NCBI GenBank assembly: GCA_959347315.1
Contig: OY365817.1
Span: forward strand, 1,923,537 to 1,987,536
Direction of reading: 5' to 3'
Source of the DNA: Bimastos eiseni
Taxonomy: Eukaryota > Annelida > Clitellata > Crassiclitellata > Lumbricidae
Length of the DNA: 64,000 nucleotides
The translations under genes were made by a program, and so were the position numbers. Under the pieces are notes generated by a model. It searched no databases. It was not told the DNA's origin and saw only the letters and a program-made list of their open reading frames with translations. Positions 1-64,000 of this stretch are shown one piece after another; position 1 is the first letter of the stretch, and each line of letters starts with the position of its first letter.

Positions 1-254
1 TATGATTAGCATAAATAGAGAGCAGGGACTGTATTCTACTGCATTGCGTTTTTTACCAAATCCATTCAGTCCATTACATTAACTCGAATTTTGAGTGGCT
101 AGACAATGCAGGAAATCGTCCCTAAAATATCCGGTCGAATATCCGGTCTGACAAATACAAATCATTGAATGACGTCTTCAACAAACTCTTCCACCCTTCT
201 TTAAACTTGACATAAATCTTTACTGTATCGTATATAAACTTATGTAAACTTAAA

Positions 255-2935
255 TCAATCAATCAATCAAAGAAATATATTTGGCCGATCAGAATTATGT
301 ACAACAGCTTACAGCGAATCCGCAACAAATTAGTAAATAAGTCTAATATTATTCAAGTTGAGAAACGAGAGAAGGAGTCATAGAGTGAGTAAGGAGGAAG
401 AGATAAGCCCAAGGAGACCCAATTAGGGACCAAAAGTCCCGCAAGTTAGGGCCACCTAGTAGGATAGGTTAAATAGAGAAGTGAGAGCCGATAAGAGAAG
501 ATTAAAGGGAGAAGATAATAGATTCAACGGTGAATAAACATAAAATTTAACTAATCTTAACTAACTAAATGTAGCTAGCGGATGAAAAGGTAGATACGAC
601 AATAAATACAACAAATAATTAGAAGATATGTGTTATCTTGAGAAAATACATTTATGTAGCCAAGTAAAAAACAATTTTCCAGAGCGCCAGGATTGCTCAG
701 TACATGAGCCAAGATTGAACTAGTACATTAACTTTTGTTTTTTATCACTCAATCAGTCCAAAGATTGATTGATATATTCATTTGACCCACACCCCATCCC
801 TCTCCAACCCCTCTGAGTTAAGGATCCCAGCCCTTCAATTGTCCTTATTTTGGTCGAGAATATGGGAAATCATTTTGGTTCTAAAGGAGTTAATGCTGCA
901 TGACAAGTATATGGTGGCTGGAATAGCATTCCAAATTCTGGTTCCTTGGCATTTAATAGATACTAATCTAGCATTAGTTCTGGCATAGGGAACCATTAAG
1001 ACGTGAGAACTTCTTATGGCGTGGTGTATGGAGCTCATGTTATAACAAAAGTATTGGTGAAATATATCAGGTAATTTTTTTCGACTCTTTCGAAACATAA
1101 AAATGGCTATTTGTAATTTATAGATCTGGATAATTGATGGAAGCCTATTCGTTTTAAATAAATCGCTGGTGTGAGCATTAGACGGCAACCCGGCCATAGA
1201 TCTTATAGCTTTTTCTGCATGATGGATAATTTATTGAGATTGGATGTGTATGCCGAAGCCCAGATTATAGTACAGTAGGTGAGGTAAGGATATATGAGCG
1301 AGAAGTAAAGAGTAGAACGGGCTTTAGCAGGTAAACTTTTGGTTAGTCTAAACAAAATACCTAGGTTTTTGGATATTTATTTGGAGATTGCACTAATATG
1401 CTCCTTCCAAGATAATTGCTGATCAACTATGTCTCCTAGGAACAAGCACGAGGTGACCTAGGTAATTGGAGAATTCATTAGTTTGATTGGCTCCAAATTT
1501 TCAGGTAAGGCTTTCTTATGAGAACGAAAGATTATGAAGATTGTTTTAGCGATATTAGGGAATAGTTTATTAGCACAAAGCCATTCAGATATCAAGTCCA
1601 ATTCTACATTAAATGTATTAATAAGAGTGTGGAGAGATCTGTGAGAGGCGAACAGATTAGTGTCGTCTGCAAAGAGAATTAAGGAAATATTAGGTGATAC
1701 ATTTGGAAGGTCTTAATGTATAAAATGAATAACAGGGGGCCTAGTATGGATCCTTGTGGCACACCATATCGAATAGGGTTCAGAGGAGAGTAGGTATGAT
1801 TGCAGTATACCAGTTGGCTTCTATTATTTAAGTAACTTTTAATCCAGTTAAGTTGGAAGCCACGAATTCCATAATGGTTAAGTTTCAGTCATAGGATACC
1901 ATGATCTATAGTATAAAACGCCTTTGCAAGATCTAGGAAGATACCTATCGCATACTCATTTTTATCCATAGCTTCAGTGACCAGAACCTGCATGGAAAGT
2001 AGAGGCATATATGTAGAGTGATTAGACTGGAACCCATGTTGGGAGTGAAAGAGAATTTGATGCTTATCAATGAAATTTGTCAAATGGATGTGCATTGCCT
2101 TTTCAAATATTTTAGATAACGCCGGTAAAACGGAAATTAGTCTATAATGTGCAGGAGAATTTCTAAGCCCCTTCTTAAAAATGGAGACAACCTTGGCATC
2201 CTTATGGGTTTTAAATTTTAACCAATCGATATTGAAGTCGCCCATTAAAATATAGTGCTTGGCTTATTGAGAATAACAGATAGGTATGCCTCAAGTTCTG
2301 GTATAAATTTTTGTACATCATGCCTCGGTGGTCTATATATAGTTCCTATTATTAAGGATCTTTTACCCTGAGATATCCTAATAGATTGCCTTTCAAATGT
2401 TGGGTCGGCTAGATCAAGGGAAGTATCCACAATAATTTCATAGTCAATATCCTGTCTTATAAGGAAACCAACTCCTCCGCCAACACCCGTCCTACGTGGT
2501 TTATGGATAAAGTGATATCCTGGGATAGACACTAAATGGTCCTGATCATCCCCCAGTCAGGTCTCCGTCAGAGCAAGCACCATCACCGGAATTTGAGTTA
2601 GGAGTTCTGTAATTTCGTGCACTTTTCTCGCCATGCTGCGACAGTTCAAGTGCAATAAACAGAAAGTGGGTCAATGTACATACAAGAGGGAATGAAGTTA
2701 GTTAGAAAGTTGTAGTCTGGGTCAAGCTCAGCAGAGTTCAATACGAAGCGATCGTTAACTTCGTCATCAGAGTAGTCCAAGTCATTAACATAATCATTGT
2801 TCAAGTGGTGCGCAAGGTCATTGTCTGATTCATTTCCCTCCAGCGCATTAGACATTAGCCCGCTCCTATAGACAGTGTTTTCGGTGGAATAGGCCATCAT
2901 GCTACATGTACATTCAATTTATCCATTGTTAATTC
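255..2935 (-). mobile_element. Degenerate non-LTR retrotransposon (CR1/Jockey-like LINE), 3' end at left
   Basis: Read on the minus strand from about 2900, the fragments appear in LINE order. First comes a leader with an LDPDYNFL-like motif. The endonuclease start follows at about 2650-2560 (HLNCRSMARKVHE, then ALTET), then GYHFIHKPRRTGVGGGVGFL and GTIYRPP at 2532-2245. GDFNIDWL runs directly into reverse transcriptase (YRLISVLPALSKIFEKA, then IFLDLAKAFYTIDH) at 2245-1889. An RT C-terminal piece lies at 1197-835. The 3' UTR (405-470) matches the reverse complement of 40670-40730, and the end carries an (AATC)n tail. Frames are broken by stops and deletions, including loss of the endonuclease-RT linker, so it is inactive. 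It is the same family as the copy at 37.46-40.82 kb. Confidence 0.85.
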
Positions 2936-4014
2936 AGTAGTTATTCACATTATGTATCACGGAATATCCAAGTAGCAGAACAGAAAAGTGAAACTAGGAA
3001 CCTTTAGTTCACGCACTCAGAAAACTAACAATCCCAAATGCAAACGCAAAGCAATTGGGCAAAAATATATCACAAATTCTACAAGTAAAGTAATAGAATA
3101 GTAAAGATGTAAGGAACCTCTAGCTACGTAAATAAAGAACTTATAACACAAACGCAATCAGAAAAACAGTTTTAACACGGTTAAAGCACGACAAGCAAAC
3201 AACAGTGCTGTTCATGAAAGAAAAAAAGAACGAATATAAATGCAGTACCAGACTGCGCATTAAACCTTTGCTATATATATATATATATATAGCGTATTAT
3301 ATGGGTTATTATAGTGTTACTGGTAGTTTCTATTATATTTTATAATATTAGGCCTATCTACTGCTGTATTGCATTGTATTGAATTGCATTGTAATAATTA
3401 TATGACTGATCTGCTTGTTGACCTTGGTTCTTAAGCCGTATCGTACTCTCCGCGTTACAGACAGACATGTTTTGTTATTTTTCAAATGTTGCTTTATTTG
3501 CAACTGTCTTTCACAGCTTAGGCTAGCAATGATGACGCTGGCTCCTCCATTTAAGCAGCAAGTGTAATTATTAGACACAGGACTCGTCCCTTTAAACCCA
3601 CTTAACTGAGTCCTACTCGTACCTTGCCATACAAGAGAACCATCGCCTCTCGTATGCCGAGGCTAAAAAACTGAAGTCGCTAGCACTTCATAGCCATTGC
3701 GTAGTGCAAGCAATGAAGGAGCACTAAGTGCCTGGATACAGTGATGTATATCTTTAATAATTTATGTTATACATTTACCTAAACTTACCTTATCTAACTT
3801 TTACGCTACGTTGCCCCTATCCTATCTTAACGGGAGATGTAGTTTGCCTGATATTAGTGAATTTTAATTCTGTAGAAACTCGACAGAGGAAGAATCTCAA
3901 ACATCAGGAATATTTCCAGGGGTAAAAAAGAGTATGTAGGAGATTGTATGCTTTTTGTCTCTATGTATATACATTTTTTATTTCCGAAATTTGATACCGC
4001 CCTTCTTTTAACAT
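2936..4014. other. Intergenic or intronic sequence, no gene recognised
   Basis: This stretch may include decayed 5' UTR of the neighbouring LINE. It has a short (TA)n run at about 3272-3290 and nothing with coding character. The small open frame at 3354-3578 (minus strand) has no recognisable motif and is probably chance. Confidence 0.5.
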
Positions 4015-4205
4015 CTTTTGCTCAGAAGTGCATACACACGCCTCGACGGCGCAATTGCAGTTGTACTGCAGATCAATTGTGTGCGAAGGACTTGCACAAG
4101 TTCCCTATACAGTGACTGACGCCTCGGAGGAGGGTCGAACCCACTCGCTCACCAACGCTGAACGTTACGGGGTGACCGCTCTAACCGATCGGCCACTGTG
4201 ACACA
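4015..4205 (-). mobile_element. tRNA-derived SINE, copy 1
   Basis: On the minus strand it begins GTGTCACAGTGGCCGATCGG, continues TTAGAGCGG (A-box-like), and then has GGTTCGACCC (B box). This is the head of a tRNA followed by an unrelated body. The same body is found at 32998-33224 (minus) and 62495-62735 (plus), which makes it a family rather than a tRNA gene. The acceptor stem does not close, so it is not called as a functional tRNA. Confidence 0.8.
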
Positions 4206-4494
4206 ACATGCATGTATACTGTGGTTTATTATACAGTATAATGACTTAAAGCGTCATGAAGAAGCGAATAGACACGTTTAAGTGGAGCATTTCGCTTTAC
4301 TCTGTTATTAAATGTCGACACTTTATAAATACGGAAATACTAATTCCACGCCAATCACTACTTCTACGACTACCAATACTACCACCATCAATAACAATAC
4401 TAATAGACAGCTTATCTTTCTCAACTTACTTTTTTGAACTTACATTTTTCAATTTGCCTTTTCAAATTACCTTTTCAACTTACCTTCTCAACTT

Positions 4495-4567
4495 ATCTTT
4501 TCAACTTATAATAATAATAATAGTAATAATAGTAATAATAATAATAGTAATACTACTACTACTACTC

Positions 4568-4598
<31 letters not shown>

Positions 4599-4612
4599 TA
4601 ATAACAATGATG
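4495..4612. repeat. Imperfect (AAT)n / (ACT)n microsatellite
   Basis: Runs of ataataata, with tactactact in the middle, cover about 115 bases. The open frame across it (4256-4654) is composed of repeat-encoded Ile and Leu and is not a gene. Confidence 0.85.
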
Positions 4613-5319
4613 AGAACTCCAAGCTTGATCGCATATCTGTTGTTAATTTCTTAGAGCCTAAGGCATTAGCCTATATTATATTCCTCCATAATTGAAATGA
4701 CGTGACAATGGGCCTTTACACTTTAAATTTAAAATTACTACTATTAAACATGTTTCATTACTGAAATGACGAAACAATAGGGTTATGTACGTATTTTATA
4801 ATTGGAGCGACGTGACAATGGACCTTTACCCTATAGATGTTTTATTTTTAACATTCATACATTTATTATCACCCAGTAAAGTGACAAAAGAATCTGCCTA
4901 GGCTGTAGGCCCTGCTCTCAAGATGAACTTGTGATAAAACAGACTTGTTTCATTATTGAAGTGACATAATAATAGACCTCTTAGTAAAATTATTGTTACA
5001 ATTATAAAATGATGGCAGATTTAAGACTGCGTAAGAAAGGTATAATGTGCTCCACAATTGAAGTGACGTAACAGAGCGAGTATTTAATGATTACAATTGA
5101 AATGAATTAGCTATAGATCAGTCACATACTTCAAGCGCCATAATGAATTCATTAACAGTTTAAATAATCATTAATTAATTAGTAGGTACTACAGCATAGC
5201 CTAATGCATTGTCGGCGCAACAAAGCCTGTCGTCAGTTGAAACAACTTTGATAAGCTTGATGCACGCTCAGTTCCCACCCAGATCAGTCGATAACCTCAA
5301 TACTGGGCAACATTGCTCC

Positions 5320-5480
5320 TATGTCCCTTTGATTAGGGCACTCACTTTTTAGAGTGTTTAGTAAGAGTTCGATTCTCATCCATTGAGACGACGGTCATTG
5401 CACATTGACCCTCAGCAAGTCATTTTATCGCAGATGTTGAGCACCATCGATTGACTATCTATTAATTATTTTGAGGTGCT
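5320..5480 (+). mobile_element. Possible SINE fragment
   Basis: The segment contains a B-box-like gttcgattctc. It is followed by a body (gacggtcattgcacattgac, then agcaagtcattttatc) that resembles the SINE-like element near 16390-16470. It is short and diverged. Confidence 0.35.
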
Positions 5481-6066
5481 AAATTAATGCATAATAGCAT
5501 TGACACTAATTATCATAGTTGTTGTAGTATCGATGGAAGTATCTGCAGCATCAGTTGTACCAGTATGTGTATTTGTAATGATAATAATAGAGTAATAATA
5601 ATAAAAATAATAATGACAATAATATTTTTGTCTATTTGGCCTTCTAAACTCTGGGCCCGCTCAGCAACGAACACTTGACCTTCCTTTCGAAAATGCTACA
5701 GAAACTAGGCACCTTTATGAGGGACCCAACGGGAACCACTTTTTTGTTACGACGTATCTCGATGATGATGCAACGTTTAATGCGGTGTCCAATCGGGATG
5801 GGGGTGGGTTGAGCACTTTCGCCGGCCAGTAGACAGACGAATGGGGCAATTTATAACATTTTCTACAATGGGTAATATTCAAGTCCCTGATGGATCCTAT
5901 CATGTAAACCTCTTGGCAAAAGAAATAACGATTATTTTAACTATGATATGATGATAATAATTATAATGACCATTATGTCGATAACAACTATAGGTGATTA
6001 GATCAAATTAGTTTTGCTGGCTATGCTTTATTCTTGCTGTGATTTTACTTTTATTGTTGGTTTCAG

Positions 6067-6132
6067 TGCCCTCTTGAAGCGCCTGAAGGAGCTTGAAAAG
6101 GGAAAGCCTAAGGTGCAAAGGGTCTCAAAACT
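6067..6132 (+). CDS. SH2-adaptor exon 1 of those recognised (basic helix)
   Basis: The acceptor is ttggtttcag and the donor gtgagt. It encodes ALLKRLKELEKGKPKVQRVS, then K and a split Leu codon. The Leu/Lys pattern suits the last helix of a SAM domain, or the basic N-terminal helix of BLNK. It enters with one base and leaves with two, so at least one earlier exon must exist. None was recognised between 2.9 and 6.0 kb. Confidence 0.75.
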
Positions 6133-9100
6133 GTGAGTAGCAAAAACATGATCTAAACTAGAAGCTCAATTATGATATCGTGCCATCTTGCATTCTCAAC
6201 GGTTCAGTCCAACAGTACCGTGCATCATCAGCAGGACAATAAAAATTCAGAGATAACGGTCTTTGAAACTTCTTCTGTTTAGCTGATAAGTGATAACTAT
6301 TAAACCATTGATGAGTCACACCTCCTATTCCATAATATTGTAGTTTTTGACAAAACGGTCCACCGTGTCAAATGCCTTTGCTAAGTCTATATAAAGATGC
6401 CAACTGAGAATTCATTATTATCCATTGGTGTCGGGAATTTCAGTGGTAAGGTGACGGAAATGCGGTGCAGCGTTAAGGTTCAAGAGAAGCGGGTTGAATG
6501 AAGTGCTTGGACGGTTAAAAAAACTGAAAACTGAAATTTACAAATCCCTCCATAACCCACCTCTTAGGAATTACTCCAGCCAGTGCGACAAACTTACCAA
6601 AACCTCACCTCTTGATTCCACTTAACCTTACAGTTTTATCTGATGAGCAAAGTAAGAGAAGTTATCTAATTTAATCTATTTTTCTGTAGAGCCGTTACAA
6701 GAATGCACCAGGATATTGCGCTATCGTTTTTCTAACACATTACCCTGAAGACCATATATTGTAGACTATTTTATGTGGTTGGCTAAATACAAGCATCAAG
6801 CGAATGATTTAATGCCTCCTGGCCTTGCTATTACTCTATTCGGTAATATTCTTGTTCGGTAGTACTACGATTGCGAGTAGTTAGTTATAAACTTATAAGA
6901 ACAAATCCCGACAACAATGGATAATAATGAATTCTCAGTTGGCTTCTTTATAAACTGACGGAGGTAGGTGGGCTGGGAGGATTGAAGTGTTTTGTTGGTG
7001 CGTTACATCACTGTAGGCCTACTCTACTTGTTCAGTGTCGTAGTAATAGAATAACCTTACAGATTAGTGCTCGAACCTTCTAATGTTGATTTGGAGCTGA
7101 TTACCTCAGGACAAACTTAGACAATAATAATTCACTGTTCAGTCATTGTTTATTATCGAAGCTCAAGACTGATCATAAAATTCACTTACAGAAACAGCCA
7201 GCGAGACGACAATAAATTAATCACTGCAAAGATTATTTTTAAATGTTCAAACTCTTTAAAGTTGTGCTGCTCACATTCACGTCTTCTTAAATGTCCGCTG
7301 TTTTCTCTTGACAACAATGGTTAAGTTTCAAATTTGGAACAACAATGAGGAAGTTGAAACAATCGGTCATAATATTTGGAGCAACAAAAGAACTTTCTCT
7401 AGAGTTGTCAGATTGTTAAATCCACTGCTGTGTTCTGTCTAGAATTCCAGGTAGATCCAATAATAGACCAGTTCCACCAGTCAACGGTCATCCAACTCCT
7501 GTCACTACTCGCGTTGCTCCACCCCTACCGACAGATGATGATGATGACGGTCAGTAGATCTGGTTCTTGTTTAATAGTGTATGCGTGCAATTGTAATGGA
7601 TGTTTGTATAGCAACGGTTGATGAGCAAAACAGACAAAACAGTTATCTGTGCTGGACAACATAGTCAGTATTAACTAGACTATTGCAACAATTAACAGTG
7701 CAATGCAATGTTAACAAGATGAGTCCCCAGTGGCAGGCCCTCTGCTATCACGTGTCTTACATTGACCTGCCCTGCTTTACCATAATTTAAACACATCTCT
7801 TCATATCTTATCGCATCTTACCACACCCTTTTCATATCTTACCAATTGCCTTTTTCATATCTTGCCAATTACCTTCTCAAATCTTACCATTCTTTGTCAC
7901 ATTTTACTATGTTTCGCAGTACCTTGTCATATCTTTCCTTTCTTTACCATATTTTTCCACGTCTTACCATACCGTTTCATAATTTACCATACCATATTTT
8001 ACCGCATCCTACAATATCTGACCCGACCTTATCTTTTTTTGTTAGGTGCAGATTTCGATGACGAAGAATGGGTAAATACCTCTTCTTGTTGTTAGTTAAA
8101 GCCACGTTACAATACATTACGCTCCCTGGCTGAAAGATTATAGCTCTAGATAAAGACCAGGATTTAACGCAGGCTGGCAAAAGCGTCGGAGATTTGAGCC
8201 TGGAAATAAATAGTCTTGGTTTTATGTCCATTATAACTCAACCTAATATTAATTAATTCGTTCATTTTAACATTTGTATAGCACCTACACTGTAGTTTAC
8301 TCTGAGGTACTCCCAGTCCAGCCACGCCTGCGTCGCCTATACAAATCTGTCTTTGAGCAACTATTAAGGAACGGCACATTTCTCCTTTAGTCAAATCTTT
8401 AACTGAGAAGACTCGGCGCTGCTTGGTCTAGCAACTGCGCCATTGGTATTTCGCTAGAATCACATCTACGAATTCCAATAATGGTATTTACCCGAACCAA
8501 GATATCTAATCCTCAGGGATTGGATTTCATTTTGCTGTAGTGATCAATTGTAACTATTAGTATAACCTTTAACTACGCCACGTTCCCTGGTATTAGTGCC
8601 AGTCCCTAGTCTGCACAAGAGAGGAGGGCGTCGCTTATCTTCGTTATTGCCAGGGACTGTTTGACAGTAGCTAATCGCAGCTGTTGTGGGGATCAGAGAA
8701 ATTCTGGCTATGTACAGTACATAGGATGACGTTATAAGGCGCTGAATTGTGCATCACATGAGACCATATGAGTTTGTCGTCTATTGTCTTTAGGACGATC
8801 AAGGTGTCTATGATAATGAAGAGATCCTACAGCCTGCAAAGGTAAGACGAAGACCAATGCTTTTCGAATTGGTTGATTGACTCGCTGATTAACTTAATAA
8901 TTGATTTAATGATTAACTCAATGAATGAATGATTTATTGACTCAATGCATATCTGACTGACTTAATAATTGGCTAAATAATTGACTAAATAATTGATTTA
9001 ATAATTGACTTAGTGATTGACTTGATAATTGACTTAATAATTGATTTAGTAATTGACTTAATAATTGACTTACTAATTAATTGATTTAATAATTGACTTA

Positions 9101-12100
9101 GTGATTGACTTGATAATTGACTTAATAGTTAATTAACTTAATAAATGACTATATCCGTGGCTAATTGACTTGATAATTGAATGCTTAACTGACTGAACGA
9201 ATGACGAAATGGTTGTATGATTGAATGACTAACTGGATTATTGTCATTTTTTTGACTGAATGAACGATTTACATCATGAATGATTGATTTAGTAAATGAT
9301 TGACTGATTGAGTGATTGATTAGATGATTAACTAACTCGATGATTGCTTCTGAATGATGAATGCTGAACCGGCCGGATAATCGGCTGACCGGCCGGATAA
9401 TCGGCTGAAAGACTGGATTATTGGCTGAAAGACTGGATTATTGGCTGAAAGACTGGATTATTGGCTGAAAGACTGGATTATTGGCTGATAGACTGTATAA
9501 TCGGCTGAAAGACTGGATAATCGGCTGAAAGACTGGATTATTGGCTGAAGGACTGGATTATTGGCTGTAGGACTGGATTATTGGCTGAAAGACTGGATTA
9601 TTGGCTGAAAGACTGGACTATTGGCTGAAAGACTGGATTATTGGCTGAAAGACTGGATTATTGGCTGATAGACTGTATAATCAGCTGAGAGACTGGATAA
9701 TCAGCTGAAAGACTGGACTATTGGCTGAAGGACTGGATTAATGGCTGAAAGACTGGATTATTGACTGGTTGATGACTGTGTGTGTGAGTGATTGTCCGAA
9801 TGATTGATGATTTTTGATTGCTGATTTCTTTCTTTCTTTCATTATTAGCGCAGACATGATCCACTCCCTCCTCCACCACCTCCGAATGATGATGACGAGT
9901 CGGATGGAGATTATGTCCAACCGGCGGTATGAATCCTTTCAAATACTATAAATCTATTCTATTCTATTTACAGTGTTATAATGAGGCTTACAAAGAAAAC
10001 GACACTGATATGGTATGCTACATATAGGTGTCCTCGGGCTCTGAATTGGTGCATACATTTATGTGGCTTAATGGAAGGTGCATTATTTTTATTACTATTA
10101 TATTATTAATTATGTTTTATTTAGTCCGAAATCAAGCTAGATTAATTATAAAAACGAGTTGGAGCTCTTTTTCATGCAGTGTTTGTTGCTTTTTTAATAA
10201 AACTGTTGTGACAAAATCCAAAGGAAAACTAAAAACCAAAAGACCACATGAAACCAAAATACAAGAAAAACATCTTTTGATTAAAAAAAATCTTGGTTTT
10301 TTGCACCTCTGGTTGAAAGAGATTCGTTGCTATTGAATGTGGGTGTTGTTTTCCTCTGACATTTCCGTTTATGTTGAATCTATTCACCGTTAGTTTGTTT
10401 TACTTTTATTAATCGGACCCCCAGTCTAGTTTTTCATTTACCGCGAGGGTCGTTACAGGTAGGACATTTATCAAAGTCAGATATGGTAGGACAACGTAAG
10501 GTAATAAAGTCATGTTACATCAGCCTGACTGACTTAGGCTAATTACTTACTTAAGGACTTGCTGACTGACTTGCTGCTGGCTTACTTACTTGTTGACTAC
10601 GGGCCGTAATAAATAAGTGACTGACAGAATTAAAATTTGGCATTGATTTACAACCGCCAGAAAGGCAACTGGACAGGTAAGCAGATAATAAATAATGAGG
10701 TGCGTTATGATACGTGTGTACGTTACTCCTTTCATCGAATCAATTTTTTAAACAGTCAACCAGTTGGTAACTCAGTCGAGTCGGTCAGTGAGCAGCCAGT
10801 CAGTCATCCAGCCTGTTAATAGTTTAATAGTTCATTCAGTCGCAAAGCTACATGTGACCAGTTGTTCAGTCTTCCAATTCACTATTAAAATAGTCCATTC
10901 ATTAATTCAGTCTTCTTAATAAATAAATAAATAAATAATTTTCAGCCAGCAAACAAGACATTAAGTTTATCAACCAATCGTTCAATGGTCTCATAGTTCA
11001 TTCGTTCATTCACTCACTGGTTTAATCAGCGAAACAGAACGGCAGGATAGGCAGATCATATGCAGATCGCAGACAATGACGTGAGTTGTCAGAAGCAATT
11101 ATGAGAGGCAACAAGTGTAAAGAATTCTCTTCTATTTTCAGGATCCTGGACCAACTAGTCGCCCTCCAGCACCTCCTCCACTGGATGATGATGATGATGA
11201 TGATGACAACTTGTACGAGAAGGCCAATGTAGCAGCGGTAGACCACAATCGGATCTAATCCGTTTTATTCTAAACTATTCTGATTTTATTTTATCTTATC
11301 TTATCTAATAGTAGTCTTGTTCAGTACCGTTCTGTCTTGTATAGTCCTAAGAGACAATTCCAAAGCGGTCTCATGCAGTTATGTGCGCAACCTTCATGTC
11401 ACCAATCGACTTTATCTTGCCTGGTATGTTTTAGTGTTGTGGTCATCTTTTTTTAAGTAAGACACGTTTGTGACTCTGCTGAAACTAAGGCTAGTCATTT
11501 ACTCGTGAGATTTATAAGGCAATTCATTAGGTCAAGAAAAGGTTCCGACTAGAGCTTAGACTAGTAGCTTAGACTAGTATCGTCTAGATTAGTCTAGACT
11601 GCTTCGGACAATACAAAGACATTCTAAATTGTAGCAGATCAGGCTAGTCTAAAATAGACTAAGGCAGATGTACTTACAATTTTAAGTGTAATTGCAAACT
11701 GATTGTATAGCATCCCGTCAGTATATAGCTACTTCTAGGATACTGCACAATTACACACACTGACAAATGACAGCACAATATGTTAAAAGTTGCATAGTTA
11801 ATTGCATGTATGCCAAGCTAATCTACTATTGCTACTATTGCTACTACTGCTACTACTTTTAGTATTGCTGCTAAAACAAATACTGGGATATAACTGGTAA
11901 ATAGAATGTTTTATTATGTATTATGTATTATTCGTTTAGAATGAGGGTTTATTTTTGTTAGATTCCAGCTAAGACCCTTCCTCCTCGAAACCCACCAGCG
12001 CAGACGGTGCGATCGGTGCCACCCCCACCTGCTCAGGTTTGCAGAGTAGACGGCTAATCTTGTTAATGTTGTCCAAATAAGTTCGTCTGATATTCACTAT

Positions 12101-15100
12101 GACCATGATTGGTATTTGCTACTGCTATTATTATTGTTATTGTTACTATTCTTATTTTTATTGTTCTTATTGTTATTGTTACTATTGTTATTGTTACTGA
12201 TATTGCTATTGCTACTTCAACAACAAAACTACTACTACTACTACTCCCCTTACTTCACCTACTACACCACCCCTACTTCCCCTACTACTAATACTTCAAC
12301 GTTTTCCATTTTTTTCAATATCTCTACTCAAGCTACTTCTGCTGCTACTTCTATTACTTGTATGCTATTACCACTGCCACACCACTAACACCACTACATC
12401 TATTATTGACGTCTATTACTACTACTAGTACTGCTGGGTGTAGTACTACTCTACCCATATTTGCAAAATTTCCTAAAACAGTTGCCAGCTGCGCTTTGCT
12501 TCCAATTGTAGAATTATATGGCGCATATATATTGATTAAAACTCTCAAAGAAGCATCCGATTTGACAGTGCAAATTGAAGGAAACTATTGAAGGAAATGG
12601 TCTTCAGAAACTTGTTATCAGAAAGCTGCAATTATTAAAGCAGTATGTTCGATAATGTGGTCATTTTCAGGGGCCGAATGTTCCCTCTCCAACAGGGGGT
12701 CGAACACCCGTTGCGCCACCACACCAACCGATATTATACGAAGCAAATGAAGCGGTGAGATTAGCGTGTATTCCATAGACTTTTAGTCAGCATGTGCATT
12801 ATGCATATTATACATATTATACATATTATACTTATTATAAATATTATATATATTATACATATTATACATATTGTACATATTATAAATATTATACTTATTG
12901 TACATATTATACATATTATACATATTATACATATTAAAAATATTATACATATTAAAAATATTATACATATTGTACATATTGTACATATTATGCATATTTT
13001 ACATATTATACATATTATACATATTTTACATATTATACATATTGTACATATTATACATAATTTACATATTATACATATTATACATATTATACATATTATA
13101 CATATTATGCATATTGTACATATTGTACATATTATGCATATTTTACATATTATACATATTATACATATTTTACATATTATACATATTATACATATTATAC
13201 ATATTATACATATTATACATATTATACATATTATACATATTATGCATATTGTACATATTGTACATATTATACATATTATGCATATTGTACATATTGTACA
13301 TATTATACATATTATGCATATTGTATATATTGTACATATTGTACATCAGTTGACCTATGACCTTTTCTAACACGGTTTTGATATCTTTTAATGATTGTCT
13401 GTTATAATTACTCATAGATTTACAGAGTGCGTGCGCAAGTAAGATCCAATGTAAATTGATAATAATCTGATTTCATATATTATCTGGTATAATTCTAGTC
13501 TTAATCATGACCAGAAGTTAGTTATGGATGAAAGAAGACGTAGAGGAATAAAATTGACTTCGGTCACTGATAACGAAACAAGACTGAGTGGACTTCATCA
13601 GTTGATCGCTCCATTGACAGTTTATTGATTGTTTTGTTGGTTGGCTGATTTGTTGGTTTGATTGATCGGCTCTCAAATCATCGAGTGTGCCTGCTAATGT
13701 TATCCAGGTTTCACCTCCTCCACCTCCTCGAAACACCTCTCCTCCGAATCCCCGTCCAACTGGACCAAAGGTATTGCACGCTTTCTACGATTTTCAAGAA
13801 AAATTCTTCCATCATTGAAATAAGTTTGTTGATACATGCATTGGCTCCTGCAAATATAACATGTCTCTGTTTGTATACATCGTCATCATTGAAACTATCT
13901 ATAAAAATATTATTGTCGTCGTCGTCATCATCATGGTTGTCAACGTTTTGTGGTCTTATCTATCATCAGCATTTTGGTTGGCATTGTCGTCATCATCATC
14001 TGTTTCTGACTTCAATAATATGGGACCTATTGCGGAAATAACACTCATTAATTCCTTGCAATGTCTAATACATTCTCCAGTTTAGTCCTAAGGCCTTTTA
14101 TATGTCTTCTTGGTATTGTATAGCTGTAGCAGCTTTCCTATGTTTCCCCTTTGAATTTTAACGCAATGCATTATGTTAGATTCGTGTTCAGTCTATGAGG
14201 ACATATTCGACAATCCGGAAGTTTCTACAATCTTTCAATGCTAATTCGTTTTAAATGAAAACAGTAAACTACATGATGCTTGACCCAGAGACTCCTATCA
14301 TCAAGCCATCTGTCAGCTGTCGACGGGAATCCGTTGGTTGGTCCCACGCTTGTGGGTGGGCCCACCATTGGAGTATCTTGCAGCTTTCTGTTCGTTGTTT
14401 TGTCAACTGATGTTCGTTTCTAATGACATTTAGCATCGTTTAGGCTATCGCAGAGAGCATCTCTAAGTATGCTTCTTGAAGAGGCGCTATTTCAAGTTGC
14501 ATTGACTGATTGATTGATGAATTGAGAACAAGAAATTTAGATATATTATCGAATGCAATAATTAGACTTGAGGTACCTGGAAGCATTTTCTTTGATATCT
14601 GCAGACATCAGTTGCAGCTGTTGTGCGTGGACGAGCCCCGTTACCAGTGCCCCAGCAAGAGCAGGATGAATACGAGCAGGCCGACCAAGTACTGGTGAGA
14701 TGTTCATAAAGGGAATCGGACGTCAAATAGGAAAAATAATTGTGTTCTCCAAACTTCTATAACGCCACTTGAAAGCCAAGCGCAGGTTACCTGTTTATTA
14801 AAATCCACAGTTGATTAACCGAGTTGGTTTGCAGACTTTTCGTCCGCTGTCTGTCATAACTTAACGGAAATATATTATGGACTGTGCTTAGGGTAACCTA
14901 GCTGAGAGATGAGGTCGATGCGCCCAAAGGGGAGGAGGTCAATGCAGATGGTATTGCAGCAGTCAAACCTGCTATACGTAGCCTATGAGCAACTAATTAT
15001 ATTTAAAATTGGTGTAATTACATAAGATATTTTCATCTGGTCATCCGGGTACCTACGCTGTCTGCCACTTTGCTTGTCTCCCATGTGCATCTTCACTCGA

Positions 15101-18100
15101 CAAGGTCTTCCGATTTCTTGTCCCTTGCCAAACCTCCTGTTAGGACAAGTCTTGGTATGCAGATATTCTCTGTTGCCAGTCCAAAGTCATGGACTTCATT
15201 ACCTCACGTCTTTAGTTTCTTTTCGATCTCGACTTAAACGTTTCTATTTACCCTTGCTTATCTCCTTAGACTTTTCTCTATCTTAGGACTGACCTTAAGG
15301 ATTTGATTGATTTGACCTGATTTCAGATTTGTTTTGGTGCGCAGTCGGTAGATGCCCTGTGCGTTATTATGATGGCGCTATAGAAGTTTTTTAGTGATAG
15401 ACATAGTCAAATGTAATTGCGGTATTGGGTGAAGGTTTAGAGAAGTTGTTATGGAAGCAGAGGAGAGAGTGAATTGAATACATCCAATCATCAGCACCAT
15501 CTTTATTGTCATTATTCTATCATGCGAAAGAACTTTTATCATTATCGTTATCATCATCATCATCATCATCATCTCATCATCATCATCGTCATCGTCGTCA
15601 TCATCATCCTATTCCTCATTATTGCGATGGCGTGATAATGTTTTTATTGGAGAATTTTTGATTGTTACAGCCCCAAGAAATTTACGAACATCCTGATGAG
15701 TTTGAGGTAAAACTAAAATCTCTTAAATTTAATTGCCGCATTCATTTGCTTAGTAGTGGATTATTAGAAGGTTTTATTAGTCGAGCGATTGATTGAACTG
15801 TATGTTACTTATATAATGCGTTCCTGTGTTCACTCCATTATCTATCGATCACCATTGCTGTGCTAATTTTACCACAAATAATATAGTTATAACTCTATAG
15901 CTGCTCAACCCATACATGATAATAGGTAGATTGAACTAATTTATTGATTGATAAGTTTATTGATTGATTTGCTGTTTCTTCCTTCCTTCATTCGTAGATT
16001 TAAGTGTCATTTTATTCAGCCATTCGATCGTTCGTTCGTTCTTATAAGCCCTTATATAAGTCGGCACAGTTGTTGCTTATTTTGTTAACATTTTTAATTA
16101 GATACATCATCAGAATGTTGTAAGTTGTCCGATTGGTTTGAATGGCCAGTAACGCCTAGAGCGCAGGTTTGACCTTCGTCCAATGAGTTACTGTGTCGGG
16201 ACCTTGATCAAGTCCTTCGCGCACAATAATTTGCCCTGCATTATAACGCAATTGCGCCGTCGAACTGATTGTGAGAAGGTATCATATAAGGGGGCTAATA
16301 ACTATAAATGATCGATTGTATTTTAGATTATTTCGTTCATTCATTTATTTATGCTCTCCGTGGAAAGCCGCGGCTTCGCGGCATGTTCTCTGACCGAAAG
16401 TCAGGTTCGAATCCATCTCAAGTCACTGCGCAGCGACATTGGACAAGTTGCTCACCATAATTGTCTGTTAGGAAGACAAAGAGAAAATACCTCACTCTTC
16501 TCATTCTCTGGTGGCGTAAAGTCAAATGGCCTTGCCCGTCGGGCGTATCATGCATCACCTCTGAGTAGTTTCTCTGAAGAGGCGCTATGTAAATTATCAA
16601 AATGAATGAATGAATGAGTTATGCTTTCCATTCTTTTTCAATTAATTCATTCTCTCGTCTACCTACGACCTGCGCTCAATATTTACAATCTGTTGATGGT
16701 CTGTTATCTCTTGCGTTGAATTTTTCTTGCAAGCCGCAACCGTCTCTTCCTTCACGCACTGTTCCTCCAAGACCCTCGTCCGAGGTCTACGAAGATCCAC
16801 AGCAGCCAGTGAGTGTTTGATTCCAATTTGTTCTGAGTACCACCTGAAATAAAATGACTCGCACTATTGGGTCATTTATTCCTCTTTGTGCGTTCCTGGT
16901 GGCTAAGTGCATGGGATCCATGGCCTGTGACCCAGAGCCCTGTGTACGTGTTCGATCCTCCTCGTACTGTGTAAGGACCTTGAGTAAATACTTCCAATTT
17001 CTCGGTTTCGTCAATGTTTTGTTTTTTGGTAATGAAATATCTTTTGGTGTGAACTTCTGTACTTTGGAAGCATCACAATATCAAATGCAGTTGTAATGAT
17101 GTTTTGCATAAAAACGGTTTGAAATATATGGTGGATTAGTGTTAGAACTAGGCAAGGTAAGGTAAGGTAAGGCAAGAGGTAAGGTATACCAAGACAAGGC
17201 GCATTATGGCCAGGTAAAGTTAGATAAGGCAAGTTACATGCAGGTTTGACAAGTGAGATGCGATAATTCGAGTAAAGTTCAATAATTTTGGCAACCTGGC
17301 AAGGTTACACGATCTTAGGAGACTCATATGGAGTAAAATATGGTAGCGTAAGTGGTGATATGGTACATTAAACTGAAATGAAGGTTATTTATTTATTTAT
17401 TCATTTAATTTATAAGGCTCACAACGTAGCGCTGAAATGTGAATCTGAGGCGCGAATAGCGTTGCCAAGAGAATAGCATTATGCACAAAATACGTGAAAG
17501 CCAATGAAAAATAGTGAGTTTAGAGTTTCTTTTTCAATGAAGGAAATGAATTTGAGCTAGGAAGAGAGTGGCAATCAATTTCATGCCTTGAAAGCAGAAG
17601 TATGCACAAGAGCCCATAACTGTCCTGCGTAATGGCTCGGCTAAAAGACCTGTAGTGTAGGGTGAATATGAGGAGCGTGTGGCGATTGAAGATAGGTAGG
17701 CTATGCTGGTTCTGAGGGATTTGTATGTCGATCAGGCGATTCAGGCGAATTACTATTTTGATTCTGAATTCAACAGGAAGTCAATGCAGCTTTTTTGAGT
17801 AGGACTAAGGAGCATGCTCATGGTGGAACACGAAGCACTACTCGGGCTAAAGTGTTTTTAGATACGTTGCAGCCTTTTGAGAGTACGGTCTGAGAGAGAC
17901 ACAAAATCGAATTAGCATAACCAAGGTTAAAGGAGACAAGTGAACAGGTATTGTTTCATTTATTCTTAGTGAGGGCCGATCTGCTGTGACACATTGCCTT
18001 GATATGACCGAAGCAAAATTTACAAGGTAGAATGTGAAATGCTGTAAAGTACTATCAAAGTGAAGGTGGTTGAGGATGTTATGGCGGTCACAATTTACCA

Positions 18101-21100
18101 TTTCTTTCATTAATGCTATCATTATAGGAGCACCCAATAGTGGTGTATAAATTGGCAATCTCTATAGATAAGCATAAGACAATGCAATAAGATAACCATA
18201 TGACTTAAGACGTGTTTTTATCGTGTTGGCAGAACTGGAAGCGCCACTCAGGCTGTTTGAACATGCGCTATATAAATCTATTCATTATGAGATTAATCCT
18301 TGAAATGAATGCATATGAATTATTTTATTATAATCGGTGAAATTAATTAACAACAGGAACCAAATTCGGAGATAGAGTTTTAATTACAGAGGCCTGCAGT
18401 TCCAGATTACGAATCGGTTGAAGAAGTGAAAATGGTTAGTCATACGTGTAGTTCTTAAAATACATTTACTCTGTAAGACTTCTGTGGTCTGAATGGGAAG
18501 TCAAGATCTTAGACGAATTCACCTTGATCTAAGACTTCTTTAGCTAGAATCTGTTAGTCAAGGTCTTAGAGAAATTCTTCCTTATCAAAGACTGTTATGA
18601 CCATAATGGTAGTCAAGATCTTAGAGAAATTCTCCCTTATCAAAGACTTTTATGGTTAGTATGGTAGTCAAGGTCTTAGATAAATTCTCCCTTATCAAAG
18701 ACTTCTATGGTCATAATGGTAGTCAAGGTCTTAGAGAAATTGACCTTGATCAAAAACTTTTTTCGCCAGGATGGCAAGTGAAACTCTTTCAGAAATTCAT
18801 GTGATCTGAGACTTCTTTAGCTAGGTTGATAAGTTGAGCTCTCCGAGACTTCTTTTTGGGCTATATTGGAATATCAAGAATATTAGGAAAATCATTACTC
18901 TCTTTATAAGTTTCTGTCAATGTTGTTGAGAATTCAATTCCCGCTGCAGCTACATTCTCTGTATTTTCTCAATGTCTGTCTAGAATCAAGTTTCTTCCGG
19001 CGTAGCCCAACACGGGCGGGCACCTGTACCTGTGCCAAATCCTGATCCAGGCGACATGTACGAGATAACTGACTCAGTGGTATGGCATTAATTAACAACA
19101 TCATCTACCCCTATCCATCACACCTCGGGGTTTCCATTCCAAACTTGAGTCTCACCTTTTCAAGAACTCTTACCCAGACTCATTTCTTGACATTGCATTT
19201 GTCAATCCTTCAACATCTACCGTCTTAACATCTACCGTCTTCCAACTTCCTCTGCCTACTCCTCGACCAAAAAGACACAATCCTCAACAATTACTTTACC
19301 TCCAGGAAACCGAACTCTGACTTCCCACGGACTATCCTTTGGACAACCCTTTCGATTTGACGAAGCGCTCGTAAATAAGCAGGTGCCCTGCTCTTGGCTT
19401 TCACGTGGCGCATTTGAAATGTGTCTATTGCCATTACGATTAATTGGTTTTCTTTTCTAATTAAAGATCTAAAAAGTAATTTCATGGGTTAATTTCAAGC
19501 GTCTGTGAATAAGCTGATTCCCGCGACTTGGCTAGAAATGCTAGGATTATGATTACGTTGGATTAGTAATGGTTTGTTCCATACAGAAGCAAGAACGCTT
19601 CTTTGCCAGTAGGCCTATTATCTGGTTATGGTTATTGCGGCTGATTAATTATTTATTTGCTCATCAAGCTAACACTGGATGAATTCATAAGAAATAGCCT
19701 GCCCAGGCAACTAGCCTGTACCTCTGCCAGCTGACGTGACCCGTTTTGTAATTGTACGGTCGGCAGCTCCTCTGTTGAGTCTCTCTTAATATGACGCTGT
19801 ATAAATTTGCAATTACCATCACCATTACAAGCAATTGACTAGGCCATAGGTTGGTATTCTACATGTAGAGTCAGTCAGTCAATCAATTTGTTAGGTTCGC
19901 TTCCGCATTGCATGGGCTGTAGTGTGTACTTTCTTTGAAGATTTTGCCGCTATCGACGCCTCACTCAAACAGCCCAGGGCCAACAGTGCAGAGAGCGCCT
20001 CCTCCAAAACCAGTGAAGCACCCAATGGATGATTTCTACGAAGAAACCGATGTCAAGCCACAGGTAGATGTGTTACATTCAGCAAGGCCGTACCGAGGGA
20101 GGAGCCAGCGGGGCCTTGCCCTGGGCGCACATGTGAAAAGGGCGCAAATTTCAGGATGGAATAACTTATTATTCCATAAAATGCACCATTTTCAAAATGT
20201 GGGGCGCCAAATTGATGCTACGCACAGGGCGCAATTAATTAGGCACATGTCGCAATTATAGCTCGGTACGGCCCTGACATTCAGTAACTCGTATAAATAA
20301 GGGAGTGGAACATGACACTCTTACCTAGCTTTACCCTAATCTCAACTTGCCTTACCTTTTTGTTATCTAATCGTACATTTCCTGATCAGGCCTTGCCTTT
20401 CCTCGCCTAACCTTACCTTCTTTACGTCATTAACCTGACTTCACTTCTAATCACCTCACTTGCGAATGACCTCCGGGAGTCAGCGAAAGTGCAGTACTCT
20501 CTTCTCGCCGTCTTTACCTTGAGTGCGCTTCTGTATTATAGTTAGTCCATTCCAATATTACTAGCCACATTTTAACTAGTCTCTCGTACAATACTCGTCC
20601 GTCATTGTGCAGCCTTTTTCACTTGTCCAGCCCGCAACCATGCTGGACTCGTGCAACATGCTCTCAATTGTCAAACGCTTAACAAGTATCTATCAAACAC
20701 CTTACTACTCTTCAGCCTTCGGTGCCTGGTCGCACGCCACACACAATTTCACCCGTCCAAACCCTTGATGTCTTACTACTGTTTTCGCTCATTTGAATGC
20801 GCCTCGATCATTTTAAGCTCTCTAACAGAATACTACTGTCTTCGTTGTCTACCACCCTTCTTTCTCCTCATCCTCCGCATTCTCCAGTACTAAATATGTC
20901 CTCTTTCAAGGATTAGTCACTCCGCTCTCCAGTGTTGCTATTGAACCTCATGAATTTCTGATCACAAGGGACTTTAAAATACATGATTCATTTGCTTCGA
21001 ATTCCTCACGCTCTTGTCGTCTACCAACCTGGTCTAACATGCCAACTTTCTCACCCACTGTCACAACCACACACTTGACCTCATCATCACATCATCTCTC

Positions 21101-24100
21101 TCTAAGTTTTGACCATATCTCTTTCTATATTTACACACCATCCGATTATTACCTCAGCGTTATTGGTTTCTCGCGTGTTGTTAAATAAGGAAATATTTCA
21201 AACTACAAATGGTGTTAGTCAATTTCAATTTAAAGCTGCATAATAATAATAATAAAAGATCATTATGCCTAGCTATAAGAACAAGTTAAAGGTCACTCTC
21301 TGGAAAAGGGTGTGACAAGTCTCTGATCCTCGCCTCCTCTTGAAAACTAGAAAGTCTTTCAGAACACTTTCAAACGCTCTTCCATCTTCTCCAATAGCAG
21401 ACATTTTTCTTCTCGGTAAAACTTTCTAGCCTCTGCATCACTCTTCTGTCACTTCTTTCTAATGCTACAATCGATTCACTTCCAGATATTCCCATCTCAA
21501 CTCGTCACTCTCCAGCTTCTCCGTTTCATCATCATCACTAAATGCCTTCCAACCAACATCAGAGACTGAAATATCTCATATGTTGCAGTATCTTCCAAGC
21601 TTTCCAAGACATGTTGAACATAACATGTGTGGGTCTGAGTAATCAATATTATTTTTTTAATTACTGTACTCTTCTTTCCCTTAACATATCATAACTAGCC
21701 TTACCTTTGTTTTCCTTACTTCAAACGCTGTTTGACCTTTCGAATCTTACCGTACCTTTCATCGGCGTTGGTCTGCTTTACCGTGTGCAGATGAACGATG
21801 AACCTCCGCTGAAGCCAGAAAGACTCCAATTAGGTTAGTCTAAAGCTCTTCTTGATTATGTTGGACGCTCAAATTGTGTGTGTGTGTGTGTGTGTGCGTG
21901 CCCGGGCGTGTGTGTGTCAATGTGTGTTAATGTTTGAATTTGGGTGGGTATCTATTTAAGTCTGTAGGTTGATCGTATGTGTGTGGATAGCCATATGTGT
22001 CTTCATGAGTGTGTGTTGACTATCTGTGTGTGTGTTTTGGCTGAAGTATCATTTTATGCATACTAGAAACAAGATAAATGCCTCCTTAAGTCAGCTCCTT
22101 GTTTAGATGACTCGTTTGAAATATTTGATCTTGAAATACGACTCCTTTGGAATATTTTGCCATCAATTGGATAATGAAGTTTATCCAAAATTACTTCTAA
22201 CCCTTCCTAATTTTCGTTATAAAACGTTGGAAGTTTTTATCAATTGTTCACCACACTATAGGGAACCAAATTAAAACTGGATTACCTACCATCGGCATCG
22301 GGTTGAACACTGTCGCTGTGCGAGAAGCGAGGGGTAAACTGCGAGCAGCCATTCCGAAGGATTATTCTGGGCCAATAGTAACTACACACAAGGACACTGA
22401 AGCAAAGGGCGTTGGTGGTATTATGGAAAGGTTCCAAGGTGATTGCAACTCTCCTTCTACTTCCCCTTTATCGTCACCACGATTACAACCTATATCACTA
22501 CCTCAATCACCATCAAACCACCACCAAAGCTACATGTAGGTCATGACACAAGCAATCTGGTGGAGAATAATTATCCACCTCCATATTTTAAATAAAGACA
22601 TAAAAAAATTTAAGTTACCAAATCGCTTGTTTTTCTCATGTTTTATTTAAGTCTTCTTGTGTCTTCGCTACACATAATATATTTTCTTTTAGAATTAATT
22701 AATTAATTTGGGTAGTAGTATAAGCCAGCTGACGAATGGAAGCATTTAGTTATAAAGAATGTTTTATTGTAAGGTTTGATTGGGATGTCTGATTGTTATT
22801 TAACTCTAATCGACATCGAGAGATGTTTTGCCAACAGCCAGTGTCTAACTTTTTTATTCATTAATTATCATTAACATTAACAGGTTAACAAACTAGGTTG
22901 TTTGGTCGCTCGCCTTGTTACATTGATAGTAGGACTACGGGTGATCATCTCCTCTGAGATGATCACTGTTTAGCATAGATGTAAAAAAACGGAGAAAATA
23001 AAATAAAATCGTCGGTTTTTATTTATTTAAAAATTAAAGGAAAGGTTAAATAACTTGATTTTTATACCCCTTGCACTGCATTTTCAAATTAAAAACGTTG
23101 CTAACACAATCTAATTTTAATTGGCAAATAGCACAATTTAATTAACAAGCACTAAATAACGGTGATAGACGACATTTCTTTTTTACCAATTTGGCCTCGA
23201 AAGAATTCGAGATATAAAATACTGAAATTATGAAATTTATTCATATTTAAGGGCCGACAAGACAAGTGCAGGAGTTGCGTCGAACGTTGACCATCTGCAC
23301 AGAGCACAGACTAGGCCGTGCCAGACAACTCCGCTCCCGACTCTGAACACTGCACGGCGGAAAACAGTAAGGCCTTGAGGCGCCTCCGGAAGGCGGCAGA
23401 GGGAAGAGAGAGGGCAGCTCCTCCCGATGGGGAGGGGAGAATTACACTGGGTGGGGCCTACGTCGGCAAAGCTACTGAACTGTGCCATCACAACGTTGAC
23501 CTGCTGTCTGCGTAGCTAGGACCAGACTGGCTAGACAACTCAAAGGCAGCGCATAGAGGCCACTTGGACAAAATAAATTTAACGTGATAATAACAGAAAG
23601 TAAATAAATAATTTAAGTTGCATAGAAAATATGAAATAAAAAACTGAAAAAGAGACAAAAACACACGAAGAAACCGATATTTTTTTAAACCAAAATAAAC
23701 ACGAAGAAACTTATTACACCTATGCTGTTTAGGAACCTCAAGTAATTCCTATAATCGCATTTACTCGGCGTCATCGATTGATACTTGGGTCAATATCCGT
23801 CTTATTCGAAATTGGATTATAGTTTCTTTATATCCTTCTTTGTGTGTTTGGTTATGTGTTCGGTTATTTCAGCAAGGGTACAACCTCAACCGCCAGCTAA
23901 GGCAACGAAAGTGACTCCTGTGCCACCCCAGCCTGCAAGGACAGCAGCCGTTCCTCCTCATCATCCCTCGACCAGCGCCCCTGGGGCACCAGAGCCTCCC
24001 AAACGTCGCCAGGAGAGGCCTCCACCACCCGGGTCACCTGGAGGTCCACCCGAGAAAGCCAACAGTAGGATATCAGATGGAATAAAATTTATAGTTACCA

Positions 24101-27100
24101 CCAACACCACCCTTATCATCAAGAAATCGTGTCAAGAGCAACATATTATGATAGAGGATGCATGCGACCGAGTTTAAACATGGGTTCAAGCATACACTTA
24201 TGCGGGCACAGTCCTTCTCATAAGCTTGCTAAGATCCATCATTCTGTTGCAATTCATAAATCGTAAATTCAAAATGTGTCTATATATAGTGCTACATAAA
24301 AGTTAAACTCAAGTAACCAGCTTATTCACGAGTGATACACCTTTTGGGGCCGTCCACATATTACGCACGCAGAGAGGGGGATGGGTTTTCAAATTTCGGC
24401 CATTTTGCGTACGGGTGCGTATGGTGGGGGAGGGGTGCCCCGAAAGTATGTACGTACGCAAATATAATTGTCTAATTATTTCGTCCGCAATACAGAATAT
24501 GAAAATCAGAACTGTAAACCTAATCACAGACTATATTCCTGCTTAATCAATTTTATGTAGCATTAAAACGGTTCAAATGCAAGTATTGTTAGTGTTTTAA
24601 TTCTTTATCACTGCTAACAAATTTAAGCTGTTGAATATGAAGCTTAGCAAAATGAAATAGCCTGTGGTAAAATCAATGTCTTATTGATGTTTTAGCTATT
24701 TAATCTTTGCAATGGGGGTAGAGCTCAAATGTGCGTACGTATGGGGGAGGGGTCCACGAAATGTGCGCGGTGCAACAGAGGGAGAGGTCCGAAAATCCGA
24801 TTTTGATATATGGTAATATATGGATGGGCCCTTTCAGAGGGGTGTACAAATGCAACGCTGACTAAAAATCAAGAAGCATGGAGATTTGGGAGGGAAGTGT
24901 ACAGATGAGCTTATGCAAAATGTAACAGCGCTACAAAAGTCAATGGATTAGAGTAAATGCGACACCATACAAAAATAAGATATGCCATATTTTAGATGAA
25001 TTGTTTCCATGCTTCCTATTAATGTATTTCAGGTCCTGCAGTTGTTGCTACGCCTACTGCAGACGCGGTAAGCATATTTAAACTCCTAAAGGACAAGTGA
25101 TCGACCATGGCGTGCAGACTCAGGATTTGAATTTCCCATAAAGATAGTTTATCTAAACAATCGTATAAATCTTAAAATAAACTCCTTGTAAATGTCTGGA
25201 TATTGATGTAATATTTACCTAAGAAGGAGTGTTGGTCAACTTTCATTATTTACAGTACCTCTTATAGAAAAAAAACTCTAGTGTTATGCCATCCTTAAGC
25301 TCAATGTTCTGTTATCTAAAGATATCTTGCTCAGTTATCTTGAGATAATTATTACTTAAAGATATAATGTTGTGTGAAGATCTGTTGTTTTGTTGTATTC
25401 AGATATAATAATAATAATAATCAAGGTCCTGTCATACTAAAATGTTATTTGTCCGTCATCACAAGCTATACTGATTTGTAACCTAAATATAATTGTTTTA
25501 ATGTTGAGCTATTTGATAAGTCCTGTGAGCAATCCTGTTCTGCGCACTTTTATACATAGAACGATGTGAAGAAGCAGCAATGGTACTTTGGTGACTGTGA
25601 ACGTGAAAGAGCCAACCAACTGTTGCTCAATTCTAAAGAGGTTAGTGATATTACTAAACATACATGCTGTTATTTTTGATACATTGCTTAGTTGATCATC
25701 GACTTTGCGCAAGCACATCACGGCGACCAGTGGACGGAGCGCTCGGTCTGTGACGCCGAAGATCACTCGTGCGGTCGCAGTCCCTTACATACATTTGCTA
25801 AGATCCATTGGTATACTATCATCGCCTGATGTTGTGTGCATTCTGAACTTGACCAAAGGTGCAAATGTCAAATGCAATTGCATGGTATCACTAATCAGAT
25901 GTATTGAGTCACAACTGAATTCATCTGCCTTCCTGAACTGTATCAAATTTCAGATGGCAATAACTAGTGGGACGGTTTGAGCCCAAATCGGGTCTCGTGG
26001 GAGGGCCGCAGAGTTATGGTGAACACACTGGGGTGCAGAGCTGAGGGGCTGAGTTAGAAACACGTATCCCCGTAAGGTTGACTAATCCTTTTTTCGCTAG
26101 GCGGCGGTGTTTGCTAAAATCAGATGTACAGCGTAATGGGCGCCTTGCATGACATCCGACGGTTAAATTCGAATTCTATGATAACTTATCTTCTTTCGTT
26201 CATACTGTGCTTGTTCTCACACTACGGTTTGTCAATTTGAAATTAAATGATTATTGTTTTTATTATTATTTGGGTAATCTGCCTCTTTTCTGCTTACACA
26301 ACTAGGCATTAGTGTTTATTATTGTTTATTGCCATTGCTGATTGCTGATTGCTGATAAACATATTGATTGATTAACAATTGAAACCAATCGCCACTTTCT
26401 TTGGCCCATCTCTGTTCATGGAAATCGCGACTTGAATGTGTCTCTTGTTGGATGTGCAGGCAGGAACCTACCTGGTGCGAGATAGCAAACGCAGCGGCCA
26501 GCCATACACTCTGGGCATGTTCTATAACGGAGATGTCTTCAATATAAGCATTCGCCAGAGATCGGATGGAAAGTTCGCCCTTGGATCAGAGAAGCCAGAT
26601 GAACATGTTGGTATACATTTACTATAACATCATATACACGCAGCATAACATAAGACAGCTTCACACAGAACAATTTGTGTTTCATAAACACATGTATATT
26701 ATGCATATATAGTTCTATTTCTCTGAAAGTTATTTTCATTTTGTTTGTTAAATGAATACTAATAAATTGAATCGCTTATGCAGTCAGAGGTCTACCAATC
26801 GAACTATTTTCAATCCTCTTCCTATGTCTAGAACATGGCGCAACATAACCTGACTAAACCCGTACCCCCGGCGCGGGTACACTCGTACCGGTGACGTCAT
26901 TAGCATGCACTCTCTTAGTCTTGCTGCCTGCCAGGCTAATAAGATAACAGCTTACTAAGCATTATGCTGCAGCAATAGCCACAACAACAGCGGCATCATT
27001 GACAGCAGCCGTGGGCTTGCGATGGCGGGGAAGGAAAAAGTGGAAGAAAGAGGAAGTGGAGGAAGGGAAAGGACAGGAAGAAGAGGAAGAGGAGGAGGAC

Positions 27101-28944
27101 GGAAGCTAGAGGAGGGGTAAGTGGAAGAGGAGGCAGCAGAAGTAAGAAGAGGAGATTTGAGGTAGGAGAAAGAGAAAGAAGAGAGGAGGAAGAAAAGGAA
27201 GTAGATGTAGAAGAGGAGTGAGGAACTTGAGGAGAAGAGGAAGAGGAGAAGGATGAGGAGTAGAAAAAGAAGAAGGGGGACAGAAGAGGCAGCGGACGAT
27301 CAGAAGCAGAAGGAAAAGCTGGTGGATGAGGATGAAGAGGAGGATAAAGACGAGGACGAAATAGAGACGGAAGAAGAATGTCAGTAAGCAAAAGAGGAGG
27401 AGCAGAAATTAGGAGAAGGAGTAGGAAGAGGTGAAGGAGAAGAAAAGGCAGAGGAGGATCAGCAGGACGATTAACAGGGAAAGGAGGAGGAAGAGGAATG
27501 AGAAAAACAGCGATTAACACAAATACAAAGAAATGGGGAAGCATTACATGCGGGCATAGTACTTGGATTTCGAATGTGCCAGTTTGTTTATAATAGTAAT
27601 TAAGTCTTTGATGATGCAAGATTAACCTACATATTGAATGGTGACATTGTAACCCTAAAACCTGACGTTAACACGGGTAAAACCGGGTATACACGTACCA
27701 GTGATTAGTCTACCCGTACTCGACCAGTAAGATACTTACCCAGCATTGTACCCTACCCGTACCCGCGGAAACGTGTCGGGTACGGGTTACCCGCGAGTAC
27801 GGGTTACCCGCTGATCCATATTATGTATGCATGAATGCCATTTGTATGTATGAATGTTCTGCTATGTTACATTAGATAACATAATACACTAAACTGTAGT
27901 AAAACCACTGCAAGGTAAGCCGGACTGCTCAACAACCGATGATTGCTAAACTCTTTTTGCAGCTGGTATTGTGTTGAATTGAGACAGAAGGCCTACTATT
28001 TTATTCACGCTACTCCAAACACCTGCAACTTTTATATTTACGAATTTTTGTCTTGTTTCTTTCCGTTTCTGAAAAAGTTATATGTAATGCATGGCCTGGA
28101 GTTGCCTTGCTTGATGCTCACTCAAAAATCTCTCACAAGCAAAGACTCATAGTCGCCTTGACTGTTGCTCCTCAATTTATGCTGACCCCCCCGAAGTTCG
28201 AATTGGGCGTTTGGAGCGGGTTTTGCGTGCGGCTGCGCTACTGATTGGTGGGATTCCGAGAACAGGTCAGGTATCTGAGTACATGCGGCCGGGATATCCT
28301 GCACTGGTTACCTCTACTCCAGCGCATCTTATTTAGGATATCTGCCTTAGTTTGACGCTGCCTTGGCGGTACTGCACCAGCTTATTTGCAGGAGCTATGT
28401 CGCCCTATCACTGCCAGCAGTGGTCGACGACCACTTCGCTCTGCATTTCATGGTGACCTGATCGTCTCTTTTGCACGCGCTTCCATAATGCAGAATCGGG
28501 CTTTCTCGATCGTGCGACCTACCATCTGGAATGGACTTCCCATAGAGCTCCGTCGCCTACCCAAGAACACCTCTTCTTCGTTTTACGCCTCTCTTGAAAC
28601 TGTCCTTTTCAGCCGAGGATTAGGCGGGGAGCGCCTCTGAGTAGATATCTTGAAGGGGCGACATATCAAGTATTTTTGATTGATTGGTTGATTGACAATT
28701 ACCAGTGAACATTTCCATAACTTCAATTAATACATTAATTTTTATTCCTGCATTTCTATGACAACTTTGCCTGGGATCTGATTACACAATCTTGACTTCG
28801 GTTAACTTTTTACTTTGTTAATGTCAACAGGTCTTTGAGACAATTTACGACATGATAAGATTCCATCGTAACAACTCCATCGAAGTATCGAAGAATGGAG
28901 TTCTCGCAGGAAGAGTGAAGCTTGCTAAAGTTGCCGAGAAGTAG
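6067..28944 (+). CDS. BLNK/SLP-76-like SH2 adaptor protein, 22 recognised exons (5' end missing)
   Basis: Joined exons: 6067-6132, 7443-7549, 8046-8071, 8794-8841, 9849-9926, 11142-11237, 11962-12036, 12671-12754, 13708-13770, 14605-14694, 15671-15706, 16734-16808, 18390-18434, 18984-19079, 19941-20063, 21791-21833, 22262-22438, 23873-24064, 25033-25067, 25560-25640, 26460-26606, 28831-28944. All junctions are AG/GT, the phases match throughout, and the 1897 bases leave one frame of 631 residues plus stop. Layout: basic helix (1-22), Pro-rich/acidic linker with Tyr at 72, 104, 133, 188, 237, 249, 275, 288, 322, 361 and 418, then SH2 (about 525-631) with the phosphotyrosine-binding Arg 552 in TYLVRDS. 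In vertebrates this family links Syk/Zap-70-type kinases to Vav, Nck, Grb2/Gads and PLC-gamma in the cytosol below immune receptors. The first residues could be the end of a SAM domain, as in SLP-76, but that is inference. The start codon was not found. Confidence 0.88.
6300..6960. mobile_element. LINE reverse-transcriptase fragments in inverted orientation (intron)
   Basis: On the minus strand about 6330-6425 encodes DNNEFSVGIFI followed, after a frameshift, by DLAKAFDTVD, a CR1-type RT block. The same 30-base stretch (gataataatgaattctcagt) appears on the plus strand at about 6918-6950. Two pieces of one element therefore face each other. Both are dead. Confidence 0.6.
7443..7549 (+). CDS. 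SH2-adaptor exon 2 (Pro-rich, Asp run)
   Basis: The acceptor is tgttctgtctag and the donor gtcagt. It encodes IPGRSNNRPVPPV, a Pro/Thr/Val segment, APPLPT and five Asp. The phase (in with one base, out with one) joins both neighbours. The PxxP clusters are possible SH3 ligands, and the Asp run foreshadows the acidic patches of exons 3, 5 and 6. Confidence 0.82.
7790..8035. repeat. Degenerate (catatcttacca)n tandem repeat just upstream of exon 3
   Basis: Variants of catatcttaccatt recur about every 12-15 bases on the plus strand, ending ten bases before the exon 3 acceptor. Being pyrimidine-rich, it may merge with the polypyrimidine tract. Short open frames here are repeat artefacts. Confidence 0.75.
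8046..8071 (+). CDS. SH2-adaptor exon 3 (26-bp microexon)
   Basis: The acceptor is ctttttttgttag and the donor gtaaat. It encodes ADFDDEEW after completing a Gly codon and ends in phase 0. It is accepted because it is the only piece that restores phase between exons 2 and 4, and because its acidic content matches its neighbours. It is less certain than the longer exons. Confidence 0.65.
8794..8841 (+). CDS. SH2-adaptor exon 4 (first Tyr motif, YDNE)
   Basis: The acceptor is ttgtctttag and the donor gtaaga; it is a phase 0-0 exon of 16 codons. It encodes DDQGVYDNEEILQPAK. Tyr 72 is followed by DNEE: YxN can bind Grb2-type SH2 domains, and the acidic surroundings suit Syk-family kinases. The binding partner is inference. 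Confidence 0.85.
8870..9345. repeat. Degenerate (ttgacttaataa)n repeat
   Basis: Words such as ttgacttaataattga and gattgattta recur for about 475 bases without an exact period. It lies in the intron before exon 5. I see no coding signal. Confidence 0.8.
9366..9770. repeat. 20-bp minisatellite, about 20 copies
   Basis: The unit is gactggattattggctgaaa, with point variants (ggataatcggct; gactgtataatc). The first two units carry ccggccgg instead. The period is exactly 20 bases and the array ends about 80 bases before the exon 5 acceptor. Because 20 is not divisible by three, stops occur in all frames over two or three units. Confidence 0.93.
9849..9926 (+). CDS. SH2-adaptor exon 5 (polyproline plus YVQP)
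   Basis: The acceptor is tttcattattag and the donor gtatga; phase 0-0, 26 codons. It encodes RRHDPL, six Pro, NDDDESDGD and then YVQPA. Tyr 104 with Pro at +3 is a YxxP motif of the kind used by Crk/Nck and PLC-gamma SH2 domains; vertebrate BLNK has a related YVMP. The run of six Pro is a likely SH3 or EVH1 ligand. Confidence 0.9.
9927..11141. other. Intron 5, no additional exon recognised
   Basis: AT-rich sequence with short CAGTCAGTC-like and (aaat)n words. The open frame at 10028-10336 lacks splice-consistent boundaries and has no recognisable domain, so it is not called. Confidence 0.6.
11142..11237 (+). CDS. SH2-adaptor exon 6 (Pro-rich, Asp8, YEKA)
   Basis: The acceptor is tctattttcag and the donor gtagac; phase 0-0, 32 codons. 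It encodes DPGPTSRPPAPPPL, eight Asp, then NLYEKANVAA. Tyr 133 follows an acidic run, good context for a Syk/Src-family substrate. The Asp run is encoded by a GAT repeat and may vary in length between individuals. Confidence 0.9.
11962..12036 (+). CDS. SH2-adaptor exon 7 (Pro-rich, no Tyr)
   Basis: The acceptor is atttttgttag and the donor gtttgc; phase 0-0, 25 codons. It encodes IPAKTLPPRNPPAQTVRSVP and PPPAQ. LPPRNPP is a plausible SH3 ligand. It and exon 9 are the only exons of the cassette array without a tyrosine. Confidence 0.85.
12110..12310. repeat. Imperfect (tta/ttg)n and (cta)n microsatellite in intron 7
   Basis: Runs of tattgttattgttact are followed by ctactactact and ctacttcccc. 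The open frames across it encode Leu/Ile/Val repeats and are artefacts. Confidence 0.8.
12671..12754 (+). CDS. SH2-adaptor exon 8 (Pro-rich, YEAN)
   Basis: The acceptor is tcattttcag and the donor gtgaga; phase 0-0, 28 codons. It encodes GPNVPSPTGGRTPVAPPHQP followed by ILYEANEA. Tyr 188 has Glu at +1 and Asn at +3, matching exon 6 (YEKAN) and exon 10 (YEQAD), so these exons look like copies of one ancestral cassette. Confidence 0.9.
12790..13345. repeat. 9-bp satellite (atacatatt)n, about 60 copies
   Basis: The unit atacatatt recurs with variants gtacatatt, atgcatatt and ttacatatt for about 550 bases, starting 35 bases after the exon 8 donor. Nine is divisible by three, so long frames stay open on both strands (HII repeats, YIL repeats, NMY repeats). 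These are not genes. Confidence 0.96.
13708..13770 (+). CDS. SH2-adaptor exon 9 (Pro-rich, no Tyr)
   Basis: The acceptor is atgttatccag and the donor gtattg; phase 0-0, 21 codons. It encodes VSPPPPPRNTSPPNPRPTGP and K. PPPPPRN resembles LPPRNPP of exon 7, suggesting duplication of an SH3-ligand cassette. Confidence 0.87.
14455..14525 (+). mobile_element. 3' tail of an L2-type LINE or partner SINE
   Basis: The sequence cttcttgaagaggcgctatt is followed by a (gatt)n tail. It is close to the L2-like 3' ends at 28630-28700 and 49995-50060, which also read gggcgctata-type and end in ATTG or TGAA repeats. Confidence 0.6.
14605..14694 (+). CDS. SH2-adaptor exon 10 (RAPLPVP, YEQA)
   Basis: The acceptor is gatatctgcag and the donor gtgaga; phase 0-0, 30 codons. 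It encodes TSVAAVVRGRAPLPVPQQEQ then DEYEQADQVL. Tyr 237. The RGRAPLPVP block recurs in exon 14 (HGRAPVPVP), direct evidence of exon duplication. Confidence 0.92.
15540..15610. repeat. (CAT)n microsatellite
   Basis: About 65 bases of catcatcat with cgt variants lie in intron 10. Only repeat-encoded frames cross it. Confidence 0.9.
15671..15706 (+). CDS. SH2-adaptor exon 11 (36-bp microexon, YEHP)
   Basis: The acceptor is attgttacag and the donor gtaaaa; phase 0-0, 12 codons. It encodes PQEIYEHPDEFE. Tyr 249 with Pro at +3 (YEHP) is close to the YESP/YEPP motifs through which SLP-76 recruits Vav and Nck. Confidence 0.87.
16140..16290 (+). mobile_element. tRNA-derived SINE, head-truncated
   Basis: The stretch ggaccttgatcaagtccttc, then gcgcacaataatttgccctgc, matches the body of the SINE at 62590-62640 (ggaccttgagtaagtctttc, then gcacacaattgctctgc). 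The tRNA-like head is reduced to a poor B box. Confidence 0.65.
16345..16612 (+). mobile_element. Second SINE-like element with (TGAA)n tail
   Basis: A B-box-like ggttcgaatcc lies near 16402-16413. The element ends with agaggcgctatgtaaatt and (gaat)n. The tail resembles the L2-type 3' ends in this window, as expected of a SINE that borrows L2 machinery. The open frames inside are not genes. Confidence 0.6.
16734..16808 (+). CDS. SH2-adaptor exon 12 (Pro-rich, YEDP)
   Basis: The acceptor is tttttcttgcaag and the donor gtgagt; phase 0-0, 25 codons. It encodes PQPSLPSRTVPPRPSSEVYE and DPQQP. Tyr 275 in YEDP is another YxxP site after a basic-Pro stretch (SRTVPPRP) that could bind an SH3 domain. 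Confidence 0.92.
16809..18389. other. Intron 12, no additional exon recognised
   Basis: This 1.6-kb intron has a short (aaggt)n stretch near 17150-17190 and an L2-like 3' tail near 18250-18290 (catgcgctatataaatct). The frame at 16854-17096 has no domain or matching splice phase. Confidence 0.55.
18390..18434 (+). CDS. SH2-adaptor exon 13 (45-bp, YESV)
   Basis: The acceptor is ttttaattacag and the donor gttagt; phase 0-0, 15 codons. It encodes RPAVPDYESVEEVKM. Tyr 288 in DYES recalls the DYESP motifs of vertebrate SLP-76, without the Pro. Confidence 0.87.
18470..18870. repeat. 55-bp tandem repeat, about 7 diverged copies
   Basis: The unit begins ggtagtcaaggtcttagaga, continues aattctcccttatcaaagac and ends ttctatggtcataat. 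Two central copies are each 55 bases with a few substitutions; outer copies are diverged. It starts 35 bases after the exon 13 donor. Confidence 0.88.
18984..19079 (+). CDS. SH2-adaptor exon 14 (RAPVPVP, YEIT)
   Basis: The acceptor is gtctgtctag and the donor gtatgg; phase 0-0, 32 codons. It encodes NQVSSGVAQHGRAPVPVPNP then DPGDMYEITDSV. Tyr 322. It parallels exon 10 in both its Pro block and Tyr spacing. Confidence 0.92.
19310..19460 (+). mobile_element. Interspersed repeat (LINE 3' tail type)
   Basis: Matches 57176-57300 nearly word for word over ggactatcctttggacaacc, then ctttcgatttgacg and caggtgccctgctc. Both end in a GTGGCGCAT/CTTT-like motif followed by attacgatta. A dispersed element, family uncertain. 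Confidence 0.65.
19941..20063 (+). CDS. SH2-adaptor exon 15 (APPPKPVK, YEET)
   Basis: The acceptor is tactttctttgaag and the donor gtagat; phase 0-0, 41 codons. It encodes ILPLSTPHSNSPGPTVQ, RAPPPKPVKHPMDDF and YEETDVKPQ. Tyr 361 in an acidic setting. RAPPPKPVK is the best Pro/basic SH3-ligand candidate in the protein. A shorter form starting at AGA GCG (acceptor acagtgcag) would also be in frame. Confidence 0.9.
20350..21620 (+). mobile_element. Heavily decayed L2-type LINE, endonuclease part
   Basis: Near 20968-21190 the frame reads GD-like DFKIHDSFASNSSRS, then LPTWSNM and PTVTTTHLT, followed by SFDHISFYIY and PSDYYLSVIGFSR. This is the spacing of the LINE endonuclease GDFN...SDH region. 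About 21290-21600 resembles the linker after it. Full of stops; evidence is pattern only. Confidence 0.5.
21791..21833 (+). CDS. SH2-adaptor exon 16 (43-bp)
   Basis: The acceptor is ccgtgtgcag and the donor gttagt; phase 0 in, phase 1 out. It encodes MNDEPPLKPERLQL plus a split Gly. Its phase change is what makes exons 17 and 18 (phase 1-1) fit. PPLKPERL is another possible SH3 site. Confidence 0.8.
21878..22040. repeat. (TG)n microsatellite and degenerate GT-rich tract
   Basis: A tgtgtgtg run occurs at about 21878-21898, with further GT-rich words to about 22040, in intron 16. Confidence 0.85.
22262..22438 (+). CDS. SH2-adaptor exon 17 (YSGP)
   Basis: The acceptor is cacactatag and the donor gtgatt; phase 1-1, 59 codons with the split ones. 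It encodes NQIKTGLPTIGIGLNTVAV, a basic stretch REARGKLRAAIPK, DYSGPIVTTHKDT and an end in GGIMERFQ. Tyr 418 has Pro at +3. Unlike the other linker exons it is not Pro-rich, and I do not recognise a domain. Confidence 0.85.
22439..23872. other. Intron 17 with a GC-rich block of unknown nature
   Basis: Most of the intron is AT-rich, but 23250-23545 is sharply GC-rich, with many CpG (gcgcctccggaaggcggcag near 23380). Small open frames on both strands cross the block, with no motif. It could be a transposon 5' end or a CpG-rich regulatory block. Confidence 0.5.
23873..24064 (+). CDS. SH2-adaptor exon 18 (long Pro-rich)
   Basis: The acceptor is cggttatttcag; the donor gtagga is weak and was chosen because it gives phase 1 to match exon 19. 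It encodes VQPQPPAKATKVTPVPPQP, TAAVPPHHPSTSAPG, PEPPKRRQERPPPPG and a tail of EKANS. It has no Tyr. PPKRRQERPPPP is a strong basic-Pro SH3 ligand candidate. If the donor is skipped the frame runs on to a stop at 24175-24177, which would remove the SH2 domain. Confidence 0.85.
24346..24832. mobile_element. Possible non-autonomous DNA transposon
   Basis: The left end reads ggggccgtccacatattacg. The right end is its imperfect inverse (taatatatggatgggccc). The inside has G-rich blocks with gtacgtacgc and gggggaggggt. A clear target duplication was not found. Confidence 0.5.
25033..25067 (+). CDS. SH2-adaptor exon 19 (35-bp)
   Basis: The acceptor is atgtatttcag and the donor gtaagc; phase 1 in, 0 out. 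It encodes PAVVATPTADA. A short linker just before the SH2 domain; called mainly because phase and both splice sites fit. Confidence 0.75.
25560..25640 (+). CDS. SH2-adaptor exon 20 (start of SH2 domain)
   Basis: The acceptor is ttatacatag and the donor gttagt; phase 0-0, 27 codons. It encodes NDVKKQQWYFGDCERERANQ, then LLLNSKE. WYFGDCERERAN is the SH2 betaA-alphaA start and resembles the WYAGACDRKSAE start of BLNK. The intron lies just before the FLVRES-like strand. Confidence 0.95.
26460..26606 (+). CDS. SH2-adaptor exon 21 (SH2 core with FLVRES-like motif)
   Basis: The acceptor is ttggatgtgcag and the donor gttggt; phase 0-0, 49 codons. It encodes AGTYLVRDSKRSGQPYTLGM, FYNGDVFNISIRQ and KFALGSEKPDEH. 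The Arg of TYLVRDS binds the phosphate. QPYTL, the NI-x-IR strand and ALG are typical of the BLNK/SLP-76/CLNK SH2 subgroup. Confidence 0.97.
27000..27510. repeat. About 0.5-kb polypurine tract (plus strand G/A)
   Basis: The plus strand is almost only A and G (words ggaagaggaggagg, aagaagagga) with few interruptions. The 207-aa minus-strand frame across it is Pro/Ser/Leu/Phe-only and is an artefact of the pyrimidine strand. The tract would be purine-rich in the nascent RNA of the adaptor gene. Confidence 0.92.
28150..28700 (+). mobile_element. L2-type LINE, 3' fragment (intron 21)
   Basis: The frame at 28386-28640 ends in NRAFSIVRPTIWNGLPIELR and SSFYASLETVLFSRGL, the conserved RT C-terminal end of L2/CR1 elements (RAFS-x-V-x-P-x-x-WN-x-LP). 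It is followed by ggagcgcctctgagtag, a cgacata variant of the 3' motif and an (attg)n tail. Upstream frames are broken. Confidence 0.85.
28831..28944 (+). CDS. SH2-adaptor last exon (end of SH2, stop)
   Basis: The acceptor is aatgtcaacag; 37 codons and TAG at 28942-28944. It encodes VFETIYDMIRFHRNNSIEVS then KNGVLAGRVKLAKVAEK. The I-x-x-x-I-x-x-H pattern of SH2 helix B is clear (ETIYDMIRFH). The protein ends right after the domain, as in BLNK and SLP-76. Confidence 0.95.
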   Translation, partial: VFETIYDMIRFHRNNSIEVSKNGVLAGRVKLAKVAEK

Positions 28945-30060
28945 CCAACCTCGTTTCCCGTGTCACAACCTTCCCCTTGCTTTTACTCGATCATCTGATC
29001 TTACTCGGGAGTTTCCTAAATTGCCTTTCATTCCTTTTCGCGACAGCTCTTATAAAATAGTTTCCCCTGAAATAGCAGCCTTCAAGTTTGCATGCTAAAT
29101 CACACTTACGATTGCAGTGCCATATCTTCTACACTCACGTGGCTGTACAGCACTGCTCAACGTTTACGCTTGGTAAAAGTTGTCTATTTATTGTATGCTA
29201 TGTTTCTGTACCTAGTACTACTAGACTTGCGTACCTACTGGTAGTACTATTTGTATATTTTCATATAGCTTCCTCCGTGTCCTTGTTTTCTCCTTTATTT
29301 CCTGCCCCGCACCCCCACTTTCATTGTCTTGTACTAAGTCACTCTGCCTACATGTATTTTCTCTTTTCGTTGACTGTCCGATCACATCGTGTGCCACTTA
29401 ATCTGCTACCTTTCGCTGTCGTATCTTGGGTCACCCTACTCCATCCCTATTTTTACTTAACCTTCTTTTCATGTTCAATAGTGGCTTTTCTTGTGCTTTT
29501 CATCTTTGCTCATTCTACAGTGATGTCCAATCTCGCACGTCTTCCAAGGCCAACGCTATATAACAAGCCATTCGTCAAATTCACTCCAGGTCATTTCCTG
29601 TGTATACTGCCATCTATGTGTCTGTCTCCTGTATATATATATATATATTATGTGTGTGTGTGTGTCCTGCTCTCTTTATGTCTGTCTCTTGTCTTTTCCT
29701 GTGTGTCCAGCAATCACTATGTTGATCTTCTGTCATTCCCTGTGTGTCCTGCTCTCTCTCTCGGTCTCTGTCTGTGTGTCCAGCTATCTCTGTATCGGTG
29801 GCCTGTCTTTGCCTTTGTGTGTGTCTGCCCACCTCAGTCGGTGGAGGATGACGATGTGAACGTCTCTGTATGTCGCCACACTTTGGAAACCACTCTTACG
29901 TTAAAGATAAAATCGTATTATAATTATTGTCGCCTGCTATGATAAGAAAACATTACTAACGCTTCAACACATTTCAAACTTTTACAACGAGTTCAACATA
30001 TTAATCGTAAACGATATCCTATATTGAACTTTTCTAAGGACTTTATATCTTGCAGTTGTT
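28945..30060. other. 3' flank / presumed 3' UTR of the adaptor gene, with CT-rich repeats
   Basis: No strong AATAAA was found close to the stop. At 29630-29830 there is a degenerate gtgtgtcctgctctct tandem repeat beside a short (TA)n run. The 284-aa open frame at 29088-29942 is low-complexity, lacks motifs and overlaps the repeat, so it is not called a gene. Confidence 0.55.
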
Positions 30061-32335
30061 TACATGAAAGCGTCCTTTCATATTTAAAGCGATTGCATTA
30101 AATGGGATTGCTACTTCTTGTATCATAAAACTACTAAAATAGAATTGCCGCTGCTAACAATAAAAACTACTAAACTAGGACTGCCACTGCTCGTTGATTT
30201 CGCAAATGTTATTCCTTAAATGTTAACGAGTATAATGTGATACATTTTCTTATGTGCTAGTTTGCTTAAAATAGGATTGCCACTGCTAATAATAAGAAAC
30301 TCCTATAGGATTGTAATTGCTCGCAATAGGGCTACACAGAAATAGGATTTCCTATACTTTTATTAGAAAACTACTAAAATATTATTGTCACTGTTGACCA
30401 TTATAGGAAACCACTCAAATAGGATTTATAAAACTTGCATTAGGAAAATACTAAAATAGGATTGCCACTGCTAATAACAAGAAACTACTAAAATGGGAAT
30501 GCCTCTAGCATAATAAAATTACTGAAATAGGATTGCCACTGCTAATAATAAGAAACTACTAAAATGGGATTCGCATTGCTCATTACTAAACCACTAAAAT
30601 TAAAACCACTAAATTAAAATTTCCAATATTTGCATTGGAAAACCACTAGAATAGGATTGCCGTTGCTAATAATAAGAAACTACTAAATGGGTTTGCTACT
30701 TCTTGTATCATAAGTCTACTAAAATGCCACAACTTGTAACTGAAGCTACTAAAATAAAATTGCTGCTACTCGTTATAAGAAACCACTGAAATCAGATCGG
30801 ACAATAGGAGACTAATTGAACACAATTGTCACTACTTCTAATAGGAAACCACTAAATTAGGATTGTCACAAATCGCGATGGGAAACTAATTAAATTGTAT
30901 TGTCACTAGTCATTATTGTAGACTAAAAAATTGAATTGCTACTACTCATAATTAGAAACTACTTAAATATTAATCCAAATGTCAAATAGGGAACTACTAA
31001 AACAGTATTGTCACTACTTATATTAGGAACCTATTAAATTGGATTACCACTACATATAATGCCCAATAAACAAAATAGGAACATTACTACGTTTAATGGG
31101 AAGCTACTAGAGTAGGTAATCATTACTTTTAATAGGAAACTACTAAAATGTGATTACCACTCTTAATAGAAACTAATAAAACATGATCACCACTAGTAGC
31201 CTAACAGGTAAAACTTTCATACCACGAAAACTACTACTAATAGGGAAACTTCGACAACTTACAAAACTACTGCTACACTAGGAGACTACTACTACATTTG
31301 TTAGTAGTGAAAGAATACTCCTACCAAACGGAAAATCTACACCTACTGCCACTAGAAAAGCTACTAGTAATTGGAATACCACAACTATCAAAAAGCAATT
31401 GCTTCTACTGATAGGAAAACTACCGCTGATAGGAAACCTACAACTAATCGTAACATTACAACTACTAATAGGAAAACTATTACTAATGGAAAAACAACAA
31501 ATAATACTAATAGAAAATATTTTTTTACCATTAGAAAAACTAATAATAATAAGAAAAATAGTTATAAGAAAAATAGTTACAGGAAAAATACAACTGCTGT
31601 TAATAGGAAACCTACCACTAGGAAAATGCTACCACTAGAAATAGGAAACTATGAATAATAAAAATATTACAATAAATAGATCATTTAAAAGCTTGAGCTA
31701 CTAGTACAATAAATACTTCGACTGCTAAAAAGAAAATTCAACCACTATCAGAAAAACTATTACTAATAGAAAAGCAACTACTAATACTAATAAGATAGCT
31801 GCTACTTCTACCAATGGGAAACTGCTACTATATAATATAGAAAAAATACTAATAGGAAAATACAACCACTGCTAACAGGAAACCTACCACTAATAGAAAA
31901 AATAATACTAATTGCAAAACTGGGCTACTACTAGAAAAATACTAGGATTAATAGAAAAAATTTCAACTACCAGTACACTAAATACTACTACTAATAGAAA
32001 AATAAAACAACTAATAGAAAAAATAATAAGACCACAAAGAGGAAAAAAATCCACATTAATAAAAATATATTCTACGAGTAGTAATAGGAAACTACTTTTT
32101 GCAACAAATAGAAACATATTAAACTACAAATATCCCTACGAGTAAGAAATATACAATTAATAGTAGGAAATACCCAGCAACTGCTAATAGGAACAATGCA
32201 ACAACTTCTACTAGGATAAATACAACAACTTTTAATAGGAAACATACTTTAACCACTAGAGTAGAAAAATTCTGCAACTAATGCGCAAATTGCAGCTAGG
32301 TAACTTTGATTCAGAATAGGAACAACGCAAATACA
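30060..32335. repeat. 2.2-kb degenerate satellite, roughly 30-40-bp units
   Basis: Words such as aggattgccactgctaata and ataagaaactactaaaat recur all along, increasingly diverged and A-rich toward 32 kb (aataggaaaactactac-like). The period drifts, so it is an old array. Open frames at 31371-31658 and 31912-32145 are repeat-encoded. Confidence 0.85.
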
Positions 32336-32359
32336 TAAACGTAGAGAACTCTTTCACTG

Positions 32360-32570
32360 TTTTCAAATGACGCCGTAATCTGCACAAGGGTGGACTTGCC
32401 TTATGCCTTGGGAATGCCTTATAAGGCATTCCCACAGTCCACCCTGTTGATCCTTCTCTTCCTCCAAAACTTTGAAACTCCAGTAAATTCTCAATCCTCC
32501 AGCTAGTCTCTTAGGCGGCGTTCCAAACTTTGCCCATATTTCAGCCTTTTCAGGACTCACCTTATTGGGT
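32360..32570 (-). other. Unassigned open frame with a 24-bp palindrome
   Basis: A minus-strand frame of 65 codons (SPEKAEIWAKFGTPPKRLAG, then GLRIYWSFKVLEEEKD) has ordinary amino-acid composition, unlike the repeat frames around it. The palindrome at 32409-32432 (gggaatgccttataaggcat + tccc) lies inside. It may be a transposon remnant. I do not recognise it. Confidence 0.3.
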
Positions 32571-32997
32571 TCCTATTCAACAGCGTATGCTGTACAAAAC
32601 CCTTTCCTTTTGCGTAACTGCTTGCAGAGACGGCCCGACCTACCTGAAGGTTTAGTTCACTTTAGTTTTTTCTTTATCTATAATTGTCTTCTTGCACACT
32701 TCCACTCGCGGCCTTGAGGTCGTCGCGCACATGCTCTGCCGCGGCCCACTTCAGGAGCAAAGCGCTTCAGCTTGATTGTACGAATCCTTAAGATAGGTGT
32801 CAAACAATTGAAAATGGGCTGTTAAAGAAAGCCATGCGTGACTTACAAAACATCTATAAATCTATTACTAAGCCTAAAGTTCTGAGGCCTGGATATCTAT
32901 TTTGTGAACATTTCGATATGATGCTGCAGACAGGAAGCTTTTTTGGTGAATCTTAACAAATATATTGTCCAGAATCACACGAAGTGCATTGACAGTT

Positions 32998-33224
32998 ACA
33001 TTACATTACAACTGAACTTTGATATTACCCTTCTTCCAACAATTCTTGTTCAGAAGTGCACACGCCTCCACGATGCACATGCAGTTGTAATGCAGTGCAA
33101 TTGTGCGTGAAAGACTTGTCAAGGTGCTTACACAGTGACTCCTTGGACGAGGATCCAACCCACTCACCCATCACACACTGTACGTTACGGGCCGGCGGCT
33201 CTTGTCAATCGGCCACCGTGCCAC
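32998..33224 (-). mobile_element. tRNA-derived SINE, copy 2, inserted in unit A
   Basis: Same family as 4015-4205. Unit C reads straight through gcgttgacagttgatgg (52436-52452), while unit A has the SINE between two copies of ACAGTT (32992-32997 and 33225-33230). This gives exact ends, a 6-base target duplication and insertion after the duplication. The tail is (TTGTAA)n-like on the minus strand. Confidence 0.85.
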
Positions 33225-33695
33225 ACAGTTGTTGGTAGGGGAACAACAGCACAGGAAAGGTGAACGCTGTGGTGAAACATTTGGAAATTTGGAAATGGGT
33301 TGTTGAAAGGAAGGCATGCGAAAGAATGAGAATGGAGGCAGCACAGGCGTTGGCCTGAGCATAACATGACCACCTCAGATTCGTTATATTATTATCATTA
33401 TATAAATTATTATTAAAATAAAATTATTATAGGACAAGGCCTATACAAATTTTATAACAAGACTACTAAAGCAGAGCCGAGCATTCACTGAAGAGAGGCA
33501 CCTTTAAAGTTCTTGCGGATAGATCCGTAATTGATAGAGCTATGTGAAGATGGGTAACATCGACATGATGATGTTACTGGACTTCAAAGTGACCGACTAT
33601 GGACCTACTTTGGCAAGAATAGCACGATAGGACAGGAAGGTCAAGCTGATTACAAAGACCTATCTAAAAAGAATCATTTAAACTAGAATAAACTT

Positions 33696-33778
33696 TTGGG
33701 CTTATATACCCATACATGTACATACACGTATTATTTACATCAAATGCAAATAATACATGTATGGGTATTTAAGCCCAA
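33696..33778. repeat. Inverted repeat in unit A upstream flank
   Basis: The left arm ttgggcttatatacccatac and onward (to 33736) pairs imperfectly with 33748-33778 (gtatgggtatttaagcccaa). Part of the left arm is also found at 37425-37450, the edge of the unit, so the hairpin may mark a duplication joint. Confidence 0.7.
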
Positions 33779-35131
33779 ATAAATTTTATTAATAGGCAAT
33801 AGCAGATATGGATGGGCGCTTAAGTTAGAACACGGTCTTAGTAGCCAAAAATTTCATTTGACAACGCCCTCATGCAAACATCGATCAAAATTATGTGACA
33901 GCCCTTTTCCTATGCGGTTATTTGCGAAAAGAACATTTGTGAGCGCCCGTAATGGAGGTAAGTAACCTTTAGTCACTTGTTTACAAGAAATCAAAGCGAA
34001 CTATCCAAACTGTTTTAAAGCCAGGGCAATATCTCAGGGTCCTACTTTTGCGGTTAACACGTGCCCTTGCCAAGTTTGGTTGCCCTCTGACAAATATAGT
34101 CCCCTCTCAGGCTGTCAAACAGGACGTTGCCTTGTTGCCAGCTAGTTAGGGCGAACTATCCGAACTGTTTCAGAAAATATGTGTTGCAATCGATCTTTGA
34201 GAATGGAGGCCTGTATGGCCAGACCACTGAAGCAGAACCAAGCATGTACGGACGAAGTCTGTAGGCCTATGATTTCACGTGTCTACATTTCATAGTAGGT
34301 TGTTGATTTGGAAGTAAGGCTTACAAAACATCAATACATCTTAAAATCTTTGTTGCTGATTCGAATAAATTCGACTGACCTGTGAGGCAGATATGTTCAG
34401 AGCAACAGAAGAAACTCAACCTGGGCGTCAGCCAATAATAGCCTTACCTTAAATAGCTCAAGATGTATATAACAACTCCTCTCAAATACCTAATATAACC
34501 AGAGTTAAAACTTTAGAAATACTGGATGTTTTCCATCAAGATGACCTCCAACTCACAACCCACATAAACCACCTCACAACAATTTGCCCTCCTCTTATTA
34601 TGCAATTGGAGAACTTAATACCCTTTGTTTTCTCTTCCTATTCCATTCATCGCAAAACCAAAGACTAAACGGTTATATGCTCCCCCAATCTGGTAGGGTT
34701 TAATACTAGCGTCCGATTACTCCTAAGAAGACCAAGCGCCTAGGTTACTTAGAACAACCTTTCCCAACAGTGTCAGAACTTGCCAGAACTTACTGACATT
34801 GCAGATGGCAGACGCCTTTTCTCCATTTTATACAACCCAAGCGTGTTCTCCACCAACCCCCACCTCCACTTCGTTCCCAGTCCATTCACCCAAAGACACA
34901 TCTCTCATTAATATTTATCCCCAGATCATTATATAAAAATATTTACTCATTTGTTATTCAATCCTAGCTACTTTTATTGTCCACTGTCACCCATGCTGGC
35001 ATTTTTGCTTTTTTGTCAGAGTTTTTATTTCTAAATAAACGAATGAAATACACAGGCGAAGTTCATAAATGTGAGCAAATGTGCGAATTATTTCAGAAAT
35101 CTGGTTGCAATTTATATCATTCGCTGCATAG

Positions 35132-35228
35132 GACATTAAAACACAGAAAGAAAAAAACAAAAGATGGTACCAACTGCTACGTGGTTCCACTGAATAGAAC
35201 GAGAGCGGCTGAGCATGCTGAACTCTAG
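35132..35228 (+). pseudogene. Unit A exon 4 remnant (NCYVVPLNRT)
   Basis: Same acceptor (tgcatag) as B and C. The start reads GACATTAAAACA in the ancestral frame, then an extra base in an A-run shifts the frame. NCYVVPLNRTRAAEHAEL is readable only in the other frame, and a stop follows. Sequence after 35225 matches 57738 onward of unit C (agctgttaccattgtgg), so exon 5 was deleted. Confidence 0.85.
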
Positions 35229-36247
35229 AGCTGTTACCATTGTGGTTTAAGCTTATCAGTATAGAATAGATATGGCCAATTTGAATGTCTGTGATAAATT
35301 ACGACAATACACTTTGCACCTCAACCATTGTGCAGTGTTTGGAGCTTATTGCATGATGCAGCTTGCATAAAACACCATGAAGCCTGAAGGCAATAATGGT
35401 ACAATATTCTACTGATTGACGGTGGTAATTTTTATAATTTAAACGAAAAGCTTGATGTATGCTTTTCAATTGCTACAAGTCGGCATAGGCAGCGAGTTCA
35501 TTATATTACATTAATAAATTACTTTAGAACTCAACAACAATAATAATGTTCATTGTCAGAATACTGTTAGTAGAAAATAGCAGCAGACACGGGTGAGAAC
35601 TGCATGGTCACCCTCGCTCATATTATGCCACTGGTATGAAAATGAAGCGTCTAAAACTTCCTGCCGCGTACCTGCCTTTCAGACAGAGGATTTCACATGG
35701 TGGAGGACATTAGATTCTATTATTCATTGTACGCTGGGTAGAACATATGACTCTTTGCGTGCGGTTGACGGTGCTTTTATCGCTGTTGGCTTACCTCGGG
35801 AGATTAAAATCTCGGGCTAACTCGGGCAGTCAACGGGGTCGCAAATTAAAAATGACAGAAGTGGTGAATGATCTTACTGCATCAATGCATTAAATGTTAC
35901 TCTACATATCAAAAAAGATACCATAATTGCAATTCACCATAAAAAATTTCTGTTTTATTTCCTTAAGCATCGTCGTGAGGGTCGGTTTACGCATCGTGAG
36001 GGTCGATTAGGGTCAGGGCAGGCATCCTGAGAGTCGGTTAGGTTCAGGGTAGGCATCGCGAGGGCCGGTTAGGCCTAGGGTTAGTGTAGTTTATAGATTG
36101 CTTTCATTTGTATTGTTAAACTGCAATTAATTCGGTTGAATTCAAATTCTAGTATCATTAAAAATTTTCATATTTTGAATCTCGATATTTTTTGTTGCAC
36201 GAATTGTTTTTAAATTACAACTCAAAGCAAGCATGGGCTGTTTGTAG

Positions 36248-36399
36248 ATTCACCTTCAAGACAGAAGCGTGTTTCTACTGGCTCCGGTCGTCAGCTGTCA
36301 ACTGGTCCTATAGTAATAGGGATTTGTTATTGCACGATTTGTTATGACAGTTATTGCATCATCGTTGCCTGTGATTGTTTTATAATCGTAATAATGTAA
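36248..36399 (+). CDS. Unit A exon 6: furin site plus six-Cys peptide, frame intact
   Basis: The acceptor gctgtttgtag|ATTCA is as in B and C. With the split Tyr codon it reads YSPSRQKR, then a 24-residue spacer (VSTGSGRQLSTGPIV...), then a six-Cys core CYCTIC-YDSY-C-IIVA-CDC and a hydrophobic FIIVIM end, TAA at 36397-36399. The released peptide would be 42 residues. The rest of unit A is broken, so translation is unlikely unless an upstream exon outside the unit is used. Preservation may simply mean the break is recent. Confidence 0.7.
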
Positions 36400-37459
36400 G
36401 ACACAACACAGCCTATTGTAAAACCCGATTGATTATTGGCATGCTGAATGATCTGGAATGAAATTGGAAAAGACTTTCGTCGATTTTCCTACAATCGGTG
36501 GCTTTAATGCTTCATTATGGGTCTAACAGCAAAGCCATTGTGCTGCACAGACAATGATAAATGCAAATGATGCTTAAAAGTGATGTAATATAAAGCCAGT
36601 GGTTAAATTTCTCGTCCAGATTTGTCCGATCTCCACATAAAATTATTTATAAATAAAAATTCAAGCCCAAGTCAGGCTAAGTGACGAATCTGTAACAGAT
36701 ATCATGGCTATTTGCTATTCAGATAGGCAAAAAATGTGTGTATCAAGGTTTTCAGGGTTCATTAAAAAAAGAAAACATGTATTTAGGTGGTGGATCTCAT
36801 CTGTTGAGTTAGTGGATCTAAAATCTGGGGTTCAAGATCTCAGATCCGGCTGAATTTAAGCACTGTATAACGCTCATCATATTTCGATATTAAAGTTAAT
36901 CGAGATTTTCAACAAGGTGAAATTGTTCATAATTATTCCTACGAAATCATATCACATTACAGAAATATATTATGTGTATTAAGTCGTATATGTGCTTATT
37001 TTATAGTTTTGATTCAAGTTCTTGCTACATGCTACCCTAACCAGCTGCACCTATATATATACATATATTTATAATATATAATATATATACTAGTAATATG
37101 GCAATGTTATGTTTGTCATTCCCGTGTAGACCTAGTAGCCTACAATTGCTGATACTCTGATTGACGAGCCCTATTCAACTATTCCTGATCGTTAAATTGC
37201 GGTATCTACTGCTTATCGTATTTCGTCACGTGGCACTTGAACCTTAACGCATAGGTAACGAGACGCACTAAATTGATCTTTTAGTGAATAAAAATTCTAG
37301 GTAGGGAGGCAGAGTACGACTGTTAAGCAGGGTGCTGTTTTGGTCGAGATAGATGGAGTATCGTAGATAGGAAGGTCAAGCTGATCACACACATCTACCT
37401 AAAAAATCATTAAAACTAGAATAAACCTCGAGGCTTAAATACCCAGACACGTATCAGGC

Positions 37460-40400
37460 ATATTGGTTAGACGAAGAATAAGCCAGCTTTTGAGCATATC
37501 AGGGTACAACTTGGTACATAAGGCACGATCCGAGGGCAGGGGGGAGGTGTTGGCCTTCTGCTTAGACAAGATCTGGCATTTGAAACTATGTCAAACGATT
37601 CCAAAGCAATCCCATATAATTCTTTTGAGTACCTTACCCTTCGAATATTACATGATAAAGGCAGATATGTGAATTGTTTTTGCCTTCCCACTTTTTGAAT
37701 TTTGCCCCCTCCCCCCAAAATTAAAAATGGGGGGTCCCAAATTATCTTAACAAAAGTAATCTTAAAAATCCACTGGATAAACGTAAAAAGAACCGATTTG
37801 GGGGGCACATGAGGGGCACTGAACACTAAAACTGTAAGGAGTGGGGGGATTTGCCCCCTCCCCCAGTTTTGAAACTGGGGGACCGGTGCCCCCCCTGTCC
37901 CCTCTTGTTACACCCCTGAATAAAGGTACTACAGTTCTAGGAGTTATATATCGCACTCCAGATCAGAACGCCAATGACTTTGTTACCGAAATGGAATCTT
38001 TCATAAGTGACATAAAGCAGAAATCGAAGAAGCATTTACTGATCGAGGATTTTAATATAGACCTTTTAAAAAATATTACACACAGACCAATAGACGAATT
38101 TCTAAATTGCCTGTTATCGCACCATCTCCTTCCCATTATTACACGTTCAACGCGCATTACTGAATTTACTACGACTTTAATTGATAATATCTTTACTAAT
38201 ATTTGGAAAAAGGTGAAACTATCGTTTATCTTAATATCGGATATATCTAATCCTTTCCCAATTCTCGCTGTATTTGATTACGATTTGACGGTCCAACACT
38301 ATCTAACCTCTATGACCAAACGGATCTTTTCCCCAGATGCAACAAGTTCCTTCCTAGATCTCTTGGCAGTACCGACTGGACACAAACCATTGATGCATGC
38401 AACAGCCTAGATGTTAACAAGGCATATCATATATTCATATCTAACTACCAAAAAGAATATAACAGGGCCTTCCCGTTAATTATACGCAAAATGAATAAAA
38501 GGATGTTACCAAAAAAGGCTTGGATGACCAAAGGACTTATCAAATCATGTGCTAAAAAATCGAAACTCCACCTTAAGTTTTTAAAGGACCCATTCGTAGC
38601 CAACAAAACTAAATATAAGTTTAGAAATTCTTTGAAAAAAGTAAAAATACAAGGAGAAAAAAAATTATTTTGTGATTATAGCTCAATATTGGTTGATGGA
38701 GTGCCTACAACTGATCCGATAGCGATCGCTACCGAATTAAATACTTATTTTGTGATTATAGCTCAATCGCTGGCTAATAATATTCCGGTTAATTCGACAC
38801 CCATTGACAAATTCAAGACATCACCCAGATGTGACTCGTTTGGACTACCTGAAGTCTCCCCCCCCCCATGAATTGATAGCACTAGCAAATAGTCTAAAGA
38901 CATCTCATTCGACAGGAGTAGATGATTTGGATCCTGAAAAAGTTATCACTAGTATACCTAAAATATCTACTGTTCTATCAGAAATTATAAACTGCTTCTT
39001 CTGATCAGGCGTTTTTCCTGGCCATTTAAAGATTGGGACAGTAGTACCTGTTTTTACAAAAGGCGTGCGAGATATTGCATCCAACTATAGGCCTATCTCG
39101 GTTTTACCTGTATTTAGTAAACTTCTCGAAAAAGTCAGGCATGAACGTCTTACTGACTTTATATCAAAGCGAATATCCTATACAATGCTCAATATGGATT
39201 CAGGTCAGGCCATTCGACTGTCATGTCTTTACTCACTATGTAAGATAAAATTTCAGACGCCATAGATAAAAATGAGTATTCAATTGGCATCCTCTTAGAC
39301 TTAGCCAAGGCCTTTGATACTATTAACCACACAAACCTTTTAAGAAATTTATCTATCTACGGAATTCGAAATACTCAACTCAACTGGTTCAAAAGCTATC
39401 TCCAAGACAGACAGCAATTGGTGAAATCTGGAAATGCCTCCTCTGCAAGGCTCCGTCTTAGGACCACCATTAATCATTTACATCAATGACCTGTCTTCTG
39501 ATGCTTCATTATACTCCTTGCAAACGACACTAATTTATTTAATTCTCATCCATGTTTAGAAACTTTGATTAGTCAAACTAATGACGAGCTCAGTTATATA
39601 GCCGAATGGTTTACAACAGCCAAACTCACTCTCAATCTAGATAAAACTAACTTCATACATTTTAGAGCTCACAGAAAACCCCCACCGCAGCATTTACCTA
39701 CGCTTATTATCATGAATACTCCCAGCATACAGGTAATTTCAACCAAATTTCTAGGTATCTGTGTAGGCCAACATTTATCATGGACTGACCACATAACGGC
39801 AATATCATCAAAAATTGCTAAATCTCTTGGCATACTAACTAAAATTTCAAAAATTCTACCGGCAAAGACGCGATCCACTCTCTATTACACCCTCATATAT
39901 CCCTACTTTACATACAGTAACATCATATGGGCCTCTGCATATAAATCTAACTTAAACAACCTGCATATCTTACAAAAGAGAGCGATAAGATTTTTAACTA
40001 ACTTGCCGTATAATGCACACATAGAAAGTGAATTTCAAGAGAAGGAAATACTAAGAATAGAACAAATACGAATATTGCAAGTTGGACTATTTATGTATTA
40101 ATACTCAAAAAAATTACTACCTCAATCTTTCCGTTATTATTTCCCACCCAAACCAAATGAAAGCCTGCACGTATTGAGACACCCAAATACTCTCTTTACC
40201 CCACTGGCGAGAACTAACATCAGACTCGCATCCATAAAATGCATGGGCAAAAAAATTTGGAACAATATAGCGCTTGAGATGCGCATTGTGCCAAATATTC
40301 AACAATTTAAATATAAATATAAGCAATTCATTCTACATGATCTTAAAAGACCAGAAGCTTAGAGTAGGATACACTAAGCTTGGTCACGAGTCTACTTTGG

Positions 40401-40815
40401 TTGAAATAGGATTGCTTGGTTCCTTTGATATTCCTTTAATATTAAACATGCTTATTGTGACTGTTATAACATTGTTAATACCGTAACTGCATTGAAGTGC
40501 TTAAACTGCTATTGTACATGAACTGTAGATATTCTAACCTGTAACCTGTGATTGTTTGAATATAGTTAAGGCTAGTTAAGTTCGTTATAATTCTAAAATG
40601 CTTAAATAGCTAAAATGATCGATCTACTGAAGAACGGTCATCTGACTCTAGAATTCTACTTAATGTGAGAGTGGCCCTAACTAGCGGGGCTATACTGTCC
40701 CTATTTGGGTCTCCCTTGGTGATCAGCAACAGTACTGTCTGTTATTACTCAAAGCATTTGTATCATGATCTATGCTGTATTACTGAATAAAACACTGATT
40801 CATTGATTGATATTG
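37460..40815 (+). mobile_element. CR1/Jockey-like LINE inserted between units A and B
   Basis: Endonuclease pieces: SISGYNLVHKARSEGRGEVL at about 37495, then GVIYRTPDQNANDF and IEDFNIDLLKN at 37935-38065. Linker: 38491-38871 (KKAWMTKGLIKSCAKKSK). RT: SNYRPISVLPVFSKLLEKVR near 39080, GILLDLAKAFDTINH at about 39285-39330, and LTLNLDKTNFIHF, then IIWASAYKSNLNNLHILQKR to 40101. The catalytic YADD is changed (LANDT), frames are broken and it is dead. The 3' end has aataaaacactgattcattg with a gatt tail. Same family as 255-2935. It lies between sequences that are adjacent in the other units. Confidence 0.9.
37662..37919 (-). mobile_element. 258-bp element nested in the LINE
   Basis: Flanked by ATAAAGG on both sides (37655-37661 and 37920-37926). 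The LINE endonuclease frame stops before it and resumes after it. On the minus strand it begins with a GGGGTGTAACAAGAGGGG-type sequence and has blocks of gggggcaaatcccccc type. A SINE- or MITE-sized repeat, family not known to me. Confidence 0.8.
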
Positions 40816-40844
40816 TATTTATTAATCAGCCACCTCAGATATGG

Positions 40845-41467
40845 GTGCGCGTTTAAGCTAGGCCTCGATCTTGAACTTGATCTTAGTAGCCAGTAATTCA
40901 ATTTGACAGCCTTCTCGTGTAAACATGCAAGCGACCTTACGTTACAGCACCCTTCGTGTGGACTTATTGGACAAGTCCTATTGCGAACGCCCGTAATGAA
41001 GGTAGGTAACCGCTAGTCACTTATCAGCTGTTACAGCGAACTATCCGAGCTGTTTCACAGTCTAAGCAATAACTCAGGATCCTACTTCTGCAGTCCAACT
41101 GTGCACTGAGTTAAGTTTGGTTACACGCTGACAAATGTAGTCCCCTCTCAGCCTGTCAAACAGGACATTGCCTTGTTGCCAAAACTTAGGGCGCACGGTC
41201 CGAACTGTTTCAGAAAATATTCGTTTCATTCATTGAAACACCGTGTCTGTATGATTCAATGTGCCAACGTTTCGTAGTGGGTTGTTGATTTAGAAGTAAG
41301 GCATGCGTGACTAACAAAACATCAATACATCTTTTGCTGGGCTTTGTTGCTGATTTGTATAAAGTCGACTGATCTGCGAGGCAGATTTGTACAGACTTTG
41401 GTGCAACGGAAGAAACACTTCTTGAGTAAGTCTATGGTCATCTGCTGCAAGAGATTTTCAGCCGAAA
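40845..41467 (+). promoter_or_regulatory. Promoter and 5' flank of BRICHOS copy B
   Basis: Conserved with unit C (52840-53258) and unit A (33790-34400). TATAAA lies at 41358-41363 in ttgtataaagtcgactgatc, 105 bases before the ATG; unit C has the same word at 53150-53155, 104 bases before its ATG. Upstream conserved words include ctgacaaatgtagtcccctc and gccttgttgcc. Transcription probably starts near 41390. Confidence 0.7.
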
Positions 41468-41533
41468 ATGTTGCCAAAGATGTCTGAGGAAAAGACGACC
41501 ACTGAGCCAACGATAATTATCAGCCAAAATGAG
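41468..41533 (+). CDS. Copy B exon 1 (cytosolic tail)
   Basis: It encodes MLPKMSEEKTTTEPTIIISQ then NE, with donor gttaga. The first ATG is chosen because it is conserved in copy C (53259); a second in-frame Met at residue 5 is also conserved. Confidence 0.85.
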
Positions 41534-44500
41534 GTTAGAACTAAATTGCAACTATAATATGAATGCCGTTTTTGAAGGTGTGTTTTGTAGATTATTTCGA
41601 GCGCATGGATATAATAAAGCGCAATTGCCTACATGAAGTATCATATACTTAACTAATCACGTACAGTAGACGCCACGTAAGTGCATAGCGGATAGGTGCA
41701 TAATACGCTGGCTGGTTTTGTCATAATCTAGAGTATTTCAACGGGAGACAATTCCTGGTATTCGCATTTCGCATATGTGCATAATTCGGTTATGTGCATA
41801 GCCGACTACAAACCCCTAACGCATATTTATGTGTATGTGAGCGAAGTTTGTTTGTATAGGCAGCGAATTAGGTCACTTTATGGCGTCGACTGTTTTCGAA
41901 GGTAACGAATACTTCGTGTGAATGCGAGATAAGACAACAATATTATTTTGAGATTTTGATATGCCAATGCCATAAGCTTTGTCACACGGTTGGAGTGTTT
42001 TTTCTAGAAACAAATGTGTCGGAACGCATCTGTATTGTTAAAATAAATTACGCTAAAATTAGTTACTAAACAATTTTTATAGGACACAATGAGATTGTGA
42101 TCATTGTGTCCAATAACAGTTCAGTCAGTCAAAAATAAAAGCCAAAAGCAAACCATTAGTTTTGAAATATATTATGGCAGCAGTGAACACCAATTGTGTG
42201 GCACAACTATTATTTAAATTTTTTAGTACCTCAAAAAAGGTGCGTTCCGCCATAAAAACCATTATGCAGTACTGCCTAGAATTGTGTGCAATACGACTGT
42301 TGTACCACAGTGTTTAACATCATCAGCGGTGTAGGCCTATGCGTTGGAGTTTTGATGTTAATTTCGATTAGATCCAAAAAAGAAAAATTGTAAAGAAAAT
42401 TGTTCGCTACTACACCACACTGACATAGTTTACAAGTTCAACATTAATTTTATCTATTACCACCTCAACAATAGGCCTATTTATCGGACAGACATACATG
42501 TAGGCCTAGAAATCTGAATTCATGGAAAGTGGAAAACTCGATCGAAGCATGAGGGAAATCCGAAAGAAATTCACAGTGCGAGCAAATCAGTTCTAATTGT
42601 ATTTTAGGTGTCGCATCCGGGTGTGCGTTCAAATTCCCACCCCAACCGGAAGTGGATCATCATTGCCGTGAGTTTGGTTTTGGTGGCAGCGATTATTCTG
42701 ACAGCCATATTGGTTGGGATGCATCTCTTTACCCAGGGACAGAAAGACATTCTGAAGGTAGAGGAAGACAACAGTTGTTGAATTGAAATTATATTTAAAC
42801 AAATCTATTTTAATCTGATCAAAAGCATAGTTTCTGAATGAAGTCAATAAAAAAGAGTTATAGGTCGATATTAAATGCAAAAAGCATGAAGCGACGAAGA
42901 TGCAGTTTAATTCATACCCGGTACATGCTGCTTAAAATTTCCTATTTTATTCTACAAGCTCAACACTTATTTTTCTATTACCACCTAAACAGAGTAATTC
43001 ATTACAGAGAAATGCATGCCATATGTTTCAGTTCAGTTACATTCGCGACGACAACGCGAAAGAAGAGGTGACCAGTGACCCAAATACCAACATCGTCCAG
43101 TACTCTGTCACTGACCCTGGTTACGAGATGTGGGTGATCGACGACTTCAATCGCGTAAGAGAAATCGTCTACAATTCTAAATAATCGTATTTCAAGACTT
43201 ATTTGGCACTTTGAAAAATTATGCAGAAGACATTAGCCGAAAGAAGATATGACACCAAGTAAACTGTTTGTTTGCGTATGTATAGGCCTATATGGACGAG
43301 CAAACAATGGCAAACAATGAAGGATAGGAATAGGCCCTCTATATAATAAATTGCTATCGGTCACTTCTCTTATTCTCTGTGACCTAACTCAAACTTTCCT
43401 TCTCTACAGCTACTTATAAATAACTGACTAATGGTCAACCAGTACGGTGTCAATTTATTGACATTAAACCGCTCAAAGTTAACACATATTTCCTCTTTTT
43501 TTAAATACGAGAAACCATTAGGGGGGCCTTATATGTTCAATTCAGTCTCTTATGCATAATCGACTACATGATATATATATAAACCTATATATATATATAT
43601 ATCATGTAGTCGATTATACCTATATATATACCTATATATATATATATATATATATTATACTGCATATTTGCTCAAATTCTTCAAATTGACTACAATATCA
43701 GCTTAGTTTAGAGGCCACAAGTCCTCAGTCATCCACATCTCTGGCCACCAGATTCAGCGCAATTCACCGAAGCACCGTCCATATATACATACATATATAT
43801 ATATATATTGTTGGATTCAGCTAGTTATGGTCCCGAGTTCTAGCGAATCAAACATAACACTCTATGCTAAATTAAAAAAGGTATATTTAAACACAACTAT
43901 TTACAGTTAATAACAAAAGAAGAACTCATAATACCGTACAAAACCGAAGGTCACTTTCTCCACTGCGAAAACAATTCAACCGAACTAGCAGACTCGTAGC
44001 TTTAGTACATACATCACGAACTCTCGACAACAAAAGTGAAGGTTTCACCTGGGTCTCAAAATACCCCAACACAACACCAAACCTTAACACTCAAACCGTA
44101 CAACTCAAACGACAGACCTGGCCTCTGCACAACGGGTGCTCTCTCTAAGAAATGGACCAGTCTGCGAACACACCTTGTCCTAACCTTCGTATATACCTTC
44201 TGACCTTCCTTCAGCCAGCAGTGCCTAACCGTACCTATCTGCGTAGGCTCCTACTACCATGGAAGCTCAGTTGTACTAAGCGAGTATACAACAATATATA
44301 TATGTGCAGGATGAGGCGGAGGTGCATTTTTGCAAACGTGCGAATTATTTCAGTAATCTGTTCGCATTTTTTATCTTTTGTTGCGTGCTTATTTGCATAG
44401 GACATCAGAACAGTGAAAATAACAACAGATTCCACAAATTGCTACGTGGTTCCACTGAATAGAACGAAAGCGGCCGACCCATCAGAAGTCACTGGTCCAT

Positions 44501-46650
44501 CAGACATTAATAAGGTCAGTCTTACCAATATCCTTTATGAAAATGATCATAAAATGATCATTAATGGAATATGAAATCACCTTGCTTACCGAAAAAAGGT
44601 ATCAACAGTTCTGAGAACCATATTAATATGGACACTATAGAATCTTAATCCCACTGAAGAATTGAACAACTTAAAGAACTATGTGACGGCTTTGTTGCTT
44701 TTTGACTACGTGCCTGGACAGCATAAACTGACTAAACTTTTACTATAGACAGGGTGGGCCAGCAGAAATGGTCCGACTTTGCAAAAAATATCTCCGCCAA
44801 TAAAGATAGTTCACTCTAGTATTAGCTTGGAAAAAGTTGAACTGGTACTAGTTTTAAGTTTTTTTCTAAGCTAATACTAGAGTGAACTGTCTTTGATTTG
44901 ATGCCTTAAGTATAAATAACTTCCAAATATTGGCGGAGATAATTTCTTGCAAAGTCGGACCATTTATGCTGGCCCACGCTGTCTATAGTAAGAAATGTTT
45001 GGTTAAGATTTCCATCTTTCTTATATGGCTAAAACAGATATCATGTTGTGAAAAACAAGTCATTGAAGCTTTGAGTGGCAACAGATAAGCCCTCGCAGAG
45101 AGATACGTAGGTTACAGGCTCGCTCGTTATTTCGAAAAAGGCCAGGTCTTCCGTATTCCATTTTCAACCAATAGCATATATCGTGGACATCACAGCTGCC
45201 ATAAACTGAAAACCCAAACTTCGATGTTCTACCCATTTCCTGAAACCCCTCGTCTTTCATAAGTTTTATTTTTAAAGATTAGCGATTTGATAACTTTTTT
45301 AGCATCGGTGTAAAATCCGCTAATGATTAACTGCGTTCACTGAAAAGAAAATGTTGTTGATAATTTTCTATCATCCTGTAAACCAACACTTCTGAAATGA
45401 TTTAACTCTCATAATGATCCTAATGAATCGTTTTTAATGTCAATACTGCAAAAGTGCTGCACATCAGGTAGGCTTACTATTTTATTTGTACATTTAAGAA
45501 ACAGGGTGATTCCGACACTGTGACTTATCGTGCATACTACTCTCCCATTTCGGATGTTTCATTCCTCAGTAAGGCGGCCATGGACACCTGCCAAGGAATC
45601 TCTACCTACTGGCTTTATCCAATCTGCAAGGCCTCAGACTGTAAGAATTATTCTCAAGCTAAGCTCTTAAGCACGTTATGTTTAGCCTACTGGTACAATT
45701 GTGGCTGATCAGAAAAGACGAGCTATCGCCAATTTGAATGGCTATTATAAAATGACTTCAATGCATTTTAGAACCTAAAACCTCAACTATTGTGAAGCGT
45801 GTGGCGCATATTGCATAATCAATTTTCATATCAATTTGCATCTAACGCTGTGAAAGTTATAAATAGACAATATTTTACTAACTGACGGCGGCATTTTTTA
45901 TCATTAAAAAAATATTATGACGTGCAAGGCTTTCCATTATGACGTCGGCATAGGGAGGAATTCATTATAATAATTTCCATAAATCGCTCTGCAACTCACC
46001 AACAATAATTTGGGTCTATGTCCAATGTCGGTACGTTGTCAGTAGGAATAGCAGCCGACAAGAGAAAGAGGACTGCATAGTCACCCTCTCTCGTATGCCA
46101 TTATGCACTGGGTAACTTCCGATACGCATTCCTGCCATTCAGACCAAAAATGTCACATAGATGTCATTAGTTTCTATTATTCACTCCACGCTGGGTAGAG
46201 TGCGCAACCAGATGACTGTTCACGTATCGATGGTGGTTTACCTCTGAAGATTAAAATCTCGGGCTACTTCGGACCGTCAACAGGGGCGCTAAGAGCTTTG
46301 TGCCAAGTAAAACTGACATAGGTGGTGAATGATCTCACCGGATCAATTCACCGAGACCGTATACGGTCGTTATAAAAATGGTTCCCAACCCATTTAAATG
46401 TTCATATTCTGAATCTCTTTGGTTGTACGATTTTTACTTAAGAGCAATTGTGGTTGCCGATGGGTTGTTTATAGATTCACTTTCAAGACCGAAGCGTGAT
46501 ACAGAAGCTACTACACCAGATACCGGAGCACCAGGAGATACTACACCATCAACAGATACCGGAACAACAGACTCAGTAATAATTATTGTTTGTTATTGCC
46601 AGTTTTGTCATGACAGTGTATGCATCCTCATTATTTGTGTGTGTTATTAA
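41468..46650 (+). CDS. BRICHOS-domain type II membrane precursor of a six-Cys peptide, copy B (256 aa)
   Basis: Six exons: 41468-41533, 42608-42757, 43032-43154, 44401-44514, 45499-45640, 46475-46650, phases 0,0,0,0,1, 771 bases. Cytosolic tail 1-37, membrane helix about 39-63, linker, BRICHOS about 95-195, furin-type site RPKR 203-206, Thr/Asp/Pro spacer, then six Cys (238, 240, 243, 248, 253, 255) in Ile/Val sequence, ending at Tyr 256. BRICHOS marks: the VIDDFNR strand with its Asp, the Cys pair (Cys127 in NCYVVPL, Cys182 in DTCQG), SDVSFLSKAAMDTC and YWLYP, which mirror chondromodulin/tenomodulin (NSFLSSKVLELC, FWLKP, then RERR). Asn-Arg-Thr at exon 4 is a glycosylation sequon. Expected role: BRICHOS chaperones the beta-prone C-terminal peptide through the secretory pathway until furin releases it. 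The peptide's function is unknown. Confidence 0.88.
42608..42757 (+). CDS. Copy B exon 2 (membrane anchor)
   Basis: The acceptor is ttgtattttag and the donor gtagag; 50 codons. It encodes VSHPGVRSNSHPNRKW, then IIIAVSLVLVAAIILTAILV and GMHLFTQGQKDILK. Basic residues before the helix (HPNRK) predict a type II orientation, N-terminus inside. Confidence 0.93.
43032..43154 (+). CDS. Copy B exon 3 (linker and first BRICHOS strands)
   Basis: The acceptor is atatgtttcag and the donor gtaaga; 41 codons. It encodes FSYIRDDNAKEEVTSDPNTN, then IVQYSVTDPGYEMWVIDDFN and R. The WVIDDFNR strand with Asp matches the opening of BRICHOS domains. Confidence 0.93.
43557..43617. repeat. Perfect 24-bp-arm inverted repeat with (TA)n, intron 3 of copy B
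   Basis: taatcgactacatgatatat + atat pairs exactly with 43594-43617 (atatcatgtagtcgatta end). A similar TA hairpin sits at the matching place in copy C (56408-56441) with a different outer stem. Confidence 0.85.
43809..44293. mobile_element. Probable solo LTR, 485 bp, intron 3 of copy B
   Basis: It starts TGTTGG and ends with CAACA, an LTR-type inverted terminal pair, inside (AT)n sequence that would provide an atata target duplication. No such segment is seen in intron 3 of copy C. There is no internal retroelement coding sequence. Orientation is unclear. Confidence 0.55.
44401..44514 (+). CDS. Copy B exon 4 (BRICHOS, first conserved Cys)
   Basis: The acceptor is tatttgcatag and the donor gtcagt; 38 codons. 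It encodes DIRTVKITTDSTNCYVVPLN, then RTKAADPSEVTGPSDINK. Cys127 is the first of the BRICHOS pair and NRT is a sequon. Confidence 0.94.
44744..44988. mobile_element. Palindromic mariner-like MITE, intron 4 of copy B
   Basis: The end TATAGACAGGGTGGGCCAGC and onward (gaaatggtccgactttgcaa) is inverted at the other end (ttgcaaagtcggaccattta, ggcccacgctgtctata). The inner part (ctctagtattagctt) also pairs, so the whole 245 bases can fold. CAGGGTGGGCCA plus a TA target suits Tc1/mariner. The matching place in copy C lacks it. Confidence 0.88.
45499..45640 (+). CDS. Copy B exon 5 (end of BRICHOS)
   Basis: The acceptor is tacatttaag, which aligns with tacatttcag of copy C; the donor is T|gtaagaat. 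It encodes KQGDSDTVTYRAYYSPISDV, then SFLSKAAMDTCQGISTYWLY and PICKASD. Cys182 is the second BRICHOS cysteine. Without splicing the frame would run on for 21 residues to a stop (45706-45708), giving a form without furin site or peptide. Confidence 0.92.
46475..46650 (+). CDS. Copy B exon 6 (furin site, spacer, six-Cys peptide)
   Basis: The acceptor is ggttgtttatag and phase 1 matches exon 5. It reads YSLSRPKR, a spacer DTEATTPDTGAPGDTTPSTD, then TGTTDSVIIIV and the six-Cys core with loops Y, QF, HDSV, ILII, V, ending in Tyr and TAA. The released peptide is 50 residues. The spacer is longer than in A and C (ACA/GAT/ACC repeats), and the hydrophobic tail after the last Cys is lost. Confidence 0.85.
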
Positions 46651-47031
46651 CCTGACATAAAGACGCAATACATGAATTATTGGTAAGCTAAAATGATCTG
46701 TGAAACTGGAAAGACTTTCGTCGATTCTTCTACAATCTGTGGCTTTTATGCTGTGTATGGGACTTCTAGAAAAGCCATAACACTGCACATACTATGATAA
46801 CATTTAATGCGAAGATCGCTAATAATTGATGTTATAAGCTTGACCTAAAGCTCATAATATTTCGATATTAAAATTATAGAGACAAAGCAGATTTAAACAA
46901 AGTCAAATTGTTTATAATTGTACTTTATCGCCTGTGAAACATAATCACATGATTTGTGCTTTTCTGAAAGCGAATAGACTGAACATTAGCTACAATTTCC
47001 TCGTGGAAACTTTGTTTAAATGCTGTAGACA

Positions 47032-47037
47032 AATAAA
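47032..47037 (+). terminator. Polyadenylation signal AATAAA of copy B
   Basis: AATAAA in gacaaataaagtgactg, 380 bases after the stop, with GT-rich ttttgtgttcgtgtgctg about 35 bases on. Copy C has ATTAAA at the same place followed by the same GT-rich words. Confidence 0.75.
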
Positions 47038-47159
47038 GTGACTGTTTTTGTGGCTTTGAGTATTATTTTGTGTTCGTGTGCTGAATATGGAATCTGTGTA
47101 GGTCAATTGATGAGTGGATTAAACTTCAACCAAAGGGTCATTAAGTTATATGAATATAG

Positions 47160-49070
47160 TCTGCATTGCTTAAGCGGCTAGAGATTTCATTTGGACTGTC
47201 TGGTAACTTTCTTAGATGGTTGGCCTCATTTGTCATGGGTCTTCCAAGTCCACTTGGGTCCCTGCCCCTGCTTTGTATACAAGTAGACATAGTTTGAACT
47301 CTACACGCTGTGGTATAGGCAGCCAATGAAGTGTGTCGCGCGGAAGGGGCGTCACGCGGTCAAAGCGTCGTCGTCCGAAGAGTAGCCTCGCTGCAGCGTT
47401 CAGAACGGACGGTAGGCTGTCTAATGTACATTTCGGTGCTCCTGCAAGGACACTATTACAGTAGTCTACCATGGACAACACGAAACTGGCGAACGCAATC
47501 CGAGCAGCATCGAAGGGTAACGACTTCAGACAGGATTTATGAGACGCAGCTGGAGGATGCATCTGCCGACGGTCGTGGAAACATGTAGTTTCATCGACAG
47601 ATCAGACTGTAACATTATGCCCAGATCACGGACGGATTCCACCGATGTTAGAACGGCCCCTAGTACATGCAGAGGAGAGAAATTGAGTCTACTGCATCGG
47701 CCGTGAGTCGCGGAGCACAGAAGTTCAGTATTGGTGGGATTTAGACTGAGTCCGTTTGAAGCCATCCACGCGGAGAACCTCTCAATCGCAAGAACCATGC
47801 GCCTACATGAGCTGTCGACCTCGGACGGACGGTCGCTGGTATAGAGCTGGGAGTCATCGGCATAAAAATGAGACGATACACCCAGATCAACTGCCAACTT
47901 TTCGAGGTCAGCAGTATAGAGTATAAACAACAAGGGTCCAAGAACTGAGGTACTTCGAAAGCAAGTGAACGGTAGGCGGTGACGTTGCCATTGAAGTGAA
48001 CTGACTGCATCCTTCCGTTCAGGTAGGAGCGGAACCAGGATAGTGCCACAGACCCGACGCCGAAGGTCCTCGACAGCCGCTCTCAGAGAATGTTGTGGTC
48101 TACGGTGTCGAAAGCCGCGGATAGATCGAGTAGGCCAAGGCTCGCGTGATCACCAGCATCAACCGACTCAATGAGATCGGTGAAAACTTTTAGTCGAGCC
48201 GTCTCAGTAGAATGAAACCTTCTGTAGGCGGATTGATGATGAGGGAAAAGATCCGAGGATGTTAAGTAGTCGATGAGCTGTCTACAGACGATGCGCTCGA
48301 GTAGCTTCGACAGGGTAGCCAGGTTGGAGTTCGGTCGGTAACTGGACGGAGAGTCGGCAGGCAGTGACGGCTTCTTCAGACGCGGGGTGATGTACGATGA
48401 CTTGTAACTAGCTTGAACAACTCCGGAGGTCAAGGAGACGTTAAAAAGGTCAGTGATGTAAGGAGCGCGCAGATCAACACAAGACTTAAGAAGCCATGTG
48501 GGGAGCGGATCAACGGCCGAGTACTTATCCGGTGTTTCTAGCCGAAAATCATCATCCGTCGTGACCGGAAAAAGGTTCTCTTGGCATAAACCCGAAGGAC
48601 AACCCGAGTACTCCACCGCAGAGGCGCCCACCGTGGCAGCTCTAACGTCTCAAACTTTAGACTCGAAGAAGTCAGCAAGCGAGTCGGCGGTGATGCCAGG
48701 TGGTGGAGCCGATATATCACCACGGCACAGCACGTCGTCAATCAGCAGCCATAGAGCACGAGGATGACGACAAGAGTCCCCGCTGGTTTTCCAGCAGCTG
48801 CGTCGCTTTTCAGATGCCAGGCTATGCAGGGCGCCAAGTGACTGAAGCCAGGGGTCACGAGCGTAGTCTGAACCCCATCGGCGAGAGCGGCGCTCAAGCC
48901 TTCTCGACGAGGTCTTCGCTTCACGACAGTCTCGGTCGTACCATAGATGCGACGTCGTCCGCCGTACCCGGCATTTCTTGTCGACAATCGGCGCGTGTTC
49001 ATCTAATAGCTCACTGACGACACAGTGGAACGTCTCAGCCATAGGAACCATCATCAAAACTCAACGAAAA
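47160..49070 (-). mobile_element. L2/CR1-type LINE, 5'-truncated
   Basis: On the minus strand: linker with LLDEHAPIVDKKCRVRRTT (from about 49057), RT start SSYRPNSNLATLSKLLERIV, HHQSAYRRFHSTETA and LLDLSAAFDTVDHNIL to 48083. Then WFRSYLNGRMQSVHFNG, the catalytic block SSHFYADDSQLY at about 47870, FSAWMASNGLSLNPTNTELL, and ARIAFASFVLSMVDYCNSVL to 47233. The YADD core is intact but the frame is broken at several points and no endonuclease is present. It interrupts unit B's 3' flank, which is continuous in unit C near 59440. Confidence 0.9.
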
Positions 49071-49169
49071 CATAACGCACAGTTCGAAAACATAGCACTC
49101 TCAGACAAGAACTCGTGCAGTCAACAAGCGGTGCACCTCTCATCCAACATTCCTGCTTACATTGCATGA

Positions 49170-50062
49170 CCTCTAATGCCTCTCCTGCTGTTCGGGCAAT
49201 GAGCCAAACGCTGGATTCCCTCGAGACTTGGATGGCGTCAAATCGCCTGCGACTCAACCCAAAAAACACAATTTATCTGGCTGGGCACTCGCCAGCAGGT
49301 TATGAAGCTTGATTTAACTGCCATTACCGCTGATTCTCCCTCTTTGCATTTTCCTCTGTTGTCCGGAACCTTGGAGTCATGTTGGACCACGAGCTCACCC
49401 TTGCCTCTCATATTCACCGTCTTTGCCGTGATTCATACTACCAGTTGCGTCAGCTTCGAACTGTTTCCCCTCGCTAACTCCAGACGCCATAGCTACCATA
49501 GTTCATGATTCATTACTACCCGACTGGATTACTGTTGCTCACTCTATGCAGGCCTTCCAGCTGGGCGTTTGCGGTGCCTGGAGAGGGTCCTGCGTTCTGC
49601 GGCACGTCTTGTTGGACGCATTCCTAAATTTGGTCATGTATCCGGCTATATGCTGGATGTGCTCCACTGGCTCCCCTGCAACAGCGAATCTCGTACCGTA
49701 TCATCTCTTTGGTATGGCCATCCTTGCTATGTCTCGCCCCTGCCTATCTTCGCGATCTCTGTTACTCTACTTTGAGTGTAGGCTACTGTGTCGCCGCTCT
49801 CTAGGCTCTACTGAGTGAGGCATGCTCATTGTTCCATTTGCCCGTACAACTACTGAACAGAATCGTGCCTTCTCAGTGGTTGGCCCCTCGCTCTGGAACA
49901 CGCTCCCGTTGGCGTTGCGGTTGTCACCAAGGGTCCACTCAGACTCGTTTTATACTTGCCTTAAAACTGTTCTTTTTAAACGTGCTGGAGTCGGGAGCGC
50001 TCCTGAGTAGTAGCCTTGAACGGGCGCTATATAAATCTCTGTAATGAATGAATGAATGAATT
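49170..50062 (+). mobile_element. L2-type LINE 3' half, head-to-head with the previous element
   Basis: LETWMASNRLRLNPKN at about 49228, RRLRTV-like and LPDWITV frames in pieces, RVLRSAARLVGRIPKFGHVS, VLHWLPC, then NRAFSVVGPSLWNTLPLALR and SDSFYTCLKTVLFKRAGVG to 50010. Ends gggcgctatataaatctctg and (aatg)n. A different subfamily from the minus-strand neighbour, nearer the 28150-28700 fragment. Confidence 0.87.
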
Positions 50063-50799
50063 GAACGAAGACGCAATGGTTGGGGTAGAATTGAATTTTC
50101 GCAGTAGATGAAAGCATATCATTTGGTGAATTGAATCCATATGAAAGAATCAGTGTTCTTAGGTTTATTAAAATATATATCCTCACCCCCGTATAGTAAT
50201 TGTTTTGGGCGTGCATCATTTCCAATCCATCAAAGTCTATTCCCATTAGATGTGTCCAATATCGGTCACGATTGAACAAAACAAAAGAGGAGAGTACTCA
50301 ACCATAATTGAAGTGGAATCAGTAACTTCTAAAGCGCCGGTGTCAAATGCACAAGGCATCAACCGTTGGCGCAGCAACATCGAGCCGTATTAAGGTCAAT
50401 ATCCAGAAGTTCACAAGACACAGAGAGCAACAAACATTTCTGCGTTCGCTCAGGGTCTCAGGACAGGCTCACACCTTTGGGGTTACTTTGCACTTTATAA
50501 TCAAGCACTCTGAGCAATATAGGCCTACCACAGTGTTGCTAAACGACTAATGGTGATCAGAGTTACGCTGGTTATGGCAAGATAACGTTATGTCTTGACA
50601 CTCACGAGTAGCACAATTGGAACCTGTCAAGAAGGGTGACGTTGTTTGGCAACAGTCGTTGCATTACAACCATAGATTTGTGTCAATAAGTCTAGGCCAA
50701 ATTTCTATAGAAAGAAATATTTCAGTTCACGCCGCTAAAATGTAGACTCCCGAAATGCTAACGAAACCTTGCTTTTCTGCAACGTCATGTTATATTATA

Positions 50800-51515
50800 T
50801 AATATAAAAGTTTCCATTCTTCTCTTTCTCGTGATCCGGGTGTTATCCTTGACAGTTCACTTGCCTTTGTTGAACACATCTGTTATCTCGCACGATCCTC
50901 CTATTTTCACCTGAGGCGTCTAAGGGTCATTCGTCGTTCTGTCTCCTCCTCCTCCACCTTTACTCCTTTGGTTCATGCTTTTGTATGTTCTAGAATTGAC
51001 TGCTGTAATTCCCTTCTCATTGGTCTCCCAAAGGTTCGTCTCTCTCCTCTTCACTCAGTACTTAGACAGCTGCTGGACTGATTGCTTACTCTCCTCGTTT
51101 CCCTCGCATCTTTACCTTTGTGTTTGATGAACTTTACCGGCTCCCTCTCCATGCTCGCATACAATTTAAAATTCTCCGTCTAAGTTCCGTGATACGTGGT
51201 TGATGTAATATTTCGGCCTCATTCAACTTTCTCCCTCCGTCCACTTCGCTCATCCAATAGACTTTTGGGTTTTGGGTCCTCGAACTATAACAGCTATGGT
51301 TCAGTTTCGATCTTTTTGCTTCAATTGGTCCATCTCTGTGGAATGCACTTTCGCCATATGTTCGCTCTAAAATTCTATCTGACAGTCTTTCATCCTCTTT
51401 TGCTTTTCTCAAAACCTACTTCTCCGCGCGGGGCCTTTCGCACTGGCGGGGCTTCTGAACGGTTCACCTTATAAGAGGCGCTTTATAAATGCGTCTAATT
51501 TGATGAATGCGTAGG
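50800..51515 (+). mobile_element. L2-type LINE 3' fragment
   Basis: From about 50830 the frame reads DPGVILDSSLAFVEHICYLA, RSSYFHLRRLRVIRRSV and RIDCCNSLLIGLPKVRLSPL, the palm-to-thumb part of L2 RT. It ends ttataagaggcgctttataa at 51469-51488 with a degenerate tail. Confidence 0.82.
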
Positions 51516-51954
51516 TTTTCGACTTTTTACCAACAACAATTTATAAAGTAGCAAGAATAAATGATCCAGTAGTTCCAGTTTAGCGACACTGTGTGATAAC
51601 AAGGATCACTACCGCCCTGCCACCCTTCTCCTTTATTTAAGACTAGACTGGCACTGTCAAACCGTAAGCAGTGGTGAAGCTCGTATACAATTTAATGATC
51701 CAGTACATTTCGAGAATATTACTTTTATAACGTAGCGTAGCACATGTTTGAGCAAGCCAGATCGTGACGGTCCTAATAAAAATTATACAACCGATGATGA
51801 TTCTGTAGCATGAAACGATACCACTTACTGCACTCGTGCACCGCTTCTCACCGCTACACCCCGTTATGGCATCTGCCCAATTATAGGTGATCTATACAAT
51901 TCTACGTATGCATGGAGTCCAGATGGACTTGCATAAAGCCCACATACATGTAGG

Positions 51955-52600
51955 TCTAATCTAATGCCCACAGAGCATTCCTGTTGAGTGAAATTACCAT
52001 CAATGCAACAACTGTCAAAATCTCATTTTTACTGCAGTTTTACATGGTCTACTCAGGAGCGCCCTCAGCCCAATCCCGGTTAAAACATTACAGTCTAAGA
52101 TCAGACCCTCAGGGAAGTGCAAATTGGCCAAGTGGCGTCAGACACAATGCTACCGGAAGCCCATTGCAGGTCACCGCGTCAACCGCAGAGAAGACCGCGC
52201 TACGCTATCGGGTAACAGTCCGTGCATGGGAGACAAGTGACCCCGCTTGCGCAGCAAAGCGCAAGGAGCTACGAATAGCCACAGTGGGGCAACAGAGTTC
52301 CGACAGAAAAGAAGGGGCCAAGCCCTCAGTGCAGCGCCGGACCAGTGCAGAGATCTAGTAGGCAATGCGCTGTGGGTAGGGGAGCCAGTGAAGGAATAAT
52401 TAAAAAATATATTGCCCACAGTCACCCAGAGTGCGTTGACAGTTGATGGAAGGGGAACAACAGCACATGAAAGGAGAATGCTGTGCTGAAACACTTGAAA
52501 CTGGGTTGCTGAAGGAAGGCATGCGGAAGAACGAGAACCGAGGCAGCACAGTCGTTGATCTGAGCAAAGTATGATCACTTCAGATTAATCTGAGTATTAT
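51955..52600. other. 5' flank of unit C (duplicated block)
   Basis: 51965-52080 matches 60675-60790 (agcattcctgttgagtgaaa) and 52420-52590 matches the flank of unit A. Open frames on both strands here (52171-52578 minus; 51984-52358 plus) have no motif. They are considered chance frames in duplicated DNA. Confidence 0.65.
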
Positions 52601-53149
52601 GACAAGACCACTGAAGCTGAACCAAGCATGCACTGAGGAAAGCCACTTTTCAAGTTCTGCATTAGTGGATTGATTAGTAAGCTAGCCTGTTTGGGGCATT
52701 CCAAGAAACACCACAGTTTAGCTAGTGTATTTAAGAATTAAAACTTCCATGTCGTCAACGGTGTCAAAAGAATTAGATATATACTGCGAGAAATGATATT
52801 CCATTAGGACAACCAATAAATGAGATGTTGTCTAGCGTAACGACAACATCAGACCAGTGAAAGTCCTTGTGCCATCTGAACTGCTCACAGCCGAGGAACT
52901 ACGCGTACCTTGGTACGGTTTGTTTGCCGCTGACAAATGTAGTCCCTCGCAGGCTGCCAAAGAGGAAGTTATCTTGTTGCAGAGAAGACGCGGCACTAAA
53001 AATATGCGTTTCAATCACACCCCCCCCCCTTATTTGCATGATTGCACATGATATGTGCCAACAGTCCATAGTGGGTTGTTGAGTAGGAAGTAAACGTGCG
53101 TGATTTAGAAAAATCCAAGAAGCTGTTACTCGGCTTTGTTGCTGATTTG

Positions 53150-53155
53150 TATAAA
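53150..53155 (+). promoter_or_regulatory. TATA box of BRICHOS copy C
   Basis: TATAAA within ttgtataaagtcgactgatc, identical to copy B over more than 60 bases around it and 104 bases before the ATG. In unit A the word is GAATAAAT. Confidence 0.7.
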
Positions 53156-53258
53156 GTCGACTGATCTGCGAGGCAGATTTGTACAGACTTTGGTGCAACG
53201 GAAGAAACTCTTCTTGAGAAAGACTTTGGTCATCAGCTGCGAAAGATTTCAGCCGAAG

Positions 53259-53324
53259 ATGCTGCCAAAGATGTCTGAGGAAAAGACGACTACTGAGCCA
53301 ACGATTATTATCAGTCAAAATGAG
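53259..53324 (+). CDS. Copy C exon 1 (cytosolic tail)
   Basis: The 22 residues are identical to those of copy B (MLPKMSEEKTTTEP...), with only silent changes; donor gtaaga. Confidence 0.87.
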
Positions 53325-56300
53325 GTAAGAACTGAATTGCAACTATGGTAGGCCTATAAGATTGCAGTTTGTGAAGGTGGGTTTTGTAGATTATATCGAG
53401 CGCATGTATAATAAATCCTAATTGCTTATGTCAATAGGTCTGTGTATGTGAATGGCTATGAAGTATCATGTACGTGAACTTTAATTAATCACGCACAGTT
53501 GACACCCCTTAAGTGCAGAACAGATCATAATTCACTGACTGATTCCGTTACAAAATAGGATATTTCAATGGAAGACAGCTCTGGGTATGTGTATAATTCG
53601 GTATGTGCATAGCTGACTACAGGCCCGTCAAGCATAAGTCTGTGTATGTGAATATACGTTTGGCTGCAAAGGCAGCGAAGATATTCAGGGTAACGAATAT
53701 ATACACGTACTTCGTGTTGAGACATATACACGTATACCGAATGCGAGACAAATAGCAAATACTGTTTTGATATTTTCACATGTCGTGCAGTAAAAATGCA
53801 CATTCATTCCACGTCATATATTCAGCAATGTCTACTGCTAAGAATTGTATGCAATGCGACTGTCGGTCCGGTTCTAGGACGATTGGTCATGAGATGATTG
53901 GTCATAAGGACGATTGGTCATAAATCTTCGGTCATAGTGAATCCGTACAAATCTAAATTAGAGCTAATGAAGTTTATAGGGTATATTAACATTTCAACCG
54001 CTAAACAAAACGAGGTTCAGTGGCTTAGAATAGGCGAGCGCCTCAAGCTCAACCTTTGCACTCTATAATGCACAAAATTCTTGAACAACTGTGCGCCACG
54101 TTATCTTGCAGACCACATCAGGCCACTGTCAGACGAGCCCACCAGGTAGCGACTGCGATCTTCCAAATCCTCCGATGCTTTCGTCTCAAGAACTAAGGGT
54201 AATATGGGCGATCGGGCCTTATGGGTCGCTGTCCCACGTGCCTGGAACAGTCTCCCTGCAGCCATCCAGGAAACCAAAACCCTTCCTGCCTTCAAAAAAC
54301 AGTTAAAATCGTACTTTCTTTGTAATATTGAGAAGTTAGTACTATAACTGCAGCGAACTGTCATGTAAAGCACCTTAGAAGTCGCTTGCTACCGACGGCG
54401 CTATATATATGAAAATTTTCGAAATTACAATAAACGCAATATTTATTTAAACTAAAAAGACACAAAGTCATAAAACATATATACAAAACTAAATGAGAGT
54501 TTTTAGAACACTGTATTATTATTTACTACTTTAAAGAATATAAGATAAGGCCCGCTGATATGTTAGAATGCTGGTTTTCCCAAAGGTACATGTAGCAACG
54601 GCCTGCGTGACACTATCTATCTTTCAGTAGGTGCTTAGTTGTTCAATTCCAGTAGCTCCTGGGAGTTATGTTGCTTTCTGCCTCATGCTTTACATAGAGT
54701 GCATACAGAGCCAGACAGTTTCGCCTTCTTTCGTGATGCGGTGCTTGCAGTAATCGAATGTGCTCATAATAAATGTTGGGTTGCCTTCCTTAGAAATGCC
54801 AAATTCACCTGCCACATCCATGATAAAGAGTGGTGTCCGAGATTTACGAACTTTGTAGACATGAATAACTCTTCTTGGACTTAAACCTGATTAAGCTACC
54901 GCCTCTATATGCCAAATTCACCTGCCACATCCATGATAAAGTTTGGTGTCCAACATTGACTAAACTTTGTAAACATGAATAACTCTTCTTGGACTTTTAT
55001 ACCTGATTAAACTACCGCCTCTATATGCCAAATATACCTGCCGCATCCATAATAAAGCTTGGTGTCCGAGATTTACTAAACTTTGTAGACATGAATAACT
55101 CTTCTTGGACTTTTGTACCTGATTAAACTACCGTCTCTATATGCCAAATATACCTGCCACAGCATCATTATTGATTGGTCTATTACCGGTCATCCATGAA
55201 CTATTATTAAATTTATCTGATTAATTTGAGTCACTAATAACTAATAATACAAATATTTGAACATTATGACCACTCGTCCCTATGACCAATCGTCCACATA
55301 CTGTCGTGCCACGGTGCTTAACATCAATAGCGGTGTATGCGTTTTGTATTCTTATAAAATCAGAGGTGTCACACAATTTTGCAATGACTGGCCAGTAGGA
55401 ATATTTCCAGCAAGTGGCGAGCAAGAATACCAAAGGCGCATGAGTTAGGGATCTCAGAGGGGGCCATGCAAACAGTTGAAGTAGGCTTTGAAAACGTGAT
55501 TCTGAAACGCATCAACCAACAAAGAAAAAGGCTTTATTATAAATCACAAATTATTCCTTTTATTCTCAATTGTGTCTTCTTTAGACATAGATTTTTGCTG
55601 GCCAGAACGATATCGTGGGTGGGCCACAATGGTCCGAGGGTTGGCTCGTTGACACTATGGTCTAGATTCATGGGAAGTGAGAAAACCGAAGCATGCAGGA
55701 AATCAGATAGAAATTCAAAGTGCGAGCAAATGAGTCTAATTATGCTTCAGGTTTCGCATCCGGGTGTCCGTTCAAGGTCCCACCCCAACCGGAAGTGGGT
55801 CATCATTGCCGTGAGTGTGGTTGTGGTGGTGGCGATCATTCTGACAGCCATATTGGTTGGGATGCATCTCTTTACCCATGGACAGAAAGACATTCTGAAG
55901 GTAAATGAAGAGAAAAGATGCTGAATTGTACTTATGGTATTATAGATTTGATTTAGTATAATCAGCAGCATATTCTCTGAATAAAGTCAAATAAATAGGA
56001 ACGTTATAGACAATTCGCATGCATTAAGCCCGAAGGGACTAAAGCTGAAGTTTAACTCATACAATGATGCAACTATAGTTTCTAATTTAATATTAACTCC
56101 TCATTTAGAAAATTAATGCAATATATTTTAGTTCTCGTACAATCGAGACGAGAACACCAAGGAGGAGGTGACCAGTGATCCTAACACCAACATCGTTCAA
56201 CACCATGTCACTGATCGAGAATACGAAATGTGGATCATCGAGGACTACAATCGCGTAAGAAACATCATCTATTAAAGTTAGGAGTGATCGTATTTGAAGA

Positions 56301-58651
56301 GTTATTTTGAGAAATTATGCATAAGACACTAATCGACAGGACAGCTATATAATTATGACACCGACAGTAAACTAACGCGGCTTGCATGTATATATAGGCT
56401 ATATATAGCCAGATATATATATATGTATATATATATCTGGCATTGCGTGACTATTTAGTATTACTGACATTTAAACCATTCAAAGTCTACACATAATTTC
56501 TTCTTTCTTTCATTATTAATTTCAGTTCAATTTTTATGCATAATTATTTATATACATATGTATATAGACATTGCACTGTTCAAATTGACTACATGATTGT
56601 GCTCAGTGCATATATATCTAATGCCCACATATCTCTGGCCAACTAATTCCAACTAAAACACAGAAATCTTGTTGCATTAGCTATACAAGGCAACGCCGCC
56701 GAGTGAGGAGTAACTTTTCGATAGCTGCTGATGGGGTCTAGCCTTAGCCTCTGACAAAAAGCGCCTGGGAAAACTCCCAAAGAAAAGCCAAACGCCTGAG
56801 CTGCCGGAAAACTGTTTAAACGACGACCTGTGTTTTTTCAGAAATGTTGTTGCATTTTGTATCGTTTTTGCATACTTATTTGCATAGGACATCAAAACAC
56901 TGAAAATAAAAACAGAAGATTCCTCAAACTGCTTCGTGGTTCCACTGAATAGAACGAAGACTGCTGACCCATCAGAAGTCAGAGCTCAATCAGACAACAA
57001 GGTCAGTCTTGAAATTTCTTATTTATGAGCATAATAATCATTCGACGCAGGAATATGAAATCACCTTGCTCGCAGAAAAAAGATATAAACAGTTCAACAC
57101 CCCAGATGTCCACTGTATAGAAACCATAAGCCCACTGAAATAGAAGAATTATTTAAAAGAACCACTAACCATTAATCTGACCTCCTACGGACTATCCTTT
57201 GGACAACCCTTTCGATTTGACGCAGCGCTCATGAGCTGGTGCCCTTCGCTTAGCATTCAAGTGGCGCTTTAGAAATTTGGAGATTACGATTGCGATTAAC
57301 CGACTTTATTACATTCTGACCACTACGTGGCGTACGTAGAACGTGTCTGGCCAGCATAAACATTATATCTTAACTAAACTTTTACCTAATATCTCACTAG
57401 ACCTAAAGTTACTTATATAATATTTTTGATCAATTACTAACGTCCTGAAAACCAAAACTTTAGAAAATTATATTTTTATCTCTTGAAAATAATACTTATA
57501 AATACTTTAAAACCCAATACTGCAAAAATCAACATTTATCAGGTACTATTTCATTTTTACATTTCAGAACAGGAATAATTCCAACATTGTGACTTATCGT
57601 GCATCCAACTCTCCCATTCCGGATATTTCGTTTCTTGATAAGGCGGCCAGAGACGCCTGCCATGGAATCTCTACCTACTGGCTCTATCCCAGCTGTGAAG
57701 CATCTCCAAAATGTAAGAACTATTTTCAATGTCTCATACTGAGCTCCATAGCTGTTACCATTGTGGTCTAAGCTTATCAGTATAGAAGAGATACGGCCAA
57801 TTTGAATGTCTAATTTAAATTACCACAATGCAATTTACACCTCAACTATTGTGCAGCGTTTGGAGTATAGGCCTCTATTGCATGCTGGAACTCGCGTAAA
57901 AATTAGTATAACGCCGTTATGGTAATAATCCTATACTAGGCTTCTAACTGACGGTGTTATTTGTTATCGTTTAAACGAAAATCATAACGCATAATTCTTT
58001 CCATTGCTACTAGTCTTCATAGGCAGCGAGTTGATTATATTATTTTCACAAATTGCTTTAGAACTCGACAATAATTGGCTTCACTATCAGTAAGTTGTCA
58101 TTGGCAGTAGCAGCCGACAAGGGTGATGATTGTATGCTCACCCTCTCTCATAATATTATGCCTTGGATAAGAAATATGAAGCGGCTAAAACTTCCTACGC
58201 ATTATTTGACTGCCTTTCAGATCAAAAATTTCACGTGGATGTCATTAGTTGCTGTTATTCATTCTAAGCTGGGTTGACACATGCACCTCTTTGCGCTCGG
58301 TTGACGGTTCGTAGGTCTGTATATCGATGGAGGATTACCTCGGACCGTCAACGTTAGGGGCGTTGTGCCAATGAAAAATGATATAAGCCTATGCCGTGGG
58401 TAAATGATCTCATCAGACAAATACTCTAAATATTTAAAATTTTCATATTCTGAATCTCTCAATATTTTTTACTGCACGAGCTATGAAAAAATACTACTAG
58501 GAGCAATTGTGGGTTGTTTGTAGATTCAAATTCGAGACAGAAGCGTCGACTATCACATCAAGATACTATACTAGGGTTCTGTTCTTGCACCGTTTGCCAT
58601 ATCGGCTATTGCACCATCGTCGACTGTGATTGTCTTATAATTATAATGTAA
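53259..58651 (+). CDS. BRICHOS-domain type II membrane precursor of a six-Cys peptide, copy C (241 aa)
   Basis: Six exons: 53259-53324, 55751-55900, 56132-56254, 56888-57001, 57568-57712, 58524-58651, same phases as copy B, 726 bases. Same layout: membrane helix about 39-63, BRICHOS about 95-196 (Cys127, Cys182), RQKR 204-207, then a 34-residue peptide with Cys at 219, 221, 224, 229, 234, 236. Exons 1 and 2 are almost identical to B, exons 3-5 moderately diverged, exon 6 strongly diverged except for the furin site and cysteine spacing. Intron 1 is enlarged by a 1.43-kb insertion. Confidence 0.88.
54085..54420 (+). mobile_element. LINE 3' fragment inside the insertion
   Basis: The frame reads DRALWVAVPRAWNSLPAAIQ, then ETKTLPAFKKQLKSYFL, the RT C-terminal end typical of CR1/L2 elements. 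It is followed by gacggcgctatatatatgaa, an L2-like 3' end. Confidence 0.85.
54796..55165. repeat. About 115-bp tandem repeat, 3.2 copies
   Basis: Units start at 54796, 54909, 55025 and 55141 with atgccaaattcacctgccac or atgccaaatatacctgccac, and share gaataactcttcttggactt. Highly similar copies, so recent. Nested in the intron 1 insertion of copy C. Confidence 0.93.
55751..55900 (+). CDS. Copy C exon 2 (membrane anchor)
   Basis: It encodes VSHPGVRSRSHPNRKW, VIIAVSVVVVVAIILTAILV and GMHLFTHGQKDILK. Acceptor tatgcttcag, donor gtaaat. Most differences from copy B are conservative. Confidence 0.94.
56132..56254 (+). CDS. Copy C exon 3 (first BRICHOS strands)
   Basis: It encodes FSYNRDENTKEEVTSDPNTN, then IVQHHVTDREYEMWIIEDYN and R. 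Acceptor atatattttag, donor gtaaga. The acidic residue of the WxxxD/E strand is kept. Confidence 0.94.
56408..56441. repeat. TA-rich inverted repeat, intron 3 of copy C
   Basis: gccagatatatatatat pairs with gtatatatatatctggc. It lies at the place corresponding to the 43557-43617 hairpin of copy B. Confidence 0.8.
56888..57001 (+). CDS. Copy C exon 4 (BRICHOS, first conserved Cys)
   Basis: It encodes DIKTLKIKTEDSSNCFVVPL, then NRTKTADPSEVRAQSDNK. Acceptor ttgcatag, donor gtcagt. Cys and NRT sequon conserved with copy B. Confidence 0.95.
57170..57302 (+). mobile_element. Interspersed repeat in intron 4 of copy C
   Basis: Matches 19315-19445 (ggactatcctttggacaacc, then ctttcgatttgacg and a GTGGCGCTTT motif) and is absent from intron 4 of copy B. 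Confidence 0.7.
57568..57712 (+). CDS. Copy C exon 5 (end of BRICHOS)
   Basis: It encodes NRNNSNIVTYRASNSPIPDI, SFLDKAARDACHGISTYWLY and PSCEASPK plus one base. Acceptor tacatttcag, donor T|gtaagaac as in copy B. NNS adds a possible second sequon. Confidence 0.94.
58524..58651 (+). CDS. Copy C exon 6 (furin site and six-Cys peptide)
   Basis: The acceptor is ggttgtttgtag. It reads YSNSRQKR, then a short spacer RLSHQDTILGF and the six-Cys core with loops S, TV, HIGY, TIVD, D, followed by LIIIM and TAA. The spacer is only 11 residues against 31 in copy B and 18 in unit A, but Cys spacing is identical. Confidence 0.87.
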
Positions 58652-59299
58652 GATAGAATATTATGACATAACATAATTAATTATTGGGATGGCGAATGAT
58701 CTGTTTCATTGTGAGTCTAACAGCAGACTATGAAAAATGCGAATGTTGCTTAAAAGTGATGTTATATTAAGCTCATTACATTTCGATATTAACGTTAAAG
58801 AGACGAATGAGATTTTCAACAAGGTCAAATTGTTTATGATTATGCCTATGAAAGCATATCACATCATATAAAATTTATTATTTATGTATATCTTAATTTA
58901 AGCCATATACATTTATATGTGTACAAATAGTTTTTATTCTGATTGTACATAATAGCTAACTTGTTAAGTTTTTACTACATGCTAATGTATTTATACCTAT
59001 CCTGCTGCGACTACCCATCTATTAGAAGGGTGGCTCTGCTTAGGCCTACAGGACTTGTGTCCTTTGAGGGTTTCTATCTGTCCCTATCGACCCTGGCAAT
59101 CTGCTAACAATTGTTTCCTGAGTTTTTTTTCTTAATTAAAAAACACTTGGTTATGGTTATAAAACATTTACGACATAATACACAATTTATGACTTAACAT
59201 GTAACTACAATTATAATTTGTGCCTTTCTAAAATCGAATATAGACTAGACGTTAGATAAAATGTATTTGTGGAAACTTAATATAAACGTCGTAGAGACA

Positions 59300-59305
59300 A
59301 TTAAA
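59300..59305 (+). terminator. Polyadenylation signal ATTAAA of copy C
   Basis: ATTAAA in gacaattaaagtgaaag lies at the position of copy B's AATAAA, followed by ttagtttgtgttcgtgtgc. Confidence 0.7.
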
Positions 59306-59309
59306 GTGA

Positions 59310-61310
59310 AAGACATTATTTTGGTTTTGAGTCTTAGTTTGTGTTCGTGTGCAGAATGTATAGTGACTCTGTGTACATATAGGTCTATAATAGGTTAACG
59401 CATATAAAACTTCAATCAAAGGACCATGTAGTGGTATGACTGTAGTCGATATTCAATGCAAAGGCCATGGTTGGGATGAGAGGAAACTTTCTCTGAATAT
59501 GAAAGCATATAATTTGGCGAATTAGGATCCGCACGAAAGAATCAGTGTTCTTAAGTTAATTAAAATTTATAGCCTCATCCCCGCCTATTAATTGTTTTGG
59601 ATGTGCCTCATTTCCAACACAACAAAGTCTGTTCCCATCAGGTATGTTCTAACGGAACAAAACATAAGCTGAGATCTCGAGTACTCCACAGTTATTGTAA
59701 GTGTAATCAGTACCTTCTAGGACGCGTAATTAAAACATGCTTGCTTAATTATAGGTGATCCAGATTAGCTTTATTATTAACTCCCAATGGCCGTCACATT
59801 TCAATCAATTTTATGCGCTGTGATTGAATGTCGTTAGTTTACTTCTCTCAATCCCAATCGGGCTTTGAACTTGTTCGGACATGGGATTTTGTAAAACCAT
59901 TAACTTGCAAATTTACGCTTAAGGAGCGTATAATGTGTTTCAAGGTCATGAGCAACATCAGTGATCGTTCTTGGTTTGCTCTTGTTCAAGTGTTCTGTGC
60001 TTTCCTCTGCTTAATACAACATCGTTAAAAAAACATCACGGAACCATCGATATAAGTCAAATGCTGCTGAAGTTTAAGATTCGAAGCAGTTCCTAATGCG
60101 ACTGTGTTACGTGCATTTGTGCAATATTCTGCTATAACACTGTATGTTGGTGTAGTCCTCCTTTACAGTTTGAAAGTGCACACACGAACACACGACAGAA
60201 CATACATAGGATATATTTTTAACCTGTTGGTTAGAGAGTTGCTGAGACTGTTATGTGAAGAGCGAAGGTGCGAGTCTTTCCCGAGATGGTTATGACGATA
60301 AATACTGAGGATCTTCCAGGCAGCTGATACAGGTGGTTGCAGTTTAACAACACTGTGTGACAACAAGAATCATTAGCATCGACCTCATCCTTTTTCCAGG
60401 CTTGGGTCTGGCACTGCATGAGTGCTAGCAGTGACGAGGTTAAGCTGATTCTCTTATTAACTAGCCCTATTCAACGATTCCAAATAGGCCTAGTTAAACC
60501 GCATTGTCTAATGCTTAGCTTATCTTCGTCACTTGGCATTTGCAGCTTAATGCGTAGGTAACAACGTATAATTATGAACTTAACCACTGGCATAGTGAAT
60601 ATAAACCTACGTATACATGGAGTCCGAAAGGACTGACATGGGACCCACATAGGGCCAACATAGGTCCAGTCTAAAGCCCACAGAGCATTCCTGTTGAGCG
60701 AAGTTGCCACTAATGCAATAATTGTTAAAATTCCATCATTACAGAAGTTTTATCTGGCCTACTCACGAGCACTCAAAGCCCAATCCCGGTCAAAATGGAC
60801 TGTTTTTAAGGCCAGAGAAGAGCAGATTGGCCTAACAGCGTCAGACACAATGCCGCCGGAAGACCATTTCAGGTCACCAGAAAACCGCAGAGAACACCGG
60901 AAGACCATTTCAGGTCACCAGAAAACCGCAGATAAGGTTCGACGCCACCGGGTAACAGTACGCGCAAAGGGTGTCAAAAAGGAGATTGATGTGTTGGACA
61001 TATGTAAGCTTCTGGTCCAGTGTACTCCAAAGTCTCGGACCGAGGATGAGAAGATGAAATGCGGATTTTCCAATGCGAGGGATCAGAGGTCTGCCTTAGC
61101 GAGCTGCTAACGTGTGCCAAGACAGATAAGCTGCGTCTCAGTGAGTTGGATCAGGCGGTTTCACAACACTCAAACCTCCAGAGGCTCACTTCTTTCCCCG
61201 GCAGAGAATCGCCTGATCCGCCAAGCAGCGGACGAACATGCGCGTACCCTTGTAGATGGTTATAGCAAGATTGGCTGAGGATAGCAAAAGCCGTAGGTGG
61301 GGTTCAAAGT
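59310..61310. other. 3' flank of unit C and start of a further duplicated unit
   Basis: 59465-59670 matches 50075-50280; 60320-60440 matches 51565-51680; 60460-60570 matches 37145-37260; 60675-60790 matches 51965-52080. A 41-base direct duplication (ccggaagaccatttcaggtc...) lies near 60857-60938. No BRICHOS exon is found in this block or after it. Confidence 0.65.
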
Positions 61311-61329
61311 CACCAGCGAAGATCAGTGT

Positions 61330-62150
61330 TGTGTGCAAGACTTGAACTTCAAGACCAAGACGAGACCGAGACAGTGAGGTGCCGAGATCTAGACAGTGAG
61401 GTACCAAGACCGAGACACTAGGTTCAAGACAGTACGAGACAGTAAAAGAAAAGTGATTTTATATAAAATGCTGTAAAATACTAATGTATCAGTTTTCGGG
61501 AATAAGGCTCATTCGTAATTTCAATTTGGAACTTAAAATGTATATAGTACTAATTCCTGAGAACAGTTCTTATATTGCCGCGTTTCATCTTTTCTGATAG
61601 CTCTTCGTCGGCCTATCTTCTGAATAGTATAGAGAAAGCCTTTTTAGACACGTTGAAATCTTCTAGACGATCTTAAACAAGTAAATTCGTTACCAAATAC
61701 CAAACGAAATTAAAAAGTTGCGCATCCTTGGAGACTCGAAGTTGTTCTGATAGTTCAGTTATGGTGGTTTTACATCAATGACAAACTGTACGCTATAGTT
61801 ATTGTTTGTCAATAACTTCAAATTGCGTAAAAGAAAACTTCACAACTTCAGGTTCTCTCTCAGACATTTTTCCACATTAAGATAAATGAATTGATTTCAG
61901 TATCATGTGACTCGCGCTTAACCAGAATTAGGCCTACCGTTTCTCGTAGATTCTAGTTTCAGTTTCTAGCGCAAGATTTTAAGACAGTTAACGCGAAACT
62001 AATCGAGACCGATTGTTCGAGACAGAACTAGACTTTCACTTCAAGACAGTTTATAAAAATTCGAGACACTGCCTCGAGACCGAGACCGAAGGCTTCCGAG
62101 ACCGAGACACCACAAATTGTCTCGAGACCGAAACACTGTCTCGAAACTAT
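61330..62150. mobile_element. Element or tandem with GAGACCGAGAC-type ends
   Basis: agaccgagacagtgaggt-like words recur at 61360-61445 and cgagaccgagac-like words at 62010-62150, with unrelated AT-rich sequence between. This could be the two ends of one transposon or two repeat blocks. Confidence 0.45.
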
Positions 62151-62494
62151 ACAACTGTGGTGAAGATTATAGATAAGTGGGGCAACGGACGGAGCCCTCG
62201 AGCAAATCGTATGTCGCAGGAATCCATGGAGACCTAGTGGAGTGGCGCCGTACGTGGGTCACCTGGGTCACCATAAAGAAGCGGTCCTGCAAGAACGAGG
62301 TAAGGCAAACATGTACATTGCAAGAAAGGTCAACATATTAAGCAGATGATCGGTGCAGCAAAATCTCATGGTCGACTATATCGAGTGCAGAGATCACATC
62401 AAACGGGGTGACCAGAGATGTACCGATGGAACCATAAAATACCTTCGAACATAATTAGAATTTCACAATAGCAACAAAGCGGAATTGAATGTCG

Positions 62495-62735
62495 TATTTT
62501 GGCCGAGCAGTTAGAGCGATCAGCCCGTAACGTTGAGTGTGCGCTTAGCGAGCGGGTTCGACTCACGTCCGGGGAGACACTGTGTAGGGACCTTGAGTAA
62601 GTCTTTCGCACACAATTGCTCTGCAGTACAACTGCAGTAGCGTGGTCGAGAACTGTGAGCGCTTTCGAGCAAGACTTGACGTGATCAATAGTGTTATAAA
62701 CGCCGAGTTGTATTGTATTGTCGAGTTATAGAAAT
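62495..62735 (+). mobile_element. tRNA-derived SINE, copy 3
   Basis: A-box-like ggccgagcagttagagcg, B box gggttcgactc near 62556-62566, the ggaccttgagtaagtctttc body and a ttgtattgtattg tail. Same family as 4015-4205 and 32998-33224. Confidence 0.85.
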
Positions 62736-63070
62736 TCGAAACACAGTACTTAATGGAAATTCGTTTCTTGAAACGGTCATCTACGAAATTTACCAACGCA
62801 ACAACTTCCAGCACTAGGATACCAAGAAACTTCCGCAGTTACATAAAACGCGAGATAGACTCATCCAAAAATCGTCGCTGTGCAAATTCGGTAATACCAG
62901 AGCCCTAGAGGGCCTAGACAATGGAAAAAAACATAAGAGTTTAGGTATTATTAATCCGATAACAAATAATACTATTTATTAAAAGAAATGTAAATAGGCC
63001 TAATAGTCGAATTTATTATCGGATAGTCTGAGTTCTTTGCAAGTGTGAATGAAAATTTAAATCGAAGTAC
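62736..63070. other. Sequence without recognised features
   Basis: AT-rich; a taggcct word and short direct repeats only. No coding or RNA signal seen. Confidence 0.5.
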
Positions 63071-63074
63071 ATAG

Positions 63075-63680
63075 GACAAGTAGGCCGTGTAGAGGACAGG
63101 AAGGTATTCCTAGAGGACAAGATGGCCGTATAGAGAGCAGGAGGGTATTCCTAGAGGACAAGATGGCCGTATAGAGAGCAGGAGGGTATTCCTAGAGGGC
63201 AAGATGGCCGTATAGAGAGCAGGAGGGTATTCCTAGAGGACAAGATGGCCGTATAGAGAGCAGGAGGGTATTCCTAGAGGACAAGATGGCCGTATAGAGA
63301 GCAGGAGGGTATTCCTAGAGGACAAGATGGCCGTATAGAGAGCAGGAGGGTATTCCTAGAGGACAAGATGGCCGTATAGAGAGCAGGAGGGTATTCCTAG
63401 AGGGCAAGATGGCCGTATAGAGAGCAGGAGGGTATTCCTAGAGGGCAAGATGGCCGTATAGAGAGCAGGAGGGTATTCTTTGAGGACAAGATGGCCGTAT
63501 AGAGAGCAGGAGGGTATTCTTTGAGGACAAGATGGGTGCCTAGAGGACAGGAAGGTAGATGTATTCTGAGAGGACACGATGGCCATGTAGAGAATGAGAA
63601 GATATTCTTAGAGGACAAGATGGCCGCCTAGAGGACAGGAGGGTATTCTTAAGAGGATAAGATGGGCGTCCAGAGGAAAA
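63075..63680. repeat. 41-bp minisatellite, about 14 copies
   Basis: The unit is gaggacaagatggccgtata, gagagcaggagggtattcct and a. Eight or more central copies are nearly identical; outer copies are diverged. Since 41 is not a multiple of three, minus-strand frames rotate but stay open (CPLGIPSCSLYGHL repeats). These are artefacts. Confidence 0.95.
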
Positions 63681-64000
63681 TACGTTGAATATTGGAGATG
63701 AGGGAAGTTAACTCGAACATATCATGACCTGGAGGCCAAGATGGCCGACCAGAACACACAACAGCAGCCAGGATAAAGGTTCTGAGGACAAGGTCGTAAA
63801 TGACGCAATGCCGGGAACAACCTTGCAGACAGAAACACGAACAGAAGGACAAGATGGCAGCTTAAGGAGAAAATGGTGATCTGCAGGAAATGAGAAATTA
63901 CAGGACAGTGTTGCATCATCGAGTGCAAGATGGCTCTATATCTGTTCAAGTGTATACATAGTAGCAGCGCAGTGTCGGTGCAATTGTGGATCTGACAGGT
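63681..64000. other. Diverged continuation of the minisatellite
   Basis: ggccaagatggccgacc (63733), gacaagatggcagct (63849) and gcaagatggctct (63927) keep the core of the 41-bp unit at irregular spacing. No gene was recognised before the window end. Confidence 0.55.

Follow-up and report, generated by a model that had tools for sequence, protein, structure and literature searches.

Three head-to-tail units, all on the + strand, occupy about 33.8-59 kb of a 64,000-nucleotide stretch of Bimastos eiseni DNA (the window), and two of them can be read as complete genes for a BRICHOS precursor that ends in a six-cysteine peptide. We consider it somewhat probable that in copies 2 and 3, behind a predicted membrane helix, a BRICHOS domain escorts this peptide, which would be cut out by a furin-like protease at R-x-K-R and secreted as a host-defence peptide. 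What is new is the six-Cys, non-cationic peptide, together with the pairing of a conserved chaperone and a peptide that varies, opposite to the arrangement in alvinellacin.

Self-comparison of the window revealed inter-unit blocks of ~75-85% identity, including one block of 85% identity (41259-41628 in copy 2 vs 53053-53425 in copy 3). Copies 2 and 3 each resolve into six putative coding exons; their boundaries, with AG at the acceptors, GT at the donors and intron phases of 0,0,0,0,1, were read from the DNA, and tblastn of related proteins agrees with them. The following features were located.

35136..35225, + strand: remnant of copy 1 exon 4 (53% identity with copy 3), then a stop (tblastn)
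36248..36399, + strand: copy 1 exon 6, open, with SRQKR and a predicted 42-residue six-Cys peptide (36271-36396)
36325-36378, 46591-46644 and 58580-58633, + strand: matches to the six-Cys pattern (six-frame pattern search)
41358..41371, + strand: copy 2 TATA-like element, TATAAAGTCGACTG, also present at copy 3 (string search; inside the 85%-identical block)
41480..41533, + strand: copy 2 exon 1 coding part, MSEEKTTTEPTIIISQNE, with an upstream in-frame ATG (MLPK)
42608..42757, + strand: copy 2 exon 2, predicted membrane helix with a 19-residue hydropathy peak of 3.18
43032..43154, + strand: copy 2 exon 3, linker and BRICHOS start
44401..44514, + strand: copy 2 exon 4, BRICHOS
45499..45640, + strand: copy 2 exon 5, BRICHOS end, phase 1 donor
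46475..46650, + strand: copy 2 exon 6 coding part, with SRPKR, the predicted 50-residue six-Cys peptide (46498-46647) and the stop
53150..53163, + strand: copy 3 TATA-like element (string search)
53271..53324, + strand: copy 3 exon 1 coding part
55751..55900, + strand: copy 3 exon 2, predicted membrane helix
56132..56254, + strand: copy 3 exon 3, linker and BRICHOS start
56888..57001, + strand: copy 3 exon 4, BRICHOS
57568..57712, + strand: copy 3 exon 5, BRICHOS end, phase 1 donor
58524..58651, + strand: copy 3 exon 6 coding part, with SRQKR, the predicted 34-residue six-Cys peptide (58547-58648) and the stop

In both products an 18-22 residue N-terminus is followed by a high-hydropathy stretch with R and K just ahead of it, a linker, BRICHOS, the SRPKR or SRQKR site and the six-Cys peptide. 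Counted from MSEEK, the joined proteins have 252 (copy 2) and 237 (copy 3) residues. Both copies also contain an in-frame ATG four codons upstream of this start, and among related proteins P0002 begins with MLPKMSEE and P0007 contains it; the 18 amino acids of exon 1 are identical in the two copies. The BRICHOS profile search (PF04089) that the first-pass annotation had proposed gave 36.2 bits for copy 2 and 39.9 bits for copy 3, above the cutoff of 25. The peptides that it had expected after the dibasic site were likewise recovered, with 50 residues after RPKR in copy 2 and 34 after RQKR in copy 3, while copy 1 would give 42 after RQKR. In each of the three copies the exon-6 acceptor that fits the phase is TTTRTAG|ATTC, so that exon 6 codes for hardly anything besides the cleavage site and the peptide.

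We infer the splice joins of copies 2 and 3 in Bimastos eiseni from the DNA. The junction of exons 5 and 6, on which the annotation had staked its reading, is supported through relatives, whose uninterrupted frames span the same position: the closest of them, P0001 (62%), has ...CEIPKYPSESPSRKKR at the place of ...CEASPKYSNSRQKR in copy 3, and this sequence across the junction supports the join.

Copy 1 is wrecked, as had been noted. Beyond the exon 4 remnant and the open exon 6, tblastn found no exon 1, 2, 3 or 5 in the copy 1 region, and the TATA-like box differs from that of copies 2 and 3. Comparison of the sequences suggests that what lies 3' of the exon 4 remnant corresponds to sequence beyond exon 5 in copy 3.

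The pattern C-x-C-x2-C-x4-C-x4-C-x-C was matched exactly three times when all six frames of the whole 64 kb were searched, each time on the + strand. A chance origin is ruled out by its absence from 200 of 200 windows in which non-overlapping two-base blocks had been shuffled, a result to be read keeping in mind that the pattern was chosen in the first-pass annotation and derived from these same three copies. When the three exon-6 products were aligned, the invariant columns were S, S, R, K and R at the site plus the six cysteines, so spaced in every copy as originally described. The six cysteines are the only peptide core residues common to all three copies: the remaining 12 core columns all vary, and no core position is Cys in one copy and non-Cys in another.

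These patterns bear on a quite improbable alternative, in which the array is decaying, exon 6 is no longer constrained and duplication has simply left the intact frames behind. The missing exons of copy 1 would fit such decay, as would the exon 1 donor of copy 2 (GTTAGA vs GTAAGA in copy 3) and the substitution rates between copies 2 and 3 at core codons other than Cys (dN 1.14, dS 1.09). Against it stand the Cys positions, all shared in a core with no other invariant position, the preservation of exon 6 frames and stops despite peptide lengths that differ by 8 to 16 codons, and a dN/dS of about 0.37 for exons 1-5 of copies 2 and 3 (dN 0.128, dS 0.348). For the whole of exon 6, dN and dS were 0.595 and 0.856 between copies 2 and 3, 0.313 and 0.538 between copies 1 and 3, and 0.370 and 0.572 between copies 1 and 2. 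In copies 2 and 3, pN of the non-Cys core (16.5/28.2) exceeded pS of exons 1-5 (36/129.2), with a bootstrap difference of 0.11 to 0.50, but positive selection on the core is not claimed, as dropping the Cys codons inflates pN (16.5/44.2 with them) and synonymous change in the core is also high (4.5/7.8). The zero non-synonymous changes in Cys codons are a consequence of how those codons were selected. On these few sites, exon 6 changes faster than exons 1-5 at both types of site, for which selection, mutation or older ancestry may each account.

Three word-based searches of 5.8 billion proteins, which reach only relatives sharing short exact words, yielded 29, 47 and 62 rows, partly for the same proteins, and 94 related proteins altogether. 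The longest contigs listed for these relatives measure 783-2964 bases, and relatives of full length are unbroken through all five intron positions, so their source sequences look like transcripts. N-terminus, TM and BRICHOS of the window genes are shared with relatives, at 42-62% identity (28 BRICHOS-bearing rows of the first search); P0029 and P0044 are without the C-terminal part. A table of Cys frames was compiled for 91 relatives plus copies 2 and 3 (P0029, P0044 and P0047 left out), and a tree, with SH-aLRT as its only support measure, for 90 rows (P0040, P0042 and P0092 additionally left out). In the tree, in which 28 of 87 inner branches are open, copies 2 and 3 group with P0001, P0003 and P0005 in a five-member clade (SH-aLRT 98), which lies within a clade of eight that also takes in P0002, P0004 and P0007 (SH-aLRT 99).

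A loose dibasic pattern was matched in 85 of the 91 relatives, followed by a peptide of at most 60 residues in 41 and a longer one in 44. This frequency, and the ordered Cys spacing kept in the tails, count against the idea that the protein stays in the membrane and chaperones other clients, the C-terminal peptide being a by-product. We regard that idea as very improbable, although the predicted membrane helix, the kept BRICHOS and the variable tail would all suit it, as would the six relatives in which the pattern found no site (two of which, P0042 and P0070, do show a KR that it missed).

The exact Cys frame of the window occurs in none of the 94 relatives. The nearest, C-x2-C-x4-C-x3-C-x-C in P0002 and P0003, has one loop one residue shorter, and the N-terminal Cys group of these two is unlike that of the window peptides. 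The first-pass annotation had named lack of conservation of the six cysteines in orthologues as evidence against its reading; since peptide variation is the rule among relatives, the absence of the frame limits any claim to a conserved peptide family and leaves the gene reading standing.

This variation was quantified by comparing peptide identity (matches over the shorter peptide) with that of the precursor. The precursors of P0076 and P0082 are 96% identical vs 36% for their peptides; the corresponding values are 87 and 30% for P0089/P0090, 83 and 26% for P0079/P0081, 81 and 29% for P0002/P0004, and 77 and 29% for copies 2 and 3, with milder pairs in P0082/P0092 (95 and 60%) and P0017/P0093 (79 and 61%). 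For the 118 pairs with a precursor identity of 60% or more, mean peptide identity was 37%; for the 784 pairs in the bands from 30 to 60% it was 25-29%, so that peptide identity is at its floor once precursors differ by 40%. The number of cysteines in the 41 short peptides ranges from 0 to 9; long peptides, unlike short ones, retain Cys frames across many relatives. As judged from these sequences, the predicted TM-BRICHOS part is kept in relatives while the peptides differ widely. The peptide of P0091 shares 57-67% identity with the peptides of P0077, P0080, P0083 and P0086, although its precursor is only 43-49% identical to theirs and placed in another clade of the tree; client swapping between lineages is not claimed, as a retained ancestral frame explains the data equally well.

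AlphaFold predictions were made for 35 relatives and the three exon-6 products of the window. The model of copy 3 exon 6 (three sequences) is a hairpin with strands at 15-22 and 33-40 and a mean pLDDT of 68.5, and the strand limits give a predicted register with Cys 19 opposite 36 and 21 opposite 34, while 24 and 29 belong to the loop. The strands modelled for P0002, 219-224 and 227-232, would similarly place Cys 223 by 228 and 219 by 232, in a hairpin part with pLDDT near 50-60. The nested pairing first suggested (1-6 and 2-5, with 3-4 inside) is thus compatible with the strand limits, and we hold a nested hairpin for the window peptide with the modest confidence of the model. Of the 33 short peptides from relatives that have four or more Cys, 27 contain consecutive cysteines with four residues between them (12.0 +/- 2.7 in shuffles), and gaps of three and five are likewise raised. 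The frame C-x3-C-x4-C-x3-C, which we take to be that of tachyplesin, is present in P0004, P0005, P0007, P0078 and P0088. PMC10745061 gives the tachyplesin spacing as C-X4-C-X4-C-X4-C.

Pfam at E <= 0.1 returned no match for the three exon-6 products; with the peptide alone, a PDB sequence search returned no credible match (E 0.094 for TRIM23 and 0.5 for adenylate kinase), and Foldseek none at E <= 0.001. By these searches the peptide alone falls into no known family. A metal-binding role, which had been left open, was set aside: Cys3 is followed directly by Y in copy 1 and by H in copies 2 and 3, so the His is not conserved.

As published, annelid BRICHOS-AMPs have a hydrophobic region (signal peptide or TM), a linker, BRICHOS and a Cys-rich two-stranded beta peptide, and are cationic and antimicrobial with one or two disulfides (PMC6780910). 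The window genes have the same order of hydrophobic region, linker, BRICHOS and Cys-rich C-terminus, which bears out the parallel drawn at first, but their peptides are neutral to acidic, as had also been stated, with predicted net charges of -1, -7 and -2 in copies 1, 2 and 3, and six Cys would allow three disulfides. Because the architecture fits, the charge fails and the six Cys exceed the disulfides described, the window genes, on sequence evidence, are grouped here among TM-type BRICHOS peptide precursors rather than counted as proven sources of antimicrobial peptides.

The precursor class itself is already known: of 13 precursors in one worm, Heteromastus filiformis, five (HfBRI-20, -23, -25, -28 and -54) are membrane-anchored (PMC10745061) and share with the window genes a short N-terminal piece, a TM helix, BRICHOS, a dibasic site and a C-terminal peptide. 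As among the relatives of the window genes, the peptide families are several and unlike, here within one species. The five have none to two disulfides and are enriched in positive charge, whereas the window peptides have six Cys and are non-cationic. The same excerpts report non-cationic HfBRI-75/91 with 11 Cys and Cys-rich AmIMP1/2 of Arenicola marina, and contain no description of the six-Cys frame of the window; the window peptides are set apart from the five HfBRI by published description, and the comparison with AmIMP1/2 extends to their name and Cys-richness.

Preproalvinellacin of Alvinella resembles the window genes in its five introns (coding ones compared), tandem copies, last-exon peptide and BRICHOS, but has a signal peptide where they have a TM helix; its peptide is under purifying selection and nearly fixed while the chaperone diversifies, the reverse of the window and its relatives (PMC5431198). 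That the peptides are highly diverse between species with the BRICHOS domain kept has already been remarked (PMC6780910). The two-disulfide hairpins of tachyplesin and capitellacin share the central C-x4-C with the window peptides, which differ in their six Cys, asymmetric spacing and lack of net positive charge (PMC7761999). Theta-defensins combine a single hairpin with three disulfides, as is only predicted for the window peptides, but are 18-residue, end-to-end cyclic primate peptides, and homology is not implied (PMC13001179). Bri2/ITM2B likewise has a membrane region, BRICHOS and a C-terminal extension as a hairpin (PMC6780910); its profile match was weak (8rnu, E 0.13). The available portions of PMC10745061, PMC6780910, PMC5431198, PMC6265681, PMC7761999 and PMC13001179 contain no three-rung hairpin class without positive charge.

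Membrane-anchored folding and release are proposed because of BRICHOS biology and the sequence. The helix would hold the precursor in the secretory membrane with the N-terminus cytosolic, and BRICHOS would shield the Ile/Val/Cys-rich peptide from aggregation until three disulfides (1-6, 2-5 and 3-4) close around the central C-x4-C turn. A furin-like protease would then free the peptide at R-x-K-R. Exon 6, its coding part being nearly only site and peptide, may allow the peptide to vary on an unchanged chaperone, and the freed product would serve in defence, with rapidly evolving contact residues on a scaffold of fixed Cys. The missing positive charge is the reason why this final step stands at only about even chances, and with peptides that are neutral to acidic, cationic membrane attack of the arenicin kind is not assumed.

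Charge also favours a different reading, unlikely in our view though not negligible: a real released peptide without a defence role, which would be hydrophobic and self-associating, with a structural, surfactant-like or signalling role, or would stay in the membrane as in proSP-C and Bri2. The peptides contain a hydrophobic stretch, those of copies 1 and 3 ranking 2nd and 3rd in mean hydropathy among 44 short peptides and that of copy 2 ranking 19th; 13 of the 41 short relatives also have a charge of 0 or below; and Bri23, the extension of Bri2, is without antimicrobial activity (PMC6780910). On the other side, 24 of the 41 carry at least +2, and turnover beside a kept chaperone suits a defence or arms-race peptide better than a structural one or a hormone.

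With defence still the preferred reading, we tentatively suggest, at somewhat less than probable, that the window is the genomic unit of a conotoxin-like library, in which a conserved membrane-anchored BRICHOS precursor would carry a hypervariable last-exon cassette of Cys-framed mini-hairpins, the Cys being held and the rest remade between tandem copies; the window would represent its three-rung, non-cationic class. BRICHOS domains are studied as anti-amyloid chaperones. Precursor parts more than 80% identical, with peptides down to 26-36%, offer a natural experiment on BRICHOS client breadth and a source of Cys-framed peptides that homology searches with known peptides would likely miss. To this the window adds the underlying gene structure, with a last exon whose coding part is almost confined to cleavage site and peptide.

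At the broken copy 1, the stretch 35214-35772, at the end of the exon 4 remnant, aligned with 57735-58308 in intron 5 of the intact copy 3 at 76% identity over 586 columns. Judged from this alignment, the match would mark the site at which exon 5 was lost from copy 1. Repeats and LINE-like remnants noted in the window are as follows:

1892-2263, - strand: LINE-like reverse transcriptase remnant; Pfam RVT_1 match over cutoff
9395-9767: satellite-like array, 20 bp unit, 18.6 copies
12798-13346: satellite-like array, 9 bp unit, 61 copies
39502-40098, + strand: LINE-like stretch, judged by eye; no match in the Pfam search
47529-48649, - strand: LINE-like reverse transcriptase remnant; RVT_1 matches to its pieces, over the Pfam cutoff for 48086-48649 and under it for 47529-48149
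54796-55161: 116-bp tandem repeat, 3.2 copies, within copy 3 intron 1
63073-63669: satellite-like array, 41 bp unit, 14.4 copies

The stretches at 47529-48649 and 39502-40098 lie between gene copies.

Among the related proteins, P0029 (13 member sequences) is an exon-5 piece with 73% identity to copy 3 that continues into intron-like sequence, and is probably genomic DNA from a close relative. P0008, with the same type of precursor, carries a short peptide with two cysteines 13 residues apart and a charge of +3, resembling arenicin in look. A second class of relatives (P0018-P0028, P0030-P0033, P0035-P0040, P0042, P0043, P0048-P0073 and P0075) differs from those with short peptides in having long C-terminal parts of roughly 60-120 residues, with 8-12 cysteines in recurring frames. 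This class is possibly related to the published 11-cysteine HfBRI-75/91 of Heteromastus filiformis and the AmIMP peptides of Arenicola marina (PMC10745061).
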